Shown here piece after piece: positions 1-64,000 of a stretch of 64,000 bases of DNA. This DNA comes from Sphaerosporella brunnea (lineage: Eukaryota; Ascomycota; Pezizomycetes; Pezizales; Pyronemataceae). Location of the stretch: the NCBI GenBank assembly GCA_008704415.1, contig VXIS01000245.1, positions 1-64,000 of the forward strand, in the 5' to 3' direction. Made by a program: the position numbers and the translations under genes. Position 1 is the first letter of the stretch; each line of letters opens with the position of its first letter. Below the pieces are notes generated by a model. The model searched no databases, had not been told where the DNA came from, and worked only from the letters and a program-made list of their open reading frames with translations.

Positions 1-572
1 GCCGTGGAGGGACTGAACACCGGCGGTCGAATCGGTGTACTCCTTGGGATCTTAGGGGTTGCGGCGACCGTGGAAGAGGCTGCCGTAGAGATAACCGGAG
101 ACCGGATCGGTGTGCTCTTTGGAGTCGCCGAGGAGGTTGCCCTAGGGATGATCGGAGGCAAAATCGGAGTGACTTTGGGCGTCTTGGTAGTTGCCTTCGG
201 CGTCGCAGCAGCCGGAGAGGCTGAGGTAGAGATCACTGGAGGAAGAATCGGGGTGACCTTTGGAGTCGCGGCAGGCTTGGATGAACTGGAAGGTGCAGAG
301 GAGGTAGCCTTGGTGGTTGTGCTAGAAGAGGACGGCAGCACTGGAGGCCGGATCGGCGTGATTTTGCGTGGCCTGCCTGTGACGGGATCGATCTTGGGGT
401 TCTCCTTACTAGAGTCCTTAGGGATGAATTTCGGCACGGGAATTGGCGTGCGCTTGATGACGTTCGGTGGGTCGGATTTCGGCTCCGGCATGACGGCGGT
501 GGTGGTAATGGGGGTCGAATTGGCTTTCTGACGCGCGGTGGAATGAGGAGGAGGAGGAGGAGGAGGGACCAT
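1..572 (-). CDS. Partial copy of Ser/Pro/Thr-rich repeat protein (5' part only)
   Basis: This is the palindromic copy of the gene at 26294-29011. It starts at the ATG at 572, reads leftwards and is cut by the window edge after about 190 codons. The visible part contains the first TPK-TPI-PPV type repeats. It is identical to the right-arm copy as far as compared. Whether it is a real second locus depends on whether the palindrome is real. The function is unknown. Confidence 0.6.
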   Translation of the reverse strand, partial: MVPPPPPPPHSTARQKANSTPITTTAVMPEPKSDPPNVIKRTPIPVPKFIPKDSSKENPKIDPVTGRPRKITPIRPPVLPSSSSTTTKATSSAPSSSSKPAATPKVTPILPPVISTSASPAAATPKATTKTPKVTPILPPIIPRATSSATPKSTPIRSPVISTAASSTVAATPKIPRSTPIRPPVFSPST

Positions 573-762
573 TGGATCGCGGCCAATTGTCTTGACAGCG
601 ATCCAGCGCGAAGTTTCGGAGGCGGGAAATGCAGAGAGAATCGACGATTGGGCTCTGACGCTGCGGCTGCCAGGCTGATGATGAATGACAGCGATATCAA
701 GGGAGCTGGGAGCTAGCGAGGGAGATCGAGCGGACACGCGTCGACGCGATTCACGTCATCGA

Positions 763-862
763 GAGTCACTCGTTTCAATCATGGGGCATCACTCGGTAAA
801 TCATGTAGAGTCACTCGCTGGAATCATAGAGAGTCACTCGCTGGAATCATAGAGAGTCACTC
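763..862. promoter_or_regulatory. Cluster of GAGTCACTC sites (Gcn4/CpcA-like)
   Basis: Four perfect GAGTCACTC nonamers lie at about 763, 808, 831 and 854, with one degenerate copy near 785. The last three repeat every 23 bp and are followed by GAATCAT-like words. The complement contains TGACTC, the core of the Gcn4/CPC1 amino-acid control element. The cluster lies between the 3' end of the Stk19-like gene and the start of the repeat-protein gene, so it most likely belongs to the latter's promoter. The factor assignment is an inference from the core motif. Confidence 0.5.
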
Positions 863-897
863 AGCTTGTGTCACCTTGCTGCGATGCCGGTTCCCTT

Positions 898-2020
898 CTA
901 CGCCCTCAACCTCACTCCCAGCCCCGACCCCGCGACCTCGAACACTTCGCAGTCACCCCTCCCCAAGCTCTCCCCGACTACAGCTTCCCACCCGAGGCCC
1001 CTGAACTCCTTCCACCTTTTGATTCTTCCAACGGAGACACCCCCTTGACCTTCCCACCTTTCCTTGAGCGCCTTCTCCATCACGCCGCCCTTCGCTTTAT
1101 CCTTCCTGAGCATCTCAAGGAAATGCCACCCTGGCACTTCCCAGCAGTGCCAGCAATGGCCCCAGATTCGGCAATGAGACCACGTACTCGCCCGCCTCTT
1201 CCGCCGCTGCGGGGGACTTCTCGGTGATCAAGGTTCCATATCCCATCTGCGTGACTATCCCCTTCCCTCCCACCGCAGCTGCAGAGCCGGACGCAGCTAC
1301 CGCGCTCATACTGGTCAGAGTGCTCTTCTTTCCGGCCTCTTGCAGCCCCAAGGGACTCGCTGTGCTTTGCGTTGGCAGCGTCAAGAAACCAGCGTCCAGA
1401 AGCGTGCGCACTTCCTCCTTGGAGAAAAAGCAACCCGGGAGCTCGGCAGCAGTTGGATTTTTCTTCAGAACCTCGACCAACTTCTCTTTCACCTTCTCCG
1501 TCACGCTGGACTCTCTTATCAACGTGTACAGATATTCCGTGGGCACGACGCCACCGTCATCCCCGCGCTCCCGATTGGGCAGAAGTACCCGCCGCAGCTC
1601 GCCAGCTTCACACAGCCGCGCGATCTCCCGAGCAGTAGCGGTAGGGGCGTTTAGCAGCGCGTTGAGCAGTGCTACGGGGACGTACGGGGGGATCCTATCA
1701 CGGAACGCCGCCGTTTCGGCGACCTGCGCCGAAGAGAGACCCTTGAAGTTTTCGGGGAAGGGGGAGAACAGGTTCTTTTGCACGTGCGTTATCGCAGCCT
1801 GGACAGTTGTTGGGCGAGGACTGTGATGCTGCAGCAGTAAAACGCATGCTGGGATGTGGGCGCCTGTGTCTTGCAGCTTGCGTTGCCGGACGCTCGGGGT
1901 TGAGCGGCGAGTTGGTGGCGACGGGCGAGGCTTTGGGAGAGGGCCGGGGGCAGATTTGCTCCGTTTGAAGCTGATGCGCGAAGACGGCGCTCCTAGGGAG
2001 TACTGAGGACGGGAGGGCAT
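898..2020 (-). pseudogene. Stk19-like gene, left copy, broken by a 1-nt insertion
   Basis: This is the palindromic copy of the intact gene at 24847-25968. It starts at the ATG at 2020, just downstream of a poly-G/C tract. An extra C at about 1126-1127 shifts the frame, so translation leaves the family sequence after about 300 codons and stops near 1115. The right copy lacks this base and reads through to a 373-residue protein. This is the only difference I found in the outer 5.8 kb of the arms, so it is either a residual sequencing error or an early inactivating mutation. Confidence 0.7.
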
Positions 2021-2500
2021 GACGAGGAAACGGGGGGGGGGGGGCAGAGAGCACCAGCACCTCTTCGCTCTGACAGATATGCCGGAGAATGACTGTTGCG
2101 GAAACCAGCGAATCCGAACAGGAACCCTAACCCTGGCCTCCAATCCAACCCTAGCCCCCGCGCTCGCCTCGCACGACGACGTCACCCCCCGCTTTCACAA
2201 GCAACAAGAATCGAATTCCATGACGCCGGGATATATCATCATTATCATACATAATCGCAATCACAAGCATGCCGCCACCACCTGTCCCCGCCGGATCGCT
2301 TTTCTACTCCGCCTCCACCATCGCCTGTTCTTGACGATAATTCAACACCATCCGTTCGGTTCTAGAATTGTGGGCAGGTCACCCGCTCCGCATCCAACAT
2401 CCTCACGCTACATCGGCGTCAACACATCCTCCACCCGCACCGCCGCCAGTTCTCCCTCCCCAAGAACCCCCGGAATATCCACCTCCCGTGAGCCTTCAAA
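2021..2500. promoter_or_regulatory. Divergent promoter region between Stk19-like and DGAT2-like genes
   Basis: About 480 bp separate two divergently transcribed genes. The stretch contains a G10 tract at 2033-2042 close to the Stk19-like start, and two telomere-like CCCTAA units near 2125-2160 interrupted by other sequence. CT-rich stretches lead up to the DGAT2-like ATG at 2501. No TATA box or defined operator could be assigned. The mirror copy is at 24367-24846. Confidence 0.4.
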
Positions 2501-4376
2501 ATGCCCACCAGCAAGGCTGCAGGTGTTAACTTGCCCCCTGACGAATCGTGCCCTGCCACGCCTCCGAACCGAAACACAGGGGTATCCTACGCGCAAGCTG
2601 CCGTCCAGCCTCCCACATCAACTGCGCGCCATACCACTCCATCCGCTGAGCCCGCCATCAAAGCGCAATCCCCGCGAATGTCTTCCTCTCCATCGCAGAG
2701 CTACGCGAGTGCCGTAGAAAAGCCTCAACCTCCGCCGGAGGAACGCAGGCATCGCAGCAGCAGGGCCGAACGCAAGACATCTACCGACAGCGAAGCGCTG
2801 CAGGAGCAAGACAAGGCAGAGCGCCGGAAGAAACGTCGCGAACGAGAGGAGCGGGAAAGGACAGAATGGGAGAGATACGAGACTGAGAAGCACCGGCGCC
2901 GAGAGGAAAGACGGGCGCGCAACGAGCGCGAGCGTGAACGCCACGCGTCGGACGTGTCTGGCGCCTCGAGCCCCGCCGTGCCGTCGTCACCGCAAGTCTC
3001 TAAGAAGGAGCTCCACAAACCGACCAAAATAAGGGAAGACAGTGCCTCCGAAGGGAAACACGAGGGCGATGAGAAGCCGGCGCTCGTGTCTGCGGTCCAA
3101 AAGTGTGCTCCCATTCTCGTGCGGAAAAGCGATGTTCTAACAGATGCAGTGGCATTCGTTGCGCACCGCTCAACGTTCCTTTACCCCGACGGCTACAGAC
3201 CGCGGCGGTGCTTTGGCATACCCTAAGTATGAGCATATGCTTCAGCATCTTCTGGTTCGCCCTGGCCATTCCATTCACCTGGCCTGTACTGGTCCCGTAC
3301 CTTATCTACATATTTTTCTTCGCAAACAGTCACGCCGATGGATCGTCGCCATACAGGCGCTCTGAGTTTATGAGGAATCTGACGCTGTGGCGCCTCTACA
3401 CCGAGTACTTCCCAATGCGTCTCCATCGCACAGCGGAGCTCGATCCAAACAAGAATTACATCTTTGCCTACCATCCCCACGGTATCATCGGCCATGGTGC
3501 GTGGGGCAACTTTGTGACCGAGGCGACCGGTTTTAAGCATCTGTTTCCGGGTATTACAAACACGCTGCTCACTCTGGATGCCAACTTTCAGATTCCATTC
3601 AACCGAGAGTACCTATTGGCCATGGGATTGGCAAGCGTGTCGAAAAAGTCGTGCGAAGCATTACTGAGAGGTGAATACCTTAAAAAGCAGTTACTACAGA
3701 AGCAAAGGAACATCACGCAACCCACCACGTGGTTTGGCCGCAGACGGCATCAACATGTGGTCCCTGAAGGTGGCAGGGCCATCACTATCGTTGTTGGCGG
3801 TGCCAGAGAGAGTCTCGAGGCGCAACCGGGCACGATGAGGCTTGTGGTGAGGAAACGCAAGGGATTTTTGAAGCTGGCGATCCGTGAACGCGCCGGCGTA
3901 GTCCCGGTGCTGAGTTTTGGCGAGAATGGTACGTTTTGGCTCGCTGCTTGAGGAAGGAGGGTGCTGACAGCTGATAACTGGAGATCTCTACGAGCAAGTG
4001 GTCCCTGGTGAGGGCAGCTGGGCCCATAGGATGCAGATGGCTGTCAAAAAGGCTTTTGGCTTCACAATCCCTCTGATCCACGCGAGGGGTGTCTTCAACT
4101 ACGATGTTGGCTTGATGCCCTATCGTCACGAAGTCAACACCGTTGGTATGCATCCGCTTGCCGCTCTCCTTCCCCCCCCCAGCTAACATTTGGCGCGCAG
4201 TTGGAGCCCCGATCTTTCCCTTGAAACCGTGTGCGGGAGAACCGACAGACGAGGAAGTGGCAGAGTTTCAGAAACGCTATATCGAAGAACTGATGAAGCT
4301 GTGGGACGAGTGGAAGGATGTGTTCGCTAAAGATAGGCGGCCCGGGCCCGAGGGTGAGCTCCAGATTATCGAGTAG
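2501..4376 (+). CDS. DGAT2-family diacylglycerol acyltransferase (left copy)
   Basis: The family transfers an acyl chain from acyl-CoA to diacylglycerol (or a related acceptor) at the ER and lipid droplet. The model has four exons, 2501-3102, 3150-3928, 3984-4145 and 4201-4376, with three introns of 47-55 nt, and encodes 572 aa. Visible hallmarks are the RCAPLNVPLPRRLQT segment, a hydrophobic hairpin just after it, the catalytic HPHG motif (about residue 310), a RGGARE-like VGGARE segment, and the C-terminal PLKPC stretch with acidic helix. The first ~200 residues are a charged, low-complexity extension rich in Arg/Glu (predicted helix) that is longer than in most family members. Mono- or diacylglycerol preference cannot be read from the sequence. 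The mirror copy is at 22491-24366. Confidence 0.9.
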
Positions 4377-4689
4377 GGAGGGGATTGTTATATAGCCAAG
4401 ATTGTGTACTCTATACTTGCCGGTGTGTGTTTGCTTCCTTCGCAATTGTGATGAATTTTTAGTTGGGTGTCTGTTGGATGAGTAATTGGCAGAGCGCTTG
4501 CTTGTCGTTTGACGTAACCAGTAAAATACATTGAGTACTATCATCCGTTTTGACGCGAGCTGTTCTCTCCGTCCCTAGCTCGACTCCTTGCTAGAAAAGG
4601 GTTGTCTTGACTTACTCACCAACCAGTGCGGACCGAGTGATTGCCGGTGCAGCGGCCCTGAAGTGACCTCACAAACCTTTGGCGGACGG

Positions 4690-4790
4690 GTCAAGGGTAG
4701 GCTTAGATAATTATGGCCAGCCTGCAGCGGCATCTCAGGATATTAGTCGGTAGATTAATTCTCTACGTAAAACGGCCGCCTGCCCTCGTG
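4690..4790 (-). repeat. Inverted-repeat partner of 7735-7850
   Basis: The reverse complement of this stretch resembles 7735-7850. Shared blocks include GGCAGGCGGCCGTT, ATCTACCG, TATCCTGAGATGCCGC and a final CC-AT-A-C-AAGCC-AC-CC pattern. The two copies face each other across ~3 kb that contains the decayed cystathionine synthase-like gene. They could be the ends of a transposon or two members of a dispersed short repeat family. Confidence 0.5.
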
Positions 4791-4935
4791 AAAACAACCT
4801 TCCAGCTTTGCTCTTTTCCTTTGTCCACTGCACTCATTCTCTCCCGACGGCTACGTCCATTCATCTTGGGAAAGTGGGCAGTGGCCCCGGCCAAGGAGGC
4901 ACAGGCCCAGAGGATCTCTATTATTTGTACCTTGT

Positions 4936-4967
4936 GCCATGGCCGCAAGCGGCCGAATGCAATATGA
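4936..4967 (+). repeat. Copy of the GGCCGCAAGCGGCC MITE terminus
   Basis: The sequence GGCCGCAAGCGGCCGAATGC followed by AATATGA is shared with the right terminus of the element at 32662-33340. A matching second terminus was not found nearby, so this may be a solo end or a decayed copy. The palindromic mirror copy is at about 21900-21931. Confidence 0.6.
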
Positions 4968-5581
4968 AGAAAAGTTCTCCCGGCGGGATACAGCGGCTGC
5001 CCTGCAGACCTCCCCCGGCAATACTGTTTTTCTTTTGGTCCCCGGACGGCTTTGCGTTTCGCTTTTGCCCCCAGAGGCTGCGTAGGCATCGCGAGTGACT
5101 TGCAATGAAGCTCGCCACATCGTTGGCTGCGCATGGGAATGGACTTGACGACAGTGCCCGCCGCCCGACTTGACCGCTGCGGCCGCTATGTTTCTCATTC
5201 TCTGCCAGGTCTCAACGGGGTTTTTTTTTTATACCTAGGTGCATGGCTGGGCACTCTCTTTTTTTTTTTTTTTTTTTTCCGTGATTCGTTTTGTTTGTTC
5301 ACATGGCAGATATCGCGGTATACCAGGACCAAAAACAATAATGGGAAATTTGCCAAAGAGACCTCTATCTATCTAAGCGCCGCCACGCAATTTATAAATT
5401 TGCTCCGCCATGCAGAACGCTGAATAACTATCTTGAATCTTCATTTCTGGTGGCCGATTAAGAAAAACAAAAAAGGGGTGTTTGTGTTGCGTGACGAGCT
5501 GGCAGAGTGTGCAAAGGCCATACAAACTGCCTTCCGAAAAGCGCTCAACACCGCCGCCCAGCTCATAGCACCTTCAATTTT

Positions 5582-5582
<1 letters not shown>

Positions 5583-5621
<39 letters not shown>
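5583..5621 (+). repeat. (CT)n microsatellite followed by poly-T
   Basis: About 19 CT units followed by a run of about 15 T. The mirror copy on the right arm is a GA run preceded by poly-A (about 21230-21285). Confidence 0.95.
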
Positions 5622-5624
<3 letters not shown>

Positions 5625-6319
5625 TTTTTTTTTTTTTCTTCAGATTCTTCGGAGATCGGATTCCGTGTGTTTTTCTACTTTCCCGGCCAGCGGTCAATTT
5701 TCTGGACCAAATGGTGATTTTTTTGGTAAGGTGGTGAAGAGTGACTTTTCCCATTCTTTTTGTCCTATAGCAGAGTTTGGGCGATCATACAAGCGCGATG
5801 GCCCCCGGCCAGCCTAGGTCGTTGGATACGAACAATGTGCATAGCCCGCTTTTCAACTGATCAGCGACGGGTTGCAGCATCTGGATCAGACGCCAGTGTA
5901 GGCGATGCACGTGTCGCCGGCTCACCTACTACAGCGGACAATATGAGACCGCCCGCATAGGGGCACCGGCAAAACTCCAACATCAAGTCAGTCGACAGAT
6001 GGCAAAACCGAAATGGGAACCCCCAATCCCGGAGAGACGGAAGAACATGTTCGTTTCGCCGCTCTAACCATTCAACCTCACAGGGAGCTGATTGAGTCTC
6101 GGCGTTCTCGATACCCACCCCCCCCCCCCGGGGGCCAGCAACCATTGGATACGGAAAGAAAAGAACCCGGGGTTATGCATAGCTTGCGCGCAGGATATAT
6201 CCCCGGTCGGTACATCCCACATCCTTTGTCTCCCCTCCTCAGCTCAGCTCTCGGATTTTCCTGTTCTGCACCCGGATGGATCACCGTTGTCATGCGGACT
6301 GATGGTCGCGATCAACAGA

Positions 6320-7640
6320 TTCTGCACACCACCCGATAATCGCATCACTGTCAGACCTCTTCAGAAGAGGCGCCCGAGCCCGGCCAAGGACTGTGATCAA
6401 CCCCATGGTAAATGACCCCAAGGACCGGAATGGGAGGAAGGTAGCACCTGTCGCTCTGCAGGAAGAGATGTGGGTGGCTAGGGATAGAGCGAAGAGGGCT
6501 ATCAAGGAAAGGATATCCGAGTTGGCCAGTCATGGCGTTGGAGATGTCGGCCAGGTTGATATAAGTGATGTGTGCCTCTTCCCCTGTGGGATGAGTGCCC
6601 TGTTCAATACGCATCGTGCGTTGTTGGAAGCGATACCGCGGCAGGACCTCGCAGGGCAGACGGTCAGTTTTTGGTAAGTCTGCAGCACGCTGTTTCGAGG
6701 CACGGTTAGAGCTACTAGTAACGTCTCTACACCGCAGCTTCCCCTATGTCGGACACCCTGAAAATCCTCCAGCAGTTTAGCCAGGCTGGATGTGTCTCCT
6801 ACGGCCACGGCACGGTCGAGGGTCTAGACCAGCCCGAGAGGCTTCTTCAATCCGGGCGGCGTTTCGGAGGTCTTTTCATGGAAACGCCGAGCAACCCATT
6901 GCTCCAGTCACTAGACATAGCCCGGATGAATGGATTGGCAAGGACATGTGGGTTCGCGATTATCGTTGACGAAGCTATTGGAAACTTTGTCAATGTCGAT
7001 GTGGAGCGGGGAGCGCAATGTTACTGGTGGCAGGTACACACGTCATATCTTCTTTTTCGGCCAGCGTTTGCCGACCGCAGGCCTCAGCGTCGTGGTCAAC
7101 CCCAATTGGGACCGCACTACGCAGCACTGAAGCTCGCGATGGAAAGCCAATACGAGGGTAACTGGGATTGGGAGGACGCCGTTGGTGGTGATGGAATCAA
7201 ACAGCCGGGACTTTGCGTTCCGGGTGCAACGAATGAATGCGAATTGCGGAAGCAATTTGCGATCTTCTCGGCGCACATCCTCAGGGTAACTTCCCTCCCA
7301 TCCCCACATGGTTCAACCGATAGGCTTACAGCGCGCGAAGTATATTACCCCAAAATCAGCACAAAAAAGCATTTCTACGAAACCTTCCGCCGACCTGGTG
7401 GGAAGGGGGGCTACGGCTTTCAGCTTTCGTCCCAGCGATTGCCCGCCGGCATTTCTGGACGCCATCGATACGCTCAAGGGCCCTTCGTTGGGCACCAACT
7501 TCACGCTCACTTCGCCGTTCTGGCACATTACGGGGAACAGGAGTGGGCCGAGAGCTTTGGGGTCGGTATTCGCTCGATCCGCGTCAGTGTTGGCATGGAG
7601 GAGAGGCAGTTGGTTTGGGGTAGGTTTGGGGAGGCTTTGA
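6320..7640 (+). pseudogene. Decayed cystathionine gamma-synthase-like (Str2-type) PLP enzyme gene, left copy
   Basis: Conserved blocks of the fungal Str2/Cys-Met metabolism PLP enzyme family appear in changing frames. These are a CGMSA block (~6590), FPYV-TLKIL after an intron (~6735), a YGHGT-E-LD block, ETPSNPLLQS, VDEAIGNFVNV (6960-7000), an EVYYPK block (~7340), FYETFRRPGGKGGYG, GPSLGTNFTLTSPF and HYGEQEWAESFGV followed by IRVSVGMEE (to ~7620). No single frame covers the gene. An extra G near 7248 is shared by both palindrome arms, so at least that frameshift is probably real. The lysine-bearing PLP segment is not readable. In fungi Str2 joins cysteine and O-acetylhomoserine in transsulfuration. 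This copy cannot encode the full enzyme as written. Confidence 0.75.
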
Positions 7641-7734
7641 GGGCTGTGGATAGGGAGGCAGAGAGGCGGGAGCTGGAGGGGCAAGCGGTACAGATTGCTG
7701 GTGATGTATTGGGCGGTGTGCGAAAGCTGGAAGA

Positions 7735-7850
7735 CTGTATCCATCAAGGCAGGCGGCCGTTAGCGAAAGAGAGGGATATCGATCTACCGCCTTATATCCT
7801 GAGATGCCGCGGTAGGCAGAACCATCCAAGCCCACTACCCTTTTTAATTT
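7735..7850 (+). repeat. Inverted-repeat partner of 4690-4790
   Basis: See 4690-4790. Strongest matches are GGCAGGCGGCCGTT and TATCCTGAGATGCCGC. The mirror copy in the right arm is degraded by indels at about 19030-19160. Confidence 0.5.
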
Positions 7851-8046
7851 GTGGCCGGACCGCATGAGTATGGCAAAATGGAAACTGAGGGTGAGACGAG
7901 TACTTTGTGCCCGAGTTCGGACGACCCAAGTTGACCTCGCAACACTCGGCTCGAGACAGGGCTCTCCAGGAGGATATAACGGATTTTGCGGATAGGATGC
8001 GTGAGACTGCTGCCGACGCCACGCCGGCGTCCGCATACCTGCCCGC

Positions 8047-8402
8047 CTTCTTCTTCTTCTTCTTCTTCTTCTTCTTCTTCTTCTGCTTATGCTTCTTGAA
8101 CGTGTACAAGATGCGGGTAGGATAAGGACAAGCGCGATTCCTTAACATTTGTTGTTGTTGCTGCTGCTGCTGCTGCTGCTCGGATGCCCGCCGCAGCCAT
8201 TGCGATTATCGATGGGCGTGCGTTCGCCCACGGGAGATGTTCACCCGCGGCGAGTGTCACTGTTTGTGGACTGTGGACCAATCACCGCGCAAACGTAAAC
8301 GCGCCGGAGGAAGTATGTATCCAGTGAGTGGCTCCACTTTCACAAATCCGTGCATCTATCTGGTTATTACATTTCATGCACACCTCATCTCCACGGCAAG
8401 AA

Positions 8403-8443
<41 letters not shown>

Positions 8444-8444
8444 G
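8047..8444. repeat. (TTC)n and (AAC)n microsatellites around a short repeat-rich stretch
   Basis: About 12 TTC units at 8047-8083, a TTG/CTG run at 8148-8180, and about 14 AAC units at 8402-8444. The mirror copies in the right arm have different unit numbers, as expected for slippage or sequencing error. Confidence 0.9.
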
Positions 8445-8458
8445 CAACGTCCTATCAT

Positions 8459-8944
8459 CTACAGTTTATGCCAGCGAGCAAAGCACGTACCCGGCCCGTC
8501 ACGGTCCGGCTTGCAAAGCGGTATGGTCGGGTCGCTGCACGCGGCGCATTCCCAGCGCGTAAGCCGGGGCCGTCGCCGGCCGTTGCGTTCGCCCGCGCGG
8601 AAATCGCAGCGGCACACCACACACTCCTTCTGCTTCTGGCCGGCGATGTTGACGAGGCTGTGGCTGGCAGCAGCGGCAGCAGCCGCCGCGGCGTGAGCGG
8701 CGACGTGGCTGAGCGGGCGGCCGTGCGTGAAGTAGATGCTGGCCGTTTTGCGTTTGTATTTCTTCTTACGGGGCCGCCGGGGCTTCGAGGGGCCGCCGGC
8801 GGCAGCGTGGTCGCCGCCAACGTCGGCGGGTGCGGGATCGACGGTCTCGGCAGCGGTGGGCTCGCTGCAGCTTGGTGGCGGTGCTGGCTTGGGGTTTTTG
8901 GGGGATGAGATGGGATGCTCGAGAGCTCGTTTGGGGGTGGGCAT
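8459..8944 (-). CDS. Zinc-ribbon protein resembling the C-terminus of a piggyBac-type transposase
   Basis: The frame starts at the ATG at 8944 and encodes 161 aa. The N-terminal half is Pro/Ala-rich with a basic KPRRPRKKKYKRK stretch. The C-terminus has a cysteine-rich module: CVVC, then about 20 residues, WECAAC, then LC, CF and WH. This spacing resembles the terminal zinc-binding domain of fungal piggyBac-like transposases. No catalytic transposase domain is present, so it is a fragment or a domesticated domain. The right-arm counterpart (~17901-18390) is frameshifted in several places. The family call is from memory of motif layout only. Confidence 0.35.
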   Translation of the reverse strand: MPTPKRALEHPISSPKNPKPAPPPSCSEPTAAETVDPAPADVGGDHAAAGGPSKPRRPRKKKYKRKTASIYFTHGRPLSHVAAHAAAAAAAAASHSLVNIAGQKQKECVVCRCDFRAGERNGRRRPRLTRWECAACSDPTIPLCKPDRDGPGTCFARWHKL

Positions 8945-10016
8945 CTGGAATGGGAGAGGCACGGAGGCCGGGGGGGGGGGGCAGGAGCGGAGACAGAGCA
9001 GAGCAGGAGCAGACAACGGAGTAGGTGTGGTTGATGGAGCGAGCGCGAAAGGAGCGGCGGCGGCGGCTGCAAGTGCGGGCGGGTGGGGCTGAGCTGCTGA
9101 AAGGCCACAGTGGCGGCTACTCGGCGGCGGCGGCAAAAGTATTGGAACCACCGCAAACGTATAACTACATAATTACATAACTAACATAACTAGGTAGTAT
9201 CTATCTAACGCTAGTAACTACCACATCGACCCCCAAAATCCGTGACATCTCTTTTTATCTGCAGATATACCCGTAAATGCCAATATCCTCGTTCGCTGAG
9301 GCATGCAGAAAACATTTGAAATTGGAGCCATACTCTCTTTGAGAATTTGAATTCTCTTTGAACCAGATACTCGAGGCCATCTCTGTCAATGCAGCGCTGT
9401 AGGGCGCTATTTTCGGCTTCTCCTCCACCTTCTTCTTCACATTCATCCAGCTCTTCTTCATCTTCTAGGAAACCGGCTTCTTCCTCTTGGTCTTGACTTT
9501 CCATACTTCTGCTGGGGGGTTCGCTTGCGGGCAGCGGTGGCTGCGCCAAATCCTGTCTGTCAGGCGCAACCCGACATCCTCCTGAACCTCGCCATGAGCA
9601 CGAATTAGCCAAAGAACAGTGGTTACTGACGCTTCCTGGGTCGAATGTTTTCCAAGTGCATATATCTCTTATTATGTCGGCCCATTGCTGGATTTGGAGG
9701 CGGGTGGTGTGCAATTCGGGTTGCTGGTGATTGACTCTCCGCATCCTCAAACAGTGCGAACAGCAGTCAGAAAGTGGTGACGCAAAAATTACTCTTCCAC
9801 AGGCAGAAGCACGGGCATAAGCCGCTGGCAGCTGGTTCGAGCATTTTGGCAGCTGGTCCGAGCATTTCACGATGGAGTCAAGCAAGATTGCTCTTTTTTG
9901 AAAAACGTTCCGAGATTTTTCCTTTATCCAGAAACTATCGTGATAGCCTTTTGGAGCGCATCAAACATCAGGATACCCTCACAACGGTGCATCTGCTTTC
10001 GTTGTTTGTGGTGGTC
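8945..10016. other. Transposon-like debris without an assignable gene
   Basis: Short minus-strand frames (for example the 9211-9885 region, acidic EEE-rich middle, no ATG start) have no recognisable domain and are broken in the right arm. The stretch includes a TAACATAAC-rich segment at 9160-9215 and short tandem copies of an AGCTGGTTCGAGCATTTTGGC-like word at ~9830-9870. It is probably the decayed continuation of the transposase at 10017-10909. Confidence 0.4.
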
Positions 10017-10909
10017 GTTTTCCCAGCTGAGCCAGTGGAAGAAAAGTCTGCTGACGATACTTCACTACGTTGTCCCTTGCGTGCCTATTCAAGAAAATTC
10101 CTTTGCCCGAATTCAGCTAACTCAAGCCTGCCCGTTCTCTGAGCCAATTCCTGCGTGCTCTACTTCCAATAGTCCGGCATAGAATGCTCTCCTCATTTGG
10201 CGAATTGCTGGTCAGGTCCACTTTTCTCCAGTATTCTATTACCGCGCGTGCAAGATTCTCTGAATCAAGCTTTCCTCCAGCTGTTGCAATCCACTGCCTC
10301 ATGGCAAGAATGGTACCTTCACCCTGTAGCTTGCCTATGACCTTTGTATAATGTCCTTGTCGCCCTGCCATGTAGTGTCTGGCTCGTACCCAGTCTCGCT
10401 CTTGTTGGCATATTCGAAGGGCTGCTCCGCAACATTTCCCTTGGCTGCTTTGCGCAATCATCAATGCTAGTGAAATCCGAGTCTTGTTGGAGAACCCCCT
10501 GCGACCTTTTGTTTTGTTTAATTGTCTCTCCATGAGCCACAGGATCTGTAAGCAGTGCCGGAAATCCTGCCCTCCCCTTCTCAGGTAACGTTTGTCATGT
10601 CGCAACACCTTTTTAATGCCTGCAAATGCATCGGTAAGCAGTGTTTCAGTAACTTCCGCGCTATTTGGGCTTCGTTTTGTCCTAGGCCAGGCTGCTCGTG
10701 CTTGTTCAATTTCTACTGCCAGCTCTTGCCGCCTTCTTTTCATGATTTGGAATGTTCTTTCTCTCTGCGATTGCTGCAGGTTCTTCATCAGCCGTCGCCT
10801 CAGCAGCAGCTTGCGCCTGCGCAGCTTCGGCTGCTGCTTGTGCCTCAGCGCGCCTTCTTCTCCTCAATATGGTGATTCTGGATGGGGTTTGCGTGTGGAG
10901 TCTCGCCAT
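10017..10909 (-). pseudogene. N-terminal remnant of a fungal DDE-type transposase, left copy
   Basis: An open stretch of 223 codons (10117-10788) is flanked by a frameshifted start region (ATG at 10909, Ala-rich repeats) and by in-frame stops after 10117. The frame beyond the first stop still reads a GKGIFLNRHARDNVVKYRQQ-like segment. That resembles the conserved 'GH-R-DVV-YR' region preceding the catalytic core of a common fungal DDE transposase family, with an ARRNWLRE segment just before it. The catalytic core is absent. It is identical in both arms. The family call comes from motif memory. Confidence 0.45.
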
Positions 10910-11041
10910 TTCTAAAGCTTGAGGAAGGAAGCTTCAAGTTTTTCAGCGGTTTAAGGCTACCTACATAGCTCATCGCGGCCCCCCCACCTCGCCTTCTTCA
11001 TCCTCTCTAACTGATTCTTCCTTCGCTCCACCCGAATCGAA

Positions 11042-13379
11042 ATGACCGGTGATACCCTGCCCGACGCCCCGATGAATGACGCCCCGATGATCGACTCCCC
11101 GGTGAATGACAATGTCTCGCTAAATGCTACCACCACACAGAACCCGCCGCCGCATCCTGATCATGTTCGCAAGTGGAATTACAAGGAGCTGCTCGAATAC
11201 CTAAAGCCGACACTTTCACGTTTCTCCGACTCTTCGCGAAAGGCATTCGAGCATCAGGGCATTGATGGGAGGACGTTCCTGGAGGAAGGTTGCGACAGCA
11301 AGTTCTACCGTGAGTTCATGCCAGCCGGGCCAAGTATGGAGCTGGCGCGAGAGGCGGCGTTCATCGAGAACGCAAGCGTGATGAAGGGTAGGTTCCAGCT
11401 CATTCTCTTCTGCTACATCGATGCACAAAGTCGAGGCTTACAGTCTTCAGAGCACCGCATACTTTGGGATAAGATACAGCGTGCCCCCACCGATCCTGCA
11501 ACCTACGCAGATCCAGCGAATCTTTTAAAGCTACCGTTTCCAAATCTCTTCAACAAGTACCCGTGGAAACGTTTCACGCTCGATGATGACGGCTGTTTTG
11601 ATTACATGGGCCGGAGAAAGTTCCTCGAAATCTACGAAGAGGTGGTCTCCATGGAGACGCCGTACAGGAACAAAGAATTCTCGCTTCAAGGCATCGTCGG
11701 CTATGGGAAGTCACATATCATGGCTGCTCTCGCGATACTACTAATGCGCCGGGGAAAGAGAGTCATTTACATCCCGCACTGCGGCATCATGGCCACGGAT
11801 TTGCTTGAGAACGCTATATCGGCTTTTCTGCTCTCGTACGCTGATGATCCTCATGCTCAGCAACGTATTGCCATGTTTTCATCGGTCGAGGATGTGCACA
11901 ATTTCTGTCGCGAAGAGGCGGATGTGGGTAACCAGCTCTACATCTTGGCTGACCAGCTCAACGCCCTAGATACGAAATCGGACAGGATAACTTTCGCCCC
12001 TTTTGCGGAGAGGGAGGCTGCACTGGCATTCCTCCGGGAGATCGCGACAGATCATTTTTATGTCTGGAGCGCGAGTGGAAATTTCGAAATGATGCAACAT
12101 GATAGACGCCGTGATACTGCTGCGGGAAAGTGGGTAATGCTCACGCCGGGGTTTACGGAAGTAAGTGTTTTTACCTAACCTGGAATACCCTCATATTGAT
12201 GCCCATCACGATAGGATGAGATGCACCATTGGTGGAAGCACTTTGAAAAACGAATACCGCTTGCATTGCGAAAGGAGGATAAAGAGATGCTCGAGACATA
12301 CACAGGCCGTGCCCCTATCCTCTTGCGGGTACTTTTGGACATGGACCTCGGACTCGGTGAATCGGCGAACACCACATATGAGCAGCAGATTTCCAAGTTG
12401 TTTGACCTTTTCTTCGCTTCGTCTGAAGTATTAGGCATGATCGATAACATCATGCTTTTCGCCGACGAGAAGTTCAAACTCAGAGATGATCAGTTGCTTA
12501 AACGGTGAATTTTTCTCTTTCATTGCCGAACCATGTTTTAATTTTTTTAGTTACAAGGAGTCCTCCTATGCCTGCCTTACGGAATCAGCCATGCCCACGG
12601 GCTGTCCGGATGATGTGATCGATAACCGCTATTTTTACAGAACTGAAGCAAAAGGGCGAGCGACATCTTTGATTGCCAAAAAGGCCCTCGCGAATTACTT
12701 GAGACACACATTATGTACGCATACCGAGTTCCTCTCCACACGGTGGTATCGGAGTGTCCAGATGGCAGGAGACAACTCGGTTCTCCTCGGGTTCCTGATC
12801 GAGCAGATGCTGCTCAGCTGGGTGTCCGGGAACGGGTGCCCCAGCGCCGGCCAGGAGTTCAATATCCCCCCAACCAAGACTATACCGGTTCAAATGTTCA
12901 CCGGAGACTATCCTGAGCCTACATATGACCCCTTGGTCTTGTATGTTCCCACCAAGTTCAATTTCGAAGCCTTCGACGCGCTCTTAGTACACCGAGATAC
13001 GGCGAATCAAATCGCGACGATTGTGCCGATCCGGATCACACTTAAGGAATACCATAGCGATTCGGAGGCGGGTTTCTTCAACCATTGGGCGACGTGGAGC
13101 GCCTTGTTTGCGGACGACACTGTCAACGCGAAATTTCTTTGGATAAAGGAGACACTGAGGGCGATAGACGAAACTACAGAGGTCGAAGCTAAACACCGAG
13201 CGAGCCGACTGAAACCGGGGAATGATGATCTGGTTTACCCTGCATATTGCAGGATATTCAAGACTGTTGCTGATATAAGCCCCGAAATTGGAGCGAAGTT
13301 GCAAAACGCGCGACAGTTGAGGTCGATCCCAGATGTTGCATCCAGCCGCATATCGCTTGGCAAGATCTCAGAATCCTAA
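11042..13379 (+). CDS. Crinkler/RHS-like P-loop NTPase with C-terminal nuclease-like domain (left copy)
   Basis: The model has three exons, 11042-12160, 12215-12504 and 12551-13379, with introns of 54 and 46 nt, and encodes 745 aa. A short SAM-like helical segment (residues ~42-105) follows a disordered start with a repeated NDAPM-type motif. A Walker A motif GIVGYGKS is at ~217-224 and a degenerate Walker B (LYILADQ) at ~299-305. Residues ~604-640 read FNFEAFDALL...IATIVPIRITLKEYH. This matches the D...(I/V)xIQ(V/I)T layout of the restriction-endonuclease-like domain in Crinkler/RHS-type NTPases, though the usual Q-x-T is VPIRIT here. Such proteins are proposed effectors or conflict proteins acting in the nucleus. 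The stop codon is 44 bp from the palindrome centre. Confidence 0.7.
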
Positions 13380-13467
13380 GTTGGTGGGTAAGCGCGTTTG
13401 GGGAGTTTGCGAAAGGGGGCCAATTGGCCCCCTTTCGCAAACTCCCCAAACGCGCTTACCCACCAAC
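13380..13467. repeat. Palindrome centre, perfect 44-bp-stem hairpin
   Basis: This 88-bp stretch between the two stop codons is a perfect inverted repeat with no loop, centred on CCAA|TTGG. It includes a GTTTGCGAAAGGGGGCC segment mirrored on both sides. Natural large palindromes usually keep a short asymmetric spacer. A zero-length spacer is typical of fold-back replication, hairpin ligation or missed-adapter reads. Confidence 0.95.
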
Positions 13468-15805
13468 TTAGGATTCTGAGATCTTGCCAAGCGATATGCG
13501 GCTGGATGCAACATCTGGGATCGACCTCAACTGTCGCGCGTTTTGCAACTTCGCTCCAATTTCGGGGCTTATATCAGCAACAGTCTTGAATATCCTGCAA
13601 TATGCAGGGTAAACCAGATCATCATTCCCCGGTTTCAGTCGGCTCGCTCGGTGTTTAGCTTCGACCTCTGTAGTTTCGTCTATCGCCCTCAGTGTCTCCT
13701 TTATCCAAAGAAATTTCGCGTTGACAGTGTCGTCCGCAAACAAGGCGCTCCACGTCGCCCAATGGTTGAAGAAACCCGCCTCCGAATCGCTATGGTATTC
13801 CTTAAGTGTGATCCGGATCGGCACAATCGTCGCGATTTGATTCGCCGTATCTCGGTGTACTAAGAGCGCGTCGAAGGCTTCGAAATTGAACTTGGTGGGA
13901 ACATACAAGACCAAGGGGTCATATGTAGGCTCAGGATAGTCTCCGGTGAACATTTGAACCGGTATAGTCTTGGTTGGGGGGATATTGAACTCCTGGCCGG
14001 CGCTGGGGCACCCGTTCCCGGACACCCAGCTGAGCAGCATCTGCTCGATCAGGAACCCGAGGAGAACCGAGTTGTCTCCTGCCATCTGGACACTCCGATA
14101 CCACCGTGTGGAGAGGAACTCGGTATGCGTACATAATGTGTGTCTCAAGTAATTCGCGAGGGCCTTTTTGGCAATCAAAGATGTCGCTCGCCCTTTTGCT
14201 TCAGTTCTGTAAAAATAGCGGTTATCGATCACATCATCCGGACAGCCCGTGGGCATGGCTGATTCCGTAAGGCAGGCATAGGAGGACTCCTTGTAACTAA
14301 AAAAATTAAAACATGGTTCGGCAATGAAAGAGAAAAATTCACCGTTTAAGCAACTGATCATCTCTGAGTTTGAACTTCTCGTCGGCGAAAAGCATGATGT
14401 TATCGATCATGCCTAATACTTCAGACGAAGCGAAGAAAAGGTCAAACAACTTGGAAATCTGCTGCTCATATGTGGTGTTCGCCGATTCACCGAGTCCGAG
14501 GTCCATGTCCAAAAGTACCCGCAAGAGGATAGGGGCACGGCCTGTGTATGTCTCGAGCATCTCTTTATCCTCCTTTCGCAATGCAAGCGGTATTCGTTTT
14601 TCAAAGTGCTTCCACCAATGGTGCATCTCATCCTATCGTGATGGGCATCAATATGAGGGTATTCCAGGTTAGGTAAAAACACTTACTTCCGTAAACCCCG
14701 GCGTGAGCATTACCCACTTTCCCGCAGCAGTATCACGGCGTCTATCATGTTGCATCATTTCGAAATTTCCACTCGCGCTCCAGACATAAAAATGATCTGT
14801 CGCGATCTCCCGGAGGAATGCCAGTGCAGCCTCCCTCTCCGCAAAAGGGGCGAAAGTTATCCTGTCCGATTTCGTATCTAGGGCGTTGAGCTGGTCAGCC
14901 AAGATGTAGAGCTGGTTACCCACATCCGCCTCTTCGCGACAGAAATTGTGCACATCCTCGACCGATGAAAACATGGCAATACGTTGCTGAGCATGAGGAT
15001 CATCAGCGTACGAGAGCAGAAAAGCCGATATAGCGTTCTCAAGCAAATCCGTGGCCATGATGCCGCAGTGCGGGATGTAAATGACTCTCTTTCCCCGGCG
15101 CATTAGTAGTATCGCGAGAGCAGCCATGATATGTGACTTCCCATAGCCGACGATGCCTTGAAGCGAGAATTCTTTGTTCCTGTACGGCGTCTCCATGGAG
15201 ACCACCTCTTCGTAGATTTCGAGGAACTTTCTCCGGCCCATGTAATCAAAACAGCCGTCATCATCGAGCGTGAAACGTTTCCACGGGTACTTGTTGAAGA
15301 GATTTGGAAACGGTAGCTTTAAAAGATTCGCTGGATCTGCGTAGGTTGCAGGATCGGTGGGGGCACGCTGTATCTTATCCCAAAGTATGCGGTGCTCTGA
15401 AGACTGTAAGCCTCGACTTTGTGCATCGATGTAGCAGAAGAGAATGAGCTGGAACCTACCCTTCATCACGCTTGCGTTCTCGATGAACGCCGCCTCTCGC
15501 GCCAGCTCCATACTTGGCCCGGCTGGCATGAACTCACGGTAGAACTTGCTGTCGCAACCTTCCTCCAGGAACGTCCTCCCATCAATGCCCTGATGCTCGA
15601 ATGCCTTTCGCGAAGAGTCGGAGAAACGTGAAAGTGTCGGCTTTAGGTATTCGAGCAGCTCCTTGTAATTCCACTTGCGAACATGATCAGGATGCGGCGG
15701 CGGGTTCTGTGTGGTGGTAGCATTTAGCGAGACATTGTCATTCACCGGGGAGTCGATCATCGGGGCGTCATTCATCGGGGCGTCGGGCAGGGTATCACCG
15801 GTCAT
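13468..15805 (-). CDS. Crinkler/RHS-like P-loop NTPase with nuclease-like domain (right copy)
   Basis: Mirror copy of 11042-13379 with exons 15805-14687, 14632-14343 and 14296-13468. The 745-aa product, motifs and intron sequences are the same as in the left copy. The two genes converge tail to tail on the palindrome centre. If the palindrome is real, transcription through the centre would give perfectly self-complementary RNA, a potential RNAi trigger. Confidence 0.7.
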
Positions 15806-15937
15806 TTCGATTCGGGTGGAGCGAAGGAAGAATCAGTTAGAGAGGATGAAGAAGGCGAGGTGGGGGGGCCGCGATGAGCTATGTAGGTAGCCTTAAACCG
15901 CTGAAAAACTTGAAGCTTCCTTCCTCAAGCTTTAGAA

Positions 15938-16830
15938 ATGGCGAGACTCCACACGCAAACCCCATCCAGAATCACCATATTGAGGAGAAGAAGGCGCGCT
16001 GAGGCACAAGCAGCAGCCGAAGCTGCGCAGGCGCAAGCTGCTGCTGAGGCGACGGCTGATGAAGAACCTGCAGCAATCGCAGAGAGAAAGAACATTCCAA
16101 ATCATGAAAAGAAGGCGGCAAGAGCTGGCAGTAGAAATTGAACAAGCACGAGCAGCCTGGCCTAGGACAAAACGAAGCCCAAATAGCGCGGAAGTTACTG
16201 AAACACTGCTTACCGATGCATTTGCAGGCATTAAAAAGGTGTTGCGACATGACAAACGTTACCTGAGAAGGGGAGGGCAGGATTTCCGGCACTGCTTACA
16301 GATCCTGTGGCTCATGGAGAGACAATTAAACAAAACAAAAGGTCGCAGGGGGTTCTCCAACAAGACTCGGATTTCACTAGCATTGATGATTGCGCAAAGC
16401 AGCCAAGGGAAATGTTGCGGAGCAGCCCTTCGAATATGCCAACAAGAGCGAGACTGGGTACGAGCCAGACACTACATGGCAGGGCGACAAGGACATTATA
16501 CAAAGGTCATAGGCAAGCTACAGGGTGAAGGTACCATTCTTGCCATGAGGCAGTGGATTGCAACAGCTGGAGGAAAGCTTGATTCAGAGAATCTTGCACG
16601 CGCGGTAATAGAATACTGGAGAAAAGTGGACCTGACCAGCAATTCGCCAAATGAGGAGAGCATTCTATGCCGGACTATTGGAAGTAGAGCACGCAGGAAT
16701 TGGCTCAGAGAACGGGCAGGCTTGAGTTAGCTGAATTCGGGCAAAGGAATTTTCTTGAATAGGCACGCAAGGGACAACGTAGTGAAGTATCGTCAGCAGA
16801 CTTTTCTTCCACTGGCTCAGCTGGGAAAAC
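15938..16830 (+). pseudogene. N-terminal remnant of a fungal DDE-type transposase, right copy
   Basis: Mirror copy of 10017-10909. The main open stretch is 16059-16730, and the same frameshift and stop codons are present. Beyond about 16913 the arm sequence starts to differ from the left arm. Confidence 0.45.
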
Positions 16831-17900
16831 GACCACCACAAACAACGAAAGCAGATGCACCGTTGTGAGGGTATCCTGATGTTTGATGCGCTCCAAAAGG
16901 CTATCACGATAGTTTGGATAAAGGAAAAAATCTTCGGAACGTTTTCAAAAAAAGAGCAATCTTGCTGACTCCATCGTGAAAATGCTCGGACCAGCTGCCA
17001 AAATGCTCGAACCAGCTGCCAGCGGCTTATGCCCGTGCTTCTGCTGTGGAAGAGTAATTTTTTGCGTTCACCACTTCTGACTGCTGTTCGCACTGTTTGA
17101 GGATGCGGAGAGTCAATCACCAGCAACCCGAATGACACCACCCGCCTCCAAATCCAGCAATGGGCCGACATAATAAGAGATATATGCACTTGGAAAACAT
17201 TCGACCCAGGAAAGCGTCAGTAACCACTGTTCTTTGGCTAATTCGTGCTCATGGCGAGGTTAGGAGGATGTCGGGTTTGCGCCTGAAGACAGGGATTTGG
17301 CGCAGCCACCGTGCCCGCAAGCGAACCCCCAGCAGAAGTAAGGAAAGTCAAGACAAGAGGAAGAAGCCGGTTTCCTAGAAGATGAAGAAGAGCTGGAAGG
17401 AATGTGAAGAAGGAAGGTGGAGGGAGAAGCGCGAAATAGCGCCCTACAGCGCTGCATTGACAGAGGAGGCCTCGAGTATCTGGTCAAAGAGAATTTCAAA
17501 TTCTCAAAGAGAGTAGGCCCAATTTCCAATGTTTTCTGCATGCCTCAGCGAACGAGGAATTGGCCATTTACGGGTATATCTGGCAGATAAAAAGAGATGT
17601 CACGGTTTTGGGGGTCGATGTGGTAGTACTAGCGTTAGATAGATACTACCTAGTATGTTGTTATGAATTATGTAGTTTATACGTTTGCGGTGGTTCCAAT
17701 ACTTTTGCCGCCGCCGCGATAGCCGCCACTGATGGCCTTTTCAGCAGACTCAGCCCCAACCCGCCCGCACTTGCAGCCGGCCTTTCCGCCCGCCTCCTTT
17801 CGCGCTCGCTCCATCACCACACATACTCCGTTGGCTGCTCCTGCTCCGTCGGTCTCCGCTTCTTGCCCCCCCCTCCCGGCTCCGGCCTCTCCCATTCCAT

Positions 17901-18390
17901 GATGCCCACCCCCAACGATCTCTCGAGCATCCCATCCATCCAACAAAAAACCCAAGCCATCACGCCACAAGCTGCAGCGATCCCACGATGCCCGAGACCG
18001 CGATCCGCCTACCAGCCGACGTTGGGCTGCTGACACGATGCGCCTGGCGGGCCCCTCGAAGCGCCGGCGGTCCCCGTAGAAGGAATACAAACGCAAAAAG
18101 TCCAGCATCTACTTAGGTTACGCTACTGCCGCCGCTCTAGCCACGTCGCCGGCTCACGCCGGGCGGCTGCTGCCGCTGTCTGCTAGCCACAGCCTCGTCA
18201 ACATCGCCGGCCAGAATGCAGAAGGAGTGTGTGGTGTGCCGCTGCGATTTCCGCGGGGTGGCGAACGCAACGCCGGCGACGGCCCGGCTTACGCGCTGGG
18301 AATGCGCCGCGTGCAGCGACCCGACCCATACCGCTTTGCAAGCCGGACCGTGACGGGGCCGGGTACGTGCTTTTGCTTCGCTGGCAAACT
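17901..18390 (+). pseudogene. Fragmented right copy of the piggyBac-like zinc-ribbon ORF
   Basis: Counterpart of 8459-8944. ATGCCCACCCC at ~17899 and the CVVCRCDF segment at ~18230 are recognisable, but several indels break the frame. Whether these indels are biological or sequencing errors cannot be decided here. Confidence 0.35.
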
Positions 18391-19256
18391 GTAGATGATA
18401 GGGACGTGTGGTTGTGGTGTTGTTGTTGTTGTTGTTGTTGTTGTTTTTCTTGCGTGGAGATGAGGTGTGCATGAAATGTAATAACCAGATATGATGCACG
18501 GACATTTGTGAAGTGGAGCCACTCAACTGGATACATACTTCCTCCGGCGCGTTACGTTGCGCGAGTGTATGGTCCCCAGTCCACCAAACTATGGTGACAC
18601 TCGCCGCGGCCGTGAACATCTTCCGGTGCGAAACGCCACGCCATCGATAATGTCGCACTGGCTGACGGCGCGTCATCCGAGCAGCCGCAGCAGCAGCAGC
18701 AACAACAACAAATGTTAATGATCGCGCTATGTCTTATCCTACCGCACTCTTGTACACGTTGCAAGATAGCATAAGCAGAAGAAGAAGAAGAAGAAGAAGA
18801 GAAGAAGAAGAAGAAGCGCGGCAAAGGGTATGCGGACGCCGGACGCGTGGCGTCGGCGGACAGCAGTCTCACGCATCTCTATCCGCAAAATCCGTTATAT
18901 CCTCTGGAGAGCCCTGTTGTGTCTCGAGCGCGACGACTGTTGCGAGGTCAACTTGGGTCGTCCGGAACTCAGGGCACAAAGTACTCGTCCTCACCCTCAG
19001 TTTCATTTATGCCATACTCAGGCGTCCGGCCCACAATTAAAAGGTAGTGGGCATTTGGATGGTTGCTGCACGACATACCGCGGCATTCTCGAGGATATAA
19101 GCGGTAGATCGATATCCGCTCTTCGTCGCGCTAACAGGCCGCCTGCCTTGATGGATACAGTCTTCAAGCTTTCGCACACCGCCCAATACATCACCAGCAA
19201 TCTGTACCGCTTGCCCCTCCAGCTCCCGCCTCTCTGCCTCCCTATCACAGCCCTCA

Positions 19257-20560
19257 AAGCCTCCCCAAACTACCCCAACAACTGCCTCTCCTCCATGCCA
19301 ACACTGACGCGGACCGAGCGAATACCGGACCCAAAGCTCTCGGCCCACTCCTGTTCCCAGTAATGTGCCAGACACGGCGAAGTGCGAAGTGAGCGTGAAG
19401 TGGTGGCCCAACGAGGGCCTTGAGCGTATCGATGGCGTCCAGAAATGCGGCGGGCAATCGCTGGGACGAAAGCTGAAAGCCGTAGCCCCCCCTTCCCACC
19501 AGGTCGGCGGAAGGTTTCGTAGAAATGCTTTTTTGTGCTGATTTTGGGGTAATATACTTCGCGCGCTGTAAGCCTATCGGTTGAAACATGTGGGGATGGG
19601 AGGGAAGTTACCCTGAGGATGTGCGCCGAGAAGATCGCAAATTGCTTCCGCAATTCGCATTCATTCGTTGCACCCGGAACGCAAAAGTCCGGCTGTTGAT
19701 TCCATCACCACCAAACGGCGTCCTCCATACCAGTTACCCTTCGTATTGGCTTTCCATCGCGAGCTTCAGTGCTGCGTAGTGCGGTCCCAATTGGGGTTGA
19801 CACACGACGTGAGGCCTGCCGGTCGGCAAACGCTGGCCGAAAAGAAGATATGACGTCGTTGTACCTGCCACCAGTAACATTGCGCTCCCCGCTCCACATC
19901 GACATGACAAAGTTTCCAATAGCTTCGTCAACGATAATCGCGAACCCACATGTCCTTGCCAATCCATCATCCGGGCTATGTCTAGTGATGGAGCAATGGG
20001 TTGCTCGGCGTTTCCATGAAAAGACCTCCGAAAACGCCGCCCGGATGAAGAAGCTCTCGGGCTGGTCTAGACCCTCGACCGTGCCGTGGCGCCGTAGGAG
20101 ACACATCCAGCCTGGCTAAACTGTGGAGGATTTCAGGGTGTCGACATAGGGGAAGCTGCGGTGTAGAGACGTTACTAGTAGCTCTAACCGTGCCTCGAAA
20201 CAGCGTGCTGCAGACTTACCAAAAATGGACGTCTGCCCTGCGAGGTCCTGCCGCGGTATCGCTTCCAACACGCACGATGCGTATTGAACAGGGCATCATC
20301 CACAGGGGAAGAGGCACACATCACTTATATCAACCTGGCCGACATCTCCAACGCCATGACTGGCCAACTCGGATATCCTTTCCTTGATAGCCCTCTTCGC
20401 TCATCCTAGCCACCCACATCTCTTCCTGCAGAGCGACAGGTGCTACCTTCCTCCCATTCGGTCCTTGGGGTCATTTACCATGGGGTGATCACAGTCCTTG
20501 GCCGGGCTCGGGAGCCTCTTCTGAAGAGGTCTGACAGTGATGCGATTATCGGGTGGTGTG
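19257..20560 (-). pseudogene. Decayed Str2-like PLP enzyme gene, right copy
   Basis: Counterpart of 6320-7640, with approximate ends. Recognisable blocks include VDEAIGNFV (~19930), NVTGGRY, YYPK with STKKHFYETF (~19540), LVGRGGYGF and AIDTLKA. It has more frameshifts than the left copy. In places this copy keeps the better frame, so combining both arms would remove some, but not all, of the breaks. The inserted G near 7248 is present here too. Confidence 0.65.
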
Positions 20561-21229
20561 CAGAATCTGTTGATCGCGACCATCAGTCCGCATGACAACG
20601 GTGATCCATCCGGTGCAGAACAGGAAAATCCGAGAGCTGAGCGAGGAGGGGAGACAAAGGATGTGGGATGTACGACGGGGATATATCCTGCGCGCAAGCT
20701 ATGCATAACCCCGGGTTCTTTTCTTCCGTATCCAATGGTTGCTGGCCCCCGTGGGTACGAGAACGCCGAGAGACTCATCAGCTCCCTGTGAGGTTGAATG
20801 GTTAGAGCGGCGAAACGAACATGTTCTCCGTCTTCCGGGATTGGGGGGTTCCATTTCGGTTTTGCCATCGTGTCGACTGACTTGATGTTGGAGTTTTGCC
20901 GGTGCCCCTATGCGGGCGGTCTCATATTGTCCGCTGTAGTAGGTGAGCCGGCGACACGTGCATCGCCTACACTGGCGTCTGATCCAGATGCTGCAACCCG
21001 TCGCTGATCAGTTGAAAAGCTGGCTATGCACATTGTTCGTATCCAACGACCTAGGCTGGCCGGGGCCATCGCGCTTGTATGATCGCCCAAACTCTGCTAT
21101 AGGACAAAAAGAATGGGAAAAGTCACTCTTCACCACCTTACCAAAAAAATCACCATTTGGTCCAGAAAATTGACCGCTGGCCGGGAAAGTAGAAAAACAC
21201 ACGGAATCCGATCTCCGAAGAATCTGAAG

Positions 21230-21242
21230 AAAAAAAAAAAAA

Positions 21243-21285
<43 letters not shown>

Positions 21286-21931
21286 AAAATTGAAGGTGCT
21301 ATGAGCTGGGCGGCGGTGTTGAGCGCTTTTCGGAAGGCAGTTTGTATGGCCTTTGCACACTCTGCCAGCTCGTCACGCAACACAAACACCCCTTTTTTGT
21401 TTTTCTTAATCGGCCACCAGAAATGAAGATTCAAGATAGTTATTCAGCGTTCTGCATGGCGGAGCAAATTTATAAATTGCGTGGCGGCGCTTAGATAGAT
21501 AGAGGTCTCTTTGGCAAATTTCCCATTATTGTTTTTGGTCCTGGTATACCGCGATATCTGCCATGTGAACAAACAAAACGAATCACGGAAAAAAAAAAAA
21601 AAAAAAAAGAGAGTGCCCAGCCATGCACCTAGGTATAAAAAAAAAACCCCGTTGAGACCTGGCAGAGAATGAGAAACATAGCGGCCGCAGCGGTCAAGTC
21701 GGGCGGCGGGCACTGTCGTCAAGTCCATTCCCATGCGCAGCCAACGATGTGGCGAGCTTCATTGCAAGTCACTCGCGATGCCTACGCAGCCTCTGGGGGC
21801 AAAAGCGAAACGCAAAGCCGTCCGGGGACCAAAAGAAAAACAGTATTGCCGGGGGAGGTCTGCAGGGCAGCCGCTGTATCCCGCCGGGAGAACTTTTCTT
21901 CATATTGCATTCGGCCGCTTGCGGCCATGGC
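21230..21931. repeat. Mirror copies of (CT)n, poly-T and the MITE terminus
   Basis: Poly-A at 21230-21244 and a GA run at about 21247-21285, a poly-A run near 21590-21608, and the GGCCGC MITE end at 21900-21931. All match the left arm at 4936-5640. Confidence 0.85.
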
Positions 21932-22490
21932 ACAAGGTACAAATAATAGAGATCCTCTGGGCCTGTGCCTCCTTGGCCGGGGCCACTGCCCACTTTCCCA
22001 AGATGAATGGACGTAGCCGTCGGGAGAGAATGAGTGCAGTGGACAAAGGAAAAGAGCAAAGCTGGAAGGTTGTTTTCACGAGGGCAGGCGGCCGTTTTAC
22101 GTAGAGAATTAATCTACCGACTAATATCCTGAGATGCCGCTGCAGGCTGGCCATAATTATCTAAGCCTACCCTTGACCCGTCCGCCAAAGGTTTGTGAGG
22201 TCACTTCAGGGCCGCTGCACCGGCAATCACTCGGTCCGCACTGGTTGGTGAGTAAGTCAAGACAACCCTTTTCTAGCAAGGAGTCGAGCTAGGGACGGAG
22301 AGAACAGCTCGCGTCAAAACGGATGATAGTACTCAATGTATTTTACTGGTTACGTCAAACGACAAGCAAGCGCTCTGCCAATTACTCATCCAACAGACAC
22401 CCAACTAAAAATTCATCACAATTGCGAAGGAAGCAAACACACACCGGCAAGTATAGAGTACACAATCTTGGCTATATAACAATCCCCTCC

Positions 22491-24366
22491 CTACTCGATA
22501 ATCTGGAGCTCACCCTCGGGCCCGGGCCGCCTATCTTTAGCGAACACATCCTTCCACTCGTCCCACAGCTTCATCAGTTCTTCGATATAGCGTTTCTGAA
22601 ACTCTGCCACTTCCTCGTCTGTCGGTTCTCCCGCACACGGTTTCAAGGGAAAGATCGGGGCTCCAACTGCGCGCCAAATGTTAGCTGGGGGGGGGAAGGA
22701 GAGCGGCAAGCGGATGCATACCAACGGTGTTGACTTCGTGACGATAGGGCATCAAGCCAACATCGTAGTTGAAGACACCCCTCGCGTGGATCAGAGGGAT
22801 TGTGAAGCCAAAAGCCTTTTTGACAGCCATCTGCATCCTATGGGCCCAGCTGCCCTCACCAGGGACCACTTGCTCGTAGAGATCTCCAGTTATCAGCTGT
22901 CAGCACCCTCCTTCCTCAAGCAGCGAGCCAAAACGTACCATTCTCGCCAAAACTCAGCACCGGGACTACGCCGGCGCGTTCACGGATCGCCAGCTTCAAA
23001 AATCCCTTGCGTTTCCTCACCACAAGCCTCATCGTGCCCGGTTGCGCCTCGAGACTCTCTCTGGCACCGCCAACAACGATAGTGATGGCCCTGCCACCTT
23101 CAGGGACCACATGTTGATGCCGTCTGCGGCCAAACCACGTGGTGGGTTGCGTGATGTTCCTTTGCTTCTGTAGTAACTGCTTTTTAAGGTATTCACCTCT
23201 CAGTAATGCTTCGCACGACTTTTTCGACACGCTTGCCAATCCCATGGCCAATAGGTACTCTCGGTTGAATGGAATCTGAAAGTTGGCATCCAGAGTGAGC
23301 AGCGTGTTTGTAATACCCGGAAACAGATGCTTAAAACCGGTCGCCTCGGTCACAAAGTTGCCCCACGCACCATGGCCGATGATACCGTGGGGATGGTAGG
23401 CAAAGATGTAATTCTTGTTTGGATCGAGCTCCGCTGTGCGATGGAGACGCATTGGGAAGTACTCGGTGTAGAGGCGCCACAGCGTCAGATTCCTCATAAA
23501 CTCAGAGCGCCTGTATGGCGACGATCCATCGGCGTGACTGTTTGCGAAGAAAAATATGTAGATAAGGTACGGGACCAGTACAGGCCAGGTGAATGGAATG
23601 GCCAGGGCGAACCAGAAGATGCTGAAGCATATGCTCATACTTAGGGTATGCCAAAGCACCGCCGCGGTCTGTAGCCGTCGGGGTAAAGGAACGTTGAGCG
23701 GTGCGCAACGAATGCCACTGCATCTGTTAGAACATCGCTTTTCCGCACGAGAATGGGAGCACACTTTTGGACCGCAGACACGAGCGCCGGCTTCTCATCG
23801 CCCTCGTGTTTCCCTTCGGAGGCACTGTCTTCCCTTATTTTGGTCGGTTTGTGGAGCTCCTTCTTAGAGACTTGCGGTGACGACGGCACGGCGGGGCTCG
23901 AGGCGCCAGACACGTCCGACGCGTGGCGTTCACGCTCGCGCTCGTTGCGCGCCCGTCTTTCCTCTCGGCGCCGGTGCTTCTCAGTCTCGTATCTCTCCCA
24001 TTCTGTCCTTTCCCGCTCCTCTCGTTCGCGACGTTTCTTCCGGCGCTCTGCCTTGTCTTGCTCCTGCAGCGCTTCGCTGTCGGTAGATGTCTTGCGTTCG
24101 GCCCTGCTGCTGCGATGCCTGCGTTCCTCCGGCGGAGGTTGAGGCTTTTCTACGGCACTCGCGTAGCTCTGCGATGGAGAGGAAGACATTCGCGGGGATT
24201 GCGCTTTGATGGCGGGCTCAGCGGATGGAGTGGTATGGCGCGCAGTTGATGTGGGAGGCTGGACGGCAGCTTGCGCGTAGGATACCCCTGTGTTTCGGTT
24301 CGGAGGCGTGGCAGGGCACGATTCGTCAGGGGGCAAGTTAACACCTGCAGCCTTGCTGGTGGGCAT
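22491..24366 (-). CDS. DGAT2-family diacylglycerol acyltransferase (right copy)
   Basis: Mirror copy of 2501-4376, identical as far as compared. Exons are 24366-23765, 23717-22939, 22883-22722 and 22666-22491, encoding 572 aa. This copy lies on the arm that continues into unique chromosome, so if the palindrome is an artefact this is the true locus. Here the neighbour order Stk19-like gene (divergent), then repeat protein, is intact. Confidence 0.9.
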
Positions 24367-24846
24367 TTTGAAGGCTCACGGGAGGTGGATATTCCGGGGG
24401 TTCTTGGGGAGGGAGAACTGGCGGCGGTGCGGGTGGAGGATGTGTTGACGCCGATGTAGCGTGAGGATGTTGGATGCGGAGCGGGTGACCTGCCCACAAT
24501 TCTAGAACCGAACGGATGGTGTTGAATTATCGTCAAGAACAGGCGATGGTGGAGGCGGAGTAGAAAAGCGATCCGGCGGGGACAGGTGGTGGCGGCATGC
24601 TTGTGATTGCGATTATGTATGATAATGATGATATATCCCGGCGTCATGGAATTCGATTCTTGTTGCTTGTGAAAGCGGGGGGTGACGTCGTCGTGCGAGG
24701 CGAGCGCGGGGGCTAGGGTTGGATTGGAGGCCAGGGTTAGGGTTCCTGTTCGGATTCGCTGGTTTCCGCAACAGTCATTCTCCGGCATATCTGTCAGAGC
24801 GAAGAGGTGCTGGTGCTCTCTGCCCCCCCCCCCCCGTTTCCTCGTC

Positions 24847-25968
24847 ATGCCCTCCCGTCCTCAGTACTCCCTAGGAGCGCCGTCTTCGCGCATCAGCTTC
24901 AAACGGAGCAAATCTGCCCCCGGCCCTCTCCCAAAGCCTCGCCCGTCGCCACCAACTCGCCGCTCAACCCCGAGCGTCCGGCAACGCAAGCTGCAAGACA
25001 CAGGCGCCCACATCCCAGCATGCGTTTTACTGCTGCAGCATCACAGTCCTCGCCCAACAACTGTCCAGGCTGCGATAACGCACGTGCAAAAGAACCTGTT
25101 CTCCCCCTTCCCCGAAAACTTCAAGGGTCTCTCTTCGGCGCAGGTCGCCGAAACGGCGGCGTTCCGTGATAGGATCCCCCCGTACGTCCCCGTAGCACTG
25201 CTCAACGCGCTGCTAAACGCCCCTACCGCTACTGCTCGGGAGATCGCGCGGCTGTGTGAAGCTGGCGAGCTGCGGCGGGTACTTCTGCCCAATCGGGAGC
25301 GCGGGGATGACGGTGGCGTCGTGCCCACGGAATATCTGTACACGTTGATAAGAGAGTCCAGCGTGACGGAGAAGGTGAAAGAGAAGTTGGTCGAGGTTCT
25401 GAAGAAAAATCCAACTGCTGCCGAGCTCCCGGGTTGCTTTTTCTCCAAGGAGGAAGTGCGCACGCTTCTGGACGCTGGTTTCTTGACGCTGCCAACGCAA
25501 AGCACAGCGAGTCCCTTGGGGCTGCAAGAGGCCGGAAAGAAGAGCACTCTGACCAGTATGAGCGCGGTAGCTGCGTCCGGCTCTGCAGCTGCGGTGGGAG
25601 GGAAGGGGATAGTCACGCAGATGGGATATGGAACCTTGATCACCGAGAAGTCCCCCGCAGCGGCGGAAGAGGCGGGCGAGTACGTGGTCTCATTGCCGAA
25701 TCTGGGGCCATTGCTGGCACTGCTGGGAAGTGCCAGGGTGCATTTCCTTGAGATGCTCAGGAAGGATAAAGCGAAGGGCGGCGTGATGGAGAAGGCGCTC
25801 AAGGAAAGGTGGGAAGGTCAAGGGGGTGTCTCCGTTGGAAGAATCAAAAGGTGGAAGGAGTTCAGGGGCCTCGGGTGGGAAGCTGTAGTCGGGGAGAGCT
25901 TGGGGAGGGGTGACTGCGAAGTGTTCGAGGTCGCGGGGTCGGGGCTGGGAGTGAGGTTGAGGGCGTAG
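24847..25968 (+). CDS. Stk19-like winged-helix protein (intact copy)
   Basis: A single exon from the ATG at 24847, 13 nt after a C-rich tract, encodes 373 aa. The first ~70 residues are basic and Pro/Ser-rich (SFKRSKSAP, RQRK). The rest reads as a helical fold with segments such as VALLNALLNAPTATAREIARLCEAGELRRVLLP and a C-terminal IKRWKEFRGLGWEAV. The ARLCEAGELRRVLLP layout resembles the Stk19 family, DNA-binding winged-helix proteins of transcription-coupled repair. The assignment is by motif recall. Longer upstream reading to 24682 lacks an ATG. Divergent from the DGAT2-like gene across 480 bp. Confidence 0.55.
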   Translation: MPSRPQYSLGAPSSRISFKRSKSAPGPLPKPRPSPPTRRSTPSVRQRKLQDTGAHIPACVLLLQHHSPRPTTVQAAITHVQKNLFSPFPENFKGLSSAQVAETAAFRDRIPPYVPVALLNALLNAPTATAREIARLCEAGELRRVLLPNRERGDDGGVVPTEYLYTLIRESSVTEKVKEKLVEVLKKNPTAAELPGCFFSKEEVRTLLDAGFLTLPTQSTASPLGLQEAGKKSTLTSMSAVAASGSAAAVGGKGIVTQMGYGTLITEKSPAAAEEAGEYVVSLPNLGPLLALLGSARVHFLEMLRKDKAKGGVMEKALKERWEGQGGVSVGRIKRWKEFRGLGWEAVVGESLGRGDCEVFEVAGSGLGVRLRA

Positions 25969-26003
25969 AAGGGAACCGGCATCGCAGCAAGGTGACACAA
26001 GCT

Positions 26004-26103
26004 GAGTGACTCTCTATGATTCCAGCGAGTGACTCTCTATGATTCCAGCGAGTGACTCTACATGATTTACCGAGTGATGCCCCATGATTGAAACGAGTGA
26101 CTC
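26004..26103. promoter_or_regulatory. GAGTGACTC cluster upstream of the repeat-protein gene (right copy)
   Basis: Mirror of 763-862. Four GAGTGACTC sites and one degenerate copy lie 190-290 bp upstream of the ATG at 26294 and just past the stop of the Stk19-like gene. TGACTC is the core of the Gcn4/CPC1 amino-acid-control element. Tandem 23-bp spacing suggests local duplication of one site. Confidence 0.5.
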
Positions 26104-26293
26104 TCGATGACGTGAATCGCGTCGACGCGTGTCCGCTCGATCTCCCTCGCTAGCTCCCAGCTCCCTTGATATCGCTGTCATTCATCATCAGCCTGGCAGC
26201 CGCAGCGTCAGAGCCCAATCGTCGATTCTCTCTGCATTTCCCGCCTCCGAAACTTCGCGCTGGATCGCTGTCAAGACAATTGGCCGCGATCCA

Positions 26294-29011
26294 ATGGTCC
26301 CTCCTCCTCCTCCTCCTCCTCATTCCACCGCGCGTCAGAAAGCCAATTCGACCCCCATTACCACCACCGCCGTCATGCCGGAGCCGAAATCCGACCCACC
26401 GAACGTCATCAAGCGCACGCCAATTCCCGTGCCGAAATTCATCCCTAAGGACTCTAGTAAGGAGAACCCCAAGATCGATCCCGTCACAGGCAGGCCACGC
26501 AAAATCACGCCGATCCGGCCTCCAGTGCTGCCGTCCTCTTCTAGCACAACCACCAAGGCTACCTCCTCTGCACCTTCCAGTTCATCCAAGCCTGCCGCGA
26601 CTCCAAAGGTCACCCCGATTCTTCCTCCAGTGATCTCTACCTCAGCCTCTCCGGCTGCTGCGACGCCGAAGGCAACTACCAAGACGCCCAAAGTCACTCC
26701 GATTTTGCCTCCGATCATCCCTAGGGCAACCTCCTCGGCGACTCCAAAGAGCACACCGATCCGGTCTCCGGTTATCTCTACGGCAGCCTCTTCCACGGTC
26801 GCCGCAACCCCTAAGATCCCAAGGAGTACACCGATTCGACCGCCGGTGTTCAGTCCCTCCACGGCTGCCACTACCCCCAAGGCATCCCCCAAAACTATTG
26901 CCTCCACATCCTCCAGGGCTACCACAAAGAACACGCCGATTCTGCCTCCGGTGATCTCTTCAACGGCCTCATCAAACACTGCTGCAACTCCAAAGACCAC
27001 CTCCTCTGTACCATCCAGTTCCTCCAAAGCCACTCCGGCTCTTGGTTCCACGCAACCTCCACCTTCGAGCTCGAACACGGCCAACCATTCGAGAAACAAA
27101 GCCAAAGCGGGCGAGTCTAAGAGTTCAACTACACAATCAAAGCAGGAGGAGGCTGCCATCAAGGAAAAGGCGTCCAGGCCTTCCAAGAAGAAGAACCAAG
27201 TTACGACCAACGCCGTCCAAGCTACTGCCGCCGAAAAGCGCCCATTTTCATCGGCGGAAGCCAAAATCGATGGCGGCTTGGAACCTACCCCCAAAAAGCG
27301 GAAGATCACCTCATCGCCGCGTGTTCCACAGAAAGAAGCGCCTAAAAAAGACACCTTGACTCCCAGTAAGGACCCTCCAAAACGCCCCCCTCCCTCCAAT
27401 GTCGCCAAACCAGCCCCTAAAACGGTCAGAAAGCCTCCGGCAGAAAGAAGCGAAATCGAGGCCGCCGAAGCAGTTGGAAAAAGCAAAAAGAAGAAGGTAA
27501 CAGTGACAAGAGCTGTTGAAGAAAAGACCGTGAAGGAAACGGGAGAGCATTCAAGGGCAATCAATGGAAGGGGAAAAGCTGCAGAAGAGCTTTCAGAAGC
27601 TGGGGGATTCCACCGCCTTCCACGTGAAGTCGAAATAGATGCTTTCCCACAAACATCAAGTTTCAATGTTTTAATCCACACAGCTGGGTCATCCGCAACA
27701 CCCGCCGCGTTCTCCAATTCATCGGTGCCAATCACGTCCATCACCCAAATTCCCGCTACGCCTCCGGCCCATCAGGCCTCTGGCAGTTTTTACGGGTCGT
27801 CAGCGTTATCCAATGGCAAAACTGTTATGCCAGATAGACAGGAAGAAAGTGGAGCTGGGCTGGAAATGGTCCCAGAATCACCGCTTGGATCTCCAACTGT
27901 ACTCGCACTATTACCACCTGTCTCGTCAACTCTACCCAAGCCACTTCCCGATGCGCCCTCACCATCGCCAGAACCATCCGCCAGCGACCGAAATCGCTGG
28001 TCACGCTCTCCCATTCTACCCACACTTCTTCCAGAGCCCCCTTCATTCTCGCAAGGGCAACCGCAAATCTCTGCCCGTACTCGGAAGAAGCAACGCCCAC
28101 CTTCTTCGGCGCAACCACAATTCCCTGCCCGCAAGCATAATGCAACAGCTCGCTCTCAGCCACCCACAGAGTCACCGCCCGAGGCTACCACCACCAGCGG
28201 AGGAACATGGCCCGGCATCATCAATCTCCTTTGGAATAGACTCCCAACCTTCCGAAGCACCACAGAACAACCATCGTCCAAACCGGTTACTGCAACGCCA
28301 ACCACTGCTCTCCCTTCCCCCAGCTGCGAGTCTCCCATCAAAAACCAGCTGGGTGTTGCTCTCACTACACCGGCGGCGCCACCAGCAGATGATTTTTCAA
28401 CATCGCACTCCAGTTCCAGTTCTCCAATCGCCACTCCTCACGATGCCTCTCCCAAAGCAATATCACCTGCGGTGCCCGCTCCCCTCTCCTCATCTGGACT
28501 AACTCCGCCTCCAACACTCCACATAGTCTTCAAAACACAAATCCTTTCCACCTCCTCCTTGCCCTTGCCTACAGAAAGCATAATCTCAGTTCTGGGCGCC
28601 TACCGCACCCAAACCTCAGCTCTAATATCTGCGCAATTGCACCATCTGCAGCATGAACAGCAAAGCGACAAGGCCTCCACGGCCTCCCTACAACGGCTTC
28701 TTCCCGATGGAACTGCACCCGCCGCATCCACAGAGTTTATCAAGCTTCTTCTAAGCAGTGTTGATGAGGCGGTGGGCGAGATGGGTGACGAGGTGTGGTT
28801 CGTGTTTACAAATGATGGAGAGGTGACGGCGCTTACCGGGGTGTACGCGCATGCGGAGATGGCGGAGAAGGCGGTGGCCGCGAAGGTGCGAGAGCTGGGG
28901 GGAAGGGTGTTGGATAGGGGGTATAGGTTGGGATGTTGTTATGGGGTTGTGGAGCTGGAGGGCGGTCGCGGGTTGAGGAATGTTTTCACGAAGAAGGTTG
29001 GGGTTGAGTAG
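26294..29011 (+). CDS. Ser/Pro/Thr-rich protein with TPK-TPI-PPV repeats and a conserved-looking C-terminal domain
   Basis: A single long frame encodes 905 aa from the ATG at 26294. The frame is open upstream to 26129, but only from a GTG. Residues ~60-270 hold about eight imperfect repeats of the form TPK-x-TPI-x-PP-V/I separated by Ser/Ala/Thr linkers. A Lys-rich bipartite stretch follows (PSKKKNQ; PKKRKIT at ~390; KSKKKKV), which suggests nuclear location. The last ~150 residues look globular: ESIISVLGAYRTQTSALI, then EVWFVFTNDGEVTALTGVY and a closing GCCYGVVELEGGRG. I do not recognise the family. The palindrome boundary at 26865 falls inside this gene. Confidence 0.75.
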   Translation: MVPPPPPPPHSTARQKANSTPITTTAVMPEPKSDPPNVIKRTPIPVPKFIPKDSSKENPKIDPVTGRPRKITPIRPPVLPSSSSTTTKATSSAPSSSSKPAATPKVTPILPPVISTSASPAAATPKATTKTPKVTPILPPIIPRATSSATPKSTPIRSPVISTAASSTVAATPKIPRSTPIRPPVFSPSTAATTPKASPKTIASTSSRATTKNTPILPPVISSTASSNTAATPKTTSSVPSSSSKATPALGSTQPPPSSSNTANHSRNKAKAGESKSSTTQSKQEEAAIKEKASRPSKKKNQVTTNAVQATAAEKRPFSSAEAKIDGGLEPTPKKRKITSSPRVPQKEAPKKDTLTPSKDPPKRPPPSNVAKPAPKTVRKPPAERSEIEAAEAVGKSKKKKVTVTRAVEEKTVKETGEHSRAINGRGKAAEELSEAGGFHRLPREVEIDAFPQTSSFNVLIHTAGSSATPAAFSNSSVPITSITQIPATPPAHQASGSFYGSSALSNGKTVMPDRQEESGAGLEMVPESPLGSPTVLALLPPVSSTLPKPLPDAPSPSPEPSASDRNRWSRSPILPTLLPEPPSFSQGQPQISARTRKKQRPPSSAQPQFPARKHNATARSQPPTESPPEATTTSGGTWPGIINLLWNRLPTFRSTTEQPSSKPVTATPTTALPSPSCESPIKNQLGVALTTPAAPPADDFSTSHSSSSSPIATPHDASPKAISPAVPAPLSSSGLTPPPTLHIVFKTQILSTSSLPLPTESIISVLGAYRTQTSALISAQLHHLQHEQQSDKASTASLQRLLPDGTAPAASTEFIKLLLSSVDEAVGEMGDEVWFVFTNDGEVTALTGVYAHAEMAEKAVAAKVRELGGRVLDRGYRLGCCYGVVELEGGRGLRNVFTKKVGVE

Positions 29012-29539
29012 GGCTGTTCATCCGCATAAGTAGTTAATGAGTAAGATACCCCCGGTTTTCGTGCGAAAGGACTCCTGTTCAAGATGCGCCTGCACGCACA
29101 CGGAGAAAAGTCGAGACACCATCACCTTTGGTTGTTTTTGGATATTTGGCTTGGCGAGATTTGTTGAGTATTGCATTGTTCCATTTGACATGCATTTTTT
29201 TTTTTTTTTTTTGTTTTGGTTAACGTTTAAGATGCCCCCTGTCGAGTGTCGGTGTGCTTGAACACTTCCCCAGTGCGACCATTTCTCCTCTCGGGGGCCC
29301 TCGGGCAGAAGCTCGGGCTACCGTGGGAGATGTTTTTCCGACATTTCGAAGCTTGAGTCACACACATCTGCGCGCCACACCGTTAACTAACGGCTGCGCT
29401 CGTTCGGATCGATAAAAAAAAAGAAGTCGGCGTCAAGCCGGGAAGAAGAAGAAGAAGAAGGGTTGTCTGGTAACCCTCAGGGGGAGGGGGGATAGCGCGC
29501 GTGGTGCTGGATCGGCGGGGGTCGGTTTGTAGTGGTGCC

Positions 29540-29584
<45 letters not shown>

Positions 29585-29917
29585 TATTATTATTATTTTG
29601 GCCACGAGCAAGAAGCTCTTCATGAATCCGGAGGAGGAATGTTGATATTGAACCGAAGTCCGAAATGCAAAGTGGCTACTGATTACCGATAGGTAATCAT
29701 CACATCTGCATCTTGGCGCTCTACCGCCAGAGAAAAGAAGACAAGAACTTTTCTTTCTGGCAGCCGAAGGCGAAAAAATCAAAGTTTACAAATTAAAACC
29801 CAGCGCCGATAAAAAAAAAGGAAATAAAAAATTAAAACCCGAAACCCCCATAAGGACAAATTTTTTTTGAGGTATTGAAGAATAGAAAAAGAAAGAAACC
29901 GCAAAAGGCAAAAAACC
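29012..29917. other. Intergenic with long poly-T and ATT runs
   Basis: No supportable gene. Poly-T at 29186-29212, a (GAA)n run near 29443-29460 and about 40 T at 29543-29582 followed by ATT repeats. The distal part (29.7-29.9 kb) is A-rich and adjoins the 3' end of the minus-strand NTPase gene. Confidence 0.7.
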
Positions 29918-32241
29918 CTATCCGAGGAGTCGAAATGGCCCTTCCGACATCCCATGAGAATCATAAATCTCGTACTCGGTCTGTTGCGAGTCCAGAACAA
30001 TGTGATAAAGTTTAGTGTGCCCTGGAAAAACGTCAATATGCTGACTGCAGATATGCGATCCTAGGAAAACTTACCTTTGGGTTCTGGTGCGCTGGTTCGG
30101 AAATCAATGATGACATAGTCATTTACCGTCCGTGAAGCCAACCATCGGTCGTAGCTGCCGCCCTGTTCGAAGCGTTCAACGTGCTCATTCAATTTCCTTC
30201 CTTCAATCAAGAGTTCAATCCCCCACCCCGCCCCCCGGACAAAGAAGTCCAAGCAGCCCCTTGACCCTGCCCCACTCCACTCTGAGGTGAGGTACGAGCG
30301 ACTCCCGAGCAGCTCGAACGCACACCGATAGAACTCATCCGCAAACTGTGCCTCTACAGGCCGTTGAAGACCGCCCGACGCCAACCCGTGCGAGCAGCCG
30401 GCGAGTGAGTTGCTCGAGAATCCTCGTAACACCGCCCGCCAAAAAGCGCCCAGCGTCGGGAATTGAGCTGTCGGAAATGGTTGTGAAAGAGAGCATAAGA
30501 GTCGTTCGCAATATCTATATATCTGTGAGCACAATCTACGCAGCCAGGTTTGCGAAGACTATACAATCGATGTATTTCGGTTGGGAATATATATTCAACC
30601 TCACCATCCGAGTTTTGTTCTGCATGAAGCCATCCTTTTTTGTACACTTCCGCGAGTGAGGCATCGGTGTTGATGTTGCCCCGCACTCGGTGCCTCACGA
30701 CGGCCTGTTGCATGACCCTCGAATGATCAGGTTTTTCTTTGAGGGTATCCTTCGGTGGGAAGCTTCTTCCAAACCCGGCAGCCGCCATGACGAGATCGAA
30801 GAACTTCGGGTCATTGAGTATGGCAATGGTAGTCTTGAGGTCGACTGGCCCTCCCTTTTTACGGAATTTCCGGCATTCCTAGGTGAATTAGCCTTTATTG
30901 AAGAGTAACAGACCGTCTAGAATAAAGTGTTTACCTTGGAATGTTGCAGGACTTCTAGAAGCGCACTAGTGCAGCCTGGGTGGCCTGCACTGACATCAAA
31001 CAGGAAGTCCTCTACTTTTTTGCTGACCGAAAAATGCAGACCCTCGGCGTTGGTCTTGGCCCTCAGGACGACTTCCGAGAATTCTGAGCGGGTGAGATAC
31101 AACGAGACTGCCGGGTTGTTGTCTGGTAGAGGACGCATCGAGACCCTCTGTTCGGCTTTCAAGTGTGGCGGCGTGGTATAGTCGTCCTCAGTTTGCGATG
31201 TCCCGGCAGAAGGGGAGCCAAACGAGCTGAAGAGAGCGATATATGGTCCTTCTTTGACACCTTGTGCTTGGTATTTAATCAACTCATTCCAAAAACTCGC
31301 AAACCGATACGAATTCTGCGCTTCGTCTACGATGAGGAGCACATTCCCGTAGTCATTGAGGTCTCCTTGGTAACTGCACGCACTGAACTTCGGAATAAGC
31401 CAGTCATAGGGTTTGAAGACCCAGTCCACCGGAGCGTTCCCTCGCCATGAAAAGCTGACAACGGTCATGTGTGGCAGATTGACTTCAACGAAGCGTTTCA
31501 GAAGCTTCGTCAGAGTCGTTTTTCCGGAGGTCGGCGTTCCTCGAACATGGATAACCCGATGTTTTCGCAGCTGCTCGTACAATTCTCGAACGGTATCGTT
31601 ACGGGGAGAATATTTCAAGGTTGGTGCCGGGGGGTAGATTATCGGGTTAACGAGGCGAAATGGATCAGTGTTTGCTGTGGGTCGTGGTATGTAAGGTTGG
31701 ACGGTATCGGAATGTAGCGGTAATTCGCCTGGGAGATTGATCAGCACAAGGGCTCTCAAGCGGATACAGGTACGACTGTCTCACCTTGGATGTCACTGGA
31801 TGGGTAACCTTCGTGGTCTGACAGGCTGTGCAAGCAGCCAGGGCGTGAACTATTGCCGATGCACGGTGCTGTTGCGTTCTCGGCAGCGACGAAAGGGAGG
31901 TCAAAAATTCCCTGAGGACATCCACAATAACGACTGCGACATCTCCCGCTTGAAACCACGATTCTGTGGCGTTTTGTCGTTGAAGTCGATTGGTCAGAAG
32001 GTAGTGAAGGAGGTGAAGATGAAGCGGGACCAGTCGAAGGGGGCGTATTAAGATTGCATTGAGCAGGAGGAGGAGGAGGGAGCTTAGGAAGAGGAGAAGG
32101 GGGACGGGAAGGAGTAGGGGATGAAGGGGGAGTATAGGAAGAGGGATGGGGAGGAAGAGTCTCAGAGCAGACGCTTGAAGTGCGTGTTGAGGAGGCAGCT
32201 GCTCGGTCTCCCCACAACCAGCGGTAGAGAGTCAAAAACAT
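29918..32241 (-). CDS. Crinkler-type P-loop NTPase with PD-(D/E)XK nuclease-like C-terminus
   Basis: The model has five exons, 32241-31785, 31728-30935, 30878-30565, 30514-30075 and 30021-29918, with introns of 50-56 nt. The spliced length is divisible by three, giving 702 aa. The first ~150 residues are Pro/Ser-rich with no recognisable signal peptide. Walker A GTPTSGKT lies at ~216-223 and Walker B VLLIVDEAQ at ~282-290. A helical region follows (KKGWLHAE, FPTEIHR). Residues ~609-660 carry CLDFFV...WGIELLIEG...HVERF and DYVIIDFR, the layout of the nuclease-like domain in fungal Crinkler/RHS NTPases. The last exon (KLYHIVLDSQQ) matches the terminal strands of that domain. Intron 3 uses GTATAG/ATATAG. 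Predicted effector or conflict protein; target unknown. Confidence 0.75.
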
Positions 32242-32661
32242 GGTGCGCCTGTTTCGGCAACGTCCTAAGCACAGATGGTTAGCATTCAGTTACCAGGATG
32301 CCGGGGCCGTCAAGATCAGCCCGCATCGCTGCCGCGGCGATCAAAGGCCCAACGAGGTCGAATCCAAAGCGGAGCGGCAGGCGCAAACTCACCGGAATTG
32401 CGGCTCAGCAAGCAGGGCTGGCTCGCTTTTTCGAAATGTTGTGTTGTGGGTGGGTGTTGAGTGTGTGGCGGGAGGGCAGGAGATGAGAGTTCGCGGGTTG
32501 GCTTGGGTAAACACTGACTAACCAGTTGTCGAGGGTTCAACATCAACAGAGCGGCATCTCGCGTGGCATCGCGTCCCGTCCCGTCTGGGGTGCATACACC
32601 ATGACGTCATAAGCTGTTTTTTTTGTTTCTTTTTTGTTTCAATCCTATCAATCCTATTGTA
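32242..32661. other. Intergenic upstream of the NTPase gene
   Basis: No gene seen. The stretch immediately upstream of the NTPase start holds short frames without domains, GCGTC/CGTCCC-type short repeats near 32570, and a T-rich stretch at 32610-32640 before the MITE. Confidence 0.5.
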
Positions 32662-33340
32662 TTGTATTCGGCCGCTTGCGGCCATGACATGTGGTTATAC
32701 ATGATAGACTACCCTTGGACTTCATGAGACCACAGACGGGCGTGCCTTGAGGAAATATGTAGAAGAGGACAAAGGAGATTCGTGTAGAGACAAAGGAAAG
32801 ACAAAGGAAAAGCACATGTTCACGGTCATTCGTCGTGTAGAGACAAAGGGAAGACAAGGGAAAAGGACATGTTCACGGTCATTCATTTTATGACCGATGG
32901 CTTGCCAAGCATTGCCGGCCGAAGAGCTACTGCAAGCCACCCCAGAAGCAACAAGGCCGCTTTCAAGACCAGGAACCACCTCTTCAAGATATGCCGACGG
33001 TGGCGAACACGAGCAGATAACCCTGTGGCGGGCAGTGGCCACGGCGACGCGCGACGGAGGCAAGCGGCGACGGAAGACGAATACGACGGTCAGGGATGCA
33101 CTGGCCGAACGAGCGCTGCGTAGAGGCGGTGATGGCCTTCTTAAGCAGCACGAGCGTGGGAATGTGGCCGAATGCGGCCTGAATCTGTCTCCTTTGTCCT
33201 GGTGCGAGTTATGCTCTTTTCCTTGCTTTCTTTCCTTTTCTCAGAGGAGCGGACGGACCCCACAGTAGGCAACGCGCCTAAGGGCGGTGGTGATTCTGTA
33301 TTCTATATGCCGCCACATGGCCGCAAGCGGCCGAATGCAA
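32662..33340. repeat. MITE with GGCCGC-rich terminal inverted repeats
   Basis: The ends carry a 25-bp inverted repeat with one mismatch (TTGTATTCGGCCGC... at 32662-32686 versus its complement at 33316-33340). The terminus is itself palindromic (GGCCGCAAGCGGCC). Inside are two tandem copies of a ~60-bp AGAGACAAAGG...CATGTTCACGGTCATTC unit (32790-32885). There is no transposase frame, so it is non-autonomous. The same terminus occurs at 4936-4967 and in its mirror. Target-site duplication was not resolved. Confidence 0.7.
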
Positions 33341-33820
33341 TATGATTAAAACAAAAAAAAAAATACGGTAGAGACACTTTATGAACCCCCTTCAACATAA
33401 CGCCGTTTTCAAAATACCAAAACACTGTTTCCTCTTAGGGATTGAGTGTTCAGGTTTTCGGAACGAGAAAATCTCAGAAACGATGGGATAGCGTGTTGTA
33501 CCGGAAGGTTTATAGCCCTGGGTCTACAAAACTTGAAAAATCAGATATAAGGCTCAAAAACGCTGGTTTGAACCGCCCTAACATAAAAACAAAGATCATC
33601 CCCAATGATAAGGATGAAAGGTGAAGATTAAGGTGGTGGCCGTTGGGAAGACCGCTGTGAGGCGATGAGCCGTTGGACCGTTTTTGCCTTCGTACCGTGT
33701 CGAGCAATGTGTCTTAAACACGTGCCGCTCTGATATCGATGACCCGTGGCCTGAAAGGGTCCCCCCAAGCCCCCGGGGGAAGGTTCACCTAAAACGTGGC
33801 CAATTCACCCATCTATCTGC
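33341..33820. other. Intergenic, nothing recognised
   Basis: AT-rich to mixed sequence at the 3' side of the deaminase gene. The short plus-strand frame at 33442-33624 shows no domain. Confidence 0.5.
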
Positions 33821-35990
33821 CTAGAACATCGGAGTTTCCCTAAAGGTGAAAGTGTGAAGGCGCTCGGTCGGACTGAGCGCAACGCTTTCTGCGGAACAGT
33901 GAGACAAGCTCCTCAACTTCACGTCGTCTAGATATTCACGGAGCAGGTCCTCGAACTTGCGGATCACACGCTCACGCACCACACCAGGGAGGCCGGGGGG
34001 GAGGGCGCAGCCGTAAATGTACACATGCTTGTTATAAATGGGGTACTTCCCGGGACGACCAGAGGAAAGTTCATGTTGGATTGCAGCGCAAACCGGGCAA
34101 CACCGCTTAGAGGGCGCAATGAGTGGAGCCGCCTTTTTGAGCTGGTCCAGCACGTCTTGCGAAACCACCGACTGTTAAGGAGTCAGTGTAAGTTTGAGGG
34201 AAGGATGACGGAGGACAAACCGGATCAATAGACTCTCCACTACTGGCAAGATAGTGCAAACATGCGAGAACCGCCTCGCAATGCGGAACGCCCTTGAAAG
34301 AGAAGTTAGGATCCGAGATTATGTTGCTGCTGGCGGGATGGCCGTAAGTCTTGATCACATCGTCTATGATAACGGTATGTTCATCGGGGTCCGGATAGAT
34401 GGTCTTGACCACCTCCTTCCACGGCTTCATGTCCATAGACGAGGGTGGGTATGTGATGGTGCGAAAGGACAACTTCGGCGTGTTGCGACTCAGTGAATGG
34501 GCGAATAAAAGGAAGGAGTAGTGCATAGGAGCCGCAACCAAACGGAGCCAATAAACCCACTCCTTAGCGATCGCTAGTTTGCTATGTTTCTGGGTGGCGA
34601 TAGATGTATGCGCCTCGATGTAGTCCGAGGGACTTAGGCAACCCTGTTCTTCATCCTCATCATCGTCTTGCTCGTCGACATCGCTACCGGCTCCATCTGC
34701 AGACGGCTTCAACCCATCACCACCGCCACCGGCTCCATCTGCAGACGGCTTCAACCCATCACCACCGCCATGGTGGTGGTCCTCGTCGTCGGAGACGGCA
34801 GAGTCAGCTGCGAGGGCTGTTTGGATGCTGCGCCCCAAATAAGCGGTCACATACCAGTCGAAAAGCGGCGATTCCCACGCCATGTGAGCCAGAGGTCGCA
34901 GCACAACATAGACATCGTTGAGTGCATGACGTAACTGCTCTTCGCTGGGAATGTTCCACTTGGGCGAAGACGTGGTTTTCGACGAGCTCTCGGTGTTCGC
35001 TGGGGCTTCGGCCTTCGGCGGGGTACCAGTCTTTGGCTTACAAAACTTGTTATAATTGTTTCTCAGGTTGCGGACTGGCTTTTCAGCCTTTTCCAACACT
35101 TCCAGCACAAAGCGGTGGTATTGCATGAATAGCGTCTGGCCATCATGCGGCGTGGTGATGGCTTCTGTCCCATTCTTCACGACGGTAAACAACGTCTCGT
35201 AATGTTGCTCATCCATTCCCAGGACTTCAAAGGCTTGCAATAGGGACTCCCTCTCAGCCTGATCAAATAGGTGAAGGAATTCTTTGATGGGACGTGGCTT
35301 CACCGCAGCGACGTCGAGATCCTTCAGAACCGTCCAGTGGTCATGGGGCATTTTCTTGCTGAGGAGTCTCCTTTCGAGCTTGCGCGCCCCATGAAAGAGC
35401 GTGTAGTGCACAAGATCCACATAGGCGCGATCTCTGGAGGTGGGCGAGGGCGACGAATCCGATGGCGTGGCCGCCGTGGCGCACTTGCTTATCAGGTTCG
35501 CGACGATCCGGCAATGCTCCTGGAAAGGGACCTGCGTTCCCCTGCAGCGACATCAGACGAGTCATCGAAATAAGAGAAGTACTTCTCACCATTTCTCAAC
35601 CAAATACTTGACGGTGCCATCAAACTGGATCACAGCGTCGTCCTCCAGACGCACGCTGCATCCGGACGCGGCTGGTGTTTCGTCCGGTGCGGGATTCTTC
35701 GCAACCAAGATATCATGGCGCGAATAATCCTTCCGCTTGGCCTTTCTAGCCGGCATGCAAAAGAGCGTGATCCCCTCAATCGAACGCTTCGGGATACAGG
35801 CTACCACTTCGGTACTGCGCGCAAGTAGAAAGGAGACTGCCAGCATCCGTTTAAAATTGCTGCGCGATCCTGCCGGAACCTTCGACGCATAATGTGTATT
35901 GTCCGGTCTACGGAACAAACTCAGTAGCGAAGTGACGGTTCTGAAGTGCAGGTCGTCGCGATAAAACGCGTCGTCGGCGTTGAGGGCCAT
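33821..35990 (-). CDS. OTT_1508-like deaminase family protein
   Basis: The model has three exons, 35990-35590, 35541-34221 and 34171-33821, with introns of 48 and 49 nt, and encodes 690 aa. The zinc-deaminase signature is split across the last intron: H-C-E at ~554-556 (VPHCEAVLACLHYL) and CCPVC at ~598-602. It is followed by a GCALPPGLP segment that this fungal family shows after the second motif. The N-terminal ~550 residues are mostly helical and include an acidic linker with a duplicated GGDGLKPSADGAG unit (DNA repeat at ~34685-34770). OTT_1508-like deaminases are inferred nucleic-acid or nucleotide deaminases, expanded in fungi and suspected of roles in genome conflict or allorecognition; the substrate is unknown. 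A fold-back element lies 71 bp upstream. Confidence 0.75.
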
Positions 35991-36060
35991 GTTTGATCGT
36001 AAGGACAGGTGGTGGTGGTGCGTTGCGACAACGGGAAAAAGGATAAGAAGTAGGTAAAGG

Positions 36061-36425
36061 TACCGTAGAATCCCGGTAATAACGAAATTTCACAGACCCC
36101 GAAGTATACTGACACGTACCGTTCAGCGGGCAGTGAAGCTGGGTGGGAAGTGTTTCGACGCGAGCTGGAGTGCAAAGAGGCGACGTGAAAGTCAAAAAGA
36201 CGTCGCGACGAAGATGCTGGAGACAAGGTGGAGACGGGGAAGAGCGAGCGCTCAGGCTGTCGCCGCGGTCTCCATCTCCCCGCTCTGTTTAAGGTCTACC
36301 GGTCGAGCACTGTCCAAGCACATCGCTTCCAACCGCCTCTCAGACAGCTTCACTGCCCGCTGAACGGTACGTGTCAGTATACTTCGGGGTCTGTGAAATT
36401 TCGTTATTACCGGGATAATACGGTA
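36061..36425. repeat. Fold-back element with ~81-bp terminal inverted repeats
   Basis: 36061-36141 and 36345-36425 are inverted copies differing at only two or three positions near the outer end. They contain CCCGGTAATAACGAAATTTC and AAGTATACTGACACGTACC blocks. The ~200-bp interior has no ORF with recognisable features. The left repeat begins 71 bp upstream of the deaminase start codon, so it may supply or disturb that promoter. A target-site duplication is not obvious. Confidence 0.85.
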
Positions 36426-36654
36426 TGTACTTAAGTACTTACTTTTATTAGGTATTAGAACAGATCACGAGAAAAAGGAAGTCGTCAAAAGTCGTGGGAT
36501 AGGTATGAGAGTGAAGTGTAGGTCAAATTTACGCGACGAGCCAAAAGCGCACCCCCCAGATCTAGCTACGGTTACACAAAGTTCTGGGCTGGCTCTGCAG
36601 AGCCGCACCACCCTAACCCTAACCCCACTTTGGTGGAGGAATTTATACCACTGC

Positions 36655-37429
36655 TAGAGAGTTTGCGATTTGACTCTAGATGCAAAAATCAGGCAGGCTG
36701 TGACCAGAAGAAGTCTTGGCCAGCTAGACCCGAGTTTCCAGATGCAAATGACAAGTGAGAAAGAAGCGCCCGTCCTCGCCGCCGCCCGTCCGCCACACAA
36801 GAAGACCACATCCTCCCCAGCAAAATGACCCTGCGACAACACGTCTCCTCCTTGAAAGAAAGCGTGAAATAATTTACCAGCATATGCACAGCGAGTGAGA
36901 AAAAAAAATTTACTGGGTAATCAAAAGAAACGGGGATGTGCTCCAAGCAACCGGCAGAATCAACCTTGATGTGCTTGCTACCTACCCAGCGAAAACTGGA
37001 AAACTTATTTCAGGTACACCTCCATCAAAAGACAAGAGGAAAAAAAGGGGAGAGTAAAAAGGGGAGAGTAGGATTAAGGAGCCTCGGCGTAGAAGCCACC
37101 AATTAGTACCAACCAGTGGTGCCTGACGTGGGTATCACCGTATGTATGTATGTATGTAGGTAGGTAGGTAGGTAGGTAGGTAGGTAGTCTGTACTTTGAT
37201 TTCACGGTGTTGAAGTTGATAGGGTACGGGCACAGAGCGTCAAAACAAAAATTATATGGGTTCATAGTTACGTTTGGCGGCGGTCTGGTCTGGCGGCCTG
37301 GCGTTATCCGGAGCGCAAGCTCTCCAGATGGATGCAACGCAAAATCACGTGGCTGAATGGCAAACTCTCCAGCTGCGAATCCGAGGCTGAGGCTGCAGTT
37401 GCATCTGGAGTCAAATCGCAAACTCTCTA
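36655..37429. repeat. TA-flanked MITE with ~31-bp terminal inverted repeats
   Basis: The ends read TAGAGAGTTTGCGATTTGAC... at 36655 and its complement ending at 37429, with one mismatch in about 31 bp. TA at both borders fits the target duplication of Tc1/mariner-type elements. Shorter subterminal copies of GAGTTT/CCAGATGCAA occur inside. No transposase frame is present. A (TAGG)n run at ~37156-37187 lies inside. Confidence 0.75.
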
Positions 37430-38221
37430 ACAAAACCACACACCCCCCAACTGGTTATAGAAAACACCTTTAACAGAATTGATCGGTGATTGTTAGCATG
37501 AACTTGGGCCGTTGTTTTCAGTCTCATGGCAATTGGATGTTTCGTTGTCGAGAATATCGCCGCCGGTTGTGAGACCGACCCCGCCTGTCACACTAAACCT
37601 TTTTGGACGAAAGCATGTTGTGGACCGAAGGTCATGTCACATGCATGCTCTAAAGCTGGTCGGTCATACGCCATCGTTTGACCATGCATTCTAACTTTGT
37701 CTCTGGCCAGCGGGGGGTTTTTGGAGTTTTTTTTCTGATTGCACTTATGCACGTTGTAACGGAGGGGGAGGAGGGTCGAGAACAGACTGGAGGAGCCCAA
37801 GGTACTCACGTGTGGAGGAACGAACAGATTCAGGAAACAGGAGGTCAAAACTAGATCCGGAGGGGGGTCTAGTACTTAGATCGATGAACCCAGGTAACTC
37901 AGATTGACATACAAAAATTCAGTCAAGAGGAAAGGAAAGCAAGCAACAAAGTGGAAGCGAAGACCCCTCTATATATATACTATCTCTCGCAGAAGAAGCA
38001 GAATGCGGGATGACTTCTTTCTTCGCAGGCAGGGAAGGGAGCGTACCGTACCCTCTTTCTCTTTCTCTTTCTCTTTTTTTTTTTTTTTTTTTTTTTATCC
38101 CCCAACGATTTTACACCAGCAATGAAAAAAAAAAACCCGGGTTCCTAACCGAAAAGGCGAAAAAAAACGCCGGCGCCCAAAGCGACAGACCTATCATATC
38201 AAAAAAACCTAATGGGAAAGA

Positions 38222-38266
<45 letters not shown>

Positions 38267-38741
38267 ACAACGCCACCACTTACTTCCATGAATTCAAGTG
38301 TTCTTCGACAACCGGCCGCCGCGGCGGGCCAATATTCCTCGTCCTTCGCCCCGCCCCGCCCCGCCGCCCCCACTGCACGAGAAAAAAAGTATGAGCTACC
38401 TTACTACGGTTCCACGGGTTCATTTGACGAGAAAGCGCAAAAAAAAAAAAAAAAAAAAAAGAGAGATGATCCAGATAATACCCATCTGCCACCACCACCG
38501 TCACACCGGCTTCACCTTTCAGTAGCAGCAGCATGATGAGCCATGCTTCTCGGAGGATCATTTCCGCAGCTCTTCGGGTCCACGCCACCACGGGCGCCTA
38601 AAAAAAAAATGGAAGTTGGTAACACCGAGTTGTTGTTGTCTATTACAAGTTTGACGTCGAAGAAAAAAAAAAGGCAAAAAGAGATTTCTTCATATATTGT
38701 CACTCACTCACTCGCTCGCTCGCTCAGTCTGGCGCAACCTT

Positions 38742-38777
<36 letters not shown>

Positions 38778-39700
38778 CGCAGTGTAGTTTTGAAGATTAC
38801 TACTTGCTTCCAGAAAGAGGAGGATAAGACATCGTATGGTATATTATATAGCAACGCCTACTACTACATAATATCTATCGACGACGACCCCCCCGTCACG
38901 ATTGGTGATTGGTGATTGGTGATATCGTGTGAAGGAGCGCGTCGAGATCTCGGAAACAAAAAAAAAAAAAAAAAACGCTGCTGCTATAGCCCGGCAAGTA
39001 GAGCCATCACCACCATCATCATCATCATTGGCTCGTGGCACACGACGGGCCCGCCAGGACCAGGAACTGTAAGTTCATGTTCAAGCATTCCCGTCTCTGC
39101 GTCCATGGTGCGCCCAATCCTCAGGCTACCGCACAGAGACCCATAGTTGGCGCCTTTCCCGAGTGCGTAGGATGGGGCTGGAACTTGTGGAGGCGGCGGC
39201 CCGAGCCGAGGACCTGGGTTTGCTGGTAGGTAGGTAGGTAGGTAGGTAGGTGTCAGGCCTCGGCACGGGGCCGTGGGTATGTTGTGTTTGGGCCGGCCAG
39301 CTAGAGATGGAGATGAGTAGGAAGCATGTAAGCAACGCGATACAGCCAGCCAGCCAGCCAGCCAGTCAGTCAGTCAGCGCGATACCAATCCCAGGAGGTA
39401 TGAGTATATGTATGAATGTATGTATGTATCCCAGGCGTTAAAACATCGGTTCCCCCCGGTCTCCGTTTCGCTCATCCACAGGTTGAGCGATCCTTTCCTC
39501 CAAGCCTGCCCGTTCCGTTGCGTTCCGTTTTAAAGAAACCAGCTGCTGCTCCCCAAGTATCCAGTGAATCATAAATTATCACGCATTGTTCCGGTGGCTT
39601 CGATGCGCAGCTGTGTTCCCGAGCGTGGCGTGGCATGTGAGCACGGCGAGTGCTACCTCGTGCAGCCAGACCGCGTGCATGATTCGGCGCGTCTATCCAG
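37430..39700. other. Gene-poor, homopolymer- and microsatellite-rich stretch
   Basis: No supportable gene. Runs include T at ~38075-38096, 43 A at 38223-38265, ~20 A at 38440-38460, ~33 T at 38744-38777, (CAT/ATC)n near 39010, (TAGG)n at 39226-39250, (CCAG)n/(TCAG)n at 39345-39378 and (TATG)n at 39400-39427. Short frames have biased composition only. Confidence 0.7.
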
Positions 39701-42700
39701 GCATAAGCGCGAGATGTGGATCCTCGGATTATCGTCGGATGCAATGCAGAGTCTCGCCTCGTGATCGAAGCGGTGGCTGAGTTCCAGGCAGCCGAAAGCA
39801 GCAGGAGGCGAGCGAGGGCTTGGCTTGGCGGGGTCGTTTGGTTGGCGATAAGTCAGCCACTCGCTGGGGGGGGGGGGGGCTTCGCCACCTCGCAAAAAGC
39901 CGCACCACCACCACGGCGTTTGCCTCAAAAGCCTCCATCGCCTCCACCGCCTCGCTCGCACTTCCCTTCCGCCTCCACAGGTGCCGTTCGCCAGCCACCC
40001 TTTCAGGTTTCAACCACACGACTCGGAATCGCGCCAACAACAAAACAACAGCGCTCGAGCCCGCGCATCCATCGCCCGACGGCTGCGGTGTACCATCCTT
40101 CCACTGGCCGCAAGCATCAATCAATCAAACAGTCAATCAATCAAGCAAGCAAGCAATCGATCAACAAGCAATCAATCAAGCAATCAATCTGCGTAGCTGG
40201 CGAGTGATCGAAAATAGATTGTATGTATCGCTTTTCGTTCGTTTCTCTCCCGTGTCTGCTCGCCTTCTCGCTGGCCGGCTCTGGCAGGCGGCTTTTTTTT
40301 TTTTCTTTTTCCTTTTCCTTTCTTTTTTTCTCTCTTTTTTTTTTTTTTTTTCATTCCGCTCCTTTCTTTTTTTCCTTTTCCGTGCGGATGGCGTTCGTCT
40401 GCCGCGCGTGCCTGGGTTGGATTTGCTTTCGTTGCGATTCCAGCCTCACGCTTTTGGCTCACCTCATCCTTTCCCCGACGCATGATCCTGGTGCGTGTGC
40501 GTGTGCGACCCACCACCACCCACACCTCCGTCATCATCCAGTCGCACTCCACGCCGGCCACCCCTCCACCCTCCACGCTCCACGCTCCACCCCTCCACCC
40601 CTCCTCCCACTCCCCAGCCACCACCACCACCCACCCGTCACATCTCGCTCTCCCCGCCATGTGTTCCGTTTCCAACAGCGGCGTCAGCCGCACCCGATGC
40701 TGCGGAAAAGCAGAGGCCGTCCAGACTTATGCATCTGCGGCGTCAATCCGCCGCTGCTGCTGCTGCTGGGCCGGTTTCACGGCTGGGCATGCATGCGCCT
40801 CTCTCCTGTCATGTTTGTAGGGTGGGTGGTGGTGGTGGTTGCGTGGTTCTGCGTTCGGATTCCGTGGGTGGCAGGGGCGATCTGTGGTTGAGGCGTTCTA
40901 TTTGGGATGCTGGCTTTGTTGGTTTGGTTGGCTGTGGGCAGCGCTGTTGGGGTGTTGTTGGGCGGGGGGTGGGCGAGGTTCCGGTGGTTGGAAAGGGCTG
41001 CGGAGAGAGGGAGGCTGAGCAGGCCACCACAGCTGCTACTGCTGCTGCTGCTGCTGCTGCTGATGCTGCTGCTGCCGCTTCCTTGCCGACCACCGCCGGA
41101 GAGCAGAGAGAAAGAGCAACGAGAAAGAACGGAAAGAAAGAAAAGAAAGAAAAGAAAGAAAAGACAGCAAAGACAGAAAAGACAGAAAAGACAGAAAGAA
41201 AGAAAGAAAGAGACCTCGTTTTCCGTCATTTCTCTCGTTTCTCGTTCTTCATTCCATTCCTCGCATTTGTCTCTGGCGCCGGGGCTGATGACTCTGTAGG
41301 CTGCTGCCACCACCTGCCAGGCCTGCGAACTGCCACTGCCGCTGACCTTCCTTCCAAGCTCAAACCGCACCCAACCCGCCTGACAGCCACACTTTCGCAT
41401 CCATCACCACGGCAATACGGATTCACTCGCCTCACTCACTCACTCACTCACTCACTCACTGACTTACTCACCCACGCACGCGCCTCGCTCACTCACTCGA
41501 TTGGCCCCACTCAACGAAAGAAAGCAGGAACCAAAGACGGAAAGAAGGAACCAAGGAAAGAAATAAAGAACGGAAGAAAGAAAGAAAGAAAGAAAGAAAA
41601 AAAAGCTGCATCTTCAATCCTTCGTTCGTACATACCCGCCCGCCCGCCCGCCTCGCCTCACCATCCACACTGCACGCCAACCCACATCTTCGCTTCGCAC
41701 CGAGCGCGTGCGGTTGACGCCCCAACAACAAACTCAACCCCATCCACGTCTGTAACTCGACGAGAGCGATCCTACCTCTGATCCTGCAACCGCTGTCGTG
41801 CTGCAGTCCATTCTTTCCCGAGACCTTGCGACTGCCACTCCCGTGACCGCCCTCGACCTCCTTCCGCCCCGACGACGACGCCGCGACCGCCTCGCCTGCA
41901 ATTGAGCGCCGTGTTGACACTCCCGAGCGCCACCTCGTCCACTTTTACCGAGTTCCCGACCAACCGTGACGGTCGCGATCGCTGGTTTTGTCGAACTCTC
42001 GACGGTTGTGGGCATTGGAGAATGCGAAGCCGGCTCTTGCTTGTCGCCATTGAATCCCAGCTCCACTGAGAATCCGTCGTCGTCGCTACGTTGCGCCGAC
42101 CGACCGCCGAGATCACCTGTTCAGCCGTCCCGGTGTCGTTACCGAAGACTACGGCTATCAACGAATTGTCCGCTCGAGCATTTCTGAAACGGTACGTGGC
42201 TGTGTTTTTGTTGTGCTCCCCGCCGCTGCCTGCTGCTGTGCATGAAGTCGGGAGGGCTGGCAGCTTCTCTGCATATCCCTCTCCGAGTGTGTTGACGTCC
42301 CATCGTCGACCCCCCCCCCCCCCCCCCAAAATCCAATGCAGCGACGAAGCCAGCTTGACTCGAGCTCCCGCCTGCATCTTGCCGCCATCGGTCCTTGCAC
42401 TCCGCTGGACTCGGCCCCGCTAATGCAGGTCCTGTCGATGATCGTCTGCTATGACCTCCCCGCGTGTGTGCGCGCTTCCACCCTGCGCAGTGGTATTTAT
42501 ATCTCGCGTTGTCTATTTTGTCGTTGCGCGGCGCTTTGTTCCTTCGCTTTCGATTTCGGCATCCGTTGCCGTTCATCTCTGGACTTAGGGCTGATTGAGC
42601 TGTGGGCTGTAGATTTCGCTTGTTCCGAGTCACTCCGGCTCGTCCTGTGATTGGTCGACTATCCATCCACCGTCTGCCAAGCTATCGTCTGCCCTGCCCC

Positions 42701-43103
42701 CCCCCCCCCCGCAGCCCGACGCTACCGTCCCGGTTCTCTTGGTCTCGCGAGGACAGTTGCACTGCGCTACAATCGTACCTGTAGCCACTAGCCGCAAACC
42801 CATCCCATAGGTAAGCTCTCGCTGGGTACCCGTGTTTCGATCCCCCGTTCGGCGTCTGTTTTTGCATTGCTTGAGCCAACATCCTGGATCCGTACGTGCT
42901 TTATTTCTGGAAACGGTAGCTGCGGGTGATTGCTTGATTGCTTGAATGCCTGAATGCTTGGCGTCGATATCCCTCCAGTTTGGCTCATCGATTGGTTCTG
43001 CTTTTCTGTTTCAGAGCGCAAGCCGCGGCCCGCCAGCTGGGACATCTACTGACTGCGTCGCCTGGTAAAGATCCATCCAATCCCAGAACACATACCAACT
43101 ATC
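39701..43103. other. Long pyrimidine-rich upstream region of the C2H2 gene
   Basis: There is no convincing CDS, although long biased frames exist (e.g. 40495-41781, His/Pro/Lys repeats). The stretch carries G/C homopolymers (39867-39878, 42310-42327), (CTG)n at 41035-41065, (GAAA)n at 41120-41210 and 41575-41605, and (CACT)n at 41430-41462. A likely 5'-UTR intron is 42811-43014 (GTAAGC...TTTCAG). The extent of the transcript leader is unknown. Confidence 0.5.
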
Positions 43104-44942
43104 ATGAAAGCTTCACAGTTCTCATCAGCCCCGGTCCCTACGTCCAACGGCACCCACGAAAACCCTCACGCTGCGACGATCAACGAGCCCTACAGTTTTC
43201 ACTCTGCCCCCGCCGCCGCGCCAGCCAGATCTACGCCTTCAACGCCGCCCATCTCGCCCAAGGCGGTTCAAAACATATCCCCCAACCACGTTGCGAAGCT
43301 ACCAAATCTAGCGCCGCAGGTGAAATTGACTGGAGCGGCAGCTATGGCGAGTAGAAAACAGGCACAGAGTGCAAACAAGCGACCCGCCATGGGCGAGGAT
43401 TCCGCCAAAAACATGGAGACGACTCCAAACCCAGCCGCCGTGCTATTCAACCAAACCAGCAGGCCAGTGGACGCACCGGCTCAGGAAACCCCATCAACGT
43501 CGCAGAAGGTCCTGGGCAACATTGCGACCGCCGCGAATGCCATGGGCACGTCGGGGAGTACTGCTGCCATGACAGTCACCACCAACTCCAAGGAATCTCT
43601 AGAGGGGCAGACTCCCACAGCTACTGCTGGGCAAAGCGGTGCCGACATGTCGTTAATGCGGCCACATGCCGAGGGTGGATCCCAACTCCCATCCCTTTCA
43701 GTGCAGACGTTAAGGCCAGGGGAGCAGCAGCAGCAGCAGTTGACTGCTACTACCCCGACCACTCCAGGATTCAGCGCCACAACACCAACTACCCCATTCA
43801 GTCCATCAGCTACCACTCCTGGCGGTTCCAGGGGCAAACACACCTGTCCGCACTGCAGCCAGACCTTCACCCGGCACCATAACCTGAAATCACACCTCCT
43901 GACCCACTCTCACGAGAAGCCGTTCCTCTGCAACACGTGCAACGCACGCTTCCGCCGGCTCCACGATCTCAAGAGACACTCGAAGCTTCACACCGGGGAA
44001 CGGCCGCACGTGTGTCCCAAGTGTGGAAGGAAGTTTGCGCGAGGAGATGCGTTGGCTCGCCACGCTCGGGCCGAAGGGGGATGTGCCGGTCGTAGGGGCT
44101 CCATCGCGGGTGTTAACGACGACGGTTCCATTGTGATGGGTGAAGAAGATGGCATGGACGGGTTGGAGGGGCTGATCGATGGAGACGGAGATGGGGACAT
44201 TGACATGATCGGCGCGGGAAACACCGACGAGGGAAACAGAAGACGCAGCCTGCCCAGCATTCGGACCGACTTCTCGTCTGGACCGCCGTCGGGTTCTCAG
44301 GGCGGCAACCCTATCACCCCGGCGTCTGGATACACGCCCAACCCCCACCACAACACCTATCCCCCGTTGGGCACCCCGTCCAACAGGACGGCATCAACAG
44401 CGTCGGGACCGTCCCCTGCGGGACTCTTCCCTCCTACCATGTCGATGAAGCCGAACACGCCGACTTCCGCGTCGCCCATGCAGATGTCTGCCATCGGAGC
44501 CCCGACCCCGACCCCGACTTCGGCCATTCCGGGTGGGAGCGGTTCCATGCTCTCTCCTCACGGCGCGTTGACGGATTCGCCTCAAAATGTATCCCCTGCT
44601 GCTGCCCAGGGAGAGCTTTCCGGTGACAGGACCAGGAAAATGAGCGGAATCCAGCACTCGGAGCCCAACCGCGAGGTTGCTGCAGCTCCCACCGCCAACA
44701 TGGCTCCAGGACCTGGAAACAACTTCTTCACCTCCTTGGAAGGAGGCATCTGGGAATACGTCAAGGGACTGGAGGATCGGTTGCGTCACCTTGAGGTCTT
44801 GGAGGAACGGGTGCGCCAGTTGGAGGGGGTGGAGGCGAGAGTGCGTGAACTTGAGCAGGAGCTGAAGCAATACAAGCAACAGCATGCAGGGCCCTCGACA
44901 GATCAGCGGCAGCTGCAGCAAGAGACGGCGCAGTCGAGCTGA
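43104..44942 (+). CDS. C2H2 zinc-finger transcription factor with C-terminal coiled coil
   Basis: A single exon encodes 612 aa. Three consecutive C2H2-type fingers lie at ~247-330 (CPHC...H-LLTH; CNTC...H-KLH; CPKC...H). The third ends in RAEGGC rather than a second His at standard spacing. The RFRRLHDLKRH and TGERPHVCPKCGRKFARGDALARH linkers are typical of fungal regulators. The N-terminus is Ser/Pro/Thr-rich with a QQQQQ run near 210. The region between the fingers and the end is disordered (PNTPTSAS, TPTPTS). The last ~60 residues form a leucine-rich coiled coil (LEDRLRHLEVLEERVRQLE), suggesting dimerisation. Target genes and an exact orthologue are not evident from the sequence. Confidence 0.85.
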   Translation: MKASQFSSAPVPTSNGTHENPHAATINEPYSFHSAPAAAPARSTPSTPPISPKAVQNISPNHVAKLPNLAPQVKLTGAAAMASRKQAQSANKRPAMGEDSAKNMETTPNPAAVLFNQTSRPVDAPAQETPSTSQKVLGNIATAANAMGTSGSTAAMTVTTNSKESLEGQTPTATAGQSGADMSLMRPHAEGGSQLPSLSVQTLRPGEQQQQQLTATTPTTPGFSATTPTTPFSPSATTPGGSRGKHTCPHCSQTFTRHHNLKSHLLTHSHEKPFLCNTCNARFRRLHDLKRHSKLHTGERPHVCPKCGRKFARGDALARHARAEGGCAGRRGSIAGVNDDGSIVMGEEDGMDGLEGLIDGDGDGDIDMIGAGNTDEGNRRRSLPSIRTDFSSGPPSGSQGGNPITPASGYTPNPHHNTYPPLGTPSNRTASTASGPSPAGLFPPTMSMKPNTPTSASPMQMSAIGAPTPTPTSAIPGGSGSMLSPHGALTDSPQNVSPAAAQGELSGDRTRKMSGIQHSEPNREVAAAPTANMAPGPGNNFFTSLEGGIWEYVKGLEDRLRHLEVLEERVRQLEGVEARVRELEQELKQYKQQHAGPSTDQRQLQQETAQSS

Positions 44943-45510
44943 AATGAAGTGAAAAATGATTATTTTTTTGAAAAAAGAAAAGCTAAGTGAACAGCTTTGG
45001 TTGTATCTTTTTCTTTTTTTTTTTTTCCGTCTGTTTTTCTTCATTTTTTGTCTCTTAAGGGCTGGGACTAAGGCGGGGATTTTTCGGGAACTGGGGATTC
45101 TGGGTAGTTTTCTTGGTTCGCTTTTTGTCTGCTTTATGCGGGTTGCTTTGTTTGTGCTTTGTTTTTTTTTGCTCACCTGTGCGAGTTGTAATTGAGATTT
45201 TTTACTTTTTTTTTTTCTTCTGCTGTTTTTCTTCTCTCCGAGTCGAGTATTTCCCTTGCCGTGCGCAAAAAGTTTCCATCCCGTGACGGGGTATGTGTGT
45301 GAGTGATACCGATGGAAGAAGTGAGGATGATGTTGGGGGTGCGAATGATGATGGATTACGAGCGCGATGACCATTTTGGGGGGGGGGGGGGGCGGGGGGG
45401 GTGGGAAGGGGGGTGAATATAATGCGAATGAAAGCAACATTTTCTTTTCTTTTTCTTTTTTTTTCGCTATTGCAGAGCTTACATACATCCATCTATCTAT
45501 CTTACCGCCC
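44943..45510. other. Convergent intergenic region
   Basis: 3' flanks of the C2H2 gene and of the mS41 gene. T-rich tracts occur at 45005-45030 and 45195-45215, and a G-run (about 12 G, interrupted) at 45379-45400. No gene seen. Confidence 0.6.
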
Positions 45511-45986
45511 TCACCTCCCCGCGGCGGCCTCCTCCTCCTCCTTCCTCCTCTCCTCGGCAAATCTCCTGGCGCGGACCTCCTTCCGCCTGCGCTCGCCGCC
45601 ATCGATCTTGACGCCGCGGCGGTGCTCGCACAGGCGCACGTGGCCGCCGTGGCGGCGCCAGGTCTCGCGCCAGCGCAGGATGTAGCGGCGGGCGCGGGCA
45701 GGCTCGACGCCGAGCAGCTTCAGCTGGCGCGAGTCGGCGGCGAACAGCTGGGCCCAGTCGCCGGCGAACTTGGGGGCGTGGGCGACGGCGCCGCGGCCGA
45801 TCTGGCGCAGGAAGCTGGCGACGTCCGGGACCGCGGCGGTGGGCGGCGGCGCGGCGCTCGGCGGCGGGAGGGACTTGTGGAGGCTGCGCGTGTGCGCTGG
45901 CGCGCTGGCGCGGCGGAGGAGACGGCTGCTGGGTTGTTAGTTGCGGCGGGACAGCGGGGGGGGGGGGGAGCTTACAGCGCGAACAT
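45511..45986 (-). CDS. FYV4: Mitochondrial small-subunit ribosomal protein mS41 (IGR-motif, FYV4-like)
   Basis: Two exons encode 142 aa. The first exon is only 11 nt (45986-45976, Met-Phe-Ala plus two bases). It is followed by a 47-nt intron with GTAAGC, ACTAAC and CCCAG, and a 418-nt second exon (45928-45511). The spliced N-terminus MFALSRLLRRASAPAHTRSL is a good mitochondrial presequence. Residues ~43-92 carry the IGR domain: FLRQIGRG, a W-Q-LF segment, a LKLLGVEP loop and ARRYILRWRE. The C-terminus is a charged Arg/Glu tail. The acceptor is a CAGCAG repeat, so one residue could vary. The family is a component of the mitoribosomal small subunit. Confidence 0.85.
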
Positions 45987-46207
45987 GGTGGGTGTGTTGC
46001 TGTTGCTGTGGGTGTGGTGAAGGGGTTTTAGTAGTGAGGGGGGGTTACCCGGTTGGTGGGGTTCTGGGTCATCGGGTGTCACTCTCGCACTCTCTCTCTC
46101 TCGGGCCGATGTCTACATACTCTACCCTACCTAATCAATCCCCCATGATGATGCAAACTACTCAAATCTCAAAAAAAAAACGCATAAACTGTATTTTCCC
46201 CATCTAT

Positions 46208-48210
46208 CTATGTCTCAACCATTATTTTCTCGCTTTCAGCACCTTCTCCGTCAGAGGCGCCCGCTCGCCCCCACCCATCTCCCTCCTCCTCCCACCGCTG
46301 TCCCTCCTGCGCCCACCGCCATCGACAATAAGCCCTCAGCTCCTTGTCGTTCGGCACCACTCTCTTCCACTCCTCCTCCGCCTCGTCCTGCCCTGGCCCT
46401 GCTTCGACACCCCTCAGCCGGTCTCTGCAAAAGATCCTCCAACTATCCAGCGCATACGCTCCAACGCCAGGTATATGGCCAATCTCCCATTGTTGCTTCT
46501 GCACCACGCCGTGCGGCTCTCTCCCATCGATAGGAAACGGCCTCGTGTTTCTGGGTGGGTAGTTATATTTGACGGTCCCCTGGTCGGCAACGGGCGGGTT
46601 GGCAAGCCACACCTTTCCCATCTTTACCAAGCGCTCGGCGCGGGTACGCTGCAATCCGAGCGGGCGGATAAGTTCCTCGACTTCCTCCTGCGAGGCGTTG
46701 CTGAGGATTTCCGGCGTTGGGTAAAGCTCCAGGAATCGGCTCAGTATAGGCTTCGCCACAGAGCCTTTGGTTTTGTTGAGGAAGACGGTGGAGATGAGGA
46801 GGTGGAATGGCTTCTCCTGCAGCTCCTCCTGTATCAGCCCGAACCTTTGTGCCGTGAACGGCGGCCACGGAATCGCAGAGATTCCTTTCGGTGCCCGCCC
46901 TTTCTTCTCCGTTTCTGTAGCCCCAGAGAAATACGGTGATTTTGTGGTGTCGGCCCTCTTGCGCGGTTTCTTGGCCACTGATGCTTCCTCCGACGGGGTT
47001 GGGGTGGGGAAATGCGGAGACACGGTTTCAGCCTTCCGAGGTCTGCCCCTCCGCTTCGCAGGTGGAGGCGCTTCATCGGCGGTAGCAATCTCAGGTGTTA
47101 TAAGCACATCTGGTTCGACCATTACTTCCGTCAGCGGTTCCTCCGGGCCAGTATCTTCCAAAACTTCACTTCGAGATCGTGCCCTGAAGGGATAAGGCGA
47201 CACCACCTCCAGCTCTGACCTCTTCCGCTTCCTGGACACTGGTGTCTGCGCTTCCTGTGGTGTGGATACTTCCTCACCCACTCGCTTTCTGGCAGAGCTC
47301 CTGGTAACGCGCCCAGCCGAGACTGGGGTGCTGGCGACTGGCGTTGTTCGGCATGGCGTCTCAATGACTACTTGAAATGCGAAGGCCCTGCACCTCATGC
47401 TCTCCTCGGAAGGCCGGCGTTCTTTGGAGTCCCTTGATACGATACTGCGCGGCGGTGTTGGGAAGTCCATGCCCATGTCCTCTTGGGCTTGCCTGGAAAC
47501 GTCGGTTCTGGTTGGCTTGGATGGAGTCTGTGGCTCTGTGTCTACGTTCTCCGGCGGTTCATCTTGTGCGGGAGCTTTATTCTCCACTGGTTCATCTAGC
47601 GCAACCCCGTTCTCCGATGGCTCAACCTCCGATAGCTCAACGTCCGCAGCAGCGTCTTTCTGCCTGTCCAAATTCCCCGGCTGTGGCGTATGTGGCACAG
47701 AATCCTGTATCACACCACCGTCAGCACCGAACGAGGCAGTGACACAAGGAACTTTGACCAACCTCGCCGGCCTCCTTCACGGGTGAGTTCTCTTTCTCCT
47801 CCGTCTCAGTCGCAACATGGACCTCAGATTGAAGAACATTCCCTTGCACCTCTTCCTTGGAGTCCGCAGCACTCTTTTCCTCCTCCTCCTCCACCTCACC
47901 ATCCTCCCCAGCCTCCTTCTCCTCCTTCCCCGCCTCTTCAGCCTCCTTCACTGGCGACTGCTCAACAGCAGCTGAAGCACCCTCTTTCTCGTCCTCCACC
48001 TCAATCGCAGCTTCAAGAACCGTCTCTTCCTCCTTCGCCGCAGCTCCCTGCTCCTGCTGCTCCCGCGGAACACTCTGACTCCTCGCGCGCTCATCCCCGA
48101 CCAAAGTAGCAGTGCTATCACTCCCGCCGGACGCACCCCTTCCGCCATCTCTGGTAACATGCTCCGGGAGTGCACTCCCCCTCCCCTTCCCCTTCTTCCA
48201 CTTCTTTCCC

Positions 48211-48243
<33 letters not shown>

Positions 48244-48323
48244 GCCAGCTTCCGCTGTCGCTCCTTCCCGCGTTTCTTGCGCGCGCTGTTGGTGAGGAAG
48301 CGGATTCCTGCTGGGAGCCCCAT
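46208..48323 (-). CDS. MBD4-like HhH-GPD DNA glycosylase with long N-terminal extension
   Basis: Two exons (48323-47763, 47704-46208) encode 685 aa. The intron is 58 nt, with an unusual GTTGGT donor and an ATACAG acceptor. The catalytic domain occupies the last ~230 residues. It shows an LIQEEL start, KPFHLLISTVFLNKTKG, a LIRPLGLQRTRAERL segment, then the helix-hairpin-helix IPGVGAYALDSWRIFCRD with the catalytic Asp (~607), and a closing VPNDKELRAYCRWRW. This matches the glycosylase domain of MBD4, which removes T or U from T:G and U:G mispairs at methyl-CpG sites. No methyl-CpG-binding domain is present. Residues 1-450 are acidic and Lys/Gln-rich with AT-hook-like KRRGRPRK. The start at 48323 is preferred over the upstream ATG at 48629, whose extension is low-complexity. 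Confidence 0.85.
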
Positions 48324-48334
48324 GATGACGTCAC
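48324..48334. promoter_or_regulatory. TGACGTCA (CRE-like) palindrome at the glycosylase start
   Basis: The octamer TGACGTCA lies at about 48325-48332, immediately upstream of the predicted ATG of the MBD4-like gene. It is the canonical site for ATF/CREB-type bZIP factors. At this distance it may lie in the 5' UTR, so its regulatory role is an inference. Confidence 0.35.
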
Positions 48335-49510
48335 GGAACGTTTTTTTTTTTTCTTTCTTTCTTTCTTTGTTTCCTTCGCTGGGCGGGAGAATCAATAGCG
48401 ATGGCGATTGCGCGGGGAAGGCGGAGGAGGAGCACGACGGGGTGAGAGGAGGAGGAGGAGTAGGACGACGGTGGGTGAGGGGAAAAGAAAAGAAACAAGC
48501 TGTTTGACGTGGCGTAATGTCAACTTGTTCTCGCGTTTTGCTGAAGCGCGGTGAAGAGGTTTCGAGCAGGGTCAGGGTTTCTGCAAACCTATCCGCATGC
48601 AGCTTGGAGAGACTTCTTGTCCGCGGCATGGTTGAGCCACCCGCCGCGGTTGTTCTTCCTCGGCGCGGCAGCCATCGGGATGGAAGCTTACTATATAGCT
48701 ATAGTTAGAAGAAGCACACCCTTTGCGAGGAGTATCCATAGGGGTCGCCGATTAGCGATAGTTGTAGTTTGAATACGCCCCCCCCTCCCCCCCCCAATAA
48801 ACGATGCCTAAGATCGGGACATATGATGCGCGCGTAAAAGCTGTCGCCTGATTCCGGCGGTGGATGTGAGTGAGTGAGTGGAGGGCCATAATCGGTTATC
48901 GATCCCATCATCAAAAACGAAAAAAAAAAAAAAAAAAAAAAAAAAGGGGGCATATTACGTCCACCCATATATATGCTATGCTATGGTGCCGTTTTCAGCA
49001 ACATTAAAAATTGAATACCTACCACCAGCCCTTACAAAATTTAACTCTTGCGTAAACCCTCCCTCCACATTTTGTCGGCTGCAACAATCTTCTCCCTGGA
49101 AACCACCACCAGCATCATAGAGATTTGAGAGGAGGAGGAGGAGGAGGAGGGGCTTTTGGCCTTCGATTAATGAAAGAGCCCTCTGCTGCGGTCATCCTGT
49201 GAACAAACGAAATGCAGCTGGTGTTGGTGTGGGTCTATTGTGGTTTCCAGCGGGGTGTCTACCGGTACTTACATGCGAAGAAGGGCTGACACTGCAATCT
49301 AAGCGCACCATCTCGTGATGTTTCTTGACGATACAGTGATTGATCGGATGGTTGTTCTGCTACACGTATAAAAAAGCCCTGTCTACTCTCAAGATGTTCA
49401 GATCTTCACGATTGTGGCAGATGAAGAAGGTATCATTATCATGCGTGGCTAAAAAGTCCCCAAAACAGAAAAGAAAATCCGCTACAAAACAAGATATCAC
49501 ATCAGAGCCC
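48324..49510. other. Intergenic between the glycosylase and the coiled-coil gene
   Basis: Contains the glycosylase 5' flank: an A-rich run on the minus strand at 48338-48370 and TGACGTCA 3 bp upstream of the ATG, a perfect CRE-type site. Also a C-rich tract at 48778-48796, poly-A at 48920-48945 and (GGA)n at 49128-49150. No gene seen. Confidence 0.6.
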
Positions 49511-52500
49511 CTATTCATACGGAATGACATTCCCGCCCTGATTCCTCTGTTTTGCTCTCTCGAGTGCACTCAGCGGCGCAGGGCTCGCAGTTCCATGGCC
49601 GACACCCCGGGGTATTACCACAGAAATCGGCGTGGCGGCCCTCGAAGCCGGAGTCGCGGTCCTGGGCGGCGATCCCACCTTCAATCCATCAATGACCATT
49701 TCCAGGTTTCCGACAACAACCCCATACTCCTGCAATCCCCTTACCCGCTCCTCCAATTCCGCATCCGCGGCTTCATCCGCAATGCGGACCCTCCCCTCGA
49801 GCGGCTTTTCATCCTCGTCCTTGACTCTAGCCTCGGCCAGGAGCACTTCGTGCGTGGCCTGGTTCATAACCAGTGCCGTGACGTTGGAGACCTTCATCAG
49901 GTTCTCCGCAGACTGCATGCAGTTCTTTAGCGTTGACTGGGCGCGAAACAGCTCCTCTTTCAGCAGCATTTGGTCACCCGTGTACGCGGATGGCGGCCCG
50001 GGAAGCGCCGCGAGGATCTTGTTGATTTCCGCCGTGATCTGAGTGATGTAGCTGAGATCCATCTCGAGACCGGCGTCAACAGCACGCTCGACTATTGCCA
50101 CGAGTTCGCTGGTGCGCAGCGATTTATGGCGGACTGCGTCGAGAGTGCTACACGATGTCAACAAAAAGAATCAAGACACGGTAGGGGAGAGGTGCATACA
50201 GTTTCCGTTCGCTGTCGTCAAAGTGCTTGATCATTGTTGATAGTTTCTTCACATCATTGACTGCCCGCAATGGCTCTGTGACCGTCTTTCGGTATTTACG
50301 GTCTCGAGCCAGGATCGTCTCGTGCACTTTGCCGTGCCTCCTCTCGGCTATGCCATCAAGGCGGACAAGCATCTGCAAAACGGCTTCATACTCTGGTCTG
50401 CCGTCTGCCAGCCACCGGTTCCTTCCTGCAACCGCTATGGGCAGCAGCTCCCCGCCCGTTTGGAAGTGAAGATCCATCACCTGCTTGATTCCCTCTTGGA
50501 GCTGGTTGTATGCAGGCTCAAACACCTCCTTGACATAGCGGTCATATTCAGCTTTCTCCTCTTCCCTCCGCCGTCTTTCTTCCTTCTTATTGAACTCGTC
50601 GTCCAGATCGCCAATGTCACCATATCCAATCTCGTTGTCGGAAAATAGTCGGTCGACATAATCCGAGTGCTCCTCCTGCCGTTTTCTGTGCGCTTCCTCC
50701 AGTTGTCGGCGGTTGGCCGATTCCTTCTTGTCAAACTCGGCCGCCAATTTCTCGATAAACGAAAAGTCTTCTCCGATCTCTGCGAGCCGCTTCTTGATAT
50801 CTTCCAAAGCCGGCGACTTTCCACGTTTGGTCCCTTTGGGAGGCAGCAGGCGGGTCAGTCCCTGGGTGATCGGCGGGTGTGGCTTCAAAGGCGCAAGGGC
50901 TGGCACAGAGTCCTCCTCTTCCAGCTCCTCGGCGAACGAAGGAAAGAAGTCGTCGGACGCCTGCTCTTTAACGGGTAAAAATGTCTCATCTTTGGTGAGC
51001 GGGGGCCTCGACATTGGGTCCATCCCGTCAATCGTTGTTCCTGCCCTCCTGATGGGTCCGTGAATGGAAGCTGCCGGCTCACCTCCCGGCCGGAATGCGG
51101 TGTAGGTTTCTGCTGGCTTTGGTTCAATGGGCATCGAGTTCCTTCGCGCGGCCGCACCTGGCTTGTATGGCACATACGAAGAGCTCCCAACATAAGCCGA
51201 CTCCGGTCTCGGAGATGTTGGCTTGTATTGCGGGGAGACTGGTGGGTTGATGGGCGAATACGCAGACATAGGGCGAGGAGTGGTCGCCAGAGATGGCCTG
51301 AATGGCTTATATGTCGCGGGCGAAGGACTAGACGCCTTTGGTGGCTGATTTTGTGCCGGTTCCTCGTGCACAATCTCTGAATTAGCCCCAGAAGCAGGTT
51401 GCGGTTGAAAGGCAGATAGATAGTGTCCCGCTTCATGGTTGGCAGGAGTCTCAGTGCGTACAGGCGCCTGAGAAGTCACGGGCTGCTGTTGAATGGGATC
51501 TTGATGGACGATTGGCGGCGAGGGGGACGACGGAGCCTGAGGCGCAACTGCTGAGGCAGGTTTCGCCGGTTCTTGATGAATCAATGGAGCAGCCTGCACA
51601 GGCTGTTGATAGACAGTTGGTGGGGAGTGCATGGGAGAGACAATATGCTCCGCAGACGCTACTGGAGGTACCGTTGCCGGGCGTTCAGACTGAAGTTTTG
51701 GTTCAACAGCCGATGGCGACGGTTTCGCCTCCTCCACAACGGCCGGAGGAGATGCAACAGGGACCGCGGTCCGGCCTGCAGTGCTTGCATGCCTACTGGG
51801 AGGTTGCCCGATAGCCAACGGATAGCGTTGTCCGCGAAGGAAGTACTCTTGTTCCATGAAATCCTGGAAAATCTTGAGCTTCTCTTGATCGGTTTCTGCC
51901 GCAGCTTCCGATTCGATCATCACGATAAATCGCGTGATAGATTCCTGATAGAAAGGATCAAGTTCCTGCAGGCGCTCAATCGTTGCGTCTTCTTCAGCCA
52001 ACTTCTGTTCGGCGGCCAATTGTTCGGCGGTCTTGTGCTCAACCGGAGCCTGTTCGACGACTGGAGCGGCAACTTGAACGGGTGGTGGGGCGGCCACGAC
52101 AATTTCATCCATGACAAACGCTGGCTTTGCCTCTACATGAGGAGGGTTAACTGCTGATTGTTCTGAAAAGCCCTGCGGAGGAAGATAGACTGAGTGTCCT
52201 TCCGCATTGACAGGCTGTGCAGCAGGTTCATTTGAGGCCACAGGGGCGGGGGCAGCCGGGGCAGCCGCAACCGGAGGAGCTGGCGCGGGGTTGGAAACAA
52301 TGTATCCTACATCCATTTGGAACTGTGACTCCGAGGGCGCTGACGGTGCAGGAGCATTGTTCTGGGAATGAGAAGGCTGAGCAACGATATCACTCGGTCG
52401 CTGCTCCGAGAACTTTTGGTGCTCTTGATATTGCGGAGCCGCTTCGCTCTGCGTCGGTGTCACATATTCACTTGTTGGTTTCTGGTCGGCATAGATGGGC

Positions 52501-54308
52501 AGACGGCATGGCTCCTGCGTTGGAGGCGCTGAATCTGCAGAAATTGAAGGCTTTGTTGGGCTTGCTTCATCTTCCGTTTGATCATAGCCTACGCCATAGG
52601 TTTCCCAGCCACTCACGGGGCCACTGTCAAAGATTGATGCAGACATCAACTTTGATATCGGCGGTTTCGGGGGTTCGAGAACTGTTGCGGGAACTGGGGT
52701 TGGGATCTTAGGCGGAGGGGTTGGCGCGTGGTAATAATCTTTCAGCGAAGCCTGTGGCTGGGTAACAGGCGGTGGAGGTGAATGCACAGGTGCCACTGGC
52801 GGTGGTGGTGGAGTGGCGGTTGCGGCAGTATAGATTTGCTGCGACAGCTTGGGCGGCAGCTGCGGTGCTATGGGCGGCGTTTGATGTTGTTGCGGTTCAG
52901 AGTACACAGGGGCTACGGACGCATTGTAGGAGTAGGCATTCACCTGTGCTGGAGCACTAGGCTGGGCTGGTGGTGGGGTTGGTTTGACAGGTGGCTGGTA
53001 AAGCGGTTGCGATTGGGGAGGAGGAGTTGAGTTAGAGGTGTATATTTGTTGGGAATACTGTGATTGGAATGGCGGTGGTGTTGGAGACTCATACTGGTGG
53101 GTCTGGGTATATAGGTAGTCTTTGGCAGGAAGTGAAGGGACCGCGGGCTGGGGCGGCGGAGGTGTTGGTGCCGACGCCTGTTGTTGAACATGGCTGTACG
53201 CTCCACCGGCCGTGAATGAAAATTGCTGATTCGCAGCAGGCGAGTGTGTTTGCTGCACAGGCGGTGGGGGAGGAGGGGGAGGCGGGGGAGGAGGAGGAGG
53301 GGGAGTTGGGGAAGCAGTTGGCTGGTTGTGCAGGTGGTTATACTGCTGGGTAGGCTGAGTATATGCCTGTGGTTACGAATCCTGTCAGTTCTCAATTGAT
53401 CGCCTGTAGTGTCCAGAAAGCTCACGTTCTGGTTCTGGGCGCCACTGTCCGGATGGAGCGGAGCCTGTGAAGGTGAATAATACTCCGCGAACGGTTGCTG
53501 ATGCTGCTGATTGTACGATGGCTGATGTGCATTCGAGCCCCAGAAACCTTGAGTGTGAATCGGAGATTGCAGTGCAGGGGGTGGAGGCGGAGGCGGAGGC
53601 GGAGGTGGCGGCGCGGCTTGCTGTTGCGGTTGCTGCTGGTGGTAAGACTGCTGGCCAAATGGTTGCTGGTGCTGTTGCGGCGTTTGCGAGAGTGGGGGCG
53701 GTGGCGGTGGCGGTGGCGGCGGTGGGGGTGGAGGGGGCTGCGGCGCTTGGTTTTGTTGCTGCTGGTGTTGCGGTGGGTGAGGAGGCGCAGGCTGGCCGGT
53801 AGCATGCGGGCCATAGATGTGCGACGGCACATACTGGCCGTGGACGATCGGTTGCCCTTGGGGTCTGTAGCCGGCGCCGGTGTTACCGTGAGGGCCCGAC
53901 GGGGGAGCGGCGGGGTTGTAGTGATGGGCCCATGGCTGTTGCTGCTGCTGGAAATGCGGCGATGACGTTGGGGGAGGCGGGGGTGGAGGCGGCGGCGGGC
54001 CTTGATGCTGGTAAAACGGTGGTTGTTGTTGTTGCTGCTGGAACTGCTGCTGGTAAGGCTGAGGTTGTGCAGACCACTGCTGTTGCGGGGGAGGCTGCGG
54101 GGGAAAGCCGAACGCTGAAAGCGAGCCCGTGTTATTCTGGGTTGTGGAGCTATGCGCACCTGGGCGAGGGAGCTTCGATGGAGTTTCGCCACATACCTTG
54201 AGTGCCGTTCGGGGAGGCGCCGGTCACAGTGCCGGGCTGGATGGGGAGGTGCGGGTTGAAGCCGCCCTGTGGAGCTCCTCCTGGAGGTGCACCAGGGTAC
54301 GAGTACAT
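49511..54308 (-). CDS. Very large Pro/Gln-rich protein with conserved-looking C-terminal helical region
   Basis: Four exons: 54308-54197, 54159 or 54114-53426, 53366-50200 and 50147-49511. The product is 1,549 or 1,534 aa; both acceptors of intron 1 keep the frame, giving a 37- or 82-nt intron. The N-terminal ~300 residues are Gln/His/Pro-rich with poly-Pro runs of 10-15. Residues ~300-1150 are disordered with PP, PTPP and QQ motifs and short SPYKP-like repeats (RPSLATTPRP, YKPTSPRP). The C-terminal ~400 residues are charged helices (LEDIKKRLAEIGEDFSFIEKL; ERRRREEEKAEYDRYVKEVFEPAYNQLQ; RYRKTVTEP), probably coiled coil. A homologue of known function does not come to mind. It could be a scaffold of actin, endocytic or RNA-granule type, but this is speculation. 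Confidence 0.8.
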
Positions 54309-55049
54309 GGCGCCGCACAGCTAGGGTAGGATAGGGGGGTTGGGTTGAGTTTTTTGAAGTTATCAAACGCGTCCAGGGAGAAAGCGCAAGAGGGGAGAAA
54401 GAGAAAGCGAAAGAGAAGGAGAAGGAGAAGGAGGAGCAGTCGGGGACACGCACCAATGTCATGCCAGCACAATGGATGGCGTGCGTGGCTTGCGCGTGTC
54501 GTTGGTGGTGCGCAAAAGATGCTCAGCCTCAAAGCTTGGCTGGTCTAGTCTGCCCATGAGGCGCAGGACGATCCCGATTTAACACCCGCCCCAGCGCCAT
54601 TCATCGAGTCGTGTCATTCCGAACTGACATCGCCTCGTTTCTCCCAGGCGAGGGGTGGTTTGCTGCCGTGTGTTTTGGCCAATCGACTGCACCGAGTGAT
54701 AACTCGTGACCTTTCACCGTTTCTGTTTACCTCGGGCACAACAAACAAAACTGACAAACGCCTTGCACAACAAATATCCATCTCTTCGAACCCCCCAGAA
54801 ACAAAGTCCTTGATGTACCCTGTTCAGAAAGCTCTCCACCTCAAGCATCCTCGGTGCCCTCTTTCTCTCCGCCATTCTTGGATGAAGAACCTCTCGATCT
54901 CTCCGACCCGCCCACTCCATCCATCCATCCCGCTAATCCCGATTGCCCTTTTCCCCTTCGCCTCCCTTGCGGTTGTGGCTCCACTAGTTTCCCCGCTCGA
55001 CCTCCACCGAAGCCCGGCCCTTCTCTTAACGTCCTGAGAGACCGCCCAC
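54309..55049. other. Intergenic, upstream of the coiled-coil gene
   Basis: Purine-rich (GAGAAA)n at 54388-54430 forms a pyrimidine-rich leader on the minus strand, typical of fungal promoters. The rest, up to the 3' end of the membrane-protein gene, shows no feature. Confidence 0.6.
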
Positions 55050-55553
55050 TCAACGCTCCCAGGCACTCGCACCCACTTCCAGATGTGCTTCCCTCAGTTC
55101 CCGCTCACACTTGACCCCCAAGTTCCATCTCCGTCTCCAAAGGCCGCAGAGGTAGCAGGAGCAATAGGTCGCTAGATAGCCTATGCAGGCGAGGAAGACG
55201 AAGGGCAGGCCGAGTGCGATGTAGTGAAGGTAGGTTTGAGCGAGGCTAACGAGTTCCAGCGGCGTGAGAGGTGGTGTTGTCGCGGCGAGTGTTGGGGAGG
55301 GAAAGCTTGGGACGGGAGCGGGTTCGGTGATGGTGACGGTGACGGCTTTCGGTGACATGATTGCTTTTTTGAGAGAGGACACCGGACGGGTGGAATCCAA
55401 TGAGCAAGAATCCTGGGACGTGGACGAGGTGGATTCAGAGTGAAAGTAGATGACTTGAGGGCTGTAGTGCAGGTAAGGAGAGCATGTGTCAGGTGAGGTG
55501 GATGTTGAGGTGGTGGGTGTTGCAGTGAGTGCAGAAGAAAGGGCAGATGACAT
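55050..55553 (-). CDS. Small single-pass membrane protein of unknown function
   Basis: The first ATG is at 55553 and the product is 167 aa. The N-terminal ~100 residues are Ser/Thr/Pro-rich. A single hydrophobic stretch around residues 112-135 (LGLPFVFLACIGYLATYCSC) is followed by a basic WRRRW segment and a charged tail. The basic side after the membrane span favours a cytosolic C-terminus. I recognise no family and coding support is compositional only. Confidence 0.5.
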   Translation of the reverse strand: MSSALSSALTATPTTSTSTSPDTCSPYLHYSPQVIYFHSESTSSTSQDSCSLDSTRPVSSLKKAIMSPKAVTVTITEPAPVPSFPSPTLAATTPPLTPLELVSLAQTYLHYIALGLPFVFLACIGYLATYCSCYLCGLWRRRWNLGVKCERELREAHLEVGASAWER

Positions 55554-56072
55554 AATGGTCTGGGGCCAGTTGCACAAGCGCAGTGCGCATTGTTGGCCGC
55601 AGCCCGTCGAGGCCGGGTGTTTGGCACGTTATATCAAGGTATATACACAATATCCCTCGTGCAGCAGTGACAAGCCTAGAAGTGTCATGGCCGAGTGACA
55701 CCTTATGCTTTGCTATGCTTCGCTGAGTGCTTATGTGATTTTGCTCGGCGTAGATACCAGTGGGCGCAAGCTCGAGAGGGTGACAGGAAGCCTCACGGCC
55801 TTCTGCGGGAGAACACCAAGGGTACTGTCTCCGATACTGTCTCCACGATTTGGGTTTCTTTGGTCTATGTTTTTAGGTATCTCGCGTTGTCGGCGTTCTG
55901 TCACATTCTTTTGTTTGTTCACAGGACAAAACCATTTCTCGCTTTCTCGCTTCCAACCACCACCACCGCCCCAAGCCTCTTCCTCCTCCTCCTCCTCCTC
56001 CTCCACCTCCCCTTTCTCCCCCACCCACCATCCATACCGCCGCTCGTGCTTGAAGCCTAGGGCCGAACAAAA
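55554..56072. promoter_or_regulatory. Divergent promoter region of the membrane-protein and zinc-finger genes
   Basis: About 520 bp. The side next to 56073 is CT-rich ((CCT)n at 55981-56010), a common fungal promoter/leader pattern. No specific operator could be assigned. Confidence 0.4.
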
Positions 56073-57825
56073 ATGGCGACCGATGTGCACGAAGCCAATC
56101 CTCCCCGGGTGAACCTCATAGGTACGCAGCCGCAAGCTCAGACTTGGATATGCGCTCCCCACAACCGCCGATACTTCAAGCTGGAAGACTTTGAATCCCA
56201 CCTTACAGGTAGAAGTCACAAAAAAGACGGATGCCCGCACTGTGGGTCGTGTGAGCTCAGTTTCAGGACCGAATTCCAACTATTCCGTCACGTCTCCGGG
56301 TTTCATGGCAGACACCGGCCGTCGGACACTGGCGGCGGGCCGTGGGCATGTGACTTTCACAACAGGTATTACCGAGAGGAGGTGGACTATGCACGGCATC
56401 TGGCGAAGGACTGCCACAAAATGGGCGGAAAGGCTTTTTGTCCAAAATTGGGGCTCACGTTCTCGTCTGAGTTCGAGTTGGGTTACTACAACCTCCATGG
56501 TTGTGCGCCTCCTTTGGGCCAAGCTGTCTACACGTGCGCCTTTCACAATGTGCGGAACGTCGGAATCCTCGAGTTCTCAAGGCATATTGCTGGTCCGAAG
56601 CACCAGAGGGGTGGAAAGTCTTATTGCTCGGCATGCAAATGTACATTCCCCTCACAGTACGAGCTTCAGGGGCACATCACGCTCTGGCATGGAGAGAAAG
56701 ATCATCCTGCCTGTGGAGTGTGTGGGAAGGCGTTCAAAACCAAGCATAAACTTGAGAAGCATGAGCGACTGATGGCGCAGTATGTGAGGGCCGGAGGGCC
56801 AGACAACGGAGGTTCTGAACCAACGCAGCTCGGTGTGGGATGTACATTCGGGCTAACGTGAACAGTCCCGCGGTACGCACAGGGATACCAGCAGCATAAG
56901 GTTGCCATCGAAACCCGGGAGCAGAGAGAGGTTCTGGGGCTGTCGGAACCCCAACAAGAAGCTAGAGACGGTGGGCGTGCCTCCCTTGAAAGGAACAGCC
57001 CAGTTGTTTCGCAGCACACCAACGATACCATAGAGACCGCGGGTCAAGTGCTATCAGGGCCTGTTCGATCTCAAGGTATGCTTCAGGGAATTTCGTCTGG
57101 TGAATTGGCTAATTGTGCATCAGAACATCAACATGCCGAGCTTGTGAAGATAGAGCCTGAAGCTGAACGGGTGAACGGTACTATCTACAATGAGGGTAGT
57201 TCCAACTTGCACGGAGAGATGGAAATATTCGAACCTACCAACCAGAACCCAGGAGAACAGAAGCTAAAAATATTTTGCTGCCCGCTCTGTAACAATCTGT
57301 GTAAAGGAGAGACGGCGCATCTTTCTCACTTGACAAGAGCCGCCATTTCAGGGAAAGAGACAGTCGGACATTGGGAGCTTGTATGCGAATTGACCAGGCG
57401 ACGTAAGAATCCAAAGTATGAGTATTTGACACACGGACATGCTAACGAGTTACAGGCATGAGTGATGTTGATGACGCCGAAACAAGGAGTCTTGAATTTT
57501 GCTCCGGCGAAGTCATTACCAGCATGCTCCGAAATGGCTTGGCCAGATGCCCCATCCAAGGCTGCGGTCGGTTGTTCGCAGCGACAGGACCACTTCTGAT
57601 TCACGCGTGCGAGTATACAAAACACGCTGAAGCGCACAGAGTGTTTGCCCATCAACTTGCTCTTTTTTGTGAGTTCTACTCATGGAACCGCGGGGCCACT
57701 TGCTAACTGGTGTGACAGGTCTGCAAGAAGTTGGACAACAGCTGAAGCCACCCGGAGGCAATCATGGTTTTTTACCAGACGGTCCGTTACCCGAAAGTGT
57801 GGACACATGCTCTCTTCCTCAGTAG
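56073..57825 (+). CDS. Multi-zinc-finger protein with paired C2H2-like modules
   Basis: Four exons, 56073-56783, 56883-57402, 57456-57668 and 57719-57825, encode 516 aa. Introns of 99, 53 and 50 nt each have a CTAAC branch point, and the first removes an in-frame TGA at 56859. The N-terminal half alternates two finger types. One is a 'C-x2-H/N ... H-x-H' kind (ICAPHNRRYFKLEDFESHLTGRSH; ACDFHNRYYREE...H; TCAFHNVRNVGILEFSRH). The other is a C2H2 or degenerate C2H2 kind (CPHCGS; CSACKCTFPSQYELQGHITLWH; CGVCGKAFKTKHKLEKH). The C-terminal half adds CCPLCNN...HLSH and CPIQGCGRLF...H. The middle is Gln/Glu-rich. It could bind nucleic acid or protein; no target is evident. Confidence 0.75.
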
Positions 57826-58568
57826 GGATGGGGGCTCTTGTCAGCAACTCAATGAAGGAGTTTTTTTTTTTTTTTTCGCGGTGCTAGTTGGGGGATTTTG
57901 CCGGATATCTTACATTACTCAGGAGCGAGCGTCATGACTGCTGCATTCACAATGTCAAGTATGTAAATTCGGCGGCGAGAATTCATGTGCGCTGCGCTGT
58001 CATTTCTACACTCACAACACCGGTAATTGAAAGCATACAACCTCTGGATCTTTCGTCTTTCTGGTGTAGATATGTACAGTAGGGAAATGGAAGAAAACAA
58101 ACAGAAACCACCTCTGACTACTCTTCCTCGCTGTCGTCCTCTACTTGCTCCTCCTCCCCAGGGGCTGAAACATTCAACAGATGTACTCAAGGCCATCCAG
58201 CACCTCAAGCCCCAGCCCGAGGGCCATTCCAAGAAGGTTGCCGGGCTCGGGGGTTCAGTAGAGAAGTGGGAGTAGTCGGGAGGTAGGAGTAGGAGTTAGA
58301 GGGGGACGCAGCGGACGCAGCGGACGCATGCAGTGCCATGGTAGCTAGATGGGTAGTTTTGTTTTGGAAAGTTGGTGGCGAGTTGTAGGGAACGGAGATC
58401 TACATATAGCCAGCTGCTCCTGCCAGCGATTGGTCATAGGCGGTCACTCGATTCTTTGACCAGAGGAATAGAAACAAGTTACTACCAACATTCTCCAAGA
58501 AATCGTCTCCACGTAATACCAACACCCTTCAAGAACCATCTCCACCCTCCCTCCTCCATGCCTGATAA
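57826..58568. other. Intergenic
   Basis: A poly-T run at 57859-57874, a (GGACGCAGC)n-like triplet repeat near 58305-58330, otherwise nothing recognised. Holds the 3' flanks of the zinc-finger gene and the subtilase gene, which converge here. Confidence 0.6.
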
Positions 58569-60487
58569 TCACGAACAGTTGTTGCGATTGAACACCATCT
58601 TGTTGACACAGGCCGGCGGCGGGAACGGATTAATCGCGTTGTTGATGCTATACACGCTATCGACGACACCGTTCCGATCCTGCGTCGGCGTGGTGTATCC
58701 ATAGCGACACTTGTTGTAGAGGACAACGCCGGCAACCATAGGGGTCCTAAAAGCCACTATCAGCCCCCCCCCCCCCCGGGGCATTTCAAGGAAAGTGAGC
58801 CTTACGCCATAGATGTGCCCGACAGCAAAGCGTACGCTGGAGTTCCATAATCTGAGTACGCAGATCGTATCCACTGTCCTGGCGCAAAGATGTCGACGCA
58901 GCAGCCGAGATTGCTGAACGGAGAGAGAGAATCATTGATGTTGGTAGAGCCGACTGTGATAGCGGGTTCAGCCGACCCGGGAGAGAAACCGCACGCATTG
59001 GCACCCTTAAATTCGCCCCAATCAGTAATTTCAGCTTGGAAAGAGGGGGGGGGGGGGGACAGTGTTGTCAATAGCCAGCCCAAAAAGCCGAAGCCAGCCT
59101 TCAGTCCGAACTTGGAAGCCACACGCGAGTGATTGATGGTGAAGCAGATATGCGACGCCTCATGATGGATGTGACCCGCGACCATAAGCCAGTCGGGCTG
59201 CTATCGCCCCTGAAGCGCCCGGGATGGGCTTTTACAAAAGCCTAACAGCCCCGCGGGCCGGCTGGCTTTTGACAACACTGGGGGGGCAGTATGAAGCAAT
59301 CTAACATAGCTGTTTCCGGCTGCCACCACTGCAGTAAGCCCGCCAGTTATGGCTGCAATAAGAGCGCTGTTGACGGGAGCAAAGAACGGGCCGCCTGTTT
59401 TTTTTCGTTTTGTTTTTCTACCCTTAGAAAGAACAACTAACGTCTGTGAAGGGATGCATACCTAATGATAAATTCATGACAGCATGCGTCCGCCAGTTCT
59501 TGATTGCTGAGTGGGTGAATGCCCAGTTGATTCCGGCTATAACTCCACTCCACGAACCGCCGCAGTAACCGTCTTCGCCCTCCAAAACCTTGACCCCGAT
59601 GACCTGCGCCTTCTTCATCACGCCATACCTTTTTCCGGCGACAATTCCAGCAACCTGTCCCTATCCGTCAGGGATTGGAGTGCAAAGGGGCAGTGGTAGT
59701 GTTTTCTTACGTGAGTACCGTGACCACAGACATCAGTAAACGGCCAGCTGCTGTCCGCGGAATACCCCATCGATGCCCTCGACAGGCCGCCCGGGCCAGC
59801 CGAAAACTCAGGGTGGTTCGCTACGATCCCAGAATCAATGATGTACGCAACCCCGCCGTTGAAAGCCTTGCCAGCACAGTAGGGAGTGTTGGCGTCGTAG
59901 GTATAGTTCGGCCAGCCCATTCCGGGGGGCAGGTAATTTGCAAGATGGGAGATCCTTCCGAGGCCCCATTCCCCGTCGGCTTCGTTCTGAAGCAACTGCT
60001 GGGTTATACACGGTGCTCTCTTTTCTGCGTCTTCGGCCACAGTTTCCGGCTTGGGATCCAGCTTGCCCACGCCGTCCGGTAGATCAGTGGTCACAATCAT
60101 GTCTTGATACACCGAGGCAACCTATACACGCAGCACGCATCAGCCATCTCACCAGCCAGCGCTGCTGCGGTGGAGCCTGACATCTGAACGCTGTTTGATT
60201 TTCTCGATAACATCCTTCGGAAAAACACCCCCGTAGGCTTTGAAACTGCCAATGTCGTATTTGTGTACGATCCCCGCCTTCTTGCCAGGCGCTACTTGGC
60301 CTGTCGATGCGGCCACGAGACTCTGCACCCAGTCGTGATGGCTGGCGACTTCGGCAGTCGCATCCTTCAAGGTGACGATGAATTGGTCAGGAATTAAGTC
60401 GCCGGACCTCAACGGCGCACGCTGGTGGAGAGTAGCGGCCAGGGAGGGTCCAAAGAGAACGAACGGGAAGACAATCATGATCTTCAT
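58569..60487 (-). CDS. Secreted proteinase K-like subtilase (S8A)
   Basis: Six exons, 60487-60182, 60121-59711, 59654-59462, 59394-59306, 59005-58806 and 58746-58569, encode 458 aa; the summed length is divisible by three. The start at 60487 gives a signal peptide (MKIMIVFPFVLFGPSLAATL). An I9-type propeptide follows (DQFIVTLKDA, to about residue 110). The catalytic domain shows the Asp block AYIIDSGI, the His block CGHGTHVAG, the oxyanion Asn in VAAGNS, and the Ser block SGTSMATPMVAG. The last has Met where nearly all family members have His (TPHVAG). Intron 4 is 300 nt with a G14-like tract, unusual beside 56-67-nt neighbours. The product is probably an extracellular serine protease; activity is plausible but the Met substitution is odd. 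Confidence 0.88.
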
Positions 60488-63420
60488 TGTGGGAGCAGGT
60501 AGGAGACAGCAGACAGAGGTATTGGGGGGATCCACTCCGCGACTTCTGGAGTGTTTATAAGGGGACATTTGTTCCCCCCCCTTCCGTAGCCACCTTGCTA
60601 GCTAGATGTCCAGGGGTACCAGCACAGCGCCTATATCTTGGGTGGTCCTTCCGATGCAGGGAGCTCGAGGAGGACAGGAACAAGATTTGCCATTGAATAT
60701 GCGGCCGTCCACCGGAGACTCCCTGGCCGTTGAACCCTGCGATTTAAACCAGCCGTAGGTTGAACGGAATCGGTGCCCCTCCACAAACGCTCACTCGGCG
60801 CCGGCGCCATGCAGGTTCCTCACTCAGTATTTTTTAGCGAGACCAACCCGCCAGCGGGGTATCAATCGATACCGATATCCTGTAGTGAGCGCGATTTTAT
60901 TGTTTTCCCCGGAAGCAGGCACGCACCGAGCCGGCGCGCAGCTGCAGCTGCATAAAAACAGCCGAAAACATCGCCCATGCCCACGAGATTCTAACATTCC
61001 CTCGCACAGAAGCAATAGGTAACAGTCCCGGAACCTTAGGGCTAGAAGGGAGAGAATAACCGTCTCCACGCACGCGGAGCACGATGGTGATGCCTGCATG
61101 CATCAGCCCGCTTTTACTCACTTGCCAGTAATTTCAAACGGCCCGTGACGCCCGCTCGTATCTGTTGCAGAAGGTTATTGGAGTCAGCATCCATGGATAT
61201 GGGGGACATCCGGCGCAGCCAGTCGCGGGACTTGATTTTTTAATGGCGCTTGTGTGCACTTTGTGAGGCCGAATGGATACAGTCGTTTTTTCGGACAACA
61301 TGGACCAGTCGTCACTTTTCCAGCTTCGTAAAGACTTCTTGCTGGATTTAACGCCCACAAAACAGAATCAAAGGCCAGCTAGCTTGGCTCCCCCCCCCCC
61401 CCCCCGGGCACTCAGATCGCTACAGTCCAGACTGGCGGCAACCATGAGCAGTCCTGGTTCCGAACGGCAGAGGAGTTTTTGGCGATGGATCGCTGCTCGT
61501 CGGGCAAGAGCGATGTGGAATGTACAGAACTCAGTGCTCATCCCGGTACTTGTTAGGCAGGGAATTTCAGGAGAGGGTCTCACGGACCATCACTCGGTAA
61601 ACAAGCATCGTTGCGATGCGGGCATGTGCACTGTACCACGATCCACGTGGGCACCAGAGGTGCAACCGTGTTAACGCTGGTTGCCCGCTTCGAAGTTCCT
61701 CACAGAGCCGTTGTTGCCGCGTCAGGAGGTCTGTTAGAATTTTAGGTTGTGGGGAAGTAAGGGAACATTGTAGGGAGCCTACCTACTTTCAGGACATGCT
61801 CTATGTGTGTATGAAACGTTGCACTTTTTGAGGGAGTTTTTTTTTTCTGAATAAACTCTTGAAAGCCGAGGAAAGAAAGCGGTACCCGATGCCTTGCACA
61901 GAATCGGCAAAACACTGAGGCCGATCCTAGTTGCGTCGTGACATGGAATAGGCGAAGACGAGTTGCGTGCAAGTCTCACAACAACGATCAACATGCGTTT
62001 TCCTGCATTCGCAACAGAGCTTAATTCATGGCTTTGCCAGTGGCTAGAGTGGATGTACATATCTCAATCCCAGAGCGCTGGTCTGCCTCTTTTGGGTTTC
62101 CAATTCCCTTGCTCACGGACGTGGAAAAGCGAGTAGATTTATCGACTCGGCAACGGCGGCGGCGGCAGCACATCACATCACACCCCACAGCGGTGGATGG
62201 CCTTATTTTCCATATAAACCGAGAGTCCGCTAGTTCCTTCCAACAGTTTGGAGCTTTCGGGAGAGTGAATGGCGGGGCCAAATTGTGGCTTTGACCTTTG
62301 TTTCCACGCTTTGATAGCCTCCAGCCACCGTGTCGATTTTTTTTGGCTCAGAAGCGCCAGCTACACTTTAGAGGATAGCTCATGGCCGTTAAGAACGGTG
62401 TGATTATGTTTAGTGTCCGCATGCAACCTAGCCCCTATTCCACAGTTTCTACGAGATACTAAGGTTGGTCAAGTAGTGGCGGCGGCTCCTGAGGGGGAGA
62501 TGGAGGATGGAGTGGGCGGCTATGGCAACGTGTGTGTGTGTTTTTGGGCCTGTCTTTCCCTTTGTTATTTTTTCTTAGTTGCCTTTCCTTTGGTCTTTTG
62601 GTACTCGGGGTGCCTGCAGGTGACGCATGAGATAATATCGATAAGGCGGCGGACAGGATATGAGGGATGGCCTTCTTCTCCCGGAATAGGCCGTCAAGAC
62701 TATGGCACGGCTGACTCTGCCGCGCATCTCAAAATTAAAATTTCCTACACCTCATCTTATCAGGCTTACTGTTCGCCGCCATGGAAAAAAAAAAAAAAAG
62801 CAACCGGAACCTCTGGATCGCAAGTGCCAGCCAGCAAATCCTCATTGCGTTCCGCCACAAAGGCCAAAAAGCCTTCGCCCGCAAGGCGGAGGCCCGAGAT
62901 CCGGCCGCCGCCACGGTGGATGGGGAAGCGCCCAAGTGGCAAAGAAAAAGGCCACCAGGCCGCGGTGGCCAAGCAGGAAGGAACCCGGGAAAAGACGTGC
63001 GAGAGGCGGGCAAGGCGGAAGTATGGATTGGACGCGAGGAGAGCATTGCTGCTTCCATGCCAGGGAGACCGGTATTGGACATTTTATAAGTAGAAGAGGA
63101 GCTCCCGAACAAATAAGGAATGGCCGAAAGACACGCATCAAATGCATACCTGCTCCATGAATACATACAAAATTGCAAGATAGACAGCGAGACAAAGGGC
63201 TGCCCTTATTAGATATCCATCGATGACCCGGGGTGGATGGAGGCTTCACCACAGCTCAGCTGGACTATGGATACCCCAGGTGCAAAGATCAGCGCTCGGA
63301 GTTAACCCTAACAGCCCTGCTAACATAAACCATTCTACTCCAATCCTCTCATCCGGCTGGCAACTAAAATCAAGAGCAATATACCTATTACTTGTATACT
63401 CTACTTTGGAGTGCATCAAC
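60488..63420. other. Gene-poor stretch between the subtilase and the carrier fragment
   Basis: No frame with recognisable domains. C/G homopolymers at ~60576-60582 and 61391-61405, (CGG)n at ~62154-62165, short poly-A at 62785-62799. Frames at 62413-63252 have odd composition and non-ATG starts. The upstream ~350 bp should hold the subtilase promoter. Confidence 0.5.
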
Positions 63421-63745
63421 TTGGGGCTACCCGTATCGGTCTCGTCTCCCAGCCCGAGTTCGCCTTCGGTCTGTTGCCCGGTTTCGGAAAGATCCTCAAG
63501 AACGAGGGTGTCGGTGCCTTTCGGACCCATCCTGTTCAAGAATGCTGTCCAAGATCAATAAGACCCCCGGACTTCCCGGCGAGGGAACCACTTCCCGTCT
63601 GATCAAGATCGGAGAGGAGCTCGGTCTTAAGGGATCCTACACCGGTATCGGTGCCCGCCTGTTCATGGTTGGAACCTTGAATGCGTTCCAGTTCGCCATC
63701 TACTCGGACATCGAGAAGGTGTTGAGCTGTAAGTTGGTGCGTTAA
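63421..63745 (+). pseudogene. Truncated mitochondrial phosphate carrier fragment
   Basis: The stretch begins [31 protein letters not shown], a carrier repeat of the mitochondrial phosphate transporter (Mir1/PiC) family. It then jumps frame into nucleotides encoding GPILFK, skips about 80 residues, and resumes with [23 protein letters not shown] and YTGIGARLFMVGTL...FQFAIYSDI. It ends VLSCKLVR-stop instead of the family's VGGVE-like end. The 5' two-thirds of the gene is absent. The lack of introns cannot distinguish retro-origin from DNA duplication. Codons look native (CTC, AAG, GTC), which suggests a recent copy. Confidence 0.8.
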
Positions 63746-64000
63746 ATATGGAGGCGTAGACTTGGCGGGGGTTGTAGTAGATGGACCATAGAAGGTTGTA
63801 AACGTGGGTGTCTTTGTCGGTTGTTTCTCTGTATAGCATCATTCTTTCCTTTGGTATTAAAAATTGTTAATATAAAAGCTTCAAGTAGCCGAATAATGGC
63901 CTATCTGACACTTTGGTAAAATCTTTCCTCCCACCCTGCAGGAGTGCAGGGGGAAGGGTAATATTCCAGTAGAAATACCTAAAGTTGAATTACCAAAAAC
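63746..64000. other. 3' flank of the carrier fragment
   Basis: AT-rich flank with no gene. The last 100 bp contains an imperfect CCTGCAGGAGTGCAGG inverted repeat near 63938. Confidence 0.4.

Follow-up and report, generated by a model that had tools for sequence, protein, structure and literature searches.

Introduction

Genuine large palindromes arise from fold-back and breakage-fusion-bridge events, consist of large inverted copies with a short spacer or none, and are backed by molecules and by copy number. Palindromes are also generated technically, by an artefact type that is already known and published. According to the parts of the BIGMAC paper used here (PMC5084376), reads in which the adaptor has been skipped occur commonly; an assembler that meets one gets stuck and hands the palindrome on to the contig. 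Long palindromes are taken there as a sign of mis-assembly. The Pacasus report (PMC6218980), in its sections on chimeras, describes whole-genome-amplified PacBio libraries whose reads double back on themselves and so bring inverted duplications into assemblies; 0.5% of the reads of its unamplified control were palindromic as well. Two further papers touch the subject less closely: in the portions that concern us, PMC8495745 treats chimeric reads but not palindromic ones, and PMC7782737 merely cites FinisherSC.

The assembly of Sphaerosporella brunnea, an ascomycete of the Pezizales, analysed here (GCA_008704415.1) comprises 640 contigs and 50,565,648 bases, and so differs from the one presented in the genome paper (PMC6908789; 872 contigs, 51.6 Mb), of which the sections cited here specify a low-input PacBio protocol with 10-kb libraries and a draft made with Falcon 0.3.0, finisherSC 2.1 and Arrow. 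The genome and transcriptome data are listed there under SRP214822 and SRP215074. The window, by which we mean the whole 64,000-base stretch that was analysed, is positions 1-64000 of contig C163 (74,858 bases); window base 1 is contig base 1, a point that a preliminary description of this DNA had proposed to check. The contig carries a palindrome whose signs, as read from assembled sequence alone, are technical, unlike those of genuine fold-back or breakage-fusion-bridge palindromes. It is like the contigs described in the BIGMAC text consulted (PMC5084376) in being a long palindrome in a PacBio contig that stops at the contig end, and unlike them in having a noisy section inside both arms. 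It is like the chimeras of the Pacasus sections cited (PMC6218980) in the turning back that it suggests and in the resulting inverted duplication, and unlike those libraries in that the sections of PMC6908789 cited above make no mention of amplification.

Results

A palindrome of 26.9 kb ends the contig

Positions 1-26865 of the window form an inverted repeat of 26.9 kb, its outermost bases being 1 and 26865. Chance would not come near producing an inverted repeat so long. Its parts, in window coordinates, are these:

13415-13432, no strand: palindrome centre, without spacer, GGGGGCCAA meeting TTGGCCCCC
1-13423, minus strand: left arm, judged an artificial mirror copy, its first base being contig base 1
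13424-26865, plus strand: right arm, which runs on into the remaining contig, judged the chromosomal copy
1-5805, no strand: left arm, outer clean part, differing from 21062-26865 by one 1-base indel
5806-9931, no strand: left arm, noisy middle, 92.6% identical to the right arm, with mainly 1-2 base indels
9932-16915, no strand: inner clean part, a perfect palindrome of 6,984 bases
16916-21061, no strand: right arm, noisy middle
26129-29011, plus strand: 960-aa open reading frame (ORF) over the outer palindrome edge, its mirror copy cut at the contig start

The preliminary description presented the first 13.4 kb as the reverse complement of the next 13.4 kb. This is right in outline: the outer 5.8 kb (1-5805 and 21062-26865) have the single indel as their sole difference and nothing distinguishes the inner 3.5 kb (9932-13423 and 13424-16915), but the 4.1-kb middles (5806-9931 and 16916-21061) reach only 92.6% identity by alignment column. 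That the arms meet without a spacer at the junction of CCAA and TTGG is borne out: to either side of it 3,492 bases are perfectly complementary, and the spacer is 0. The centre falls between 13423 and 13424, not at the 13424 originally given, since the left arm ends with 13423. Two further claims hold, that the window edge cuts a gene complete only on the right and that flanking sequence is attached to the right arm: the 960-aa ORF (26129-29011) spans the outer edge at 26865, which leaves its left copy truncated where the contig begins, and the left arm stops at contig base 1. A genuine palindrome would be expected to have flanks beyond both arms; here the left arm has none within the contig.

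One explanation of such a structure is a real inverted duplication, formed by fold-back, by breakage-fusion or at a hairpin-capped broken end, with a second flank that went unplaced in the assembly. In its favour are the exact centre and the cleanness of the arms in their inner and outer stretches, and an inverted copy that continued identically past the arms could likewise end a contig. The 640 contigs were also searched for a second contig that carries the chromosome onward from the centre, and this possibility was rejected: the 251 bases around the centre matched C163 only, and searches with the inner arm, noisy middle and outer arm returned from elsewhere only shorter or diverged pieces among the candidates scored (40 in each of two of these searches), with no other full-length arm match among these candidates. 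The possibility that the palindrome marks a chromosome end was also rejected: among the matches listed, exact TTAGGG arrays open contigs C244 and C363 and occur in other places too, and the palindrome has no TTAGGG run of two or more units, the sole such run in C163 being at 36611, outside it. This lack of a telomere-like repeat counts against the real duplication too.

The middles of the arms differ as raw reads do

Small indels dominate the errors of raw PacBio reads. A first MAFFT alignment of the two arm middles gave 329 substitutions and 226 gap bases; because it scored neighbouring indels as substitutions, an affine-gap alignment was used instead. This yielded 3,956 matching columns, 44 substitutions (7 transitions, 37 transversions) and 214 indel events, that is, 4.86 indel events for each substitution, with transitions and transversions in a ratio of 0.19. 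Nearly all of the indel events (205 of 214) are of 1-2 bases, and 117 of the 214 are a single base beside an identical base.

As controls we compared the arms with diverged repeat loci of this genome (8 loci against two arm parts, 16 comparisons), and used the three of the 16 alignments that exceeded 250 columns. These gave 0.27, 0.29 and 0.52 indels per substitution and transition/transversion ratios of 1.29, 1.76 and 1.78. The differences between the arms thus lack the look of biological divergence expected of a genuine palindrome, and ordinary divergence of the middles is ruled out by the indel-to-substitution ratio (4.86 vs 0.27-0.52). A real duplication leaves this indel-rich middle unexplained.

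Each arm carries its own damage to a gene

The noisy middle contains a cystathionine gamma-synthase-like gene (PF01053, 24.5 bits, under the cut-off of 27), for which homologues were found. Its coding matches are placed as follows:

6435-7678, plus strand: left-arm matches, broken between frames
19246-20760, minus strand: right-arm matches, with in-frame stops and other damage

Both arms were compared with four fungal homologues. The left-arm gene matched two of the four in two frames; the right-arm gene matched in a single frame, scored lower and had in-frame stops. Certain blocks survive in one arm only, that around ETPSNPLL in the left and that around FPYVDTLK in the right, and each arm therefore has errors of its own. 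Breaks that differ in this way between copies look as they would in unpolished PacBio sequence; a real duplication does not account for gene damage in both arms.

A gene cut at the centre was considered as well. The 297-aa ORF at 12486-13379 aligns over residues 20-289 to residues 70-332 of a 338-aa metagenome protein and therefore bears no sign of truncation at the centre.

Palindromes stand at the ends of four other contigs

In repeat-family searches a palindrome leaves a recognizable signature, a pair of equally scoring matches that lie on opposite strands within the same contig. Four match lists, with 40 candidates scored for each, covered at least 122 contigs besides C163, and a further search added C158, C496 and C614. 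Equal-score mirrored pairs flagged C162, C556, C267 and C614, and these four contigs were fetched; opposite-strand pairs of unequal score (for example in C13, C78, C99 and C606) were left out of the survey. All four flagged contigs proved to have a long palindrome that runs exactly to the contig end, which is base 1 in C162, C556 and C614 and the last base in C267.

In C162 the arms are 1-8175 and 8678-16877, with 0 substitutions and 6 indel events by affine alignment, and are separated by a spacer of 502 bases, the first 432 of which are G and T only. In C556 (353,563 bases) base 1 mirrors 35464 across a spacer of 57, giving arms of about 17.7 kb, of which the outer 1.16 kb and inner 3.7 kb were checked on each side. 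The palindrome of C267 (51,739 bases) occupies 44559-51739, up to the last base, with a spacer of 11; that of C614 (158,155 bases) occupies 1-6471, with a loop, judged by eye, of about 3 bases, and was checked over 1-700 and 1800-4660.

Several features expected of an artefact thus come together: a long near-perfect palindrome in a long-read contig, recurrence at unrelated loci of one assembly (four of four flagged contigs), and a mirror copy that stops at the contig end in C163, C162, C556, C267 and C614. With the window's own included, five of the five palindromes found, the other four from equal-score mirrored pairs, exactly reach a contig end. Palindromes at separate loci that stop with their contigs and have spacers of 0 to 502 bases, partly junk-like, are what would be expected from fold-back reads that halt the assembler. 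A real duplication would call for five separate events, all stopping exactly at contig ends, and would leave the G/T-only stretch of the C162 spacer without explanation; we regard it as very improbable. Nor do we give much credence to the related idea that the five terminal-palindrome contigs mark chromosome or broken ends of this strain that are truly fold-back, hairpin-like inverted duplications, which is most unlikely.

Discussion

The palindrome as a probable fold-back artefact

The 26.9-kb palindrome is very probably a fold-back artefact of sequencing and assembly, originating in the PacBio library or read chemistry and carried into the draft; we judge the right arm to be the single copy of the chromosomal sequence. 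This reading draws on the position at the contig end, the raw-read-like differences and frame damage within the observed structure, the PacBio/Falcon/finisherSC pipeline and the four further terminal palindromes. Of the two origins put forward in the preliminary description, a missed adapter or template switch is the one favoured by the contig end, the raw-read-like indels, the pipeline and the other palindromes; a fold-back or hairpin-capped amplification event has nothing in its favour beyond the palindrome itself and retains only a slight probability.

In such a scheme one or more molecules would be read out on one strand and, no adapter being recognised, back on the other, the turn being caused by a skipped or missing SMRTbell adapter or by a snap-back hairpin at the fragment end. 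We infer the fold-back read from its presumed product. The assembler would extend the contig with it and then, being unable to go past the fold-back, stop, so that the contig would end inside the mirror copy; the true chromosome beyond 13424 would then be DNA not joined in this contig. The noisy 4.1-kb parts may have had little or no read consensus, being for instance raw sequence added by finisherSC or sequence left unpolished by Arrow. FinisherSC makes use of raw reads.

Some observations run counter to a fold-back artefact. Both arms look well polished in their outer and inner parts; arm lengths of 13.4 kb, and of about 17.7 kb in C556, exceed the nominal 10-kb library; and no inverted repeat was found in the first 10 kb of any of the five neighbouring contigs C159, C160, C161, C164 and C165.

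No adapter remnant was recognised at three centres, where the best local scores were 7-11 out of 45 against a presumed adapter sequence, scores that stand without a shuffled control. Such a remnant concerns the missed-adapter form only, as a snap-back turn would leave none. Because none is seen at the window's centre, a snap-back hairpin or amplification chimera is about as likely as a missed adapter, these being forms of one artefact.

A more particular proposal is that strands switched during amplification or fill-in of low-input DNA, with no adapter having been missed. The low-input protocol named in the methods portion of PMC6908789 would suit this, as would the observation, in the sections of the Pacasus report cited (PMC6218980), that many palindromic chimeras often come from amplification; the lack of an adapter remnant at the centre suits it too, and the short spacers of C267 (11 bases) and C614 (about 3, by eye) fit snap-back priming. 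The spacers of C556 (57 bases) and C162 (502 bases) fit it less well, and the silence on amplification in the cited sections of PMC6908789 also weighs against it. We hold strand switching to be possible though rather unlikely, with a probability that is a share of that given to the artefact and not an addition to it.

Consequences for use of the assembly

For users of the assembly these results amount to a data-quality warning. The contig shows the genes of the palindrome in duplicate, and false frameshifts affect about 4.1 kb in either arm. Terminal palindromes also occur in at least four further contigs of this draft, a sign of an assembly-wide defect. Studies of gene duplication or inverted repeats that draw on this assembly should mask palindromic contig ends. 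Fold-back ends that recur in a fungus would be a surprising finding if the palindromes were real; the evidence points the opposite way.

Other elements of the contig

Several repeated elements were noticed in passing. Within the inner arm, window positions 10034-10948 belong to a repeat family with copies of 82-89% identity in several other contigs, and are probably a transposable element. A short element at 36061-36425 has 103-base inverted ends that are 90% complementary, looks like a MITE-type element and has at least 94 matches across at least 37 contigs. Past the window, C163 71672-74308 and C140 72559-75196 share 2.6 kb at 99.8% identity in opposite orientation; with inverted ends of about 380 bases that are 89% alike, this stretch looks like a recent copy of a DNA transposon.

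Two ORFs of the window outside the palindrome also have recognizable domains. That at 43104-44942 (612 aa) has C2H2 zinc fingers, and that at 46208-47761, which a Sphaerosporella brunnea protein matches at 98% over 33% of the query, has an HhH-GPD DNA glycosylase domain; its near relatives go by the name of methyl-CpG-binding domain protein 4 or of DNA glycosylase.
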